From Rugalucina vietnamica (Eukaryota > Mollusca > Bivalvia > Lucinida > Lucinidae): a stretch of DNA of 64,000 nucleotides. The notes below the pieces were generated by a model. That model did not search any database. It was not told the origin of the DNA and worked only from the letters and a program-made list of their open reading frames with translations. Where the stretch lies: NCBI GenBank assembly GCA_964017185.1, contig OZ024875.1:65591043-65655042 (forward strand), written 5' to 3'. Shown piece by piece: positions 1 through 64,000 of this stretch. Positions within the stretch are counted from its first letter, which is position 1. Each line of letters begins with the position of its first letter. The position numbers and the translations under genes were made by a program.

Positions 1-144
1 ACATTCATGGGTTTGGGGGTGGGGTATGAGGCACCCCTGTCATTGACGTGCGCGGAGTTTAGGGAGCAAGCGACCTAGTGGGATTTACAGTAGAAGGGAT
101 GTACTTTCAGACCAAATAAGCGGCTATGCCGGGAAAACTCTACT

Positions 145-161
145 TTTCGAGAAATAGGGGT
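145..161 (+). other. CENP-B-box-like 17-mer (present in nearly every monomer)
   Basis: In the first complete monomer, 'tttcgagaaataggggt' fits the mammalian CENP-B box consensus NTTCGNNNNANNCGGGN at 8 of 9 constrained positions; only the C at position 13 is replaced by G. The variant with 'aaataagggt' also scores 8 of 9 (A at 13), and the 'gaagtagggg' variant 7 of 9. In the right arm the same motif is on the minus strand. In human alpha satellite this box binds CENP-B. Box-like motifs have been described in satellites of many animals, but whether a CENP-B-like protein binds here is unknown. Confidence 0.6.
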
Positions 162-237
162 ACAAAGATGACCGAAAATGGAAATTTCTGTATAGTATTG
201 CAATGTGTCGGTACCAACTCGGGGTGGTTTCTCACAG

Positions 238-277
238 AACCCCACCGAGTTTAGGGAGTTCGAGACCCAGTGGGGCT
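238..277 (+). other. Hairpin with B-box-like core in each monomer
   Basis: An inverted repeat pairs CCCCAC (240-245) with GTGGGG (270-275), with further pairing after one mismatch. Its loop contains GTTCGAGAC (258-266), which meets the RNA polymerase III B-box consensus GWTCRANNC and is bracketed by GGG and CCC as in a tRNA T-arm. I see no A box (TRGYNNA-type) at the expected 30-90 bp upstream and no T-run terminator nearby, so this is a structural motif rather than a supported promoter. It recurs in essentially every copy, reverse-complemented in the right arm. Confidence 0.45.
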
Positions 278-1565
278 TGTAGTCCATACAAGTGCCTTTA
301 CAGCCCATAGGTCGGTTATACTGGGAAAACTCTGGTTTGTCGGAAATTTCAACTCAAACATTGGGAAACGTGAGCATTCATGGGTTTGGGGGTGGGGTAT
401 GAGGCACCCCTGTCATTGACGTGCGCGGAGTTTAGGGAGCAAGCGACCTAGTGGGATTTACAGTAGAAGGGATGTACTTTCAGACCACATAAGCGGCTAT
501 GCCGGGAAAACTCTAGTTTTCGAGAAATAAGGGTACAAAGATGACCGAAAATGGAAATTTCTGTATAGTATTGCAATGTGTCGGTACCAACTCGGGCTGG
601 TTTCTCACAGAACCCCACCGAGTTTAGGGAGTTCGAGACCCAGTGGGGCTTGTAGTCCATACAAGTGCCTTTACAGCCCATAGGTCGGTTATACTGGGAA
701 AACTCTGGTTTGTCGGAAATTTCAACTCAAACATTGGGAAACGTGAACATTCATGGGTTTGGGGGTGGGGTATGAGGCACCCTGTCATTGACGTGCGCGG
801 AGTTTAGGGAGCAAGCGACCTAGTGGGATTTACAGTAGAAGGGATGTACTTTCAGACCACATAAGCGGCTATGCCGGGAAAACTCTAGTTTTCGAGAAAT
901 AGGGGTACAAAGATGACCGAAAATGGAAATTTCTGTATAGTATTGCAATGTGTCGGTACCAACTCGGGCTGGTTTCTCACAGAACCCCACCGAGTTTAGG
1001 GAGTTCGAGACCCAGTGGGGCTTGCAGTCCATACAAGTGCCTTTACAGCCCATAGGTCGGTTATACTGGGAAAACTCTGGTTTGTCGGAAATTTCAACTC
1101 AAACATTGGGAAACGTGAACATTCATGGGTTTGGGGGTGGGGTATGAGGCACCCCTGTCATTGACGTGCGCGGAGTTTAGGGAGCAAGCGACCTAGTGGG
1201 ATTTACAGTAGAAGGGATGTACTTTCAGACCACATAAGCGGCTATGCCGGGAAAACTCTAGTTTTCGAGAAATAAGGGTACAAAGATGACCGAAAATGGA
1301 AATTTCTGTATAGTATTGCAATGTGTCGGTACCAACTCGGGCTGGTTTCTCACAGAACCCCACCGAGTTTAGGGAGTTCGAGACCCAGTGGGGCTTGTAG
1401 TCCATACAAGTGCCTTTACAGCCCATAGGTCGGTTATACTGGGAAAACTCTGGTTTGTCGGAAATTTCAACTCAAACACTGGGAAACGTGAACATTCATG
1501 GGTTTGGGGGTGGGGTATGAGGCACCCCTGTCATTGACTTGCGCGGAGTTTAGGGAGCAAGCGAC

Positions 1566-4500
1566 CTAGTGGGATTTACAGTAGAAGAGATGTACTTTCA
1601 GACCAAATAAGCGGCTATGCCGGGAAAACTCTAGTTTTCGAGAAATAGGGGTACAAAGATGACCGAAAATGGAAATTTCTGTATAGTATTGCAATGTGTC
1701 GGTACCAACTCGGGCTGGTTTCTCACAGAACCCCACCGAGTTTAGGGAGTTCGAGACCCAGTGGGGCTTGTAGTCCATACAAGTGCCTTTACAGCCCATA
1801 GGTCGGTTATACTGGGAAAACTCTGGTTTGTCGGAAATTTCAACTCAAACATTGGGAAACGTGAACATTCATGGGTTTGGGGGTGGGGTATGAGGCACCC
1901 CTGTCATTGACGTGCGCGGAGTTTAGGGAGCAAGCGACCTAGTGGGATTTACAGTAGAAGGGATGTACTTTCAGACCACATAAGCGGCTATGCCGGGAAA
2001 ACTCTAGTTTTCGAGAAATAAGGGTACAAAGATGACCAAAAATGGAAATTTCTGTATAGTATTGCAATGTGTCGGTACCAACTCGGGCTGGTTTCTCACA
2101 GAACCCCACCGAGTTTAGGGAGTTCGAGACCCAGTGGGGCTTGTAGTCCATACAAGTGCCTTTACAGCCCATAGGTCGGTTATACTGGGAAAACTCTGGT
2201 TTGTCGGAAATTTCAACTCAAACATTGGGAAACGTGAACATTCATGGGTTTGGGGGTGGGGTATGAGGCACCCTGTCATTGACGTGCGCGGAGTTTAGGG
2301 AGCAAGCGACCTAGTGGGATTTACAGTAGAAGGGATGTACTTTCAGACCACATAAGCGGCTATGCCGGGAAAACTCTAGTTTTCGAGAAATAGGGGTACA
2401 AAGATGACCGAAAATGGAAATTTCTGTATAGTATTGCAATGTGTCGGTACCAACTCGGGCTGGTTTCTCACAGAACCCCACCGAGTTTAGGGAGTTCGAG
2501 ACCCAGTGGGGCTTGTAGTCCATACAAGTGCCTTTACAGCCCATAGGTCGGTTATACTGGGAAAACTCTGGTTTGTCGGAAATTTCAACTCAAACATTGG
2601 GAAACGTGAACATTCATGGGTTTGGGGGTGGGGTATGAGGCACCCCTGTCATTGACGTGCGCGGAGTTTAGGGAGCAAGCGACCTAGTGGGATTTACAGT
2701 AGAAGGGATGTACTTTCAGACCACATAAGCGGCGATGCCGGGAAAGCTCTAGTTTTCGAGAAATAGGGGTACAAAGATGACCGAAAATGGAAATTTCTGT
2801 ATAGTATTGCAATGTGTCGGTACCAACTCGGGCTGGTTTCTCACAGAACCCCACCGAGTTTAGGGAGTTCGAGACCCAGTGGGGCTTGTAGTCCATACAA
2901 GTGCCTTTACAGCCCATAGGTCGGTTATACTGGGAAAACTCTGGTTTGTCGGAAATTTCAACTCAAACATTGGGAAACGTGAACATTCATGGGTTTGGGG
3001 GTGGGGTATGAGGCACCCCTGTCATTGACGTGCGCGGAGTTTAGGGAGCAAGCGACCTAGTGAGATTTACAGTAGAAGGGATGTACTTTCAGACCACATA
3101 AGCGGCTATGCCGGGAAAACTCTAGTTTTCGAGAAGTAGGGGTACAAAGATGACCGAAAATGGAAATTTCTGTATAGTATTGCAATGTGTCGGTACCAAC
3201 TCGGGCTGGTTTCTCACAGAACCCCACCGAGTTTAGGGAGTTCGAGACCCAGTGGGGCTTGTAGTCCATACAAGTGCCTTTACAGCCCATAGGTCGGTTA
3301 TACTGGGAAAACTCTGGTTTGTCGGAAATTTCAACTCAAACATTGGGAAACGTGAACATTCATGGGTTTGGGGGTGGGGTATGAGGCACCCCTGTCATTG
3401 ACGTGCGCGGAGTTTAGGGAGCAAGCGACCTAGTGGGATTTACAGTAGAAGGGATGTACTTTCAGACCAAATAAGCGGCTATGCCGGGAAAACTCTAGTT
3501 TTCGAGAAATAGGGGTACAAAGATGACCGAAAATGGAAATTTCTGTATAGTATTGCAATGTGTCGGTACCAACTCGGGCTGGTTTCTCACAGAACCCCAC
3601 CGAGTTTAGGGAGTTCGAGACCCAGTGGGGCTTGTAGTCCATACAAGTGCCTTAACAGCCCATAGGTCGGTTATACTGGGAAAACTCTGGTTTGTCGGAA
3701 ATTTCAACTCAAACATTGGGAAACGTGAACATTCATGGGTTTGGGGGTGGGGTATGAGGCACCCCTGTCATTGACGTGCGCGGAGTTTAGGGAGCAAGCG
3801 ACCTAGTGGGATTTACAGTAGAAGGGATGTACTTTCAGACCACATAAGCGGCTATGCCGGGAAAACTCTAGTTTTCGAGAAATAAGGGTACAAAGATGAC
3901 CGAAAATGGAAATTTCTGTATAGTATTGCAATGTGTCGGTACCAACTCGGGCTGGTTTCTCACAGAACCCCACCGAGTTTAGGGAGTTCGAGACCCAGTG
4001 GGGCTTGTAGTCCATACAAGTGCCTTTACAGCCCATAGGTCGGTTATACTGGGAAAACTCTGGTTTGTCGGAAATTTCAACTCAAACATTGGGAAACGTG
4101 AACATTCATGGGTTTGGGGGTGGGGTATGAGGCACCCTGTCATTGACGTGCGCGGAGTTTAGGGAGCAAGCGACCTAGTGGGATTTACAGTAGAAGGGAT
4201 GTACTTTCAGACCACATAAGCGGCTATGCCGGGAAAACTCTAGTTTTCGAGAAATAGGGGTACAAAGATGACCGAAAATGGAAATTTCTGTATAGTATTG
4301 CAATGTGTCGGTACCAACTCGGGCTGGTTTCTCACAGAACCCCACCGAGTTTAGGGAGTTCGAGACCCAGTGGGGCTTGTAGTCCATACAAGTGCCTTTA
4401 CAGCCCATAGGTCGGTTATACTGGGAAAACTCTGGTTTGTCGGAAATTTCAACTCAAACATTGGGAAACGTGAACATTCATGGGTTTGGGGGTGGGGTAT

Positions 4501-5293
4501 GAGGCACCCCTGTCATTGACGTGCGCGGAGTTTAGGGAGCAAGCGACCTAGTGGGATTTACAGTAGAAGGGATGTACTTTCAGACCACATAAGCGGCGAT
4601 GCCGGGAAAGCTCTAGTTTTCGAGAAATAGGGGTACAAAGATGACCGAAAATGGAAATTTCTGTATAGTATTGCAATGTGTCGGTACCAACTCGGGCTGG
4701 TTTCTCACAGAACCCCACCGAGTTTAGGGAGTTCGAGACCCAGTGGGGCTTGTAGTCCATACAAGTGCCTTTACAGCCCATAGGTCGGTTATACTGGGAA
4801 AACTCTGGTTTGTCGGAAATTTCAACTCAAACATTGGGAAACGTGAACATTCATGGGTTTGGGGGTGGGGTATGAGGCACCCCTGTCATTGACGTGCGCG
4901 GAGTTTAGGGAGCAAGCGACCTAGTGAGATTTACAGTAGAAGGGATGTACTTTCAGACCACATAAGCGGCTATGCCGGGAAAACTCTAGTTTTCGAGAAG
5001 TAGGGGTACAAAGATGACCGAAAATGGAAATTTCTGTATAGTATTGCAATGTGTCGGTACCAACTCGGGCTGGTTTCTCACAGAACCCCACCGAGTTTAG
5101 GGAGTTCGAGACCCAGTGGGGCTTGTAGTCCATACAAGTGCCTTTACAGCCCATAGGTCGGTTATACTGGGAAAACTCTGGTTTGTCGGAAATTTCAACT
5201 CAAACATTGGGAAACGTGAACATTCATGGGTTTGGGGGTGGGGTATGAGGCACCCCTGTCATTGACGTGCGCGGAGTTTAGGGAGCAAGCGAC
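1566..5293 (-). repeat. Two copies of a 5-monomer (1864-bp) higher-order repeat
   Basis: Units 1566-3429 and 3430-5293 repeat the same order of five monomer variants. Diagnostic changes recur exactly 1864 bp apart: 'gcggcgatgccgggaaagct' near 2731 and 4595, 'ctagtgagattt' near 3058 and 4922, 'gagaagtagggg' near 3134 and 4998, and the one-base-short 372-bp copy at 1939-2310 and 3803-4174. A third copy starts at 5294 but loses two monomers. Elsewhere in the left arm the same variants appear in shuffled order, for example the 'accccgccgag' unit at 10518 and 12383. This is the signature of unequal exchange in multiples of one monomer. Confidence 0.88.
3803..4036 (-). other. Representative of the recurrent 77-codon open frame of the satellite
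   Basis: Most monomers contain an ATG-initiated 77-codon frame beginning MGCKGTCMDYKPHW and ending HPFYCKSH; this is one typical copy. It has six cysteines (residues 3, 7, 25, 49, 65, 74), no signal peptide, no membrane segment, and no domain that I recognise. It recurs because the monomer recurs. Copies with early stops (for example units at about 7905, 16786, 17532, 27230 and 32451) sit among open ones and are amplified just as faithfully. In the outer right block an extra base in a T-run truncates it to 61 codons in many units. Two other frames of the monomer are also partly open. I regard it as non-coding by default. Confidence 0.7.
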
Positions 5294-8200
5294 CTAGTGG
5301 GATTTACAGTAGAAGGGATGTACTTTCAGACCAAATAAGCGGCTATGCCGGGAAAACTCTAGTTTTCGAGAAATAGGGGTACAAAGATGACCGAAAATGG
5401 AAATTTCTGTATAGTATTGCAATGTGTCGGTACCAACACGGGCTGGTTTCTCACAGAACCCCACCGAGTTTAGGGAGTTCGAGACCCAGTGGGGCTTGTA
5501 GTCCATACAAGTGCCTTTACAGCCCATAGGTCGGTTATACTGGGAAAACTCTGGTTTGTCGGAAATTTCAACTCAAACATTGGGAAACGTGAACATTCAT
5601 GGGTTTGGGGGTGGGGTATGAGGCACCCCTGTCATTGACGTGCGCGGAGTTTAGGGAGCAAGCGACCTAGTGGGATTTACAGTAGAAGGGATGTACTTTC
5701 AGACCACATAAGCGGCTATGCCGGGAAAACTCTAGTTTTCGAGAAATAAGGGTACAAAGATGACCAAAAATGGAAATTTCTGTATAGTATTGCAATGTGT
5801 CGGTACCAACTCGGGCTGGTTTCTCACAGAACCCCACCGAGTTTAGGGAGTTCGAGACCCAGTGGGGCTTGTAGTCCATACAAGTGCCTTTACAGCCCAT
5901 AGGTCGGTTATACTGGGAAAACTCTGGTTTGTCGGAAATTTCAACTCAAACATTGGGAAACGTGAACATTCATGGGTTTGGGGGTGGGGTATGAGGCACC
6001 CCTGTCATTGACGTGCGCGGAGTTTAGGGAGCAAGCGACCTAGTGGGATTTACAGTAGAAGGGATGTACTTTCAGACCACATAAGCGGCTATGCCGGGAA
6101 AACTCTAGTTTTCGAGAAGTAGGGGTACAAAGATGACCGAAAATGGAAATTTCTGTATAGTATTGCAATGTGTCGGTACCAACTCGGGCTGGTTTCTCAC
6201 AGAACCCCACCGAGTTTAGGGAGTTCGAGACCCAGTGGGGCTTGTAGTCCATACAAGTGCCTTTACAGCCCATAGGTCGGTTATACTGGGAAAACTCTGG
6301 TTTGTCGGAAATTTCAACTCAAACATTGGGAAACGTGAACATTCATGGGTTTGGGGGTGGGGTATGAGGCACCCCTGTCATTGACGTGCGCGGAGTTTAG
6401 GGAGCAAGCGACCTAGTGGGATTTACAGTAGAAGGGATGTACTTTCAGACCAAATAAGCGGCTATGCCGGGAAAACTCTAGTTTTCGAGAAATAGGAGTA
6501 CAAAGATGACCGAAAATGGAAATTTCTGTATAGTATTGCAATGTGTCGGTACCAACTCGGGGTGGTTTCTCACAGAACCCCACCGAGTTTAGGGAGTTCG
6601 AGACCCAGTGGGGCTTGTAGTCCATACAAGTGCCTTTACAGCCCATAGGTCGGTTATACTGGGAAAACTCTGGTTTGTCGGAAATTTCAACTCAAACATT
6701 GGGAAACGTGAACATTCATGGGTTTGGGGGTGGGGTATGAGGCACCCCTGTCATTGACGTGCGCGGAGTTTAGGGAGCAAGCGACCTAGTGGGATTTACA
6801 GTAGAAGGGATGTACTTTCAGACCACATAAGCGGCTATGCCGGGAAAACTCTAGTTTTCGAGAAATAAGGGTACAAAGATGACCGAAAATGGAAATTTCT
6901 GTATAGTATTGCAATGTGTCGGTACCAACTCGGGCTGGTTTCTCACAGAACCCCACCGAGTTTAGGGAGTTCGAGACCCAGTGGGGCTTGTAGTCCATAC
7001 AAGTGCCTTTACAGCCCATAGGTCGGTTATACTGGGAAAACTCTGGTTTGTCGGAAATTTCAACTCAAACATTGGGAAACGTGAACATTCATGGGTTTGG
7101 GGGTGGGGTATGAGGCACCCCTGTCATTGACGTGCGCGGAGTTTAGGGAGCAAGCGACCTAGTGGGATTTACAGTAGAAGGGATGTACTTTCAGACCACA
7201 TAAGCGGCGATGCCGGGAAAACTCTAGTTTTCGAGAAATAGGGGTACAAAGATGACCGAAAATGGAAATTTCTGTATAGTATTGCAATGTGTCAATACCA
7301 ACTCGGGCTGGTTTCTCACAGAACCCCACCGAGTTTAGGGAGTTCGAGACCCAGTGGGGCTTGTAGTCCATACAAGTGCCTTTACAGCCCATAGGTCGGT
7401 TATACTGGGAAAACTCTGGTTTGTCGGAAATTTCAACTCAAACATTGGGAAACGTGAACATTCATGGGTTTGGGGGTGGGGTATGAGGCACCCCTGTCAT
7501 TGACGTGCGCGGAGTTTAGGGAGCAAGCGACCTAGTGGGATTTACAGTAGAAGGGATGTACTTTCAGACCACATAAGCGGCTATGCCGGGAAAACTCTAG
7601 TTTTCGAGAAGTAGGGGTACAAAGATGACCGAAAATGGAAATTTCTGTATAGTATTGCAATGTGTCGGTACCAACTCGGGCTGGTTTCTCACAGAACCCC
7701 ACCGAGTTTAGGGAGTTCGAGACCCAGTGGGGCTTGTAGTCCATACAAGTGCCTTTACAGCCCATAGGTCGGTTATACTGGGAAAACTCTGGTTTGTCGG
7801 AAATTTCAACTCAAACATTGGGAAACGTGAACATTCATGGGTTGGTTTGGGGGTGGGGTATGAGGCACCCTGTCATTGACGTGCGCGGAGTTTAGGGAGC
7901 AAGCGACCTAGTGGGATTTACAGTAGAAGGGATGTACTTTCAGACCACATAAGCGGCTATGCCGGGAAAACTCTAGTTTTCGAGAAATAGGGGTACAAAG
8001 ATGACCGAAAATGGAAATTTCTGTTTAGTATTGCAATGTGTCGGTACCAACTCGGGCTGGTTTCTCACAGAACCCCACCGAGTTTAGGGAGTTCGAGACC
8101 CAGTGGGGCTTGTAGTCCATACAAGTGCCTTTACAGCCCATAGGTCGGTTATACTGGGAAAACTCTGGTTTGTCGGAAATTTCAACTCAAACATTGGGAA

Positions 8201-11200
8201 ACGTGAACATTCATGGGTTTGGGGGTGGGGTATGAGGCACCCCTGTCATTGACGTGCGCGGAGTTTAGGGAGCAAGCGACCTAGTGGGATTTACAGTAGA
8301 AGGGATGTACTTTCAGACCACATAAGCGGCTATGCCGGGAAAACTCTAGTTTTCGAGAAATAAGGGTACAAAGATGACCGAAAATGGAAATTTCTGTATA
8401 GTATTGCAATGTGTCGGTACCAACTCGGGCTGGTTTCTCACAGAACCCCACCGAGTTTAGGGAGTTCGAGACCCAGTGGGGCTTGTAGTCCATACAAGTG
8501 CCTTTACAGCCCATAGGTCGGTTATACTGGGAAAACTCTGGTTTGTCGGAAATTTCAACTCAAACACTGGGAAACGTGAACATTCATGGGTTTGGGGGTG
8601 GGGTATGAGGCACCCCTGTCATTGACGTTCGCGGAGTTTAGGGAGCAAGCGACCTAGTGGGATTTACAGTAGAAGGGATGTACTTTCAGACCAAATAAGC
8701 GGCTATGCCGGGAGAACTCTAGTTTTCGAGAAATAGGGGTACAAAGATGACCGAAAATGGAAATTTCTGTATAGTATTGCAATGTGTCGGTACCAACTCG
8801 GGCTGGTTTCTCACAGAACCCCACCGAGTTTAGGGAGTTCGAGACCCAGTGGGGCTTGTAGTCCATACAAGTGCCTTTACAGCCCATAGGTCGGTTATAC
8901 TGGGAAAACTCTGGTTTGTCGGAAATTTCAACTCAAACATTGGGAAACGTGAACATTCATGGGTTTGGGGGTGGGGTATGAGGCACCCCTGTCATTGACG
9001 TGCGCGGAGTTTAGGGAGCAAGCGACCTAGTGGGATTTACAGTAGAAGGAATGTACTTTCAGACCACATAAGCGGCTATGCCGGGAAAACTCTAGTTTTC
9101 GAGAAATAAGGGTACAAAGATGACCGAAAATGGAAATTTCTGTATAGTATTGCAATGTGTCGGTACCAACTCGGGCTGGTTTCTCACAGAACCCCACCGA
9201 GTTTAGGGAGTTCGATACCCAGTGGGGCTTGTAGTCCATACAAGTGCCTTTACAGCCCATAGGTCGGTTATACTGGGAAAACTCTGGTTTGTCGGAAATT
9301 TCAACTCAAACATTGGGAAACGTGAACATTCATGGGTTTGGGGGTGGGGTATGAGGCACCCTGTCATTGACGTTCGCGGAGTTTAGGGAGCAAGCGACCT
9401 AGTGGGATTTACAGTAGAAGGGATGTACTTTCAGACCACATAAGCGGCTATGCCGGGAAAACTCTAGTTTTCGAGAAATAGGGGTACAAAGATGACCGAA
9501 AATGGAAATTTCTGTATAGTATTGCAATGTGTCGGTACCAACTCGGGCTGGTTTCTCACAGAACCCCACCGAGTTTAGGGAGTTCGAGACCCAGTGGGGC
9601 TTGTAGTTCATACAAGTGCCTTTACAGCCCATAGGTCGGTTATACTGGGAAAACTCTGGTTTGTCGGAAATTTCAACTCAAACATTGGGAAACGTGAACA
9701 TTCATGGGTTTGGGGGTGGGGTATGAGGCACCCCTGTCATTGACGTGCGCGGAGTTTAGGGAGCAAGCGACCTAGTGGGATTTACAGTAGAAGGGATGTA
9801 CTTTCAGACCACATAAGCGGCTATGCCGGGAAAACTCTAGTTTTCGAGAAATAAGGGTACAAAGATGACCGAAAATGGAAACTTCTGTATAGTATTGCAA
9901 TGTGTCGGTACCAACTCGGGCTGGTTTCTCACAGAACCCCACCGAGTTTAGGGAGTTCGAGACCCAGTGGGGCTTGTAGTCCATACAAGTGCCTTTACAG
10001 TCCATAGGTCGGTTATACTGGGTAAACTCTGGTTTGTCGGAAATTTCAACTCAAACATTGGGAAACGTGAACATTCATGGGTTTGGGGGTGGGGTATGAG
10101 GCACCCCTGTCATTGACGTGCGCGGAGTCTAGGGAGCAAGCGACCTAGTGGGATTTACAGTAGAAGGGATGTACTTTCAGACCACATAAGCGGCGATGCC
10201 GGGAAAACTCTAGTTTTCGAGAAATAGGGGTACAAAGATGACCGAAAATGGAAATTTCTGTATAGTATTGCAATGTGTCGGTACCAACTCGGGCTGGTTT
10301 CTCACAGAACCCCACCGAGTTTAGGGAGTTCGAGACCCAGTGGGGCATGTAGTCCATACAAGTGCCTTTACAGCCCATAGGTCGGTTATACTGGGAAAAC
10401 TCTGGTTTGTCGGAAATTTCAACTCAAACATTGGGAAACGTGAACATTCATGGGTTTGGGGGTGGGGTATGAGGCACCCCTGTCATTGACGTGCGCGGAG
10501 TTTAGGGAGCAAGCGACCTAGTGGGATTTACAGTAGAAGGGATGTACTTTTAGACCAAATAAGCGGCTATGCCGGGAAAACTCTAGTTTTCGAGAAATAG
10601 GGGTACAAAGATGACCGAAAATGGAAATTTCTGTATAGTATTGCAATGTGTCGGTACCAACTCGGGCTGGTTTCTCACAGAACCCCGCCGAGTTTAGGGA
10701 GTTCGAGACCCAGTGGGGCTTGTAGTCCATACAAGTGCCTTTACAGCCCATAGGTCGGTTATACTGGGAAAACTCTGGTTTGTCGGAAATTTCAACTCAA
10801 ACATTGGGAAACGTGAACATTCATGGGTTTGGGGGTGGGGTATGAGGCACCCCTGTCATTGACGTGCGCGGAGTTTAGGGAGCAAGCGACCTAGTGGGAT
10901 TTACATTAGAACGGATGTACTTTCAGACCACATAAGCGGCTATGCCGGGAAAACTCTAGTTTTCGAGAAATAGGGGTACAAAGATGACCGAAAATGGAAA
11001 TTTCTGTATAGTATTGCAATGTGTCGGTACCAACTCGGGCTGGTTTCTCACAGAACCCCACCGAGTTTAGGGAGTTCGAGACCCAGTGGGGCTTGTAGTC
11101 CATACAAGTGCCTTTACAGCCCATAGGTCGGTTATACTGGGAAAACTCTGGTTTGTCGGAAATTTCAACTCAAACATTGAGAAACGTGAACATTCATGGG

Positions 11201-13362
11201 TTTGGGGGTGGGGTATGAGGCACCCCTGTCATTGACGTGCGCGGAGTTTAGGGAGCAAGCGACCTAGTGGGATTTACAGTAGAAGGGATGTACTTTTAGA
11301 CCACATAAGCGGCTATGCCGGGAAAACTCTAGTTTTCGAGAAATAAGGGTACAAAGATGACCGAAAATGGAAATTTCTGTATAGTATTGCAATGTGTCGG
11401 TACCAACTCGGGCTGGTTTCTCACAGAACCCCACCGAGTTTAGGGAGTTCGAGACCCAGTGGGGCTTGTAGTCCATACAAGTGCCTTTACAGCCCATAGG
11501 TCGGTTATACTGGGAAAACTCTGGTTTGTCGGAAATTTCAACTCAAACATTGGGAAACGTGAACATTCATGGGTTTGGGGGTGGGGTATGAGGCACCCCT
11601 GTCATTGACGTGCGCGGAGTTTAGGGAGCAAGCGACCTAGTGGGATTTACAGTAGAAGGAATGTACTTTCAGACCACATAAGCGGCGATGCCGGGAAAAC
11701 TCTAGTTTTCGAGAAATAGGGGTACAAAGATGACCGAAAATGGAAATTTCTGTATAGTATTGCAATGTGTCGGTACCAACTCGGGCTGGTTTCTCACAGA
11801 ACCCCACCGAGTTTAGGGAGTTCGAGACCCAGTGGGGCTTGTAGTCCATACAAGTGCCTTTACAGCCCATAGGTCGGTTATACTGGGAAAACTCTGGTTT
11901 GTCGGAAATTTCAACTCAAACATTGGGAAACGTGAACATTCATGGGTTTGGGGGTGGGGTATGAGGCACCCCTGTCATTGACGTGCGCGGAGTTTAGGGA
12001 GCAAGCGACCTAGTGGGATTTACAGCAGAAGGGATGTACTTTCAGACCACATAAGCGGCTATGCCGGGAAAACTCTAGTTTTCGAGAAATAGGGGTACAA
12101 AGATGACCGAAAATGGAAATTTCTGTATAGTATTGCAATGTGTCGGTACCAACTCGGGCTGGTTTCTCACAGAACCCCACCGAGTTTAGGGAGTTCGAGA
12201 CCCAGTGGGGCTTGTAGTCCATACAAGTGCCTTTACAGCCCATAGGTCGGTTATACTGGGAAAACTCTGGTTTGTCGGAAATTTCAACTCAAACATTGGG
12301 AAACGTGAACATTCATGGGTTTGGGGGTGGGGTATGAGGCACCCCAGTCATTGACGTGCGCGGAGTTTAGGGAGCAAGCGACCTAGTGTGATTTACAGTA
12401 GAAGGGATGTACTTTCAGACCAAATAAGCGGCTATGCCGGGAAAACTCTAGTTTTCGAGAAATAGGGGTACAAAGATGACCGAAAATGGAAATTTCTGTA
12501 TAGTATTGCAATGTGTCGGTACCAACTCGGGCTGGTTTCTCACAGAACCCCGCCGAGTTTAGGGAGTTCGAGACCCAGTGGGGCTTGTAGTCCATACAAG
12601 TGCCTTTACAGCCCATAGGTCGGTTATACTGGGAAAACTCTGGTTTGTCGGAAATTTCAACTCAAACATTGGGAAACGTGAACATTCATGGGTTTGGGGG
12701 TGGGGTATGAGGCACCCCTGTCATTGACGTGCGCGGAGTTTAGGGAGCAAGCGACCTAGTGGGATTTACAGTAGAAGGGATGTACTTTCAGACCACATAA
12801 GCGGCTATGCCGGGAAAACTCTAGTTTTCGAGAAATAGGGGTACAAAGATGACCGAAAATGGAAATTTCTGTATAGTATTGCAATGTGTCGGTACCAACT
12901 CGGGCTGGTTTCTCACAGAACCCCACCGAGTTTAGGGAGTTCGAGACCCAGTGGGGCTTGTAGTCCATACAAGTGCCTTTACAGCCCATAGGTCGGTTAT
13001 ACTGGGAAAACTCTGGTTTGTCGGAAATTTCAACTCAAACATTGGGAAACGTGAACATTCATGGGTTTGGGGGTGGGGTATGAGGCACCCCTGTCATTGA
13101 CGTGCGCGGAGTTTAGGGAGCAAGCGACCTATTGGGATTTACAGTAGAAGGGATGTACTTTCAGACCACATAAGCGGCTATGCCGGGAAAACTCTAGTTT
13201 TCGAGAAGTAGGGGTACAAAGATGACCGAAAATGGAAATTTCTGTATAGTATTGCAATGTGTCGGTACCAACTCGGGCTGGTTTCTCACAGAACCCCACC
13301 GAGTTTAGGGAGTTCGAGACCCAGTGGGGCTTGTAGTCCATACAAGTGCCTGTACAGCCCAT

Positions 13363-14805
13363 ATGTAAGTTATGATGGGAAAACTCTGGTTTGTCGATAA
13401 TATCAACTCAAACATTGGGAAACGTGAACATTCATGGGTTTGGGGGTTGGGTATGAGGCACCCCTGTCATTGACGTGCGCGGAGTTTAAGGAGCAAGCGA
13501 CCTAGTGGGATTTACAGTAGAAGGGATGTACTTTCAGACCACATAAGCGGCTATGCCGGGAAAACTCTAGTTTTCGAGAAATAGGGGTACAAAAATGACC
13601 GAAAATGGAAATTTCTGTATAGTATTGCAATGTGTCGGTACCAACTCGGGCTGGTTTCTCACAGAACCCCACCGAGTTTAGGGAGTTCGAGACCCAGTGG
13701 GGCTTGTAGTCCATACAAGTGCCTTTACAGCCCATAGGTCGGTTATGCTGGGAAAACTCTGGTTTGTCGGAAATTTCAACTCAAACATTGGGAAACGTGA
13801 ACATTCATGGGTTTGGGGGTGGGGTATGAGGCACCCCTGTCATTGACGTGCGCGGAGTTTAGGGAGCAAGCGACCTGGTGGGATTTACAGTAGAAGGGAT
13901 GTACTTTCAGACCACATAAGCGGCTATGCCGGGAAAACTCTAGTTTTCGAGAAATAAGGGAAAAAAATGACCGAAAATGGAAATTTCTGTATAGTATTAC
14001 AATGTGTCGGTACCAACTCGGGCTGGTTTCTCACAGAACCCCACCGAGTATAGGGAGTTCGAGACCCAGTGGGGCTTGTAGTCCATACAAGTGCCTTTAC
14101 AGCCCATAGGTCGGTTATGCTGGGAAAACTCTGGTTTGTCGGAAATTTCAACTCAAACATTGGGAAACGTGAACATTCATGGGTTTCGGTGTTGGGTATG
14201 AGGCACCCCTGTCATTGACGGGCGCGGAGTTTAGGGAGCAAGCGACCTAGTGGGATTTACAGTAGAAAGGATGTACTTTCAGACCACATAAGCGGCTATG
14301 CCAAGAAAACTTTAGTTTTCGAGAAATAGGGGTACAAAGATGACCGAAAATGGAAATTTCTGTATAGTATTGCAATGTGTCGGTACCAACTCGGGCTGGT
14401 TTCTCACAGAACCCCACCGAGTTTAGCGAGTTCGAGACCCAGTGGGGCTTGTAGTCCATACAAGTGCCTTTACAGCCCATAGGTCGGTTATACTGGGAAA
14501 ACTCTGGTTTGTCGGAAATTTCAACTCAAACATTTGGAAACGTAAACATTCATGGGTTTGGGGGTGGGGTATGAGGCACCCCTGTTATTGACGCGCGGAT
14601 TTTAGGGAGCAAGCGACCTAGTGGGATTTACTGTAGAAGTGATGTACTTTCAGACCACAAAAGCGGCTATACCGGGAAAACTCTGGTTTTCGAGAAATAG
14701 GGGTACAAAGATGACCTAAAATGGAAATTTCTGTATAGTATTGCAATGTGTCGGTACCAACTGGGGATGGTTTCACACAGAACCCCACCGAGCTTAGGGA
14801 GTTCG
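13363..14805 (-). repeat. Diverged monomers at the inner edge of the left arm
   Basis: The last four units before the flip carry clearly more private substitutions and small indels than interior units. Examples are 'catatgtaagttatgatggg' near 13362, 'aagggaaaaaaatgacc' near 13958, 'ggtttcggtgttgggtatg' near 14183 and 'gttattgacgcgcgga' near 14584. The recurrent frame is disrupted or shortened in two of them. Elevated divergence at array boundaries is the usual outcome when exchange acts mostly on the interior. Here it marks the inversion point as an old boundary. Confidence 0.82.
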
Positions 14806-14810
14806 TCACG
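14801..14810. other. Inversion junction within the satellite array
   Basis: Left of the junction the monomer reads '...cttagggagttcg' (to 14805). Canonical copies would continue 'agacccagtgg'. Instead, after a single t at 14806, the sequence is the opposite strand of the monomer entered at 'cacgtcaatgacagg'. The two arms therefore meet inside different parts of the monomer, not at a palindromic centre, and there is essentially no microhomology. The last left unit (14581-14805) and the first right unit (14807-15150) both carry more private changes than interior copies, as expected at a boundary where homologous exchange is blocked by the flip. Confidence 0.93.
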
Positions 14811-17800
14811 TCAATGACAGGGTTGCCTCATACCCCACCCCAAACCCATGAATGATCACGTTTTCCAATGTTTGAGTTGAAATTTCATACAAACCAGAGT
14901 TTTCCCAGTATAACCGACCTATGGGCTGTAAAGGCACTTGTATGGACTACAAGCCCCACTGGGTCTCGAACTCCCTGAACTCGGTGGGGTTCTGTGAGAA
15001 ACCAGCCCGAGTTGGTACCGACACATTGCAATACTATACAGAAATTTCCATTTTTGGTCATCTTTGTACCACTATTTCTCGAAAACTAGAGTTTTCCCGG
15101 CATAGCCGCTTATGTGGTCTAAAAGTACATCCCTTCTACTGTAAATCCCACTAGGTCGCTTGCTCCCTAAACTCCGCGCACGTCAATGACAGGGGTGCCT
15201 CATACCCCACCCCCAAACCCATGAATGTTCACGTTTCCCAATGTTTGAGTTAAAATTTCCGACAAACCAGAGTTTTCCCAGTATAACCGACCTATGGGCT
15301 GTAAAGGCACTTGTATGGACTACAAGCCCCACTGGGTCTCGAACTCCCTAAACTCGGTGGGGTTCTGTGAGAAACCAGCCCGAGTTGGTACCGACACATT
15401 GCAATACTATACAGAAATTTCCATTTTTGGTCATCTTTGTACCACTATTTCTCGAAAACTAGAGTTTTCCCGGCATAGCCGCTTATGTGGTCTGAAAGTA
15501 CATCCCTTCTACTGTAAATCCCACTAGGTCGCTTGCTCCTTAAACTCCGCGCACGTCAATGACAGGGGTGCCTCATACCCCACCCCCAAACCCATGAATG
15601 TTCACGTTTCCCAATGTTTGAGTTGAAATTTCCGACAAACCAGAGTTTTCCTAGTATAACCGACCTATGGGCTGTAAAGGCACTTGTATGGACTACAAGC
15701 CCCACTGGGTCTCGAACTCCCTAAACTCGGTGGGGTTCTGTGAGAAACCAGCCCGAATTGGTACCGACACATTGCAATACTATACAGAAATTTCCATTTT
15801 TGGTCATCTTTGTACCACTATTTCTCGAAAACTAGAGTTTTCCCGGCATAGCCGCTTATGTGGTCTAAAAGTACATCCCTTCTACTGTAAATCCCACTAG
15901 GCCGCTTGCTCCCTAAACTCCGCGCACGTCAATGACAGGGGTGCCTCATACCCCACCCCCAAACCCATGAATGTTCACGTTTCCCAATGTTTGAGTTGAA
16001 ATTTCCGACAAACCAGAGTTTTCCCAGTATAACCGACCTATGGGCTGTAAAGGCACTTGTATGGACTACAAGCCCCACTGGGTCTCGAACTCCCTAAACT
16101 CGGTGGGGTTCTGTGAGAAACCAGCCCGAGTTGGTACCGACACATTGCAATACTATACAGAAATTTCCATTTTCGGTCATGTTTGTACCCCTATTTCTCA
16201 AAAACTAGAGTTTTCCCGGCATAGCCGCTTATGTGGTCTGAAAGTACATCCCTTCTACTGTAAATCCCACTAGGTCGCTTGCTCCCTAAACTCCGCGCAC
16301 GTCAATGACAGGGGTGCCTCATACCCCACCCCCAAACCCATGAATGTTCACGTTTCCCAATGTTTGAGTTGAAATTTCCGACAAACCAGAGTTTTCCCAG
16401 TATAACCGACCTATGGGCTGTAAAGGCACTAGTATGGACTACAAGCCCCACCGGGTCTCGAACTCCCTAAACTCGGTGGGGTTCTGTGAGAAACCAGCCC
16501 GAGTTGGTACCGACACATTGCAATACTATACAGAAATTTCCATTTTCGGTCATCTTTGTACCCCTATTTCTCGAAAACTAGAGTTTTCCCGGCATAGCCG
16601 CTTATGTGGTCTAAAAGTACATTCCTTCTTCTGTAAATCCCACTAGGTCGCTTGCTCCCTAAACTCCGCGCACGTCAATGACAGGGGTGCCTCATACCCC
16701 ACCCCCAAACCCATGAATGTTCACGTTTCCCAATGTTTGAGTTGAAATTTGCGACAAACCAGAGTTTTCCCAGTATAACCGACCTATGGGCTGTAAAGGC
16801 ACTTGTATGGACTACAAGCCCCACTGGGTCTCGAACTCCCTAAACTCGGTGGGGTTCTGTGAGAAACCAGCCCGAGTTGGTACCGACATATTGCAATACT
16901 ATACATAAATTTCTATTTTCGGTCATATTTGTACCCCTATTTCTCGAAAACTAGAGTTTTCCCGGCATAGCCGCTTATGTGGTCTGAAAGTACATCCCTT
17001 CTACTGTAAATCCCACTAGGTCGCTTGCTCCCTAAAGTCCGCGCACGTCAATGACAGGGGTGCCTCATACCCAACCCCCAAACCCATGAATGTTCACGTT
17101 TCCCAATGTTTGAGTTGAAATTTGCAACAAACCAGAGTTTTCCCAGCATAACCGACCTATGGGCTGTAAAGGCACTTGTATGGACTACAAGCCCTACTGG
17201 GTCTCGATCTCCCTAAACTCGGTGGGATTCTGTGAGAAACCAGCCCGTGTTGGTACCGACACATTGCAATACTATACAGAAATTTCCATTTTCGGTCAGC
17301 TTTGTACCACTATTTCTCGAAAACTAGAGTTTTCCCGGCATAGCCGCTTATGTGGTCTGAAAGTACATCCCTTCTACTGTAAATCCCACTAGGTCGCTTG
17401 CTCCCTAAACTCCGCGCACGTCAATGACAGGGGTGCCTCATACCCCACCCCCAAACCCATGAATGTTCACGTTTCCCAATGTTTGAGTTGAAATTTGCGA
17501 CAAACCAGAGTTTTCACAGTATAACCGACCTATGGGCTGTAAAGGCACTTGTATGGACTACAAGCCCCACTGGGTCTCGAACTCCCTAAACTCGGTGGGG
17601 TTCTGTGAGAAACCAGCCCGAGTTGGTACCGACACATTGCAATACTATACATAAATTTCTATTTTCGGTCATCTTTGTACCCCTATTTCTCGAAAACTAG
17701 AGTTTTCCCGGCATAGCCGCTTATGTGGTCTGAAAGTACATCCCTTCTACTGTAAATCCCACTAAGTCGCTTGCTCCCTAAACTCCGCGCACGTCAATGA

Positions 17801-18650
17801 CAGGGGTGCCTCATACCCCACCCCCAAACCCATGAATGTTCACGTTTCCCAATATTTGAGTTGAAATTTGCAACAAACCAGAGATTTCCCAGCATAACCG
17901 ACCTATGGGCTGTAAAGGCACTTGTATGGACTACAAGCCCCACTCGGTCTCGAACTCCCTAAACTCGGTGGGGTTCTGTGAGAAACCAGCCCGAGTTGGT
18001 ACCGACACATTGCAATACTATACAGAAATTTCCATTTTTGGTCATCTTTGTACCACTATTTCTCGAAAACTAGAGTTTTCCCGGCATAGCCGCTTATGTG
18101 GTCTGAAAGTACATCCCTTCTACTGTAAATCCCACTAGGTCGCTTGCTCCCTAAACTCCGCGCACGTCAATGACAGGGGTGCCTCATACCCCACCCCCAA
18201 ACCCATGAATGTTCACGTTTCCCAATGTTTGAGTTGAAATTTCCGACAAACCAGAGTTTTCCCAGTATAACCGACCTATGGGCTGTAAAGGCACTTGTAT
18301 GGACTACAAGCCCCACTGGGTCTCGAACTCCCTAAACTCGGTGGGGTTCTGTGAGAAACCAGCCCGAGTTGGTACCGACACATTGCAATACTATACAGAA
18401 ATTTCCATTTTTGGTCATCTTTGTACCACTATTTCTCGAAAACTAGAGTTTTCCCGGCATAGCCGCTTATGTGGTCTGAAAGTACATCCCTTCTACTGTA
18501 AATCCCACTAGGTCGCTTGCTCCCTAAACTCCGCGCACGTCAATGACAGGGGTGCCTCATACCCCACCCCCAAACCCATGAATGTTCACGTTTCCCAATG
18601 TTTGAGTTGAAATTTCCGACAAACCAGAGTTTTCCCAGTATAACCGACCT
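14807..18650 (+). repeat. Right-arm block 1: variant with 'ccactatttctcg'
   Basis: About ten monomers adjoining the flip. Several share 'gtaccactatttctcg' where other blocks have 'gtacccctatttctcg', together with 'tttttggtcat'. This variant is absent from the left arm, so the two arms were not mirror copies of one another at the time of amplification. Within the block lies a 746-bp dimer repeat, listed separately. Confidence 0.8.
16786..18277 (+). repeat. 2-monomer (746-bp) higher-order repeat, two copies
   Basis: Units starting at 16786 and 17532 share 'acataaatttctattttcgg', which closes the recurrent frame. The alternating units starting at 17159 and 17905 are preceded by 'aaatttgcaacaaacc' and 'agcataaccgac'. 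The pair therefore repeats with a 746-bp period. Differences between the copies, such as 'gagatttcccagc' near 17882, show that they are not an assembly echo of a single unit. Confidence 0.78.
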
Positions 18651-21600
18651 ATGGGCTGTAAAGGCACTTGTATGGACTACAAGCCCCACTGGGTCTCGAA
18701 CTCCCTAAACTCGGTGGGGTTCTGTGAGAAACCAGCCCGAGTTGGTACCGACACATTGCAATACTATACAGAAATTTCCATTTTCGGTCATCTTTGTACC
18801 CCTATTTCTCGAAAACTAGAGTTTTCCCGGCATAGCCGCTTATGTGGTCTGAAAGTACATCCCTTCTACTGTAAATCCCACTAGGTCGCTTGCTCCTTAA
18901 ACTCCGCGCACGTCAATGACAGGGGTGCCTCATACCCTACCCCCAAACCCATGAATGTTCACGTTTCCCAATGTTTGAGTTGAAATTTCCGACAAACCAG
19001 AGTTTTCCCAGTATAACCGACCTATGGGCTGTAAAGGCACTTGTATGGACTACAAGCCCCACTGGGTCTCGAACTCCCTAAACTCGGTGGGGTTCTGTGA
19101 GAAACCAGCCCGAGTTGGTACCGACACATTGCAATACTATACAGAAATTTCCATTTTCGGTCATCTTTGTACCCCTATTTCTCGAAAACTAGAGTTTTCC
19201 CGGCATAGCCGCTTATGTGGTCTGAAAGTACATCCCTTCTACTGTAAATCCCACTAGATCGCTTGCTCCCTAAACTCCGCGCACGTCAATGACAGGGGTG
19301 CCTCATACCCCACCCCCAAACCCATGAATGTTCACGTTTCCCAATGTTTGAGTTAAAATTTCCGACAAACCAGAGTTTTCACAGTATAACCGACCTATGG
19401 GCTGTAAAGGCACTTGTATGGACTACAAGCCCCACTGGGTCTCGAACTCCCTAAACTCGGTGGGGTTCTGTGAGAAACCAGCCCGAGTTGGTACCGACAC
19501 ATTGCAATACTATACAGAAATTTCCATTTTCGGTCATCTTTGTACCCTTATTTCTCGAAAACTAGAGTTTTCCCGGCATAGCCGCTTATGTGGTCTGAAA
19601 GTACATCCCTTCTACTGTAAATCCGACTAGGTGGCTTGCTCCCTAAACTCCGTGCACGTCAATGACAGGGGTGCCTCATACCCCACCCCCAAACCCATGA
19701 ATGTTCACGTTTCCCAATGTTTGAGTTGAAATTTCCGACAAACCAGAGTTTTCCCAGTATAACCGACCTATGGGCTGTAAAGGCACTTGTATGGACTACA
19801 AGCCCCATTGGGTCTCGAACTCCCTAAACTCGGTGGGGTTCTGTGAGAAACCAGCCCGAGTTGGTACCGACACATTGCAATACTATACAGAAATTTCCAT
19901 TTTCGGTCATCTTTGTACCCCTATTTCTCGAAAACTAGAGTTTTCCCGGCATAGCCGCTTATGTGGTCTGAAAGTACATCCCTTCTACTGTAAATCCCAC
20001 TAAGTCGCTTGCTCCCTAAACTCCGCGCACGTCAATGACAGGGGTGCCTCATACCCCACCACCAAACCCATGAATGTTCACGTTTCCCAATGTTTGAGTT
20101 GAAATTTCCGACAAACCAGAGTTTTCCCAGTATAACCGACCTATGGGCTGTAAAGGCACTTGTATGGACTACAAGCCCCACTGGGTCTCGAACTCCCTAA
20201 ACTCGGTGGGGTTCTGTGAGAAACCAGCCCGAGTTGGTACCGACACATTGCAATACTATACAGAAATTTCCATTTTCGGTCATCTTTGTACCCCTATTTC
20301 TCGAAAACTAGAGTTTTCCCGGCATAGCCGCTTATGTGGTCTGAAAGTACATCCCTTCTACTGTAAATCCCACTAGGTCGCTTGCTCCCTAAACTCCGCG
20401 CACGTCAATGACAGGGGTGCCTCATACCCCACCCCCAAACCCATGAATGTTCACGTTTCCCAATGTTTGAGTTGAAATTTCCGACAAACCAGAGTTTTCC
20501 CAGTATAACCGACCTATGGGCTGTAAAGGCATTTGTACGGACTACAAGCCTCACTGGGTCTCAAACTCCCTAAACTCGGTGGGGTTCTGTGAGAAACCAG
20601 CCCGAGTTGGTACCGACACATTGCAATACTATACAGAAATTTCCATTTTCGGTCATCTTTGTACCCCTATTTCTCGAAAACTAGAGTTTTCACGGCATAG
20701 CCGATTTTGTGGTCTGAAAGTACATCCCTTCTACTGTAAATCCCACTAGGTCGCTTGCTCCCTAAACTCCGCGCACGTCAATGACAGGGGTGCCTCATAC
20801 CCCACCCCCAAACCCATGAATGTTCACGTTTCCCAATGTTTGAGTTGAAATTTCCGACAAACCAGAGTTTTCCCAGTATAACCGACCTATGGGCTGTAAA
20901 GGCACTTGTATGGACTACAAGCCCCACTGGGTCTCGAACTCCCTAAACTCGGTGGGGTTCTGTGAGAAACCAGCCCGAGTTGGTACCGACACATTGCAAT
21001 ACTATACAGAAATTTCCATTTTCGGTCATCTTTGTACCCCTATTTCTCGAAAACTAGAGTTTTCCCGGCATAGCCGCTTATTTGGTCTGAAAGTACATCC
21101 CTTCTACTGTAAATCCCACTAGGTCGCTTGCTCCCTAAACTCCGCGCACGTCAATGACAGGGGTGCCTCATACCCCACCCCCAAACCCATGAATGTTCAC
21201 GTTTCCCAATGTTTGAGTTGAAATTTCCGACAAACCAGAGTTTTCCCAGTATAACCGACCTATGGGCTGTAAAGGCACTTGTATGGACTACAAGCCCCAC
21301 TGGGTCTCGAACTCCATAAACTCGGTGGGGTTCTGTGAGAAACCAGCCCGAGTTGGTACCGACACATTGCAAAACTATACAGAAATTTCCATTTTCGATC
21401 ATCTTTGTACCCCTATTTCTCGAAAACTAGAGTTCTCCCGGCATAGCCGCTTATGTGGTCAGAAAGTACATCCCTTCTACTGTAAATCCCACTAGGTCGC
21501 TTGCTCCCTAAACTCCGCGCACGTCAATGACAGGGGTGCCTCATACCCCACCCCCAAACCCATGAATGTTCACGTTTCCCAATGTTTGAGTTGAAATTTC

Positions 21601-24600
21601 CGACAAACCAGAGTTTTCCCAGTATAACCGACCTATGGGCTGTAAAGGCATTTGTATGGACTACAAGCCCCACTGGGTCTCGAACTCCCTAAACTCGGTG
21701 GGGTTCTGTGAGAAACCAGCCCGAGTTGGTACCGACACATTGCAATACTGTACAGAAATTTCCATTTTCGGTCATCTTTGTACCCCTATTTCTCGAAAAC
21801 TAGAGTTTTCCCGGCAAAGCCGCTTATGTGGTCTGAAAGTACATCCCTTCTACTGTAAATCCCACTAGGTCGCTTGCTCCCTAAACTCCGCGCACGTCAA
21901 TGACAGGGGTGCCTCATACCCCACCCCCAAACCCATGAATGTTCACGTTTCCCAATGTTTGAGTTGAAATTTCCGACAAACCAGAGTTTTCCCAGTATAA
22001 CCGACCTATGGGCTGTAAAGGCACTTGTATGGACTACAAGCCCCACTGGGTCTCGAACTCCCTAAACTCGGTGGGGTTCTGTGAGAAACCAGCCCGAGTT
22101 GGTACCGACACATTGCAATACTATACAGAAATTTCCATTTTCGGTCATCTTTGTACCCCTATTTCTCGAAAACTAGAGTTTTCCCGGCATAGCCGCTTAT
22201 GTGGTCTGAAAGTACATCCCTTCTACTGTAAATCCCACTAGGTGGCTTGCTCCCTAAACTCCGTGCACGTCAATGACAGGGGTGCCTCATACCCCACCCC
22301 CAAACCCATGAATGTTCACGTTTCCCAATGTTTGAGTTAAAATTTCCGACAAACCAGAGTTTTCCCAGTATAACCGACCTATGGGCTGTAAAGGCACTTG
22401 TATGGACTACAAGCCCCACTGGGTCTCGAACTCCCTAAACTCGGTGGGGTTCTGTGAGAAACCAGCCCGAGTTGGTACCGACACATTGCAATACTATACA
22501 GAAATTTCCATTTTCGGTCATCTTTGTACCCCTATTTCTCGAAAACTAGAGTTTTCCCGGCATAGCCGCTTATTTGGTCTGAAAGTACATCCCTTCTACT
22601 GTAAATCCCACTAGGTCGCTTGCTCCCTAAACTCCGCGCACGTCAATGACAGGGGTGCCTCATACCCCACCCCCAAACCCATGAATGTTCACGTTTCCCA
22701 ATGTTTGAGTTGAAATTTCCGACAAACCAGAGTTTTCCCAGTATAACCGACCTATGGGCTGTAAAGGCACTTGTATGGACTACAAGCCCCACTGGGTCTC
22801 GAACTCCCTAAACTCGGTGGGGTTCTGTGAGAAACCAGCCCGAGTTGGTACCGACACATTGCAATACTATACAGAAATTTCCATTTTCGGTCATCTTTGT
22901 ACCCCTATTTCTCGAAAACTAGAGTTTTCCCGGCATAGCCGCTTATGTGGTCTAAAAGTACATCCCTTCTACTGTAAATCCCACTAGGTCGCTTGCTCCC
23001 TAAACTCCGCGCACGTCAATGACAGGGGTGCCTCATACCGTACCCCCAAACCCATGAATGTTCACGTTTTCCAATGTTTGAGTTGAAATTTCCGACAAAC
23101 CAGAGTTTTCCCAGTATAACCGACCTATGGGCTGTAAAGGCACTTGTATGGACTACAAGCCCCACTGGGTCTCGAACTCCCTAAACTCGGTGGGGTTCTG
23201 TGAGAAACCAGCCCGAGTTGGTACCGACACATTGCAATACTATACAGAAATTTCCATTTTCGGTCATCTTTGTACCCCTATTTCTCGAAAACTAGAGTTT
23301 TCCCGGCATAGCCGCTTATGTGGTCTGAAAGTACATCCCTTCTACTGTAAATCCCACTAGGTGGCTTGCTCCCTAAACTCCGTGCACGTCAATGACAGGG
23401 GTGCCTCATACCCCACCCCCAAACCCATGAATGTTCACGTTTCCCAATGTTTGAGTTGAAATTTCCGACAAACTAGAGTTTTCCCAGTATAACCGACCTA
23501 TGGGCTGTAAAGGCATTTGTATGGACTACAAGCTCCACTGGGTCTCGAACTCCCTAAACTCGGTGGGGTTCTGTGAGAAACCAGCCCGAGTTGGTACCGA
23601 CACATTGCAATACTATACAGAAATTTCCATTTTCGGTCATCTTTGTACCCCTATTTCTCGAAAACTAGAGTTTTCCCGGCATAGCCGCTTATGTGGTCTG
23701 AAAGTACATCCCTTCTACTGTAAATCCCACTAGGTCGCTTGCTCCCTAAACTCCGCGCACGTCAATGACAGGGGTGCCTCATACCCCACCCCCAAACCCA
23801 TGAATGTTCACGTTTCCCAATGTTTGAGTTGAAATTTCCGACAAACCAGAGTTTTCCCAGTATAACCGACATATGGGCTGTAAAGGCACTTGTATGGACT
23901 ACAAGCCCCACTGGGTCTCGAACTCCCTAAACTCGGTGGGGTTCTGTGAGAAACCAGCCCGAGTTGGTACCGACACATTGCAATACTATACAGAAATTTC
24001 CATTTTCGGTCATCTTTGTACCCCTATTTCTCGAAAACTAGAGTTTTCCCGGCATAGCCGCTTATGTGGTCTGAAAGTACATCCCTTCTACTGTAAATCC
24101 CACTAGGTGGCTTGCTCCCTAAACTCCGTGCACGTCAATGACAGGGGTGCCTCATACCCCACCCCCAAACCCATGAATGTTCACGTTTCCCAATGTTTGA
24201 GTTGAAATTTCCGACAAACCAGAGTTTTCCCAGTATAACCGACCTATGGGCTGTAAAGGCACTTGTATGGACTACAAGCCCCACTGGGTCTCGAACTCCC
24301 TAAACTCGGTGGGGTTCTGTGAGAAACCAGCCCGAGTTGGTACCGACACATTGCAATACTATACAGAAATTTCCATTTTCGGTCATCTTTGTACCCCTAT
24401 TTCTCGAAAACTAGAGTTTTCCCGGCATAGCCGCTTATGTGGTCTGAAAGTACATCCCTTCTACTGTAAATCCCACTAGGTCGCTTGCTCCCTAAACTCC
24501 GCGCACGTCAATAACAGGGGTGCCTCATACCCCACCCCCAAACCCATGAATGTTCACGTTTCCCAATGTTTGAGTTGAAATTTCCGACAAACCAGAGTTT

Positions 24601-24618
24601 TCCCAGTATAACCGACCT
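18651..24618 (+). repeat. Right-arm block 2: near-consensus monomers
   Basis: Sixteen units close to the overall consensus, with no clean higher-order period that I can define by eye. Recurrent variants include a 'ctaggtggcttgctcc' plus 'ccgtgcacgtc' pair (near 19627, 22231, 23358, 24105) and 'ggcatttgtatgg' (near 21648 and 23513). The last two units, 23873-24618, match a two-monomer segment found again at 34688-35433. Confidence 0.75.
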
Positions 24619-27600
24619 ATGGGCTGTAAAGGCACTTGTATGGACTACAAGCCCCACTGGGTCTCGAACTCCCTAAACTCGGTGGGGTTCTGTGAGAAAC
24701 CAGCCCGAGTTGGTACCGACACATTGCAATACTATACAGAAATTTCCATTTTTGGTCATTTTTGTACCCCTATTTCTCGAAAACTAGAGTTTTCCCGGCA
24801 TAGCCGCTTATGTGGTCTGAAAGTACATCCCTTCTACTGTAAATCCCACTAGGTCGCTTGCTCCCTAAACTCCGCGCACGTCAATGACAGGGGTGCCTCA
24901 TACCCCACCCCCAAACCCATGAATGTTCACGTTTCCCAATGTTTGAGTTGAAATTTCCGACAAACCAGAGTTTTCCCAGTATAACCGACCTATGGGCTGT
25001 AAAGGCACTTGTATGGACTACAAGCCCCACTGGGTCTCGAACTCCCTAAACTCGGTGGGGTTCTGTGAGAAACCAGCCCGAGTTGGTACCGACACATTGC
25101 AATACTATATAGAAATTTCCATTTTCGGTCATCTTTGTAACCTTATTTCTCGAAAACTAGAGTTTTCCCGGCATAGCCGCTTATGTGGTCTGAAAGTACA
25201 TCCCTTCTACTGTAAATCCCACTAGGTCGCTTGCTCCCTAAACTCCGCGCACGTCAATGACAGGGGTGCCTCATACCCCACCCCCAAACCCATGAATGTT
25301 CACGTTTCCCAATGTTTGAGTTGAAATTTCCGACAAACCAGAGTTTTCCTAGTATAACCGACCTATGGGCTGTAAAGGCACTTGTATGGACTACAAGCCC
25401 CACTGGGTCTCGAACTCCCTAAACTCGGTGGGGTTCTGTGAGAAACCAGCCCGAGTTGGTACCGACACATTGCAATACTATACAGAAATTTCCATTTTCG
25501 GTCATCTTTGTACCCCTATTTCTCGAAAACTAGAGTTTTCCCGGCATAGCCGCTTATTTGGTCTGATAGTACATCCCTTCTACTGTAAATCCCACTAGGT
25601 CGCTTGCTCCCTAAACTCCGCGCACGTCAATGACAGGGGTGCCTCATACCCCACCCCCAAACCCATGAATGTTCACGTTTTCCAATGTTTGAGTTGAAAT
25701 TTCCGACAAACCAGAGTTTTCCCAGTATAACCGACCTATGGGCTGTAAAGGCACTTGTATGGACTACAAGCCCCACTGGGTCTCAAACTCCCTAAACTCG
25801 GTGGGGTTCTGTGAGAAACCAGCCCGAGTTGGTACCGACACATTGCAATACTATACAGAAATTTCCATTTTCGGTCATCTTTGTACCTCTATTTCTCGAA
25901 AACTAGAGTTTTCCCGGCATAGCCGCTTATGTGGTCTGAAAGTACATCCCTTCTACTGTAAATCCCACTAGGTGGCTTGCTCCCTAAACTCCGCGCACGT
26001 CAATGACAGGGGTGCCTCATACCCTACCCCCAAACCCATGAATGTTCACGTTTCCCAATGTTTGAGTTGAAATTTCCGACAAACCAGAGTTTTCCCAGTA
26101 TAACCAACCTATGGGCTGTAAAGGCACTTGTATGGACTACAAGCCCCACTGGGTCTCGAACTCCCTAAACTCGGTGGGGTTCTGTGAGAAACCAGCCCGA
26201 GTTGGTACCGACACATTGCAATACTATACAGAAATTTCCATTTTCGGTCATCTTTGTACCCCTATTTCTCGAAAACTAGAGTTTTCCCGGCATAGCCGCT
26301 TATGTGGTCTGAAAGTACATCCCTTCTACTGTAAATCCCACTAGGTCGCTTGCTCCCTAAACTCCGCGCACGTCAATGACAGGGGTGCCTCATACCCCAC
26401 CCCCAAACCCATGAATGTTCACGTTTCCCAATGTTTGAGTTGAAATTTCCGACAAACCAGAGTTTTCCCAGTATAACCGACCTATGGGCTGTAAAGGCAC
26501 TTGTATGGACTACAAGCCCCACTGGGTCTCAAACTCCCTAAACTCGGTGGGGTTCTGTGAGAAACCAGCCCGAGTTGGTACCGACACATTGCAATACTAT
26601 ACAGAAATTTCCATTTTCGGTCATCTTTGTACCCCTATTTCTCGAAAACTAGAGTTTTCCCGGCATAGCCGCTTATGTGGTCTGAAAGTACATCCCTTCT
26701 ACTGTAAATCCCACTAGGTCGCTTGCTCCCTAAACTCCGCGCACGTCAATGACAGGGGTGCCTCATACCCCACCCCCAAACCCATGAATGTTCACGTTTC
26801 CCAATGTTTGAGTTGAAATTTCCGACAAACCAGAGTTTTCCCAGTATAACCGACCTATGGGCTGTAAAGGCACTTGTATGGACTACAAGCCCCACTGGGT
26901 CTCGAACTCCCTAAACTCGGTGGGGTTCTGTGAGAAACCAGCCCGAGTTGGTACCGACACATTGCAATACTATACAGAAATTTCCATTTTCGGTCATCTT
27001 TGTACCCCTATTTCTCGAAAACTAGAGTTTTCCCGGCATAGCCGCTTATGTGGTCTAAAAGTACATCCCTTCTACTGTAAATCCCACTAGGTCGCTTGCT
27101 CCCTAAACTCCGCGCACGTCAATGACAGGGGTGCCTCATACCCTACCCCCAAACCCATGAATGTTCACGTTTCCCAATGTTTGAGTTGAAATTTCCGACA
27201 AACCAGAGTTTCCCCAGTATAACCGACCTATGGGCTGTAAAGGCACTTGTATGGACTACAAGCCCCACTGGGTCTCGAACTCCCTAAACTCGGTGGGGTT
27301 CTGTGAGAAACCAGCCCGAGTTGGTACCGACACATTGCAATACTATACAGAAATTTCCATTTTCGGTCATCTTTGAACCCCTATTTCTCGAAAACTAGAG
27401 TTTTCCCGGCATAGCCGCTTATGTGGTCTGAAAGTACATCCCTTCTACTGAAAATCCCACTAGGTCGCTTGCTCCCTAAACTCCGCGCACGTCAATGACA
27501 GGGGTGCCTCATACCCCACCCCCAAACCCATGAATGTTCACGTTTCCCAATGTTTGAGTTGAAATTTCCGACAAACCAGAGTTTTCCCAGTATAACCGAC

Positions 27601-29839
27601 CTATGGGCTGTAAAGGCACTTGTATGGACTACAAGCCCCACTGGGTCTCGAACTCCCTAAACTCGGTGGGGTTCTGTGAGAAACCAGCCCGAGTTGGTAC
27701 CGACACATTGCAATACTATACAGAAATTTCCATTTTCGGTCATCTTTGTACCCCTATTTCTCGAAAACTAGAGTTTTCCCGGCATAGCCGCTTATGTGGT
27801 CTGAAAGTACATCCCTTCTACTGTAAATTCCACTAGGTGGCTTGTTCCCTAAACTCCGTGCACGTCAATGACAGGGGTGCCTCATACCCCACCCACAAAC
27901 CCATGAATGTTCACGTTTCCCAATGTTTGAGTTGAAATTTCCGACAAACCAGAGTTTTCCCAGTATAACCGACCTATGGGCTGTAAAGGCACTTGTATGG
28001 ACTACAAGCCCCACTGGGTCTCGAACTCCCTAAACTCGGTGGGGTTCTGTGAGAAACCAGCCCGAGTTGGTACCGACACATTGCAATACTATACAGAAAT
28101 TTCCATTTTCGGTCATCTTTGTTCCCCTATTTCTCGAAAACTAGAGTTTTCCCGGCATAGCCGCTTATGTGGTCTGAAAGTACATCCCTTCTACTGTAAA
28201 TCCCACTAGGTCGCTTGCTCCCTAAACTCCGCGCACGTCAATGACAGGGGTGCCTCATACCCCACCCCAAACCCATGAATGTTCACGTTTCCCAATGTTT
28301 GAGTTGAAATTTCCGACAAACCAGAGTTTTCCCAGTATAACCGACCTATGGGCTGTAAAGGCACTTGTATGGACTACAAGCCCCACTGGGTCTCGAACTC
28401 ACTAAACTCGGTGTGGTTCTGTGAGAAACCAGCCCGAGTTGGTACCGACACATTGCAATACTATACAGAAATTTCCATTTTCGGTCATCTTTGTACCCCT
28501 ATTTCTCGAAAACTAGAGTTTTCCCGGCATAGCCGCTCATGTGGTCTGAAAGTACATCCCTTCTACTGTAAATCCCACTAGGTCGCTTGCTCCCTAAACT
28601 CCGCGCACGTCAATGACAGGGGTGCCTCATACCCCACCCCCAAACCCATGAATGTTCACGTTTCCCAATGTTTGAGTTGAAATTTCCGACAAACCAGAGT
28701 TTTCCCAGTATAACCGACCTATGGGCTGTAAAGGCACTTGTATGGACTACAAGCCCCACTGGGTCTCAAACTCCCTAAACTCGGTGGGGTTCTGTGAGAA
28801 ACCAGCCCGAGTTGGTACCGACACATTGCAATACTATACAGAAATTTCCATTTTCGGTCATTTTTGTACCCCTATTTCTCGAAAACTAGAGTTTTTCCGG
28901 CATCGCCGCTTATGTGGTCTGAAAGTACATCCCTTCTACTGTAAATCCCACTAGGTCGCTTGCTCCCTAAACTCCGCGCACGTCAATGACAGGGGTGCCT
29001 CATACCCCACCCCCAAACCCATGAATGTTCACGTTTCCCAATGTTTGAGTTGAAATTTCCGACAAACCAGAGTTTTCCCAGTATAACCGACCTATGGGCT
29101 GTAAAGGCACTTGTATGGACTACAAGCCCCACTGGGTCTCGAACTCCCTAAACTCGGTGGGGTTCTGTGAGAAACCAGCCCGAGTTGGTACCGACACATT
29201 GCAATACTATACAGAAATTTCCATTTTCGGTCATCTTTGTACCCCTATTTCTCGAAAACTAGAGTTTTCCCGGCATAGCCGCTTATGTGGTCTGAAAGTA
29301 CATCCCTTCTACTGTAAATCCCACTAGGTCGCTTGCTCCCTAAACTCCGCGCACGTCAATGACAGGGGTGCCTCATACCCCACCCCCAAACCCATGAATG
29401 TTCACGTTTCCCAATGTTTGAGTTGAAATTTCCGACAAACCAGAGTTTTCCCAGTATAACCGACCTATGGGCTGTAAAGGCACTTGTATGGACTACAAGC
29501 CCCACTGGGTCTCGAACTCCCTAAACTCGGCGGGGTTCTGTGAGAAACCAGCCCGAGTTGGTACCGACACATTGCAATACTATACAGAAATTTCCATTTT
29601 CGGTCATCTTTGTACCCCTATTTCTCGAAAACTAGAGTTTTCCCGGCATAGCCGCTTATGTGGTCTGAAAGTACATCCCTTCTACTGTAAATCCCACTAG
29701 GTCGCTTGCTCCCTAAACTCCGCGCACGTCAATGACAGGGGTGCCTCATACCCCACCCCCAAACCCATGAATGTTCACGTTTCCCAATGTTTGAGTTGAA
29801 ATTTCCGACAAACCAGAGTTTTCCCAGTATAACCGACCT
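24619..29839 (+). repeat. 14-monomer higher-order repeat, copy 1 (5221 bp)
   Basis: Fourteen monomers in a fixed order of diagnostic variants: 'tttttggtcatttttg' unit, 'tttgtaaccttatttc' unit (24992), 'ttcctagtataacc' followed by 'gtctgatagtac' (25346-25570), 'aaccaacctatgg' (26104), 'tttgaacccctatt' with 'ctgaaaatccc' (27230 unit), a one-base-short unit with 'cggtgtggttctg' (28348), 'ggcatcgccgc' (28721) and 'ctcggcgggg' (29467). The same order recurs 5221 bp to the right. Confidence 0.9.
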
Positions 29840-32800
29840 ATGGGCTGTAAAGGCACTTGTATGGACTACAAGCCCCACTGGGTCTCAAACTCCCTAAACT
29901 CGGTGGGGTTCTGTGAGAAACCAGCCCGAGTTGGTACCGACACATTGCAATACTATACAGAAATTTCCATTTTTGGTCATTTTTGTACCCCTATTTCTCG
30001 AAAACTAGAGTTTTCCCGGCATAGCCGCTTATGTGGTCTGAAAGTACATCCCTTCTACTGTAAATCCCACTAGGTCGCTTGCTCCCTAAACTCCGCGCAC
30101 GTCAATGACAGGGGTGCCTCATACCCCACACCCAAACCCATGAATGTTCACGTTTCCCAATGTTTGAGTTGAAATTTTCGACAAACCAGAGTTTTCCCAG
30201 TATAACCGACCTATGGGCTGTAAAGGCACTTGTATGGACTACAAGCCCCACTGGGTCTCGAACTCCCTAAACTCGGTGGGGTTCTGTGAGAAACCAGCCC
30301 GAGTTGGTACCGACACATTGCAATACTATACAGAAATTTCCATTTTCGGTCATCTTTGTAACCTTATTTCTCGAAAACTAGAGTTTTCCCGGCATAGCCG
30401 CTTATGTGGTCTGAAAGTACATCCCTTCTACTGTAAATCCCACTAGGTCGCTTGCTCCCTAAACTCCGCGCACGTCAATGACAGGGGTGCCTCATACCCC
30501 ACCCCCAAACCAATGAATGTTCACGTTTCCCAATGTTTGAGTTGAAATTTCCGACAAACCAGAGTTTTCCTAGTATAACCGACCTATGGGCTGTAAAGGC
30601 ACTTGTATGGACTACAAGCCCCACTGGGTCTCGAACTCCCTAAACTCGGTGGGGTTCTGTGAGAAACCAGCCCGAGTTGGTACCGACACATTGCAATACT
30701 ATACAGAAATTTCCATTTTCGGTCATCTTTGTACCCCTATTTCTCGAAAACTAGAGTTTTCCCGGCATAGCCGCTTATTTGGTCTGATAGTACATCCCTT
30801 CTACTGTAAATCCCACTAGGTCGCTTGCTCCCTAAACTCCGCGCACGTCAATGACAGGGGTGCCTCATACCCCACCCCCAAACCCATGAATGTTCACGTT
30901 TCCCAATGTTTGAGTTGAAATTTCCGACAAACCAGAGTTTTCCCAGTATAACCGACCTATGGGCTGTAAAGGCACTTGTATGGACTACAAGCCCCACTGG
31001 GTCTCAAACTCCCTAAACTCGGTGGGGTTCTGTGAGAAACCAGCCCGAGTTGGTACCGACACATTGCAATACTATACAGAAATTTCCATTTTCGGTCATC
31101 TTTGTACCCCTATTTCTCGAAAACTAGAGTTTTCCCGGCATAGCCGCTTATGTGGTCTGAAAGTACATCCCTTCTACTGTAAATCCCACTAGGTGGCTTG
31201 CTCCCTAAACTCCGCGCACGTCAATGACAGGGGTGCCTCATACCCTACCCCCAAACCCATGAATGTTCACGTTTCCCAATGTTTGAGTTGAAATTTCCGA
31301 CAAACCAGAGTTTTCCCAGTATAACCAACCTATGGGCTGTAAAGGCACTTGTATGGACTACAAGCCCCACTGGGTCTCGAACTCCCTAAACTCGGTGGGG
31401 TTCTGTGAGAAACCAGCCCGAGTTGGTACCGACACATTGCAATACTATACAGAAATTTCCATTTTCGGTCATCTTTGTACCCCTATTTCTCGAAAACTAG
31501 AGTTTTCCCGGCATAGCCGCTTATGTGGTCTGAAAGTACATCCCGTCTACTGTAAATCCCACTAGGTCGCTTGCTCCCTAAACTCCGCGCACGTCAATGA
31601 CAGGGGTGCCTCATACCCCACCCCCAAACCCATGAATGTTCACGTTTTCCAATGTTTGAGTTGAAATTTCCGACAAACCAGAGTTTTCCCAGTATAACCG
31701 ACCTATGGGCTGTAAAGGCACTTGTATGGACTACAAGCCCCACTGGGTCTCGAACTCCCTAAACTCGGTGGGGTTCTGTGAGAAACCAGCCCGAGTTGGT
31801 ACCGACACATTGCAATACTATACAGAAATTTCCATTTTCGGTCATCTTTGTACCCCTATTTCTCGAAAACTAGAGTTTTCCCGGCATAGCCGCTTATGTG
31901 GTCTGAAAGTACATCCCTTCTACTGTAAATCCCACTAGGTCGCTTGCTCCCTAAACTCCGCGCACGTCAATGACAGGGGTGCCTCATACCCCACCCCCAA
32001 ACCCATGAATGTTCACGTTTCCCAATGTTTGAGTTGAAATTTCCGACAAACCAGAGTTTTCCCAGTATAACCGACCTATGGGCTGTAAAGGCACTTGTAT
32101 GGACTACAAGCCCCACTGGGTCTCAAACTCCCTAAACTCGGTGGGGTTCTGTGAGAAACCAGCCCGAGTTGGTACCGACACATTGCAATACTATACAGAA
32201 ATTTCCATTTTCGGTCATCTTTGTACCCCTATTTCTCGAAAACTAGAGTTTTCCCGGCATAGCCGCTTATGTGGTCTAAAAGTACATCCCTTCTACTGTA
32301 AATCCCACTAGGTCGCTTGCTCCCTAAACTCCGCGCACGTCAATGACAGGGGTGCCTCATATCCTACCCCCAAACCCATGAATGTTCACGTTTCCCAATG
32401 TTTGAGTTGAAATTTCCGACAAACCAGAGTTTTCCCAGTATAACCGACCTATGGGCTGTAAAGGCACTTGTATGGACTACAAGCCCCACTGGGTCTCGAA
32501 CTCCCTAAACTCGGTGGGGTTCTGTGAGAAACCAGCCCGAGTTGGTACCGACACATTGCAATACTATACAGAAATTTCCATTTTCGGTCATCTTTGAACC
32601 CCTATTTCTCGAAAACTAGAGTTTTCCCGGCATAGCCGCTTATGTGGTCTGAAAGTACATCCCTTCTACTGAAAATCCCACTAGGTCGCTTGCTCCCTAA
32701 ACTCCGCGCACGTCAATGACAGGGGTGCCTCATACCCCACCCCCAAACCCATGAATGTTCACGTTTCCCAATGTTTGAGTTGAAATTTCCGACAAACCAG

Positions 32801-35800
32801 AGTTTTCCCAGTATAACCGACCTATGGGCTGTAAAGGCACTTGTATGGACTACAAGCCCCACTGGGTCTCGAACTCCCTAAACTCGGTGGGGTTCTGTGA
32901 GAAACCAGCCCGAGTTGGTACCGACACATTGCAATACTATACAGAAATTTCCATTTTCGGTCATCTTTGTACCCCTATTTCTCGAAAACTAGAGTTTTCC
33001 CGGCATAGCCGCTTATGTGGTCTGAAAGTACATCCCTTCTACTGTAAATCCCACTAGGTGGCTTGCTCCCTAAACTCCGTGCACGTCAATGACAGGGGTG
33101 CCTCATACCCCACCCCCAAACCCATGAATGTTCACGTTTCCCAATGTTTGAGTTGAAATTTCCGACAAACCAGAGTTTTCCCAGTATAACCGACCTATGG
33201 GCTGTAAAGGCACTTGTATGGACTACAAGCCCCACTGGGTCTCGAACTCCCTAAACTCGGTGGGGTTCTGTGAGAAACCAGCCCGAGTTGGTACCGACAC
33301 ATTGCAATACTATACAGAAATTTCCATTTTCGGTCATCTTTGTACCCCTATTTCTCGAAAACTAGAGTTTTCCCGGCATAGCCGCTTATGTGGTCTGAAA
33401 GTACATCCCTTCTACTGTAAATCCCACTAGGTCGCTTGCTCCCTAAACTCCGCGCACGTCAATGACAGGGGTGCCTCATACCCCACCCCAAACCCATGAA
33501 TGTTCACGTTTCCCAATGTTTGAGTTGAAATTTCCGACAAACCAGAGTTTTCCCAGTATAACCGACCTATGGGCTGTAAAGGCACTTGTATGGACTACAA
33601 GCCCCACTGGGTCTCGAACTCACTAAACTCGGTGTGGTTCTGTGAGAAACCTGCCCGAGTTGGTACCGACACATTGCAATACTATACAGAAATTTCCATT
33701 TTCGGTCATCTTTGTACCCCTATTTCTCGAAAACTAGAGTTTTCCCGGCATAGCCGCTCATGTGGTCTGAAAGTACATCCCTTCTACTGTAAATCCCACT
33801 AGGTCGCTTGCTCCCTAAACTCCGCGCACGTCAATGACAGGGGTGCCTCATACCCCACCCCCAAACCCATGAATGTTCACGTTTCCCAATGTTTGAGTTG
33901 AAATTTCCGACAAACCAGAGTTTTCCCAGTATGACCGACCTATGGGCTGTAAAGGCACTTGTATGGACTACAAGCCCCACTGGGTCTCAAACTCCCTAAA
34001 CTCGGTGGGGTTCTGTGAGAAACCAGCCCGAGTTGGTACCGACACATTGCAATACTATACAGAAATTTCCATTTTCGGTCATTTTTGTACCCCTATTTCT
34101 CGAAAACTAGAGTTTTCCCGGCATCGCCGCTTATGTGGTCTGAAAGTACATCCCTTCTACTGTAAATCCCACTAAGTCGCTTGCTCCCTAAACTCCGCGC
34201 ACGTCAATGACAGGGGTGCCTCATACCCCACCCCCAAACCCATGAATGTTCACGTTTCCCAATGTTTGAGTTGAAATTTCCGACAAACCAGAGTTTTCCC
34301 AGTATAACCGACCTATGGGCTGTAAAGGCACTTGTATGGACTACAAGCCCCACTGGGTCTCGAACTCCCTAAACTCGGTGGGGTTCTGTGAGAAACCAGC
34401 CCGAGTTGGTACCGACACATTGCAATACTATACAGAAATTTCCATTTTCGGTCATCTTTGTACCCCTATTTCTCGAAAACTAGAGTTTTCCCGGCATAGC
34501 CGCTTATGTGGTCTGAAAGTACATCCCTTCTACTGTAAATCCCACTAGGTCGCTTGCTCCCTAAACTCCGCGCACGTCAATGACAGGGGTGCCTCATACC
34601 CCACCCCCAAACCCATGAATGTTCACGTTTCCCAATGTTTGAGTTGAAATTTCCGACAAACCAGAGTTTTCCCAGTATAACCGACCTATGGGCTGTAAAG
34701 GCACTTGTATGGACTACAAGCCCCACTGGGTCTCGAACTCCCTAAACTCGGTGGGGTTCTGTGAGAAACCAGCCCGAGTTGGTACCGACACATTGCAATA
34801 CTATACAGAAATTTCCATTTTCGGTCATCTTTGTACCCCTATTTCTCGAAAACTAGAGTTTTCCCGGCATAGCCGCTTATGTGGTCTGAAAGTACATCCC
34901 TTCTACTGTAAATCCCACTAGGTGGCTTGCTCCCTAAACTCCGTGCACGTCAATGACAGGGGTGCCTCATACCCCACCCCCAAACCCATGAATGTTCACG
35001 TTTCCCAATGTTTGAGTTGAAATTTCCGACAAACCAGAGTTTTCCCAGTATAACCGACCTATGGGCTGTAAAGGCACTTGTATGGACTACAAGCCCCACT
35101 GGGTCTCGAACTCCCTAAACTCGGTGGGGTTCTGTGAGAAACCAGCCCGAGTTGGTACCGACACATTGCAATTCTATACAGAAATTTCCATTTTCGGTCA
35201 TCTTTGTACCCCTATTTCTCGAAAACTAGAGTTTTCCCGGCATAGCCGCTTATGTGGTCTGAAAGTACATCCCTTCTACTGTAAATCCCACTAGGTCGCT
35301 TGCTCCCTAAACTCCGCGCACGTCAATAACAGGGGTGCCTCATACCCCACCCCCAAACCCATGAATGTTCACGTTTCCCAATGTTTGAGTTGAAATTTCC
35401 GACAAACCAGAGTTTTCCCAGTATAACCGACCTATGGGCTGTAAAGGCACTTGTATGGACTACAAGCCCCACTGGGTCTCGAACTCCCTAAACTCGGCGG
35501 GGTTCTGTGAGAAACCAGCCCGAGTTGGTACCGACACATTGCAATACTATACAGAAATTTCCATTTTCGGTCATCTTTGTACCCCTATTTCTCGAAAACT
35601 AGAGTTTTCCCGGCATAGCCGCTTATGTGGTCTGAAAGTACATCCCTTCTACTGTAAATCCCACTAGGTCGCTTGCTCCCTAAACTCCGCGCACGTCAAT
35701 GACAGGGGTGCCTCATACCCCACCCCCAAACCCATGAATGTTCACGTTTCCCAATGTTTGAGTTGAAATTTCCGACAAACCAGAGTTTTCCCAGTATAAC

Positions 35801-35806
35801 CGACCT
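29840..35806 (+). repeat. 14-monomer higher-order repeat, copy 2, enlarged to 16 monomers (5967 bp)
   Basis: All diagnostic variants of copy 1 recur in order: 'gtaaccttatttc' unit at 30213, 'gtctgatagtac' near 30782, 'aaccaacctatgg' near 31325, 'tttgaacccctatt' in the 32451 unit, the one-base-short 'ggtgtggttctg' unit at 33569, 'ggcatcgccgc' at 33942 and 'ctcggcgggg' at 35434. Two extra monomers (34688-35433) separate the last two markers. Their own markers ('ggtggcttgctcc', 'ccgtgcacgtc', 'gtcaataacagg') match the pair at 23873-24618 just upstream of copy 1. Confidence 0.9.
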
Positions 35807-38800
35807 ATGGGCTGTAAAGGCACTTGTATGGACTACAAGCCCCACTGGGTCTCAAACTCCCTAAACTCGGTGGGGTTCTGTGAGAAACCAGCCCGAGTTG
35901 GTACCGACACATTGCAATACTATACAGAAATTTCCATTTTTGGTCATTTTTGTACCCCTATTTCTCGAAAACTAGAGTTTTCCCGGCATAGCCGCTTATG
36001 TGGTCTGAAAGTACATCCCTTCTACTGTAAATCCCACTAGGTCGCTTGCTCCCTAAACTCCGCGCACGTCAATGACAGGGGTGCCTCATACCCCACCCCC
36101 AAACCCATGAATGTTCACGTTTCCCAATGTTTGAGTTGAAATTTCCGACAAACCAGAGTTTTCCCAGTATAACCGACCTATGGGCTGTAAAGGCACTTGT
36201 ATGGACTACAAGCCCCACTGGGTCTCGAACTCCCTAAACTCGGTGGGGTTCTGTGAGAAACCAGCCCGAGTTGGTACCGACACATTGCAATACTATACAG
36301 AAATTTCCATTTTCGGTCATCTTTGTAACCTTATTTCTCGAAAACTAGAGTTTTCCCGGCATAGCCGCTTATGTGGTCTGAAAGTACATCCCTTCTACTG
36401 TAAATCCCACTAGGTCGCTTGCTCCCTAAACTCCGCGCACGTCAATGACAGGGGTGCCTCATACCCCACCCCCAAACCCATGAATGTTCACGTTTCCCAA
36501 TGTTTGAGTTGAAATTTCCGACAAACCAGAGTTTTCCTAGTATAACCGACCTATGGGCTGTAAAGGCACTTGTATGGACTACAAGCCCCACTGGGTCTCG
36601 AACTCCCTAAACTCGGTGGGGTTCTGTGAGAAACCAGCCCGAGTTGGTACCGACACATTGCAATACTATACAGAAATTTCCATTTTCGGTCATCTTTGTA
36701 CCCCTATTTCTCGAAAACTAGAGTTTTCCCGGCATAGCCGCTTATTTGGTCTGATAGTACATCCCTTCTACTGTAAATCCCACTAGGTCGCTTGCTCCCT
36801 AAACTCCGCGCACGTCAATGACAGGGGTGCCTCATACCCCACCCCCAAACCCATGAATGTTCACGTTTCCCAATGTTTGAGTTGAAATTTCCGACAAACC
36901 AGAGTTTTCCCAGTATAACCGACCTATGGGCTGTAAAGGCACTTGTAAGGACTACAAGCCCCACTGGGTCTCAAACTCCCTAAACTCGGTGGGGTTCTGT
37001 GAGAAACCAGCCCGAGTTGGTACCGACACATTGCAATACTATACAGAAATTTCCATTTTCGGTCATCTTTGTACCCCTATTTCTCGAAAACTAGAGTTTT
37101 CCCGACATAGCCGCTTATGTGGTCTGAAAGTACATCCCTTCTACTGTAAATCCCACTAGGTGGCTTGCTCCCTAAACTCCGCGCACGTCAATGACAGGGG
37201 TGCCTCATACCCTACCCCCAAACCCATGAATGTTCACGTTTCCCAATGTTTGAGTTGAAATTTCCGACAAACCAGAGTTTTCCCAGTATAACCAACCTAT
37301 GGGCTGTAAAGGCACTTGTATGGACTACAAGCCCCACTGGGTCTCGAACTCCCTAAACTCGGTGGGGTTCTGTGAGAAACCAGCCCGAGTTGGTACCGAC
37401 ACATTGCAATACTATACAGAAATTTCCATTTTCGGTCATCTTTGTACCCCTATTTCTCGAAAACTAGAGTTTTCCCGGCATAGCCGCTTATGTGGTCTGA
37501 AAGTACATCCCGTCTACTGTAAATCCCACTAGGTCGCTTGCTCCCTAAACTCCGCGCACGTCAATGACAGGGGTGCCTCATACCCCACCCCCAAACCCAT
37601 GAATGTTCACGTTTCCCAATGTTTGAGTTGAAATTTCCGACAAACCAGAGTTTTCCCAGTATAACCGACCTATGGGCTGTAACGGCACTTGTATGGACTA
37701 CAAGCCCCACTGGGTCTCGAACTCCCTAAACTCGGTGGGGTTCTGTGAGAAACCAGCCCGAGTTGGTACCGACACATTGCAATACTATACAGAAATTTCC
37801 ATTTTCGGTCATCTTTATACCCCTATTTCTCGAAAACTAGAGTTTTCCCGGCATAGCCGCTTATGTGGTCTGAAAGTACATCCCTTCTACTGTAAATCCC
37901 ACTAGGTCGCTTGCTCCCTAAACTCCGCGCACGTCAATGACAGGGGTGCCTCATACCCCACCCCCAAACCCATGAATGTTCACGTTTCCCAATGTTTGAG
38001 TTGAAATTTCCGACAAACCAGAGTTTTCCCAGTATAACCGACCTATGGGCTGTAAAGGCACTTGTATGGACTACAAGCCCCACTGGGTCTCAAACTCCCT
38101 AAACTCGGTGGGGTTCTGTGAGAAACCAGCCCGAGTTGGTACCGACACATTGCAATACTATACAGAAATTTCCATTTTCGGTCATCTTTGTACCCCTATT
38201 TCTCGAAAACTAGAGTTTTCCCGGCATAGCCGCTTATGTGGTCTAAAAGTACATCCCTTCTACTGTAAATCCCACTAGGTCGCTTGCTCCCTAAACTCCG
38301 CGCACGTCAATGACAGGGGTGCCTCATACCCTACCCCCAAACCCATGAATGTTCACGTTTCCCAATGTTTGAGTTGAAATTTCCGACAAACCAGAGTTTT
38401 CCCAGTATAACCGACCTATGGGCTGTAAAGGCACTTGTATGGACTACAAGCCCCACTGGGTCTCGAACTCCCTAAACTCGGTGGGGTTCTGTGAGAAACC
38501 AGCCCGAGTTGGTACCGACACATTGCAATACTATACAGAAATTTCCATTTTCGGTCATCTTTGAACCCCTATTTCTCGAAAACTAGAGTTTTCCCGGCAT
38601 AGCCGCTTATGTGGTCTGAAAGTACATCCCTTCTACTGAAAATCCCACTAGGTCGCTTGCTCCCTAAACTCCGCGCACGTCAATGACAGGGGTGCCTCAT
38701 ACCCCACCCCCAAACCCATGAATGTTCACGTTTCCCAATGTTTGAGTTGAAATTTCCGACAAACCAGAGTTTTCCCAGTATAACCGACCTATGGGCTGTA

Positions 38801-39908
38801 AAGGCACTTGTATGGACTACAAGCCCCACTGGGTCTCGAACTCCCTAAACTCGGTGGGGTTCTGTGAGAAACCAGCCCGAGTTGGTACCGACACATTGCA
38901 ATACTATACAGAAATTTCCATTTTCGGTCATCTTTGTACCCCTATTTCTCGAAAACTAGAGTTTTCCCGGCATAGCCGCTTATGTGGTCTGAAAGTACAT
39001 CCCTTCTACTGTAAATCCCACTAGGTGGCTTGCTCCCTAAACTCCGTGCACGTCAATGACAGGGGTGCCTCATACCCCACCCCCAAACCCATGAATGTTC
39101 ACGTTTCCCAATGTTTGAGTTGAAATTTCCGACAAACCAGAGTTTTCCCAGTATAACCGACCTATGGGCTGTAAAGGCACTTGTATGGACTACAAGCCCC
39201 ACTGGGTCTCGAACTCCCTAAACTCGGTGGGGTTCTGTGAGAAACCAGCCCGAGTTGGTACCGACACATTGCAATACTATACAGAAATTTCCATTTTCGG
39301 TCATCTTTGTACCCCTATTTCTCGAAAACTAGAGTTTTCCCGGCATAGCCGCTTATGTGGTCTGAAAGTACATCCCTTCTACTGTAAATCCCACTGGGTC
39401 GCTTGCTCCCTAAACTCCGCGCACGTCAATGACAGGGGTGCCTCATACCCCACCCCAAACCCATGAATGTTCACGTTTCCCAATGTTTGAGTTGAAATTT
39501 CCGACAAACCAGAGTTTTCCCAGTATAACCGACCTATGGGCTGTAAAGGCACTTGTATGGACTACAAGCCCCACTGGGTCTCGAACTCACTAAACTCGGT
39601 GTGGTTCTGTGAGAAACCAGCCCGAGTTGGTACCGACACATTGCAATACTATACAGAAATTTCCATTTTCGGTCATCTTTGTACCCCTATTTCTCGAAAA
39701 CTAGAGTTTTCCCGGCATAGCCGCTCATGTGGTCTGAAAGTACATCCCTTCTACTGTAAATCCCACTAGGTCGCTTGCTCCCTAAACTCCGCGCACGTCA
39801 ATGACAGGGGTGCCTCATACCCCACCCCCAAACCCATGAATGTTCACGTTTCCCAATGTTTGAGTTGAAATTTCCGACAAACCAGAGTTTTCCCAGTATA
39901 ACCGACCT
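35807..39908 (+). repeat. 14-monomer higher-order repeat, copy 3 (first 11 monomers in register)
   Basis: Register with copy 2 is exact at 5967 bp: 'gtaaccttatttc' unit at 36180, 'gtctgatagtac' near 36749, 'aaccaacctatgg' near 37292, 'catcccgtctactg' near 37506 (also 31541 in copy 2), the 'tttgaacccctatt' unit at 38418 and the one-base-short 'ggtgtggttctg' unit at 39536. The next unit (39909) looks chimeric, combining 'cctgcccgagtt' and 'cgctcatgtgg' seen in unit 33569, after which the order no longer matches. Confidence 0.87.
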
Positions 39909-42890
39909 ATGGGCTGTAAAGGCACTTGTATGGACTACAAGCCCCACTGGGTCTCAAACTCCCAAAACTCGGTGGGGTTCTGTGAGAAACCTGCCCGAGT
40001 TGGTACCGACACATTGCAATACTATACAGAAATTTCCATTTTCGGTCATCTTTGTACCCCTATTTCTCGAAAACTAGAGTTTTCCCGGCATAGCCGCTCA
40101 TGTGGTCTGAAAGTACATCCCTTCTACTGTAAATCCCACTAGGTCGCTTGCTCCCTAAACTCCGCGCACGTCAATGACAGGGGTGCCTCATACCCCACCC
40201 CCAAACCCATGAATGTTCACGTGTCCCAATGTTTGAGTTGAAATTTCCGACAAACCAGAGTTTTCCCAGTATAACCGACCTATGGGCTGTAAAGGCACTT
40301 GTATGGACTACAAGCCCCACTGGGTCTCGAACTCCCTAAACTCGGTGGGGTTCTGTGAGAAACCAGCCCGAGTTGGTACCGACACATTGCAATACTATAC
40401 AGAAATTTCCATTTTCGGTCATCTTTGTACCCCTATTTCTCGAAAACTAGAGTTTTCCCGGCATAGCCGCTTATGTGGTCTGAAAGTACATCCCTTCTAC
40501 TGTAAATCCCACTAGGTCGCTTGCTCCCTAAACTCCGCGCACGTCAATGACAGGGGTGCCTCATACCCCACCCCCAAACCCATGAATGTTCACGTTTCCC
40601 AATGTTTGAGTTGAAATTTCCGACAAACCAGAGTTTTCCCAGTATAACCGACCTATGGGCTGTAAAGGCACTTGTATGGACTACAAGCCCCACTGGGTCT
40701 CGAACTCCCTAAACTCGGTGGGGTTCTGTGAGAAACCAGCCCGAGTTGGTACAGACACATTGCAATACTATACAGAAATTTCCATTTTCGGTCATCTTTG
40801 TACCCCTATTTCTCGAAAACTAGAGTTTTCCCGGCATCGCCGCTTATGTGGTCTGAAAGTACATCCCTTCTACTGTAAATTCCACTAGGTCGCTTGCTCC
40901 CTAAACTCCGCGCACGTCAATGACAGGGGTGCCTCATACCCCACCCCCAAACCCATGAATGTTCACGTTTCCCAATGTTTGAGTTGAAATTTCCGACAAA
41001 CCAGAGTTTTCCCAGTATAACCGACCTATGGGCTGTAAAGGCACTTGTATGGACTACAAGCCCCACTGGGTCTCGAACTCCCTTAACTCGGTGGGGTTCT
41101 GTGAGAAACCAGCCCGAGTTGGTACCGACACATTGCAATACTATACAGAAATTTCCATTTTCGGTCATCTTTGTACCCTTATTTCTCGAAAACTAGAGTT
41201 TTCCCGGCATAGCCGCTTATGTGGTCTGAAAGTACATCCCTTCTACTGTAAATTCCACTAGGTCGCTTGCTCCCTAAACTCCGCGCACGTCAATGACAGG
41301 GGTGCCTCATACCCCACCCCCAAACCCATGAATGTTCACGTTTCCCAATGTTTGAGTTGAAATTTCCGACAAACCAGAGTTTTCCCAGTATAACCGACCT
41401 ATGGGCTGTAAAGGCACTTGTATGGACTACAAGCCCCACTGGGTCTCGAACTCCCTAAACTCGGTGGGGTTCTGTGAGAAACCAGCCCGAGTTGGTACCG
41501 ACACATTGCAATACTATACAGAAATTTCCATTTTCGGTCATCTTTGTACCCCTATTTCTCGAAAACTAGAGTTTTCCCGGCATAGCCGCTTATTTGGTCT
41601 GAAAGTACATCCCTTCTACTGTAAATCCCACTAGGTCGCTTGCTCCCTAAACTCCGCGCACGTCAATGACAGGGGTACCTCATACCCCACCCCCAAACCC
41701 ATGAATGTTCACGTTTCCCAATGTTTGAGTTGAAATTTCCGACAAACCAGAGTTTTCCCAGTATAACCGACCTATGGGCTGTAAAGGCACTTCTATGGAC
41801 TACACGCCCCACTGGGTCTCGAACTCCCTAAACTCGGTGGGGTTCTGTGAGAAACCAGCCCGAGTTGGTACCGACACATTGCAATACTATACAGAAATTT
41901 CCATTTTCGGTCATCTTTGTACCCCTATTTCTCGAAAACTAGAGTTTTCCCGGCATAGCCGCTTATGTGGTCTGAAAGTACATCCCTTCTACTGTAAATC
42001 CCACTAGGTCGCTTGCTCCCTAAACTCCGCGCACGTCAATGACAGGGGTGCCTCATACCCTACCCCCAAACCCATGAATGTTCACGTTTCCCAATGTTTG
42101 AGTTGAAATTTCCGACAAACCAGAGTTTTCCCAGTATAACCGACCTATGGGCTGTAAAGGCACTTGTATGGACTACAAGCCCCACTGGGTCTCGAACTCC
42201 CTAAACTCGGTGGGGTTCTGTGAGAAACCAGCCCGAGTTGGTACCGACACATTGCAATACTATACAGAAATTTCCATTTTCGGTCATCTTTGTACCCTTA
42301 TTTCTCGAAAACTAGAGTTTTCCCGGCATAGCCGCTTATGTGGTCTGAAAGTACATCCCTTCTACTGTAAATCCCATTAGGTCGCTTGCTCCCTAAACTC
42401 CGCGCACGTCAATGACAGGGGTGCCTCATACCCCACCCCCAAACCCATGAATGTTCACGTTTCCCAATGTTTGAGTTGAAATTTCCGACAAACCAGAGTT
42501 TTCCTAGTATAACCGACCTATGGGCTGTAAAGGCACTTGTATGGACTACAAGCCCCACTGGGTCTCGAACTCCCTAAACTCGGTGGGGTTCTGTGAGAAA
42601 GCAGCCCGAGTTGGTACCGACACATTGCAATACTATATAGAAATTTCCATTTTCGGTCATCTTTGTACCCCTATTTCTCGAAAACTAGAGTTTTCCCGGC
42701 ATAGCCGCTTATTTGGTCTGAAAGTACATCCCTTCTACTGTAAATCCCACTAGGTCGCTAGCTCCCTAAACTCCGCGCACGTCAATGACAGGGTGCCTCA
42801 TACCCCACCCCAAACCCATGAATGTTCACGTTTCCCAATGTTTGAGTTGAAATTTCCGACAAACCAGAGTTTTCCCAGTATAACCGACCT
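39909..42890 (+). repeat. Mixed monomers distal to the higher-order repeats
   Basis: Eight units of about 373 bp with mixed variants and no clear period. The last part (about 42780) has lost bases in both 'gacagggtgcc' and 'ccaccccaaac', the first signs of the more diverged outer block. The frame remains open in all eight. Confidence 0.75.
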
Positions 42891-45800
42891 ATGGGCTGTA
42901 AAGGCACTTGTATGGACTACAAGCCCCACTGGGTCTCGAACTCCCTAAACTCGGTGGGGTTCTGTGAGAAACCAGCCCGAGTTGGTACCGACACATTGCA
43001 ATACAATACAGAAATTTCCATTTTTGGTCATTTTTGTACCCCTATTTCTCGAAAACTAGAGTTTTCCCGGCATAGCCGCTTATGTGGTCTGAAAGTACAT
43101 CATTCCTTCTACTGTAAATCCCACTAGGTCGCTTGCTCCCTAAACTCCGCGCACGTCAATGACAGGGGTGCCTCTTACCCCACCCGCAAACACATGAATG
43201 TTCACGTTTCCCAATGTTTGAGTTGAAATTTCCGACAAACCAGAGTTTTCCCAGTATAACCGACCTATGGGCTGTAAAGGCACTTGTATGGACTACAAGC
43301 CCCACTGGGTCTCGAACTCCCTAAACTCGGTGGGGTTCTGTGAGAAACCAGCCCGAGTTGGTACCGACACATTGCAATACTGTACAGAAATTTCCATTTT
43401 CGGTCATTTTTGTACCCCTATTTTTTCGAAAACTAGAGTTTTCCCGGCATAGCCGCTTATGTGATTTAAAAAACGTCCCTTCTACTGTAAATCCCACTAG
43501 GTCGTTTGCTCCCTAAACTCCGCGCACGTCAATGACAGGGGTGCCTCTTACCCCACCCCCAAACCCATGAATGTTCACGTTTCCCAATGTTTGAGTTGAA
43601 ATTTCCGACAAACCAGAGTTTTCCCAGTATTACCGACCTATGGGCTGTAAAGGCACTTGTATGGACTACAAGGCCCACTGGGTCTCGAACTCCCTAAACT
43701 CGGTTGGGTTCTGTGAGAAACCAGCCCGAGTTGGTACCGGCACATTGCAATACTGTACCGAAATTTCCATTTTCGGTCATTTTTGTACCCCTATTTTTTC
43801 GAAAACTAGAGTTTTCCCGGCATAGCCGCTTATGTGATTTAAAAGTACGTCCCTTCTACTGTAAATCCCACTAGGTCGTTTGCTCCCTAAACTCCGCGCA
43901 CGTCAATGACAGGGGTGCCTCTTACCCCACCCCCAAACCCATGAATGTTCACGTTTCCCAATGTTTGAGTTGAAATTTCCGACAAACCAGAGTTTTCCCA
44001 GTATAACCGACCTATGGGCTGTAAAGGCACTTGTATGGACTACAAGCCTCACTGGGTCTCGAACTCCCTAAACTCGGTGGGGTTCTGTGAGAAACCAGCC
44101 CGAGTTGGTACCGACACATTGCAATACTGTACAGAAATTTCCATTTTTGATCATTTTTGTACCCCTATTTCTAGAAAACTAGAGTTTTCCCGGCATAGCC
44201 GCTTATGTGGTCTGAAAGTACATTCCTTCTTCTGTAAATCCCACTAGGTCGCTTGCTCCCTAAACTCCGCGCACGTCAATGACAGGGGTGCCTCTTACCC
44301 CAACACCAAACCAATGAATGTTCACGTTTCCCAATGTTTGAGTTGAAATTTCCGACAAACCAGAGTTTTCCTAGTATAACCGACCTATGGGCTGTAAAGG
44401 CACTTGTATGGACTACAAGCCCCACTGGGTCTCGAACTCCCTAAACTCGGTGGGGTTCTGTGAGAAACCAGCCCGAGTTGGTACCGACACATTGCAATAC
44501 TGTACAGAAATTTCCATTTTCGGTCATCTTTGTACCCCTATTTCTCGAAAACCAGAGTTTTCCCGACAAAGCCGCTTATATGGTCTAAAAGTACATCCCT
44601 TCTACTGTAAATCCCACTAGGTCGCTTGCTCCCTAATCTCCGTGCTCGCTAATCACAGGGGTACCTTATACCCCACCCCCAAACCCATGAATGTTCACGT
44701 TTCCCAATGTTTGAGTTAAAATTTCCGACAAACCAGAGTTTTCCCAGTATAACCGACCAATGGGCTGTAAAGGCACTTGTATAGACTACAAGCCCCACTG
44801 GGTCTCGAACTCCCTTAACTCGGTGGGGTTCTGTGAGAAACCAGCACGAGTTGGTACCGACACATTGCAATACTGTACAGAAATTTCCATTTTCGGTCAT
44901 CTTTGTACCCCTATTTCTCGAAAACCAGAGTTTTCCCGACATAGCCGCTTATATGGTCTGAAAGTACATCCCTTCTACTGTAAATCCCACTAGGTCGCTT
45001 GCTCCCTAAACTCCGCGCACGTCAATGACAGGGGTGCCTCATACCCCACCCCCAAACCCATGAATGTTCACGTTTCCCAATGTTTGAGTTGAAATTTCCG
45101 ACAAACCAGAGTTTTCCCAGTATTACCGACCTATGGGCTGTAAAGGCACTTGTATGGACTACAAGGCCCACTGGGTCTCGAACTCCCTAAACTCGGTGGG
45201 GTTCTGTGAGAAACCAGCCCGAGTTGGTACCGACACATTGCAATACTGTACAGAAATTTCCATTTTCGGTCATTTTTGTACCCCTATTTTTTCGAAAACT
45301 AGAGTTTTCCCGGCATAGCCGCTTATGTGGTTTAAAAGTACATCCATTCTACTGTAAATCTCACTAGGTCGTTTGCTCCCTAAACTCCGCGCACGTCAAT
45401 GACAGGGGTGCCTCATACCCACCCCCAAAACCATGAATGTTCACGTTTCCCAATGTTTGAGTTGAAATTTCCGACAAACCAGAGTTTTCCCAGTATAACC
45501 GACCTATGGGCTGTAAAGGCACTTGTATGGACTACAAGCCCCACTGGGTCTCGAACTCCCTAAACTCGGTGGGGTTCTGTGAGAAACCAGCCCGAGTTGG
45601 TACCGACACATTGCAATACTGTACAGAAATTTCCATTTTTGGTCATTTTTGTACCCCTATTTTTTCGAAAACTAGAGTTTTCCCGGCATAGGGGCTTATG
45701 TGGTTTAAAAGTACGTCCCTTCTACTGTAAATCCCACTAGGTCGTTTGCTCCCTAAACTCCGCGCACGTCAATGACAGGGGTGCCTCTTACCCCACCCCC

Positions 45801-48800
45801 AAACCCATGAATGTTCACGTTTCCCAATGTTTGAGTTGAAATTTCCGACAAACCAGAGTTTTCCCAGTATTACCGACCTATGGGCTGTAAAGGCACTTGT
45901 ATGGACTATAAGGCCCACTGGGTCTCGAACTCCCTAAACTCGGTTGGGTTCTGTGAGAAACCAGCCCGAGTTGGTACCGACACATTGCAATACTGTACAG
46001 AAATTTCCATTTTCGGTCATTTTTGTACCCCTATTTTTTCGAAAACTAGAGTTTTCCCGGCATAGCCGCTTATGTGGTTTAAAAGTACGTCCCTTCTACT
46101 GTAAATCCCGCAAGGTCGTTTGCTCCCTAAACTCCGCGCACGTCAATGACAGGGGTGCCTCTTACCCCACCCCCAAACCCATGAATGTTCACGTTTCCCA
46201 ATGTTTGAGTTGAAATTTCCGACAAACCAGAGTTTTCCCAGTATAACCGACCTATGGGCTGTAAAGGCAATTGTATGGACTACAAGCCTCACTGGGTCTC
46301 GAACTCCCTAAACTCGGTGGGGTTCTGTGAGAAACCAGCCCGAGTTGGTACCGACACATTGCAATACTGTACAGAAATTTCCATTTTTGGTCATTTTTGT
46401 ACCCCTATTTCTAGAAAACTAGAGTTTTCCCGGCATAGCCGCTTATGTGGTCTGAAAGTACATTCCTTCTTCTGTAAATCCCACTAGATCGCTTGCTCCC
46501 TAAACTCCGCGCACGTCAATGACAGGGGTGCCTCTTACCCCACCCCCAAACCAATGAATGTTCACGTTTCCCAATGTTTGAGTTGAAATTTCCGACAAAG
46601 CAGAGTTTTCCCAGTATAACCGACCTATGGGCTGTAAAGGCACTTGTATAGACTACAAGCCCCACTGGGTCTCGAACTCCCTAAACTCGGTGGGGTTCTG
46701 TGAGAAACCAACCCGAGTTGGTACCGACACATTGCAATACTATACAGAAATTTCCATTTTCGGTCATCTTTGTACCCCTATTTCTCGAAAACCAGAGTTT
46801 TCCCGACATAGCCGCTTATATGGTCTGAAAGTACATCCATTCTACTGTAAATCCCACTAGGTCGCTTGCTCCCTAAACTCCGCGCACGTCAATGACAGGG
46901 GTGCCTCATACCCAACCCCCAAATCCATGAATGTTCACGTTTCCCAATGTTTGAGTTGAAATTTCCGACAAACCAGAGTTTTCCCAGTATAACCGACCTA
47001 TGGGCTGTAAAGGCACTTGTATGGACTACAAGTCCCACTGGGTCTCGAACTCCCTAAACTCGGTGGGGTTCTGTGAGAAACCAGCCCGAGTTGGTACCGA
47101 CACATTGCAATACTGTACAGAAATTTCCATTTTTGGTCATTTTTGTACCCCTATTTTTTCGAAAACTAGAGTTTTCCCGGCATAGCCGCTTATGTGGTCT
47201 AAAAGTACATCCCTTCTACTGTAAATCCCACTAGGTCGCTTGCTCCCTAAACTCCGCGAACGTCAATGACAGGGGTGCCTCTTACCCCACCTCCAAACCC
47301 GTGAATGTTCACGTTTCCCAATGTTTGAGTTGAAATTTCCGACAAACCAGAGTTTTCCCAATATAACCGACCTATGGGCTGTAAAGGTACTTGTATGGAC
47401 TACAAGCCCCACTGGGTCTCGAACTCCCTAAACTCGGTGGGGTTCTGTGAGAAACCAGCCCGAGTTGGTACCGACACATTGCAATACTATACAGAAATTT
47501 CCATTTTTGGTCATTTTTGTACCCCTGTTTCTCGAAAACTAGAGTTTTCCCGGCATAGCCATTTATGTGGTCTAAAAGTACATACATTCTACTGTAAATC
47601 CCACTAGGTCGCTTGCTCCCTAAACTCCGCGCACGTCAATGACAGGGGTGCCTCATACCCCACCCCCAAACCCATGAATGTTCATGTTTCCCAATGTTTG
47701 AGTTGAAATTTCCGACAAACCAGAGTTGTCCCAGTATTACCGACCTATGGGCTGTAAAGGCACTTGTATAGACTACAAGGCCCACTGGGTCTCGAACTCC
47801 CTAAACTCGGTGGGGTTCTGTGAGAAACCAGCCCGTTTTGGTACCGACACATTGCAATACTGTACAGAAATTTCCATTTTCGGTCATCTTTGTACCCCTA
47901 TTTCTCGAAAACCAGAGTTTTTCCGACATAGCCGCTTATATGGTCTAAAAGTACATCCCTACTACTGTAAATCCCACTAGGTCGCTTGCTCCCTAAACTC
48001 CGTGCTCGCCAATCACAGGGGTACCTTATACCCCACCCCCAAACCCATGAATGTTCACGTTTCCCAATGTTTGAGTTAAAATTTCCGACAAACCAGAGTT
48101 TTCCCAGTATAACCGACCTATGGGCTGTAAAGGCACTTGTATGGACTACAAGCCCCACTGGGTCTCGAACTCACTAAACTCGGTGGGGTTCTGTGAGAAG
48201 CCAGCCCGAGTTGCTACCGACACATTGCAATACTGTACAGAAATTTCATTTTTGGTCATTTTTGTACCCCTATTTCTAGAAAACTAGAGTTTTCCCGGCA
48301 TAGCCGCTTATGTGGTCTAAAAATACATCCCTTCTACTGTAAATCCCACTAGGTCGCTTGCTCCCTAAACTCCGTGCACGTCAATGACAGGGGTGCCTTA
48401 AACCCCACCCCCAAACCCATGAATGTTCACGTTTCCCAATGTTTGAGTTGAAATTTCCGACAAACCAGAGTTTTCCCAGTATAACCGACCTATGGGCTGT
48501 AAAGGCACTTGTATGGACTACAAGACCCACTGGGTCTCGAACTCCCTAAACTCGGTGGGGTTCTGTGAGAAACCAGCCCGAGTTGGTACCGACACATTGC
48601 AATACTATACAGAAATTTCCATTTTTGGTCATTTTTGTACCCCTATTTCTCGAAAACTAGAGTTTTCCCGGCATAGCCGCTGATGTGGTCTAAAAGTACA
48701 TCCCTTCTACTGTAAATCCCACTAGGTCGCTTGCTCCCTAAACTCCGTGCTCGCCAATCACAGGGGTACCTTATACCCCACCCCCAAACCCATGAATGTT

Positions 48801-51719
48801 CACGTTTCCCAATGGTTGAGTTAAAATTTCCGACAAACCAGAGTTTTCCCAGTCTAACCGACCTATGGGCTGTAAAGGCACTTGTATGGACTACAAGCCC
48901 CACTGAGTCTCGAACTCCCTAAACTCGGTGGGGTTCTGTGAGAAACCAGCCCGAGTTGGTACCGACACATTGCAATACTGTACAGAAATTTCCATTTTTG
49001 GTCATTTTTGTACCCCTATTTCTAGAAAACTAGAGTTTTCCCGGCATAGCCGCTTATGTGGTCTAAAAATACATCCCTTCTACTGTAAATCCCACTAGGT
49101 CGCTTGCTCCCTAAACTCCGTGCACGTCAATGACAGGGGTGTCTTATACCCCACCCCTAAACCCATGAATGTTCACGTTTCCCAATGTTTGAGTTGAAAT
49201 TTTCAACAAACCAGAGATTTCCCAGTATAACCGACCTATGGGCTGTAAAGGCACTTGTATGGACTACAAGACCCACTGGGTCTCGAACTCCCTAAACTCG
49301 GTGGGGTTCTGTGAGAAACCAGCCCGAGTTGGTACCGACACATTGCAATACTGTACAGAAATTTCCATTTTTGGTCATTTTTGTACCCCTATTTTTTCGA
49401 AAACTAGAGTTTTCCCGGCATAGCCGCTTATGTGGTCTGAAAGTACATTCCTTCTACTGTAAATCCCACTAGGTCGCTTGCTCCCTAAACTCCGCGCACG
49501 TCAATGACAGGGGTGCCTCATACCCCACCCCCAAACCCATGAATGTTCACGTTTCCCAATGTTTGAGTTGAAATTTTCGACAAACCAGAGTTTTCCCAGT
49601 ATAACCGACCAATGGGCTGTAAAGGCACTTGTATAGACTACAAGCCCCACTGGGTCTCGAACTCCCTAAACTCGGTGGGGTTCTGTGAGAAACCAGCCCG
49701 AGTTGGTACCGACACATTGCAATACTGTACAGAAATTTCCATTTTTGGTCAATTTTGTACCCCTATTTCTAGAAAACTAGAGTTTTCCCGGCATAGCCGC
49801 TTATGTGGTCTGAAAGTACATTCCTTCTTCTGTAAATCCCACTAGGTCGCTTGCTCCCTAAACTCCGCGCACGTCAATGACAGGGGTGCCTCTTACCCCA
49901 CCCCCAAACCAATGAATGTTCACGTTTCCCAATGTTTGAGTTGAAATTTCCGACAAACCAGAGTTTTCCCAGTATAACCGACCAATGGGCTGTAAAGGCA
50001 CTTGTATAGACTACAAGCCCCACTGGGTCTCGAACTCCCTAAACTCGGTGGGGTTCTGTGAGAAACCAGCCCGAGTTGGTACCGACACATTGCAATACTA
50101 TACAGAAATTTCCATTTTCGGTCATCTTTGTACCCCTATTTCTCGAAAACCAGAGTTTTCCCGACATAGCCGCTTATATGGTCTGAAAGTACATCCATTC
50201 TACTGTAAATCCCATTAGGTCGCTTGCTCCCTAAACTCCGCGCACGTCAATGACAGGGGTGCCTCATACCCCACCCCCAAACCCATGAATGTTCACGTTT
50301 CCCAATGTTTGAGTTGAAATTTCCGACAAACCAGAGTTTTCCCAGTATAACCGACCTATGGGCTGTAAAGGCACTTGTATGGACTACAAGCCCCACTGGG
50401 TCTCGAACTCCCTAAACTCGGTGGGGTTCTGTGAGAAACCAGCCCGAGTTGGTACCGACACATTGCAATACTGTACAGAAATTTCTATTTTTGGTCATTT
50501 TTGTACCCCTATTTTTCGAAAACTAGAGTTTTCCGGGCATAGCCGCTTATGTGGTCTAAAAGTACATCCCTACTACTGTAAATCCCACTAGGTCGCTTGC
50601 TCCCTAAACTCCGCGAACATAAATGACAGGGGTGCCTCTTACCCCACCTCCAAACCCATGAATGTTCACGTTTCCCAATGTTTGACTTGAAATTTCCGAC
50701 AAACCAGAGTTTTCCCAGTATAACCGATCTATGGGCTGTAAAGGCACTTGTATGGACTACAAGCCCCACTGGGTCTCGAACTCCTTAAACTCGGTGGGGT
50801 TCTGTGAGAAACCAGCCCGAGTTGGTACCGACACATTGCAAAACTGTACAGAAATTTCCATTTTTGGTCATTTTTGTACCCCTATTTCTAGAAAACTAGA
50901 GTTTTCCCGGCATAGCCGCTTATGTGGTCTGAAAATACATCCCTTCTACTGTAAATCCCACTAGGTCGCTTGCTCCCTAAACTCCGTGCACGTCAATGAC
51001 AGGGGTGCCTTAAACCCCACCCCCAAACCCATGAATGTTCACGTTTCCCAATGTTTGAGTTGAAATTTTCGACAAACCAGAGTTTTCCCAGTATAACCGA
51101 CCTATGGGCTGTAAAGGCACTTGTATGGACTACAAGACCCACTGGGTCTCGAACTCCCTAAACTCGGTGGGGTTTTGTGAGAAACCAGCCCGAGTTGGTA
51201 CCGACACATTGCAATACTATACAGAAATTTCCATTTTTGGTCATTTTTGTACCCCTATTTCTCGAAAACTAGAGTTTTCCCGGCATAGCCGCTTATGTGG
51301 TCTGAAAGTACATTCCTTCTACTGTAAATCCCACTAGGTCGCTTGCTCCCTAAACTCCGCGCACGTCAATGACAGGGGTGCCTCTTACCCCACCCGCAAA
51401 CCCATGAATGTTCACGTTTCCCAATGTTTGAGTTGAAATTTCCGACAAACCAGAGTTTTCCCAATATAACCGACCTATGGGCTGTAAAGGCACTTGTATA
51501 GACTACAAGCCCCACTGGGTCTCGAACTCCCTAAACTCGGTGGGGTTCCGTGAGAAACCAGCCCGAGTTGGTACCGACACATTGCAATACTATACAGAAA
51601 TTTCCATTTTCGGTCATCAAAGTTTTCCCGACATAGCCGCTTATGTGGTCTGAAAGTACATCCCTTCTACTGTAAATCCCACTAGGTCGCTTGCTCCCTA
51701 AACTCCGCGCACGTCAATG
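42891..51719 (+). repeat. Right-arm outer block: diverged 373/374-bp subfamily
   Basis: About 24 monomers that share changes rare elsewhere: 'atactgtacagaaa', 'ggtcatttttgtacc', 'cctatttttt cgaaaac' (one extra T-run base, which gives the 374-bp units), 'ctatttctagaaaac', 'gcctcttacccc', 'gttttcccgacatagc' and 'cgcttatatggtc'. Local higher-order order exists: 43640-44759 matches 45880-46999 (2240 bp apart) and part recurs at 49612-50357. Units around 47986 and 48731 repeat with a 745-bp period marked by 'gtgctcgccaatcacagg'. Divergence between units is visibly higher than in the middle of the array. Confidence 0.85.
51477..51719 (+). repeat. Last, internally deleted satellite monomer
   Basis: The final copy runs normally to 'ccattttcggtcatc' (51618) and then continues 'aaagttttcccgacatag'. 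About 25 bp containing 'tttgtacccctatttctcg', and with it the CENP-B-box-like motif, are missing. It ends in mid-monomer at 'gcgcacgtcaatg' (51719), where the GC-rich hairpin repeat begins. Confidence 0.88.
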
Positions 51720-51870
51720 CGGCTGTTTCGGCTACATATGCCAGCAATTTCTGCTACTTCGGCTGGTCAGGCTACTCCGGCCAGCCGAAGTAGCCTACCT
51801 CGGCTGGTCAGGCTACTCCGGCCAGCCGATGTAGCCTACCTCGGCTGGTCAGGCTACTTCGGCTAACTTC
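51720..51870. repeat. GC-rich 41-bp tandem repeat with hairpins at the array edge
   Basis: 'cggctggtcaggctact' recurs at 51760, 51801 and 51842, a 41-bp period with two full copies and a partial one. GCTACTTCGGCTGG (51753-51766) pairs perfectly with CCAGCCGAAGTAGC (51781-51794) across a 14-nt loop, and the second copy repeats this with one mismatch. The sequence is much richer in G+C than the neighbouring DNA on either side. It sits exactly at the satellite boundary. Its function is unknown; it could be a remnant of another element. Confidence 0.85.
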
Positions 51871-52340
51871 ACCCATCTAAGTTAATATAGAAAAACTGTC
51901 AAAATAATTAACCTCGAGGAACTGGTTTGATCTGGTTTTCATCAGTTTAGTCTTGCTTTCAAGCAAATATTAGGATTTATTAAAACTGAATGAGCCAATC
52001 AGGAGACAGGATTTTCTTCAGTCATATAACAAACTTGTATATAGTAAATGTATATCAACTACAAAACATCTTTGCTGAGTATGTTTAGCTGTTTAATGTA
52101 ATCAACATTGATGTTTTCGAGAGGACAATTTTGGGACAGACTTTATATTCCCTGAAATTTATGAATCTTGTCATGTGTTTGAAGTTCATCTGACACAAAC
52201 TGGGCTGTACAGCCAAAGAAGATGGTTAGAGGCTTGAAATTGCGTATTTAGAAAGAAGAGGAATTGTACTATCTATGGAGCAAAAAACAAAGTGATCAGC
52301 CTGCGCAGATGATCTGTGGAATTGTTTTCGTATAAGCATC
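51871..52340. other. AT-rich unique-looking spacer, nothing recognised
   Basis: No open frame of useful length, RNA gene or obvious repeat is visible between the GC-rich hairpin repeat and the next tandem repeat. Confidence 0.6.
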
Positions 52341-52344
52341 AACT

Positions 52345-52980
52345 GAAGATAGAGGGTTCAAACTTGGACCATAGGTACCTTGGAGGGTTGGCTTTCATTA
52401 CATGTTATCGGACTCCTGGGTCCATGTCCGGGGGTGGGGCTGGGGGTTAATATCTAGAACACTATAAAAAAAGTTTTCTAGCAGTCCAGATCTTGCAAGG
52501 CAACTACAAGAGAGTTCAAATTTGGACCATAGGTACCTTTGAGGGTTGGCTTTCATTCCATTGCATCGGATCCCCGGGTTCATGCCAGGGCGTGGGGCTA
52601 GAGGTTAAAATCTAGAACATTATAAATAATGGCTTTTCTGTGGTATAGTATTCTAGAAGTCTATATATTGAAAACCTTTTATCTGAGAGCTTTCGTACTT
52701 GGACCATAGGTACCCTGTAGGGTTGAGTTTCATTTCATAGCATCGGATTCCTCAGTCCATGCCTGGGGGTGGGGCTAGAGGTTAAAAACCAGAACACTGA
52801 AAAAATGGATGTACTACTGTGTAACTTTTACAAAAAGTCAATATCTTGACAACAACTTATCATAAAGCATTCATACTTCATACACTTTAGGTTCCATGAC
52901 ATCCGACCTCTGGGTCCGAGTCAAGGGGATGGGGCTGGGGGTCAAAATCTAGAACTCTGAAAATATTTTTTCTATTTATT
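52345..52980 (+). repeat. Degenerate tandem repeat, ~160-180-bp unit, four copies
   Basis: The phrase 'ttggaccataggtacc' recurs near 52364, 52522 and 52699, with a degraded form near 52876. Each is followed by 'ggttggctttcatt'-like, 'catcggactcctgggtccat'-like and 'gggggtggggctgg...ttaaaatctagaac' segments. Unit spacing is about 158, 177 and 178 bp. Copies are strongly diverged, so this is an old tandem repeat. No protein frame is conserved across the copies. Confidence 0.85.
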
Positions 52981-53064
52981 TCTAAATAGAAACAACTTAG
53001 GGAGATGCTTGGTCATTCATCTTTTAACTTAGTGACACTAACTTAGTTACTGTTGGTTGACCTA

Positions 53065-53975
53065 CTTTCCATGGTCCAGTGATTTTGCCTTATATCTTCA
53101 TTATCTTGACACTCAATTAGTATATTTTCATACTTCTTTCAGATTATGAGTGAGTATGACCTGACCTTTGACCCCAATAAACTTATAAGTCACTGTGACC
53201 TAATTTCACGGTTCAGTGATTTTGCCTTATATCTTGACACTCAATTAGTATATTTTCATACTTCTTTCAGATTATGAGTGAGTATGACCAGAGCTTTGAC
53301 CACAATATACTTATAGGTCACTGTGACCTAATTTCACGGTTCAGTGATTTTGCCTTACATCTTAACACTCAATTATTATATTTTCATGCTTCCTTCACAT
53401 TATGAGTGAGTATGAACAGACCTTTGACCACAATATACTTATAGGTCACTGTAACCTATTTTCATGGTTCAGTGATTTTGCCTTATATCTTTGCACTCAA
53501 TTGGTTTATGATCATAATTCTTTCACACTATGTTTGTGTATGACAAGACCTTTGACCCTAAAGTAGTCATAGGTCATTGTGACCTGATTACATGGTTCAG
53601 TGATTTTGCCTTTTGTCTCGGTTTTCTTTTGGTATATGAACATATTTCTTTCACATTATGTTTGCGTATGACAAGCCCTTTGACCATAAAGTATTCTAGG
53701 GTCACTGTGACCTAATTTCATGCTTCAGTGCCTTATATCTTGACACTCAGTTGGTATATTTTCATACGTCTTTATTATTATGAGTAAGTATGATAAGACC
53801 TTTGACCCTAAAGTACTTATAGGTCAGTGTGAGCTTATTTCACGGTTCAGTGAATTTGCCTTGTATCTCGGCACTCAGTTGGTGTATTAACATACTTCAT
53901 ATACAATATGAACCTTCAGTAGTTATAAGTTATAGTTAACTGTCATGGTTCAGTGATTTTTTTCTGTATAACATC
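53065..53975 (+). repeat. ~128-bp minisatellite, eight copies, with nuclear-receptor-type half-sites
   Basis: 'cagtgattttgcct' or close variants occur at 53077, 53214, 53342, 53470, 53598, 53726 (shortened), 53848 and 53951, mostly 128 bp apart. Each unit also carries 'attatgagtgagtatgac', 'cctttgaccac' and 'aggtcactgtgacct'-type segments. Copies differ by scattered changes, with the end copies most degraded. One short open frame (53530-53715) is a by-product. Confidence 0.9.
53315..53329. promoter_or_regulatory. Perfect inverted AGGTCA repeat (IR3) in a minisatellite unit
   Basis: AGGTCACTGTGACCT is a perfect palindrome of AGGTCA half-sites with a 3-bp spacer, the consensus estrogen response element. 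A second perfect one (spacer TTG) lies at 53571-53585, and near-perfect versions are in neighbouring units. A direct repeat with 1-bp spacer, TGACCTTTGACC, lies at 53162-53173. The sites are carried by a minisatellite, so they may be chance features multiplied by repetition. No adjacent gene is visible. Confidence 0.4.
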
Positions 53976-54275
53976 AAGGCAAAAAGATGTATGAGCATAA
54001 TGCTTTGGGATACAGGTCGAGTTTGGCCCTATGTTTGACAAAGGTCAGAAGCAGTCGAGCATGCTGTTCTGCGACAGCTCTTATTATGCATGCTATAGCA
54101 TTATATTTCTATTGGGAATATAAGGGAAATATATATCTGGTGGATTTAAAGAAAGATCATCATTATAAATAGCCCTTTAAAAGGATTAAACACAGTCTAC
54201 AATGTTCAGATATTTAAAAATACAAGATATGAATATCATACATGTGGTACAAGAAGTTGTGTCGCAACTTCAAGA

Positions 54276-54303
54276 TGTCCCAAAAAATGTCCTCTCCAGA
54301 ACA
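54276..54303 (-). repeat. Inverted copy of the 'tgttctggtgaggacattt' motif
   Basis: 'tgtcccaaaaaatgtcctct' followed by 'ccagaaca' is the reverse complement, with one mismatch, of the ~28-bp motif that appears three times in the plus orientation at 55677-56050. The foldback element lies between the opposite-facing copies. Confidence 0.7.
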
Positions 54304-54428
54304 GTATTTACCTGTTTTTGGGATGCATACTATCAAATTGCTTTAGGATATATACATCCACAGTTCAATTACTTCGTTTTACATTGCTATAAGAAATGAA
54401 ATTTCATAAAATATGAATGAAAATAGTT

Positions 54429-54436
54429 GTTATATC
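54429..54436. repeat. Target-site duplication of the foldback element, left copy
   Basis: GTTATATC, identical to 55470-55477 directly after the other end of the element. Confidence 0.9.
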
Positions 54437-54467
54437 CACAGGCGCTCGACGACTGGACTCATTTTTT

Positions 54468-54505
<38 letters not shown>

Positions 54506-55398
54506 ATTTTCACCCGTTTGGAGACCCTTACGATATGTTCATGCAATTATTTTACCTTAAAAACCTTTTCTATCAATCCTCAATCAACCCTCGTCTATGG
54601 GCTACTATATAGACAAGGTCGGAAACGCGGTGTCCTAGTTTAATTGGGGTCATGGGATTCCCCGCATCTCAAACTCGTACTTCACCCTTTACCGTTATTT
54701 CAATGCTGGGTGTCTACTTATGAGCGACTATGTAAAAGGTCTCACCCATTGCCTTCGTCAAAAATAAGCATAGTCGCCCGTAAACTTATATTTTATACCA
54801 CCACCTGTCTACTTGGATGGGATCCCGAATGTTTTTGTATGGTGACCTTTCGTTTCTAGAAATCAGTGGAAGGTCACTGTAAATATCGTATGAAAGAATC
54901 AATCCTACTGGATAATTGTATTGCATTGTTGCCATGACACTAGATCACAAAGTGTTTTGACTGGATATAAATCAAGCAACCTATGAAAACCAACGTAACA
55001 CATATCACGTGCTGGCGTAACACGTCGTGTGACCAGTGTATTTATAGTAATGTCACGGCTAGATTGCCGATTTCATTCGGGATGTCCTCCAATTCTGTTG
55101 AATGCTTTAATTGTTAGTTTTTACGGGCGGTGGTGCTTATTTTGAACGAAGGCAATGGGCGAGACCTTTTACAAAGACACTCATGTGTTGACAGCCAGCA
55201 TTGAAATAACGGTAAAGGGTGAAGTATGAGTTTGAGATGCGGGAAATCCCATGACCCCAATTAAACTAGGACACCGCGTTTCCGACCTTGTCTATATAGT
55301 AGCCCATAGACGAGGGTTGATTGAGGATTGATAGAAAAGGTTTTTAAGGTAAAATAATTGCATGAACATATCGTAAGGGTCTCCAAACGGGTGAAAAT

Positions 55399-55438
<40 letters not shown>

Positions 55439-55469
55439 AAAAAATGAGTCCAGTCGTCGAGCGCCTGTG
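54437..55469. mobile_element. 1033-bp foldback-type DNA transposon, non-autonomous
   Basis: Two arms of about 350 bp (54437-54788 and ~55117-55469) are near-perfect reverse complements. The outer ends read CACAGGCGCTCGACGACTGG and its complement. The arms also match through 'ggtcggaaacgcggtgtcct' and 'caatgctggg'. The element is flanked by an exact 8-bp duplication GTTATATC (54429-54436 and 55470-55477), which fixes its ends. Each arm holds a long homopolymer about 35 bp inside the end: poly-T in the left arm (about 54470-54503), poly-A in the right. The ~330-bp centre has no coding frame. An 8-bp duplication suggests hAT-like transposition, but the long arms recall foldback or MULE-type elements; superfamily is undecided. 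Close arm identity points to recent insertion. Confidence 0.92.
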
Positions 55470-55477
55470 GTTATATC
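55470..55477. repeat. Target-site duplication of the foldback element, right copy
   Basis: GTTATATC, identical to 54429-54436. Confidence 0.9.
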
Positions 55478-55675
55478 GGCATCTGTCTCATTTCACATCT
55501 TAATGTCTGCAGTATATAAGGTAAAATCTACAATTTTACCAAAAGTATAAAATACTGAAGCATACCTGGGGATATTTTCAAGTACAGGGTCATTTCAGCA
55601 AAGATAACAAAACTTAAAAAAAAGACATAGTGGTCAATAAACCTTAAAACCTTTAATTTATGATAGAAGGCCTAA

Positions 55676-56050
55676 TGTTCTGGTGAGGACATTTGCTATT
55701 TTCCATGTATTCTGTCAAATTATGATTACAAAATCAGTACCAGATGACAGCCAGCTCAACAGGATAGGAGATAACCTGGAATTTTAGCACATTTTCATCA
55801 CATTTTGCAACAGCAAAGCTGTATTGCATAAAAATACATTGTTCTGGTGAGGACATTTTTTGGGACAATGCATGGTAAAGTTCTTTGGAAGGCTACTATT
55901 CTTGAAACTGTTGACAGAACCATAAAGATGTTCATTTATTCAGTTACTGGGATGTTTAAGTTTATTATAGCGACAAAATTCTTAACTTACCTTGTATCTG
56001 TTGTCCTCTGATAAACCCCTTGTTCTGGTGAGGACATTTTTGGGACACAT
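55676..56050 (+). repeat. Three plus-strand copies of a 'gttctggtgaggacattt' motif
   Basis: The motif starts at 55677, 55841 and 56022, spacing 164 and 181 bp. The second and third copies continue 'ttt(tt)gggaca'. Sequence between them is only vaguely similar, so this is either a very old ~170-bp tandem repeat in which one segment was conserved or a recurrent insertion of a short element. A related 'gtcccaaaaaatgtgcattt' lies near 56230 in the opposite sense. Confidence 0.7.
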
Positions 56051-56542
56051 TTAAGGTTTTCTATGAAAGTATTTTTTTTTACACGTTTTTTTTACTCATG
56101 GATGATTTTCTGTTGGCAGTAAATAGGTCATGTACACTTCATGAAAACACTCTATTTTATTACTTAATAGTCACCATTGCAGAAAAATACATTGTTTTAA
56201 AGTGTAAATTTTAAAATGGGAATTTGATTTGTCCCAAAAAATGTGCATTTTTCACCATTACAGGAGAACTAATGGACCGATCTTAACGAAATTTTCACAA
56301 CAAGGAGCTGGCAGTCAGGCGCATAAGTAGATACTACTCTATTTGTATTAGACAAAGTATTAAAACAATTATATAGGTCCAAATGTCCAATTTTCAATTC
56401 TCTAATTTAACGTGAAAGTGCCCATATATAAGTGGGGTATAAGGGGGTATACATTACACAGACATGTTATCCTGATGTTCCGGTATCTCTAGGGACCTGT
56501 TGACAATGAATTGTCACATGAAGACATTGTAGATACAAAATG
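56051..56542. other. AT-rich intergenic DNA with a dispersed repeat fragment
   Basis: No gene is seen. 'gggacctgttgacaatgaat' with 'tgtca' following near 56491 resembles 'tggacctgttgatgatgaat' with 'cgtca' near 58303, so both probably derive from one dispersed repeat family. Confidence 0.5.
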
Positions 56543-57951
56543 TTAGCCTGGGTTCCAGTCTGATCAATTTTTTCTCTTGTTTTCTGGGTCAAAAATGACA
56601 GCCTGGGGAACTTAGATTATCCCTTGCAGTGTTCGCCAAACTGGTCAAACCCTTACAGGACCTTTGGTCAGACAGACTCTATCAGTTTGTCTGACCGAAC
56701 AAATTTTCACCTGACCAAGAATATGTCGGCAAAGTGCTCAGTCAAATTTTTCACAGGACATTCGGTCCTGTGCTGCAAAATTTTTGTCTGACCGAGGCTA
56801 GTTTTTGTCTGACATGTCAGATGGTCAGACAGATTTGGCGAATACTGCCCTTGAATTCTGAGGGGTTACCCAAGAACGACAACTCGTTCAGATAACTCTA
56901 ATGTACTATAAATAGTAACCGGAGTCCCAATTTCCTCGTTTCCGCTATTTCCGATACTATGGATTCCGTCACCATTTGTAACCTGTTTTTAATTCATTTT
57001 GTCTATAAAATTCGCTATGAATACAGAAGATAAAAAGTAGGATGCTGACGCATTCTTTGGACATTGATCCAGTCGGTGTGACGTCATAGGTCATTCGTAC
57101 GAGGTGAATTACTCGGTGTTTATCGCTGTGACAGTGATTTATTTACAATTTTGAGACTATGGGTCCTTGGGACTCACTGAATTCAATACCAATGGGTCCA
57201 GCTACCACTTTATGAGTCCAAAGCTCTATTTTTCATTGCAAATCTGCTAAAATCATTGCATCCTGGGACTCACCAGAATAAAAACTTTGCATCCCAGAGA
57301 CCAAATTATGAGTAAAAGATGCAGGATGCGCAGGTAAAAAAATCACTGCTGTGACCCTACTGAATTAAAAGCAGAAAATATGTAACGAAATAAAAATATT
57401 AATAAAAGCTTTGCATGTATTTTTAGACCTTCATTATTTCTTCAACTCAAGGTATGAACCCCGTTATATTTCTCACAAATTGTGATTTTATGAACATCTA
57501 AAATGATTAAATGACAACGATATTGACCCAGTTATACCCTCGACTGAATGAGCAAAGAGGCGGGAAAGCTGCAGTCCCGGTAACCAATATTGATTTTTTC
57601 TTACAAAAGAGTAGCTTGCCGACCGGGTCAATACTGAGCTAAATGCATTCCGGCGAAATGTCCAGCCTCCATGCTGATTATGGCTGATATTACAGCCTCT
57701 TTCTCATTATCGCGCCTCGTTATCAATTTCATTACCCCACAGTAGGCTAAAATTAGATTACCGGCTAATCAGATTATCAAAGGAAAACACCACCAGAGTC
57801 CCCAGGCGTCACTATCTACAAAAATCAATAACTGCTACCAATGCCTTTGATGTGTAATTTTATAATGTATAATCGGACATTGTCAAAAACCCAAATAAAT
57901 AGTACATTGTATTTGGAAAAATAATTATATTGACGACTGGGCCCAGGCTAA
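56543..57951. mobile_element. 1409-bp element with short terminal inverted repeats
   Basis: TTAGCCTGGGTTCCAGTC at the left end (from 56543) matches the complement of the right end (to 57951), which reads TTAGCCTGGGCCCAGTC. The 7-bp sequence CAAAATG flanks both ends (56536-56542 and 57952-57958), as expected of a target duplication. No transposase frame is present, so it would be non-autonomous, or the ends could be coincidental remnants of a larger element. A smaller element (56627-56847) lies inside, implying later insertion. Interior parts include 'tgacgtca' at 57079-57086 and otherwise unrecognised DNA. Confidence 0.68.
56627..56847. mobile_element. 221-bp hAT-like MITE nested in the larger element
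   Basis: Ends are CAGTGTTCGCCAAA (56627-56640) and TTTGGCGAATACTG (56834-56847), complementary with one mismatch. CCCTTG flanks both sides (56621-56626 and 56848-56853), giving 6 matching bases where hAT elements usually make 8. CAGTGTT-type ends are typical of hAT transposons. The interior is full of 'gtctgacc' and 'ggtcagac' segments that can fold into several hairpins. There is no coding capacity. Confidence 0.78.
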
Positions 57952-57958
57952 CAAAATG

Positions 57959-58340
57959 TATCTAAAGTTGTTGGATGAATCTAGCATCTCACAAGGGCAT
58001 AAAATTGTCACAATTTATTATTAACATACTTAACATATTAACATTACAAAATTCATTATCGGTAGCATTGGAAGTGTCATTAAGTATATTTGTGCCCCTA
58101 GTATTAATTTTGTACCTTGGTCCACTCTGTTTGGGCCGACCTTAAGGAAAAATTGAAGGTTTGCTATGCTCCTACCTACCCATCAAAATCAGCCCTACCC
58201 GAAAACTTTTAGCACATCATGTGCTTACCCATTGTTTATGATTTGTTCCCGTAAATTATATATACAGGTGCGTTTTTATGTTTTGGTGCACTCCAGTATT
58301 TTTATGGACCTGTTGATGATGAATCGTCAATTTTTTTTTT
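57959..58340. other. AT-rich intergenic DNA, nothing recognised
   Basis: Contains low-complexity A/T stretches, a T-run at 58331-58344, and the second copy of the 'cctgttgatgatgaat' repeat near 58308. No supported gene. Confidence 0.5.
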
Positions 58341-58345
58341 TTTTC

Positions 58346-58626
58346 AAGTATTAAACCTGTCGGTGAGCTGTCTATTTTTTTTTAAAGTATTAAACCTGTC
58401 GGTGAGCTGTCTATAAATTGTCTTTCAAATCTTAAATCTGTAAATGAAACTGAGTGAATTGTCTTAAAATTGTCTTTCAAAATTGACGATGAACTGCCTT
58501 AAAATTGTCATTGAAATCTTAACTCTGTCGGTGAAATGTCTTAATATCTCTATTATTCTTAAATATATCAGTGAAAACATGATAAAAGTAAACTGTCTTA
58601 TAATTAATGGTAAATGAATTATCACC
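58346..58626 (+). repeat. Minisatellite of 'tgtcggtgagctgtct'-type units, left part
   Basis: A 30-bp segment starting 'aagtattaaacctgtcggtg' is repeated exactly at 58346 and 58385 (39-bp period). Increasingly degenerate units with 'attgtctttcaaatctta' and 'ctgtcggtgaaatgtctt' follow to about 58610. The same kind of unit resumes at 60064 after the inserted element. Confidence 0.8.
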
Positions 58627-58916
58627 CAGGGATTTTTTCTGCAATTTTGGGAAGGGGCCCTAGGGCCTTTCTGATTGGGAAAATTAGCGACGTAACCCAG
58701 AATTTGGGAATTTTTCAAAACATTCAAAGATTATGATATTTTCCAATTTGACACAGTTAATTAAGTTTAATCATTTTAAATCATTAAATAATATCTTAAA
58801 ATCAAAGTTTAACATCATTTCACAGCAGTTTGATTTTCACAATGTTTAGGAACTGTTGAGAATTATTTTCAGCTGTGGTTGGGAATTGTTTCCTACAAAT
58901 TAGGAAAAAAAGTCAC

Positions 58917-60002
58917 TTAATTTCGCTGACGACACCGCCATCTACTTGACTTTGGAAAACAAAGACGACAGTGACAAACTTCAGGTGGACCTTGACAGAC
59001 TACAGGCATGGGAGGCTAAATGGGACATGGAGTTCAACCCATCCAAGTGCCAGGTGATAAGAGTGACAGCCTCTAGGACACCCCTTCAGACTCAGTATAT
59101 ACTGCATGGACAGGTCCTGGAGGTTGTCAGCAGCGCCAGGTACTTGGGGGTTGATATCTCCAGTAATCTAAACTGGAACACTCATGTGGATAGAATCACA
59201 GCAAATGCTAGCAGGTCCCTAGGTTTTATAAGACGTAATGTTAAAACCAAGTCCCCCCAAATCAGAGAAATGGCTTATCAATCCCTTGTACGGCCTCAGC
59301 TTGAATACTCCGCATCAGTCTGGGACCCGCATGTTAAGGAACAAATCAAGAAAATTGAAATGGTCCAGAGACGTGCTGCCCGGTGGACCTTAAACGACTA
59401 TGCCAGATCGTCAAGTGTCACTCAAATGCTTAACCAACTGAACTGGCAGACCCTTGAAGAGAGATGATCTGTGGCCCGGCTCTGTCTGTTTTATAAGATT
59501 GTAAATGGCCTCGTAGCTGTGCCCATTCCAGATTATATACAACCCTCACACAGAATCTCCAGATACTGCCACTCTATGACTTTCCGTCAAATTCATACTG
59601 GCAAGGACTATTATTCCTTCTTTCCACTGGCAGTTGTCCAGTGGAATGCCCTCCCAGCCAATGTTGTAGTTTCCCCAAGCCTTGAAATGTTCAAGGCAGC
59701 AATTGGGGAGCTGCATCATCCCAAACCCTAGACAGTGCACTGCTTATTTTATCCCGATTTTAAAGTTTTAGACCCATTATTTCTCATCAATTTTATGTAC
59801 TGTCTTCACATTATAAGGTGTTGATCAATCCTAGACAGTTGTTTTTATCTCCCCTTCATCATCGATCTAGATTTTAACCTTTCATCTTGACATAGACTCA
59901 CTATCATTCTTTTACCTTTATTCTTTTTCATAACCCTGACGCGCAGTGCCTGCCAAAAATGCTCGCGAGGGCGTAGGCAGTATTTGAAGGTAGATAGATA
60001 GA
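58917..60002 (+). mobile_element. 5'-truncated non-LTR retrotransposon (Jockey/CR1-group LINE)
   Basis: Only the 3' part of a LINE is present, starting abruptly at the reverse transcriptase active-site box and ending in a 3' untranslated region with a short 'tagatagataga' tail (about 59991-60002). Start at the active site means that the endonuclease and the RT fingers are missing, the usual result of incomplete target-primed reverse transcription. The microsatellite-like tail instead of poly-A is common in the Jockey/CR1 group. A target-site duplication is not convincing (perhaps 'aattt' on both sides). Confidence 0.88.
58922..59731 (+). pseudogene. Reverse transcriptase C-terminal fragment of the LINE
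   Basis: Reading from 58922 gives FADDTAIYLTLENKDD, the catalytic [FY]xDD box of reverse transcriptase, then FNPSKCQVIRV, ARYLGVDIS and NWNTHVDRI (palm and thumb motifs of non-LTR RT). Next comes the conserved C-terminal region with RPQLEYSASVWDPH, IEMVQRRAARW, NWQTLEER, LFYKIVNGL and VVQWNALP. One in-frame TGA (59465-59467) sits where relatives have the second arginine of 'LEERR', consistent with CGA to TGA decay. The frame resumes directly (SVARLCLFYKIVNG) and ends at 59731. About 270 codons, against roughly 900 or more for a whole ORF2 product. It lacks the endonuclease and the N-terminal RT and cannot be active. Confidence 0.9.
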
Positions 60003-60063
60003 ATTTGCATTGGGAATGGGGCCTTATTTCGGCCCCTAAGACACTAAAAAAATCCCTGTCACC

Positions 60064-60200
60064 AATTATGATAATCAGTTACAACTCGTTAACTTTGAAC
60101 AAGAGTCATTGAATTGTCTTCAAAAGTGTCCGCGAGTTGTCTCATAAACTGTGTCGGTGAGTTGTTTTGTAGGTGAGATAGTCAAATCGTGACAGTTCAA
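60064..60200 (+). repeat. Minisatellite of 'tgtcggtgagttgt'-type units, right part
   Basis: 'cattgaattgtcttcaaaag', 'gtccgcgagttgtct' and 'ctgtgtcggtgagttgtttt' continue the unit type seen at 58346-58626. This supports the view that the stretch in between is an insertion. Confidence 0.65.
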
Positions 60201-60530
60201 CGTACCGATTTAGATGTCTTGTTCCCCCATGAATATCCGAAAAAAGAAATTCAGTTCTTGAATATAAGTGGCCCATACATAGATTATTATATCATCTCAC
60301 CTTATAAATGCATGTTGTTGATGTTTTCTTATTCTCTATGTCTGGAGGCTTTGTCTTATGACTCGCGAAATCCTATGACAATATCAAGATGTAGCCTCTT
60401 GAAGGTTTTTCTTCCGTAAAGCTTTCTTTCAGGCTGAAGTACATGTCACTGTTTCGTGAGAAAATTATTCCATACTTGAATAATGATATGATACCATAAG
60501 AAAGTTTTAAATCCAAACTTGCACTTGCAC
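60201..60530. other. AT-rich spacer, nothing recognised
   Basis: One short open frame (60189-60419, 76 codons) has no recognisable motif and a composition like its surroundings. I see no gene here. Confidence 0.5.
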
Positions 60531-60625
60531 ATCACCGCCAGAAAGGCGTACTCGTGTAGCAAACTGACACAGCTGATAGTCGAACGCCGTTGATAAGGAA
60601 GCAGGTCACCTTGAGAATAGAATAG

Positions 60626-61204
60626 AACAGGTCCACCCTGTTCTTCGCCACTCTGGATGTCCAGTCCGCTTTCGACGTTGTCCAGCATACAATTCTCTTC
60701 GACAAGCTTCTGGATAGAAATATAAGCCCAACCTACTGGTTAATCATCAAGGAATTATATAATGGTCTTACTACAAAAGTTAAATGGCTTGGTTCACTCA
60801 GTGACAGTTTCGCCCTCAAAATGGGCGTCCGCCAAGGAGGAGTGCTATCTACACATCTTTATAAAATCTTTGTTGAGGACCAGATTCTTGAGCTCGAAGA
60901 CAAAGCATTGGGATTTGTGCTGGGGAACATATATGTTGGAGCTACGGCGGTGGCGGATGACATGGCGTATCTGTCCTCGACTCCTGAGATGCTACAGTTA
61001 ATGCTAGGCGTTGGATATAGATATTCACGGCAACATCACTTTAAAATCCATCCAACTAAGACCAAAATAGTTGAGCATAACTTCGGAAAGAAACAGTCAG
61101 ACTATACATGGACACTGGGTGATACTCAGATCATGTCTTCAGAAGAAACCACACATTTAGGGTTGAAACGGACCAATTCAAATGAATGTGAATTAAAATG
61201 TTAA
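60626..61204 (+). pseudogene. Reverse transcriptase palm region of the second LINE
   Basis: Frame open from 60626 to 61204. It gives FFATLDVQSAFDVVQHTILF (RT block with the first catalytic aspartate, LDxxxAFD), then LYNGLTTKVKWLGSLSDSF, GVRQGGVLSTHLYKIF (the conserved QG block), and ATAVADDMAYLSS, the catalytic box with two aspartates but V-A in place of the usual F/Y-A. HPTKTKIVEHN and TTHLGL (the LG block) follow. A TAG at 60623-60625 closes the frame upstream. Before it, an out-of-phase stretch reading RKAYSCSKLTQLIVE (about 60541-60585) may be the worn 'GF..G.S' RT block. The frame ends early at 61204 after a shift. Confidence 0.85.
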
Positions 61205-62003
61205 TGAAAGGATCAAATCTGCAAGACGTACTAAATACTCGCTGATCAGCTCCGGTTATCATGGAACCAATGGGCTGTGTCCAGTTACATCATATCAGAT
61301 TGACAAGACTTATGTGCTTCCTCGTTTGTTATATGGGCTAGCAATCCTACCCCTCAGTAAAACTCATATCTTAGCGTTGGAGAAATTCCATAAAAACAGT
61401 TTAAGGATTATACAGTCATTACCGGAGCGAACTGCTACATCTGCTGTTTACATACTACTCGGAGCTTTACCGATAGAGGCTGAAATTCATAAAAGACAAC
61501 TGTCATTGCTACACTCCATTCTGGTTTGTGATAATAGTAGAATCAAAGAAGTGCTTAACCGCCAACTGTCAGTTAATTTCGATAATAAGGACAGTTTTTT
61601 CTACCGCATTCTGAAAGTGCTAGAGCTATATAACCTTCCTAGTATACCTGCTCTGATTCAACAACCACCAGAGAAAGATAAATGGAAGGACATGGTCAGT
61701 GAGTCTGTTGCGGAACACTGGAGGGAGTCATTGGTTCGTGATGCTCGATGTAAAACAACGTTGAGATTCGTTGCATATGAAAACATTTCCATTGGTGAAG
61801 CTCATCCAGTCTGGAGTTCCACGGACAACTCCATCATCGATGTCAGGAAGGCGATAGTTAAAGCCAGAATCTTATCTGGGACGTGTCTCCTACAGTCGAA
61901 CCTACACAGATTTAGCCAATACCGAGAGGATCCCATGTGTAAACTGTGTAAACAACAGGAGGAAGCCACGTGCTGCTGTACTGTCCTTTGCTGGCTGAGG
62001 TGA
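61203..62003 (+). pseudogene. C-terminal region of the second LINE's reverse transcriptase
   Basis: After a frameshift between about 61185 and 61205 the protein continues as NERIKSARRTKYSLI, SGYHGTNGLCPVTSYQ, YVLPRLLYGLAILPLSKT, LRIIQSLPERTATSAVYILL and GALPIEAEIHKRQLSLLHSI. It then reaches SSTDNSIIDVRKAIVKARI, TCLLQSN and the cysteine pair of MCKLCKQQEE. Related copies have a zinc-knuckle CxxC...H...C here, followed by a short tail. In this copy a second shift (about 61960-61976) breaks the knuckle and the frame ends at 62003. Confidence 0.83.
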
Positions 62004-62259
62004 GAGGAGTCGAATACAAAGTGCTCAGAGACTATGTAAAAACAAAGTGGGGCCCGATGTCTGGTGTAATGTCTTCACCACAAAAGAGAGTATTGTCCAG
62101 TTAATAATTGACTGCCGCGAGTTCTCCAATCTGTTCTTGGACATTCATAACATATTAGAGGTTGAGAAACTATCCAGAAATTTGTGCTATAAACTCTACA
62201 ATAAGAGACTATCACTTCTTCGAAGTATTGAAGATGGTGGTCCGGGAGATAACACCTAA
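61976..62259 (+). pseudogene. Tail of the second LINE's protein after further frameshifts
   Basis: A third frame gives LYCPLLAEVRGVEYKV and DYVKTKW from 61976. A further shift near 62047 gives WCNVFTTKESIVQLIIDC, then LDIHNILEVEKLSRNLCYKL and YNKRLSLL, ending at the stop that closes 62259. Similar C-terminal tails with 'FTTK...R/QLIxDC...E.LSR..C..L...R' are usual in this LINE family. With at least three frameshifts the copy is dead. Confidence 0.78.
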
Positions 62260-62269
62260 TCTGATGTAC

Positions 62270-63090
62270 CGATAAGTTTTTCCCCAGAAATAGCCCAGAG
62301 ACACTCAATAACAATCAACGTAAACCTACCCTGAGTACAGGGGTGCTCCTACATAGAGGAGGCTTATACGAATCAGAAGGATAGAATGGGCGACCTGACC
62401 TAGTAGCATATCTTATGAGTCAACTCGGTCGGGACTTGATACTTTTCTGCACAATTCCTTGACAGGTTCAAGTAACTGTGTTTCGCAAGAGCGTTTCTTA
62501 CAAAAGCCAAGCTTCTCCTGGATCAGCGGTCTATGCAAGGGTATTGCATCACTAGACCTATGCTTCTTTCTACAACTCTACTACAAATATTGTAGTATGA
62601 ATAAAATTATGTGTAATAAAACTATGTTTTACATGTAAAAATCTAGGGAGGCAACTCTCAGCAGCTATTCAAAAGAAACAAAAAGCATTGAAACGTTTTG
62701 ATATCGTGTTCCTTCATACTTTGAGGAGATCTAAGCATTGCGATATAAACACTTCAGTGCTTGGACCCTTTAGACATGAAGGAGATTAACTCAGTTTATA
62801 CGTATATACTAGTAACTAGACATCATTTTAATTTGTAAAATCACAATACCTATACTTTTGATGTATTCATATTTACTTTGGTAATGTACATTTTAAACCC
62901 TTGTACTTTGAACTTCTTTCATATATACACAAATTATAAACAATTTAGAAAAAAGTGTGTATGTGGGTTATGTGAAATAATAATATGTAATAATATGTGA
63001 AGATAAATCAAAACAAATAATAATGTGCTTTCATCATTAATCCATTATCATTCATCATTGCCATCTTTCTGTCTTTTCACAACACCTTCA
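62270..63090. other. AT-rich intergenic DNA (possible LINE 3' untranslated region at the start)
   Basis: No coding frame or RNA gene is supported. The first few hundred bases could be the LINE's 3' region, but no tail or duplication marks its end. Confidence 0.5.
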
Positions 63091-63184
63091 TCCCTCGGAG
63101 AAGCTTGAGGAAAACCAAAGGACCGACCAGTGGTCCTGTAAAGGCTCACCTGAGACCTGAGATATAAACAAATAAACTTGTTTG

Positions 63185-63400
63185 ACTAGAATGGTAATGT
63201 ACACGTATATAACCCCAGGGCAGGGCAAACCCTGGAGTCAATGTCTTTTTCAAATCATAAAGATTCAGTCAACTTGCCAATTTACTACAAGTTTTGCCCT
63301 TTAAATGATATTTAACAATTTTCCCCATTCAAATGCATGGGCAACCCAAATTGACCTTGTCGTAAATAGGTCAAGGTCATCCCAGGGTCATGATTTATAT
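63185..63400 (+). repeat. Bivalve-type dispersed repeat, copy 1
   Basis: The block 'gtacacgtatataaccccag' through 'tttccccattcaaatgcatg' to 'ttgaccttgtcgtaaatagg' recurs, diverged, at 63810-64000. Spacing is 626 bp measured at 'ccattcaaatgcatg' (63325 and 63951). There is no protein capacity beyond short chance frames. Confidence 0.8.
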
Positions 63401-63589
63401 AAAAAGGTACAAGTAGGCAAAGATCAGGAAAAGGCGCAATCAGAAAAAGATTCCCACTCCAAAAACCGAGGTGGGAAAAAACCAAACTAACAATCAGGTA
63501 CTTATACCATGAAACATATCGTAAGCCGAATGAGCAGCTATTTTCCCTATAGGTGGTCACTCAGTTACCTTAACTAAAAATATGAGCTC

Positions 63590-63810
63590 CATTGTCTGAT
63601 ACTTCATGCCAAGTTTCAAAATCATAGGCCTTCTGGTTCTGGAGAAGAAGATTTTTAAAGGTTTTTGCTATTTATAGCCATGGCGGCCATCTTGGTCATG
63701 TGACCTTGACCATTTATATAAACTTTCATTCCCACTTCCTAACAATGCTCCTCATAAAGTTTGGCTTTGATTGGCCAAGCGGTTTCAGAGAAGAAGATCT
63801 TTGAATATCA
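63590..63810 (+). repeat. Diverged direct repeats with 'gagaagaagat...taaag'
   Basis: 'gccaagtttcaaaatcatag' followed by 'ggagaagaagatttttaaag' (63608-63660) resembles 'aaagtttggctttgattggc' followed by 'agagaagaagatctttgaa' (63757-63805), spacing 146 bp. Between them lies 'atggcggccatcttggtcat' followed by 'gtgaccttgacc'. These phrases are familiar to me from many bivalve intergenic sequences and are my main basis for the taxonomic guess. Confidence 0.7.
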
Positions 63811-64000
63811 CTGTAATATACATGTATATTGCCCTGGGGTGGGGGGCAGACAGACCCCTGGGGTCCAAATTTTTTCAGAATCATCAATCTTAAGTCCATT
63901 TGCCCATTTCCTGCAAGTTTTTCCTACAAATGACATTTTAACACTTTTCCCCATTCAAATGCATGAGCGACCTATGTTGACCTTGCTGTAAAATAGGTCA
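63810..64000 (+). repeat. Bivalve-type dispersed repeat, copy 2 (runs off the window)
   Basis: Diverged second copy of the block at 63185-63400, ending at 'aaataggtca' on the last bases of the window. Together with the unit at 63590-63810 it suggests a larger tandem or nested repeat of about 626 bp continuing to the right. Confidence 0.8.

Follow-up and report, generated by a model that had tools for sequence, protein, structure and literature searches.

The 373-bp satellite array in the analysed window, a 64,000-nucleotide stretch of the genome of Rugalucina vietnamica (C7:65591043-65655042, in an assembly of 1,089,854,562 bp in 47 contigs), is best explained as the body of a giant non-autonomous Foldback-type transposon. 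We assign a probability of about 0.87 to this reading, which includes putative movement in trans by a Mutator-superfamily (MULE) transposase, homogenisation of the two arms and the occasional formation of hybrids. The ends of the array and the duplications that flank them are the anatomy of a DNA transposon. The element is closest to Foldback and probably belongs to the Mutator superfamily, but it contains tens of kilobases of satellite.

Structure of the satellite array

The preliminary description of this DNA reported two opposed arms of a 373-bp satellite that together reach at least 51.7 kb. This was confirmed by TRF, which found the 373-bp unit at 1-14805 (39.7 copies) and 14807-51719 (99.0 copies), and by BLAST, which placed the monomers on the minus strand up to 14805 and on the plus strand from 14816, with the arms meeting near 14,806. 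The features of the window are as follows.

1..14805, minus strand: left satellite arm, its rightmost 14.8 kb, made of 373-bp monomers (TRF, BLAST)
14806..14815, no strand: palindrome centre, where the arms abut without a unique spacer (sequence comparison)
14816..42786, plus strand: right satellite arm, inner part, subfamily A, 75 monomers (monomer alignment)
42787..43160, plus strand: transition monomer from satellite subfamily A to B (2 of 8 B markers)
43161..51718, plus strand: right arm, outer part, subfamily B, 23 monomers (like the monomers of C1:58596562)
51720..51878, plus strand: right terminal segment, short type B, ending ...GGCTAACTTCACCCATCT (end comparison)
51879..51887, no strand: target-site duplication AAGTTAATA (other copy immediately left of C7:65574282)

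At 80% identity or more, satellite covers 51,697 of 51,719 bases, and because the biggest uncovered gap is 10 bp long and lies at the arm junction, nothing is inserted in the window array. Nine of the ten junction bases (14806-14815) carry on the right-arm satellite; the left arm halts at monomer position 153 and the right arm begins at about position 365. Beyond the window the left arm extends a further 15.9 kb, to C7:65575159. Blocks of ten monomers in the inner right arm average 0.6-0.8% from the consensus (1.6% for the first ten). From about 43.0 kb onwards, the final 24 monomers form a different and more diverged subfamily, with 8-19 differences per monomer in the outer right arm and 32 in the last monomer, which also has a 25-bp deletion. 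Within the 373-bp unit itself, two related stretches lie about half a monomer apart (~71% over 103 bp). Arrays of tRNA or other structured RNA were ruled out, as ARAGORN found no tRNA genes in the window and no Rfam match reached the gathering score. A length of 373 bp was not met in the literature searched for such satellites, which is weak evidence only.

Terminal segments and target duplications

The array is part of an element at C7:65574282-65642920, 68,639 bp long and palindromic, with inverted ends and the same 9-bp target duplication, AAGTTAATA, on both sides. It starts 16,761 bp to the left of the window with a long terminal segment of type A (~0.9 kb), and its right end is window position 51,878, followed by the target duplication at 51,879-51,887. 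The opposed arms lie inside the inverted terminal segments and form part of the inverted repeat. The earlier satellite reading stands in so far as the satellite is real and homogenised, in long head-to-tail arrays, but the array is not a free-standing locus; it makes up the interior of a transposable element that has defined ends and target duplications. The right terminal segment (51,720-51,878) contains imperfect 41-bp repeats and predicted hairpins, and these terminal 159 bases fold far better than shuffled sequences when treated as DNA (z -7.2). The predicted folding fits hairpin-rich recognition sites, although it proves nothing.

At all six of the array edges that were read first, the satellite gives way to a terminal segment with one common last base (...GGCTAACTTCACCCATCT), beyond which the flanks differ. 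This segment is ~0.9 kb long and 95-99% alike at five of the six edges, and only ~160 bp long at the right edge of the window array. A decayed end or private deletion was rejected as the explanation of this short edge, since the same short end with the 25-bp deletion occurs at C1:58596562 and the type-B junction that it represents was found 99 times. The C13 copy is flanked by CTGATATTT on both sides. Both the C7 and the C13 copies lie within 0.6 Mb of a contig end.

The ends of the elements read AGATGGGTGAAGTTAGCC. A 27-base end pattern allowing two mismatches matched 170 times in the genome (83 forward, 87 reverse), and the reversed control gave no match. Exact ends numbered 142 genome-wide (a 24-base pattern plus nine free bases plus A, T or C/G; 38, 37 and 67 matches, respectively). 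Adjacent exact ends within 80 kb of each other occurred in the order '-+' 62 times and '+-' once, a count that is independent of the pairing rule (a '-' end is joined to the end that follows it, provided that this is a '+' end no more than 150 kb away), which itself sets the order within pairs. Under this rule the 142 exact ends resolved into 62 pairs and 18 single ends. Sixty of the pairs are large, 16,877-73,057 bp (median 44,174 bp, sum 2,699,156 bp), and are found on 16 contigs. Target duplications were perfect over 9 bp in 52 of these and over 10 bp in one, had one mismatch in three and were absent from four, whereas mispaired ends gave matching duplications in 0 of 60,984 control comparisons.

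The two other pairs are tiny (215 and 277 bp) and use the same ends, the 277-bp one with a perfect duplication, and mini copies without satellite were recognised by eye. No exact-ended pair was found between 277 bp and 16.9 kb. Ten more probable elements, each with one or both ends inexact, were recognised from their satellite junctions, namely one of 8.8 kb (C16:1341262-1350084, with one exact end) and nine of 24.6-67.0 kb between junctions; these were left out of the count of 60.

These findings bear on other explanations of the array. If an ordinary satellite had spread by segmental duplication or ectopic recombination, the common end would be a mere flanking repeat. The four large pairs without a matching duplication and two elements with mixed ends (see below) speak for such events, and recombination between copies does seem to occur. 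As the main mode, however, it is refuted by the flanks, which diverge right outside the same base at six of six edges, and by the perfect target duplications of 53 of the 60 large pairs, making it a very improbable account of the family. Assemblies are known to contain false palindromes, in which a read is joined to its own reverse complement, but here the arms are unequal in both length and sequence, the arm centres vary between elements, the outside flanks differ and the target duplications fit; we therefore regard a fold-back artefact as highly unlikely. The two ends of Helitron-type elements are unlike each other, and these elements are not known to make target duplications. In an oyster, Helentrons are reported to carry satellite-like repeats (PMC7492417), but a carrier of this type is extremely improbable for the present arrays, in which both ends are one sequence in inverted orientation and are flanked by 9-bp target duplications. 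A block of centromeric or subtelomeric satellite was rejected as a general reading, as the large pairs do not form a localised block but occupy many positions on 16 contigs.

Two end types and a hybrid element

The ends are of two types. In type A, a 0.9-kb segment meets the satellite at monomer position ~259-263 (37 junction matches; 49 for an inner 29-mer), and in type B, a segment of 0.16-0.19 kb meets it at monomer position 373 (99 junction matches). Both B ends that were aligned (n = 2) have the 25-bp deletion in the last monomer. Labelling by script assigned 51 pairs, 38 of them BB, 11 AA and two mixed, such that 49 of 51 have two ends of the same type, compared with an expected mean of 32.6 and a maximum of 43 in 100,000 permutations. 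When seven further AA pairs labelled by hand are included, the count becomes 56 of 58; the remaining pairs are two with one unlabelled end and the two tiny copies.

The element in the window is one of the two mixed ones, with a type A left end and a type B right end, and its satellite changes subfamily at 42,787-43,161. The 15 monomers before this switch carry none or one of eight B markers; after it, 20 of 23 monomers carry three to seven (six and seven in the first two) and three carry one. The B monomers of the window resemble those of the type-B element C1:58596562. The B markers were picked from the outer arm of the C7 element itself and are thus not independent of it; the independent part of the comparison consists of positions 15, 222 and 266, which are also variable in C1:58596562 (40-60%) and stand at 0-1% in other A-type sets. 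Position 248, also a B marker, is not specific (56% in the A-type element C7:24.48). Both mixed elements carry perfect target duplications, which implies that the element either transposed when it was already a hybrid or had one end overwritten by a conversion tract that left the flank intact.

Distribution of the satellite across the genome

A 37-base satellite pattern allowing three mismatches matched 4,277 times on the forward and 4,051 times on the reverse strand (8,328 in all; control 0). Assuming one pattern per monomer, 8,328 x 373 bp gives 3.11 Mb of satellite, compared with 2.70 Mb contained in the 60 large pairs, so that most of the satellite could reside in these pairs. Among the full-length matches listed (40 of 1,082 candidates scored), 59 of 63 lie inside pairs, and the four outside the listed pairs are all at C15:40.63 Mb. 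The 37-base matches, among those listed, fall in two C1 elements as judged by eye.

The C7, C13 and C1:58596562 elements were read whole and the C12 element over ~80% of its length. At all four centres the arms abut, and there is no middle domain. The absence of inserts claimed earlier for the array holds for the whole C7 element, the C13 element and the read part of C12, but it is not a rule, as ~1.0 kb is inserted in the sampled arm of C1:6083834 and ~2.2 kb in C1:58596562. The 2.2-kb insert has no ORF over 74 aa. By eye it looks like a solo LTR, starting TGTCACGA, ending CCGTGACA and flanked by GTACC.

Sequence turnover within elements

Turnover, which had been suggested for the window array, is visible locally in this homogenised satellite. 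Full-length monomers of the C7, C13 and C12 elements (n = 352) have their nearest neighbour within their own element in 97.7% of cases (38% expected), and within the same arm in 78%. A variant at position 65 is present in 100% of the monomers of both C13 arms, and variants at positions 28, 267 and 328 in 60-81% of those of both C12 arms. With such variants common to both arms, the arms of one element therefore exchange sequence or were copied from each other. The ends are affected as well: in C16:12.32, C7:55.02 and C13:0.33, no other end is closer to either end of the element than its own opposite end, so homogenisation within elements extends to the ends. Given element-specific monomers and mutually closest ends in several elements, homogenisation in place is strong.

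Probable joint movement of ends and arrays in sibling elements

Twenty-five type-A ends were compared over ~870 bp, counting mismatches only and leaving gaps uncounted. This comparison contains a trio of siblings on three chromosomes, C1:6083834 (37.4 kb), C16:20415354 (48.3 kb) and C17:8343968 (39.1 kb), each with its own target duplication. The ends C1:6.08-L, C16:20.42-R and C17:8.34-R differ by 0-2 bases and the opposite ends by 0-1, whereas the two end classes differ by 4-6 wherever listed; the orientation is flipped in C1. It is thus shown for one trio that distinguishable left and right ends travelled together. In a second trio (C1:14.49, C1:19.82 and C13:8.25), each end also pairs with its counterpart (5-8 differences), though only narrowly, as C13:8.25 shows 7 differences between its own two ends. 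The elements C1:98.87 and C8:2.98, which two short variants had suggested to be a flipped copy pair, were rejected as such, because C8:2.98-R is 24 differences from either end of C1:98.87 over the full segment.

The satellite was sampled in 4 kb beside the same end class in C1:6.08 and C16:20.42, a small sample of 6 and 10 full monomers. Monomers of the two siblings differ by 1.4 bases between elements and by 1.7 and 1.2 within them, against a distance of 5.9-15.6 to the monomers of eight other sets. All 16 sibling monomers carry the variants at positions 297, 298 and 307; elsewhere, those at 297 and 298 stand at 0-5% and that at 307 at 2-54%. Because the sampled siblings have in common fixed satellite variants that are rare elsewhere, the array appears to move as cargo with the ends in these two siblings. 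When the siblings were compared position by position, the mean was smallest at register 0, with 1.0 difference per monomer, but other shifts came close (1.2-2.0) in this comparison with 6 monomers on one side.

We consider it probable, with some reserve, that whole, mostly satellite palindromes of 17-73 kb are the transposing unit, that a trans-acting transposase takes complete arrays, with both arms together, to new chromosomes and that most of the satellite (~3.1 Mb) was placed in this way. Alternatively, only the ends may have moved, as small foldback elements with few satellite copies whose arrays then grew in place, a scenario that we think unlikely but deserving of real weight. Growth in place would agree with monomers that are largely element-specific and variants common to both arms, with the 4-fold size range and the unequal lengths of the siblings, and with the existence of mini copies without satellite; Tetris arrays are also described as expanding so in the part of the source available (PMC4079207). 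The probable ~9-kb element on C16, together with the small samples, shifts slightly more weight towards it. On the other hand, intermediate sizes are missing among the exact-ended pairs, nine of the ten junction-found elements span 24.6-67.0 kb, and siblings whose ends are 0-2 bases apart have the same fixed variants and diverge between elements as little as within them. The common fixed variants indicate that these variants were on the moving unit, though not necessarily at full length.

Transposition of the whole palindrome, if true, would provide a direct route by which satellite DNA is dispersed. The presence of at least 60 large elements with the same ends suggests that transposition, and not local copying alone, can spread a satellite. 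How satellite DNA can be present on many chromosomes and still be uniform is an old open question, and defined ends, near-identical siblings and target duplications make dispersal testable here locus by locus. Siblings with ends 0-2 bases apart can be compared monomer by monomer, for the cargo of a jump and for the later rate of array turnover. Instability is commonly attributed to very long palindromes, and the size of those described here tests the upper limit of non-coding inverted repeats that can be tolerated by a genome and by a transposase.

Proposed mechanism and search for a transposase

Each element that was read has two inverted terminal segments with the same outer end, from which satellite arms run inwards and meet head to head. 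In the mechanism that we propose, a MULE transposase acting in trans would recognise the hairpin-rich ends and move the entire element. In the intervals between transpositions, array length would be altered and the arms homogenised by unequal exchange and by conversion of one arm by the other, and occasional exchange between elements may produce hybrids like the element in the window.

In favour of a MULE-type transposase are the 9-bp duplications and the 59 matches to the MULE domain in the genome. None of these matches is enclosed by a pair, however, and the distance to the closest exact end is at least 61.5 kb; no transposase linked to these ends was found. Three of the 59 MULE loci were read. 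One has an ORF with a SWIM domain and one an ORF with a PHD finger over the Pfam cut-off, and in two of the three (L032 and L033) there are inverted repeats on both sides of the ORF. None of the three carries the end described here (similarity no better than E 0.006, over 24 bp; three mismatches in the closest 14-base match to the end), and they were rejected as the autonomous partner. A search for an exact end with a match stopping after 15 bases found none above background (1 hit, control 1). With their SWIM domain and PHD finger, these host loci may compare with Rehavkus-like MULEs, and they differ from the present elements in that 0 of 3 show these terminal sequences.

Relation to known elements

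Several properties are those of Foldback elements: inverted terminal repeats that bear tandem repeats (C7, C13, C1:58596562 and ~80% of C12), a target duplication of ~9 bp and the lack of a middle domain. The length of the duplication is also within the 8-10 bp of Mutator elements (MULEs). Helitron and Helentron features are absent, the ends being alike and inverted and flanked by 9-bp target duplications. The P superfamily makes target duplications of 7-8 bp, compared with 9 bp here.

The comparisons that follow draw on parts of the published descriptions. Tetris of Drosophila virilis is a Foldback transposon with TIR-220 repeats, 8-10 bp target duplications, no transposase found and a MITE-like deletion relative (PMC4079207). 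Like the present elements, it has terminal inverted repeats that hold tandem repeats, and a similar duplication length; unlike them, it includes a middle domain, and no more than 3 of its copies are structurally complete (PMC4079207). The Tetris copy described has 3 or 4 repeats in one terminal repeat, with large arrays in beta-heterochromatin (PMC4079207), whereas here there are at least 60 end-defined copies of 17-73 kb on 16 contigs, and the four that were read are nearly all satellite. The Mutator/Foldback element Tm1 of root-knot nematodes is alike in its variable-length composite terminal repeats of tandem units, its mostly 9-bp target duplications and its MITE-like members, but its tandem unit is ~14 bp rather than 373 bp, and it has transposase-coding members (PMC3169594), whereas none was found here. 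Galileo of Drosophila, from the P superfamily, also has long terminal repeats with internal tandem repeats (~210 bp), copies that consist of two terminal repeats only, and chimeric copies; its terminal repeats reach ~1.26 kb (PMC3573991), in contrast to satellite arms of up to 36.9 kb among those read here.

Copies with tens of kilobases of satellite are not described for Tetris, Tm1 or Galileo in the parts of these sources available to us (PMC4079207, PMC3169594, PMC3573991). No description of giant satellite palindromic transposons was found in a literature that was represented mostly by titles and abstracts and was thin for subscription journals and preprints. We regard the family of giant satellite-bodied elements as a variant within the Foldback kind, not a separate kind.

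Sequence adjoining the array

The 12 kb beyond the array had been described as packed with mobile elements. In a light check of three ORFs, one matches reverse transcriptase over the Pfam cut-off, one falls below the cut-off and one has no match. A 95% inverted repeat is also present in these 12 kb.

Sequence to the right of the element

To the right of the Foldback-type element, which ends at window 51878, the window holds the following features:
window 53102-53898, tandem array of 6.3 copies of a 128-bp unit, not part of the element
window 54470-55434, inverted repeat whose two arms of 315 nt are 95% complementary and spaced 335 nt apart
window 58946-62003, fragments of reverse-transcriptase ORFs

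The inverted repeat is perhaps a small DNA transposon. The reverse-transcriptase fragment at window 60821-61204 scored above the Pfam cut-off and that at window 58946-59467 under it.

The satellite monomer and inserts within satellite arms

The 373-bp monomer carries on its reverse strand GAGTTCGAGACC, which is similar to a polymerase III B box; ARAGORN found no tRNA genes. Satellite arms of two other elements contained inserts. In the right arm of C1:58596562-58613438 (stretch L031/L035), a 2.2-kb non-satellite insert (local 12963-15180) begins with TGTCACGA, ends with CCGTGACA and has a copy of GTACC on each side; judged by eye, it looks like a solo LTR. The insert in the C1:6083834 element (L046 with L056) is ~1.0 kb long, is located at roughly 3.46-4.48 kb counted from the element's left end and has inverted ends similar to TGTCCGGAAAGTTTT.

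Satellite and junctions outside exact-ended pairs, and related loci

Four full-length monomers at C15:40628002-40629493 were outside every pair of exact ends bounding one element. On C6, three type-B junctions (satellite joined to the short terminal segment) were observed without exact ends at 66281213, 66288595 and 66341002, two of them co-oriented and 7.4 kb apart; these may represent nested or rearranged elements. At C16:1341262-1350084, two type-A junctions (satellite joined to the long terminal segment), one with an exact end, are separated by only 8.8 kb; this probable element is the smallest satellite-bearing one seen.

The C14:14308802 and C14:14704425 elements, 0.4 Mb apart, share the ten-letter right flank AAAAAAAATG, possibly through local duplication or exchange; their target duplications have 1 and 3 mismatches, respectively. 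Finally, C3:72687400-72695399 (L033) contains a Mutator-superfamily (MULE) ORF of 889 aa with a PHD finger, flanked by inverted repeats of 145-252 bp.
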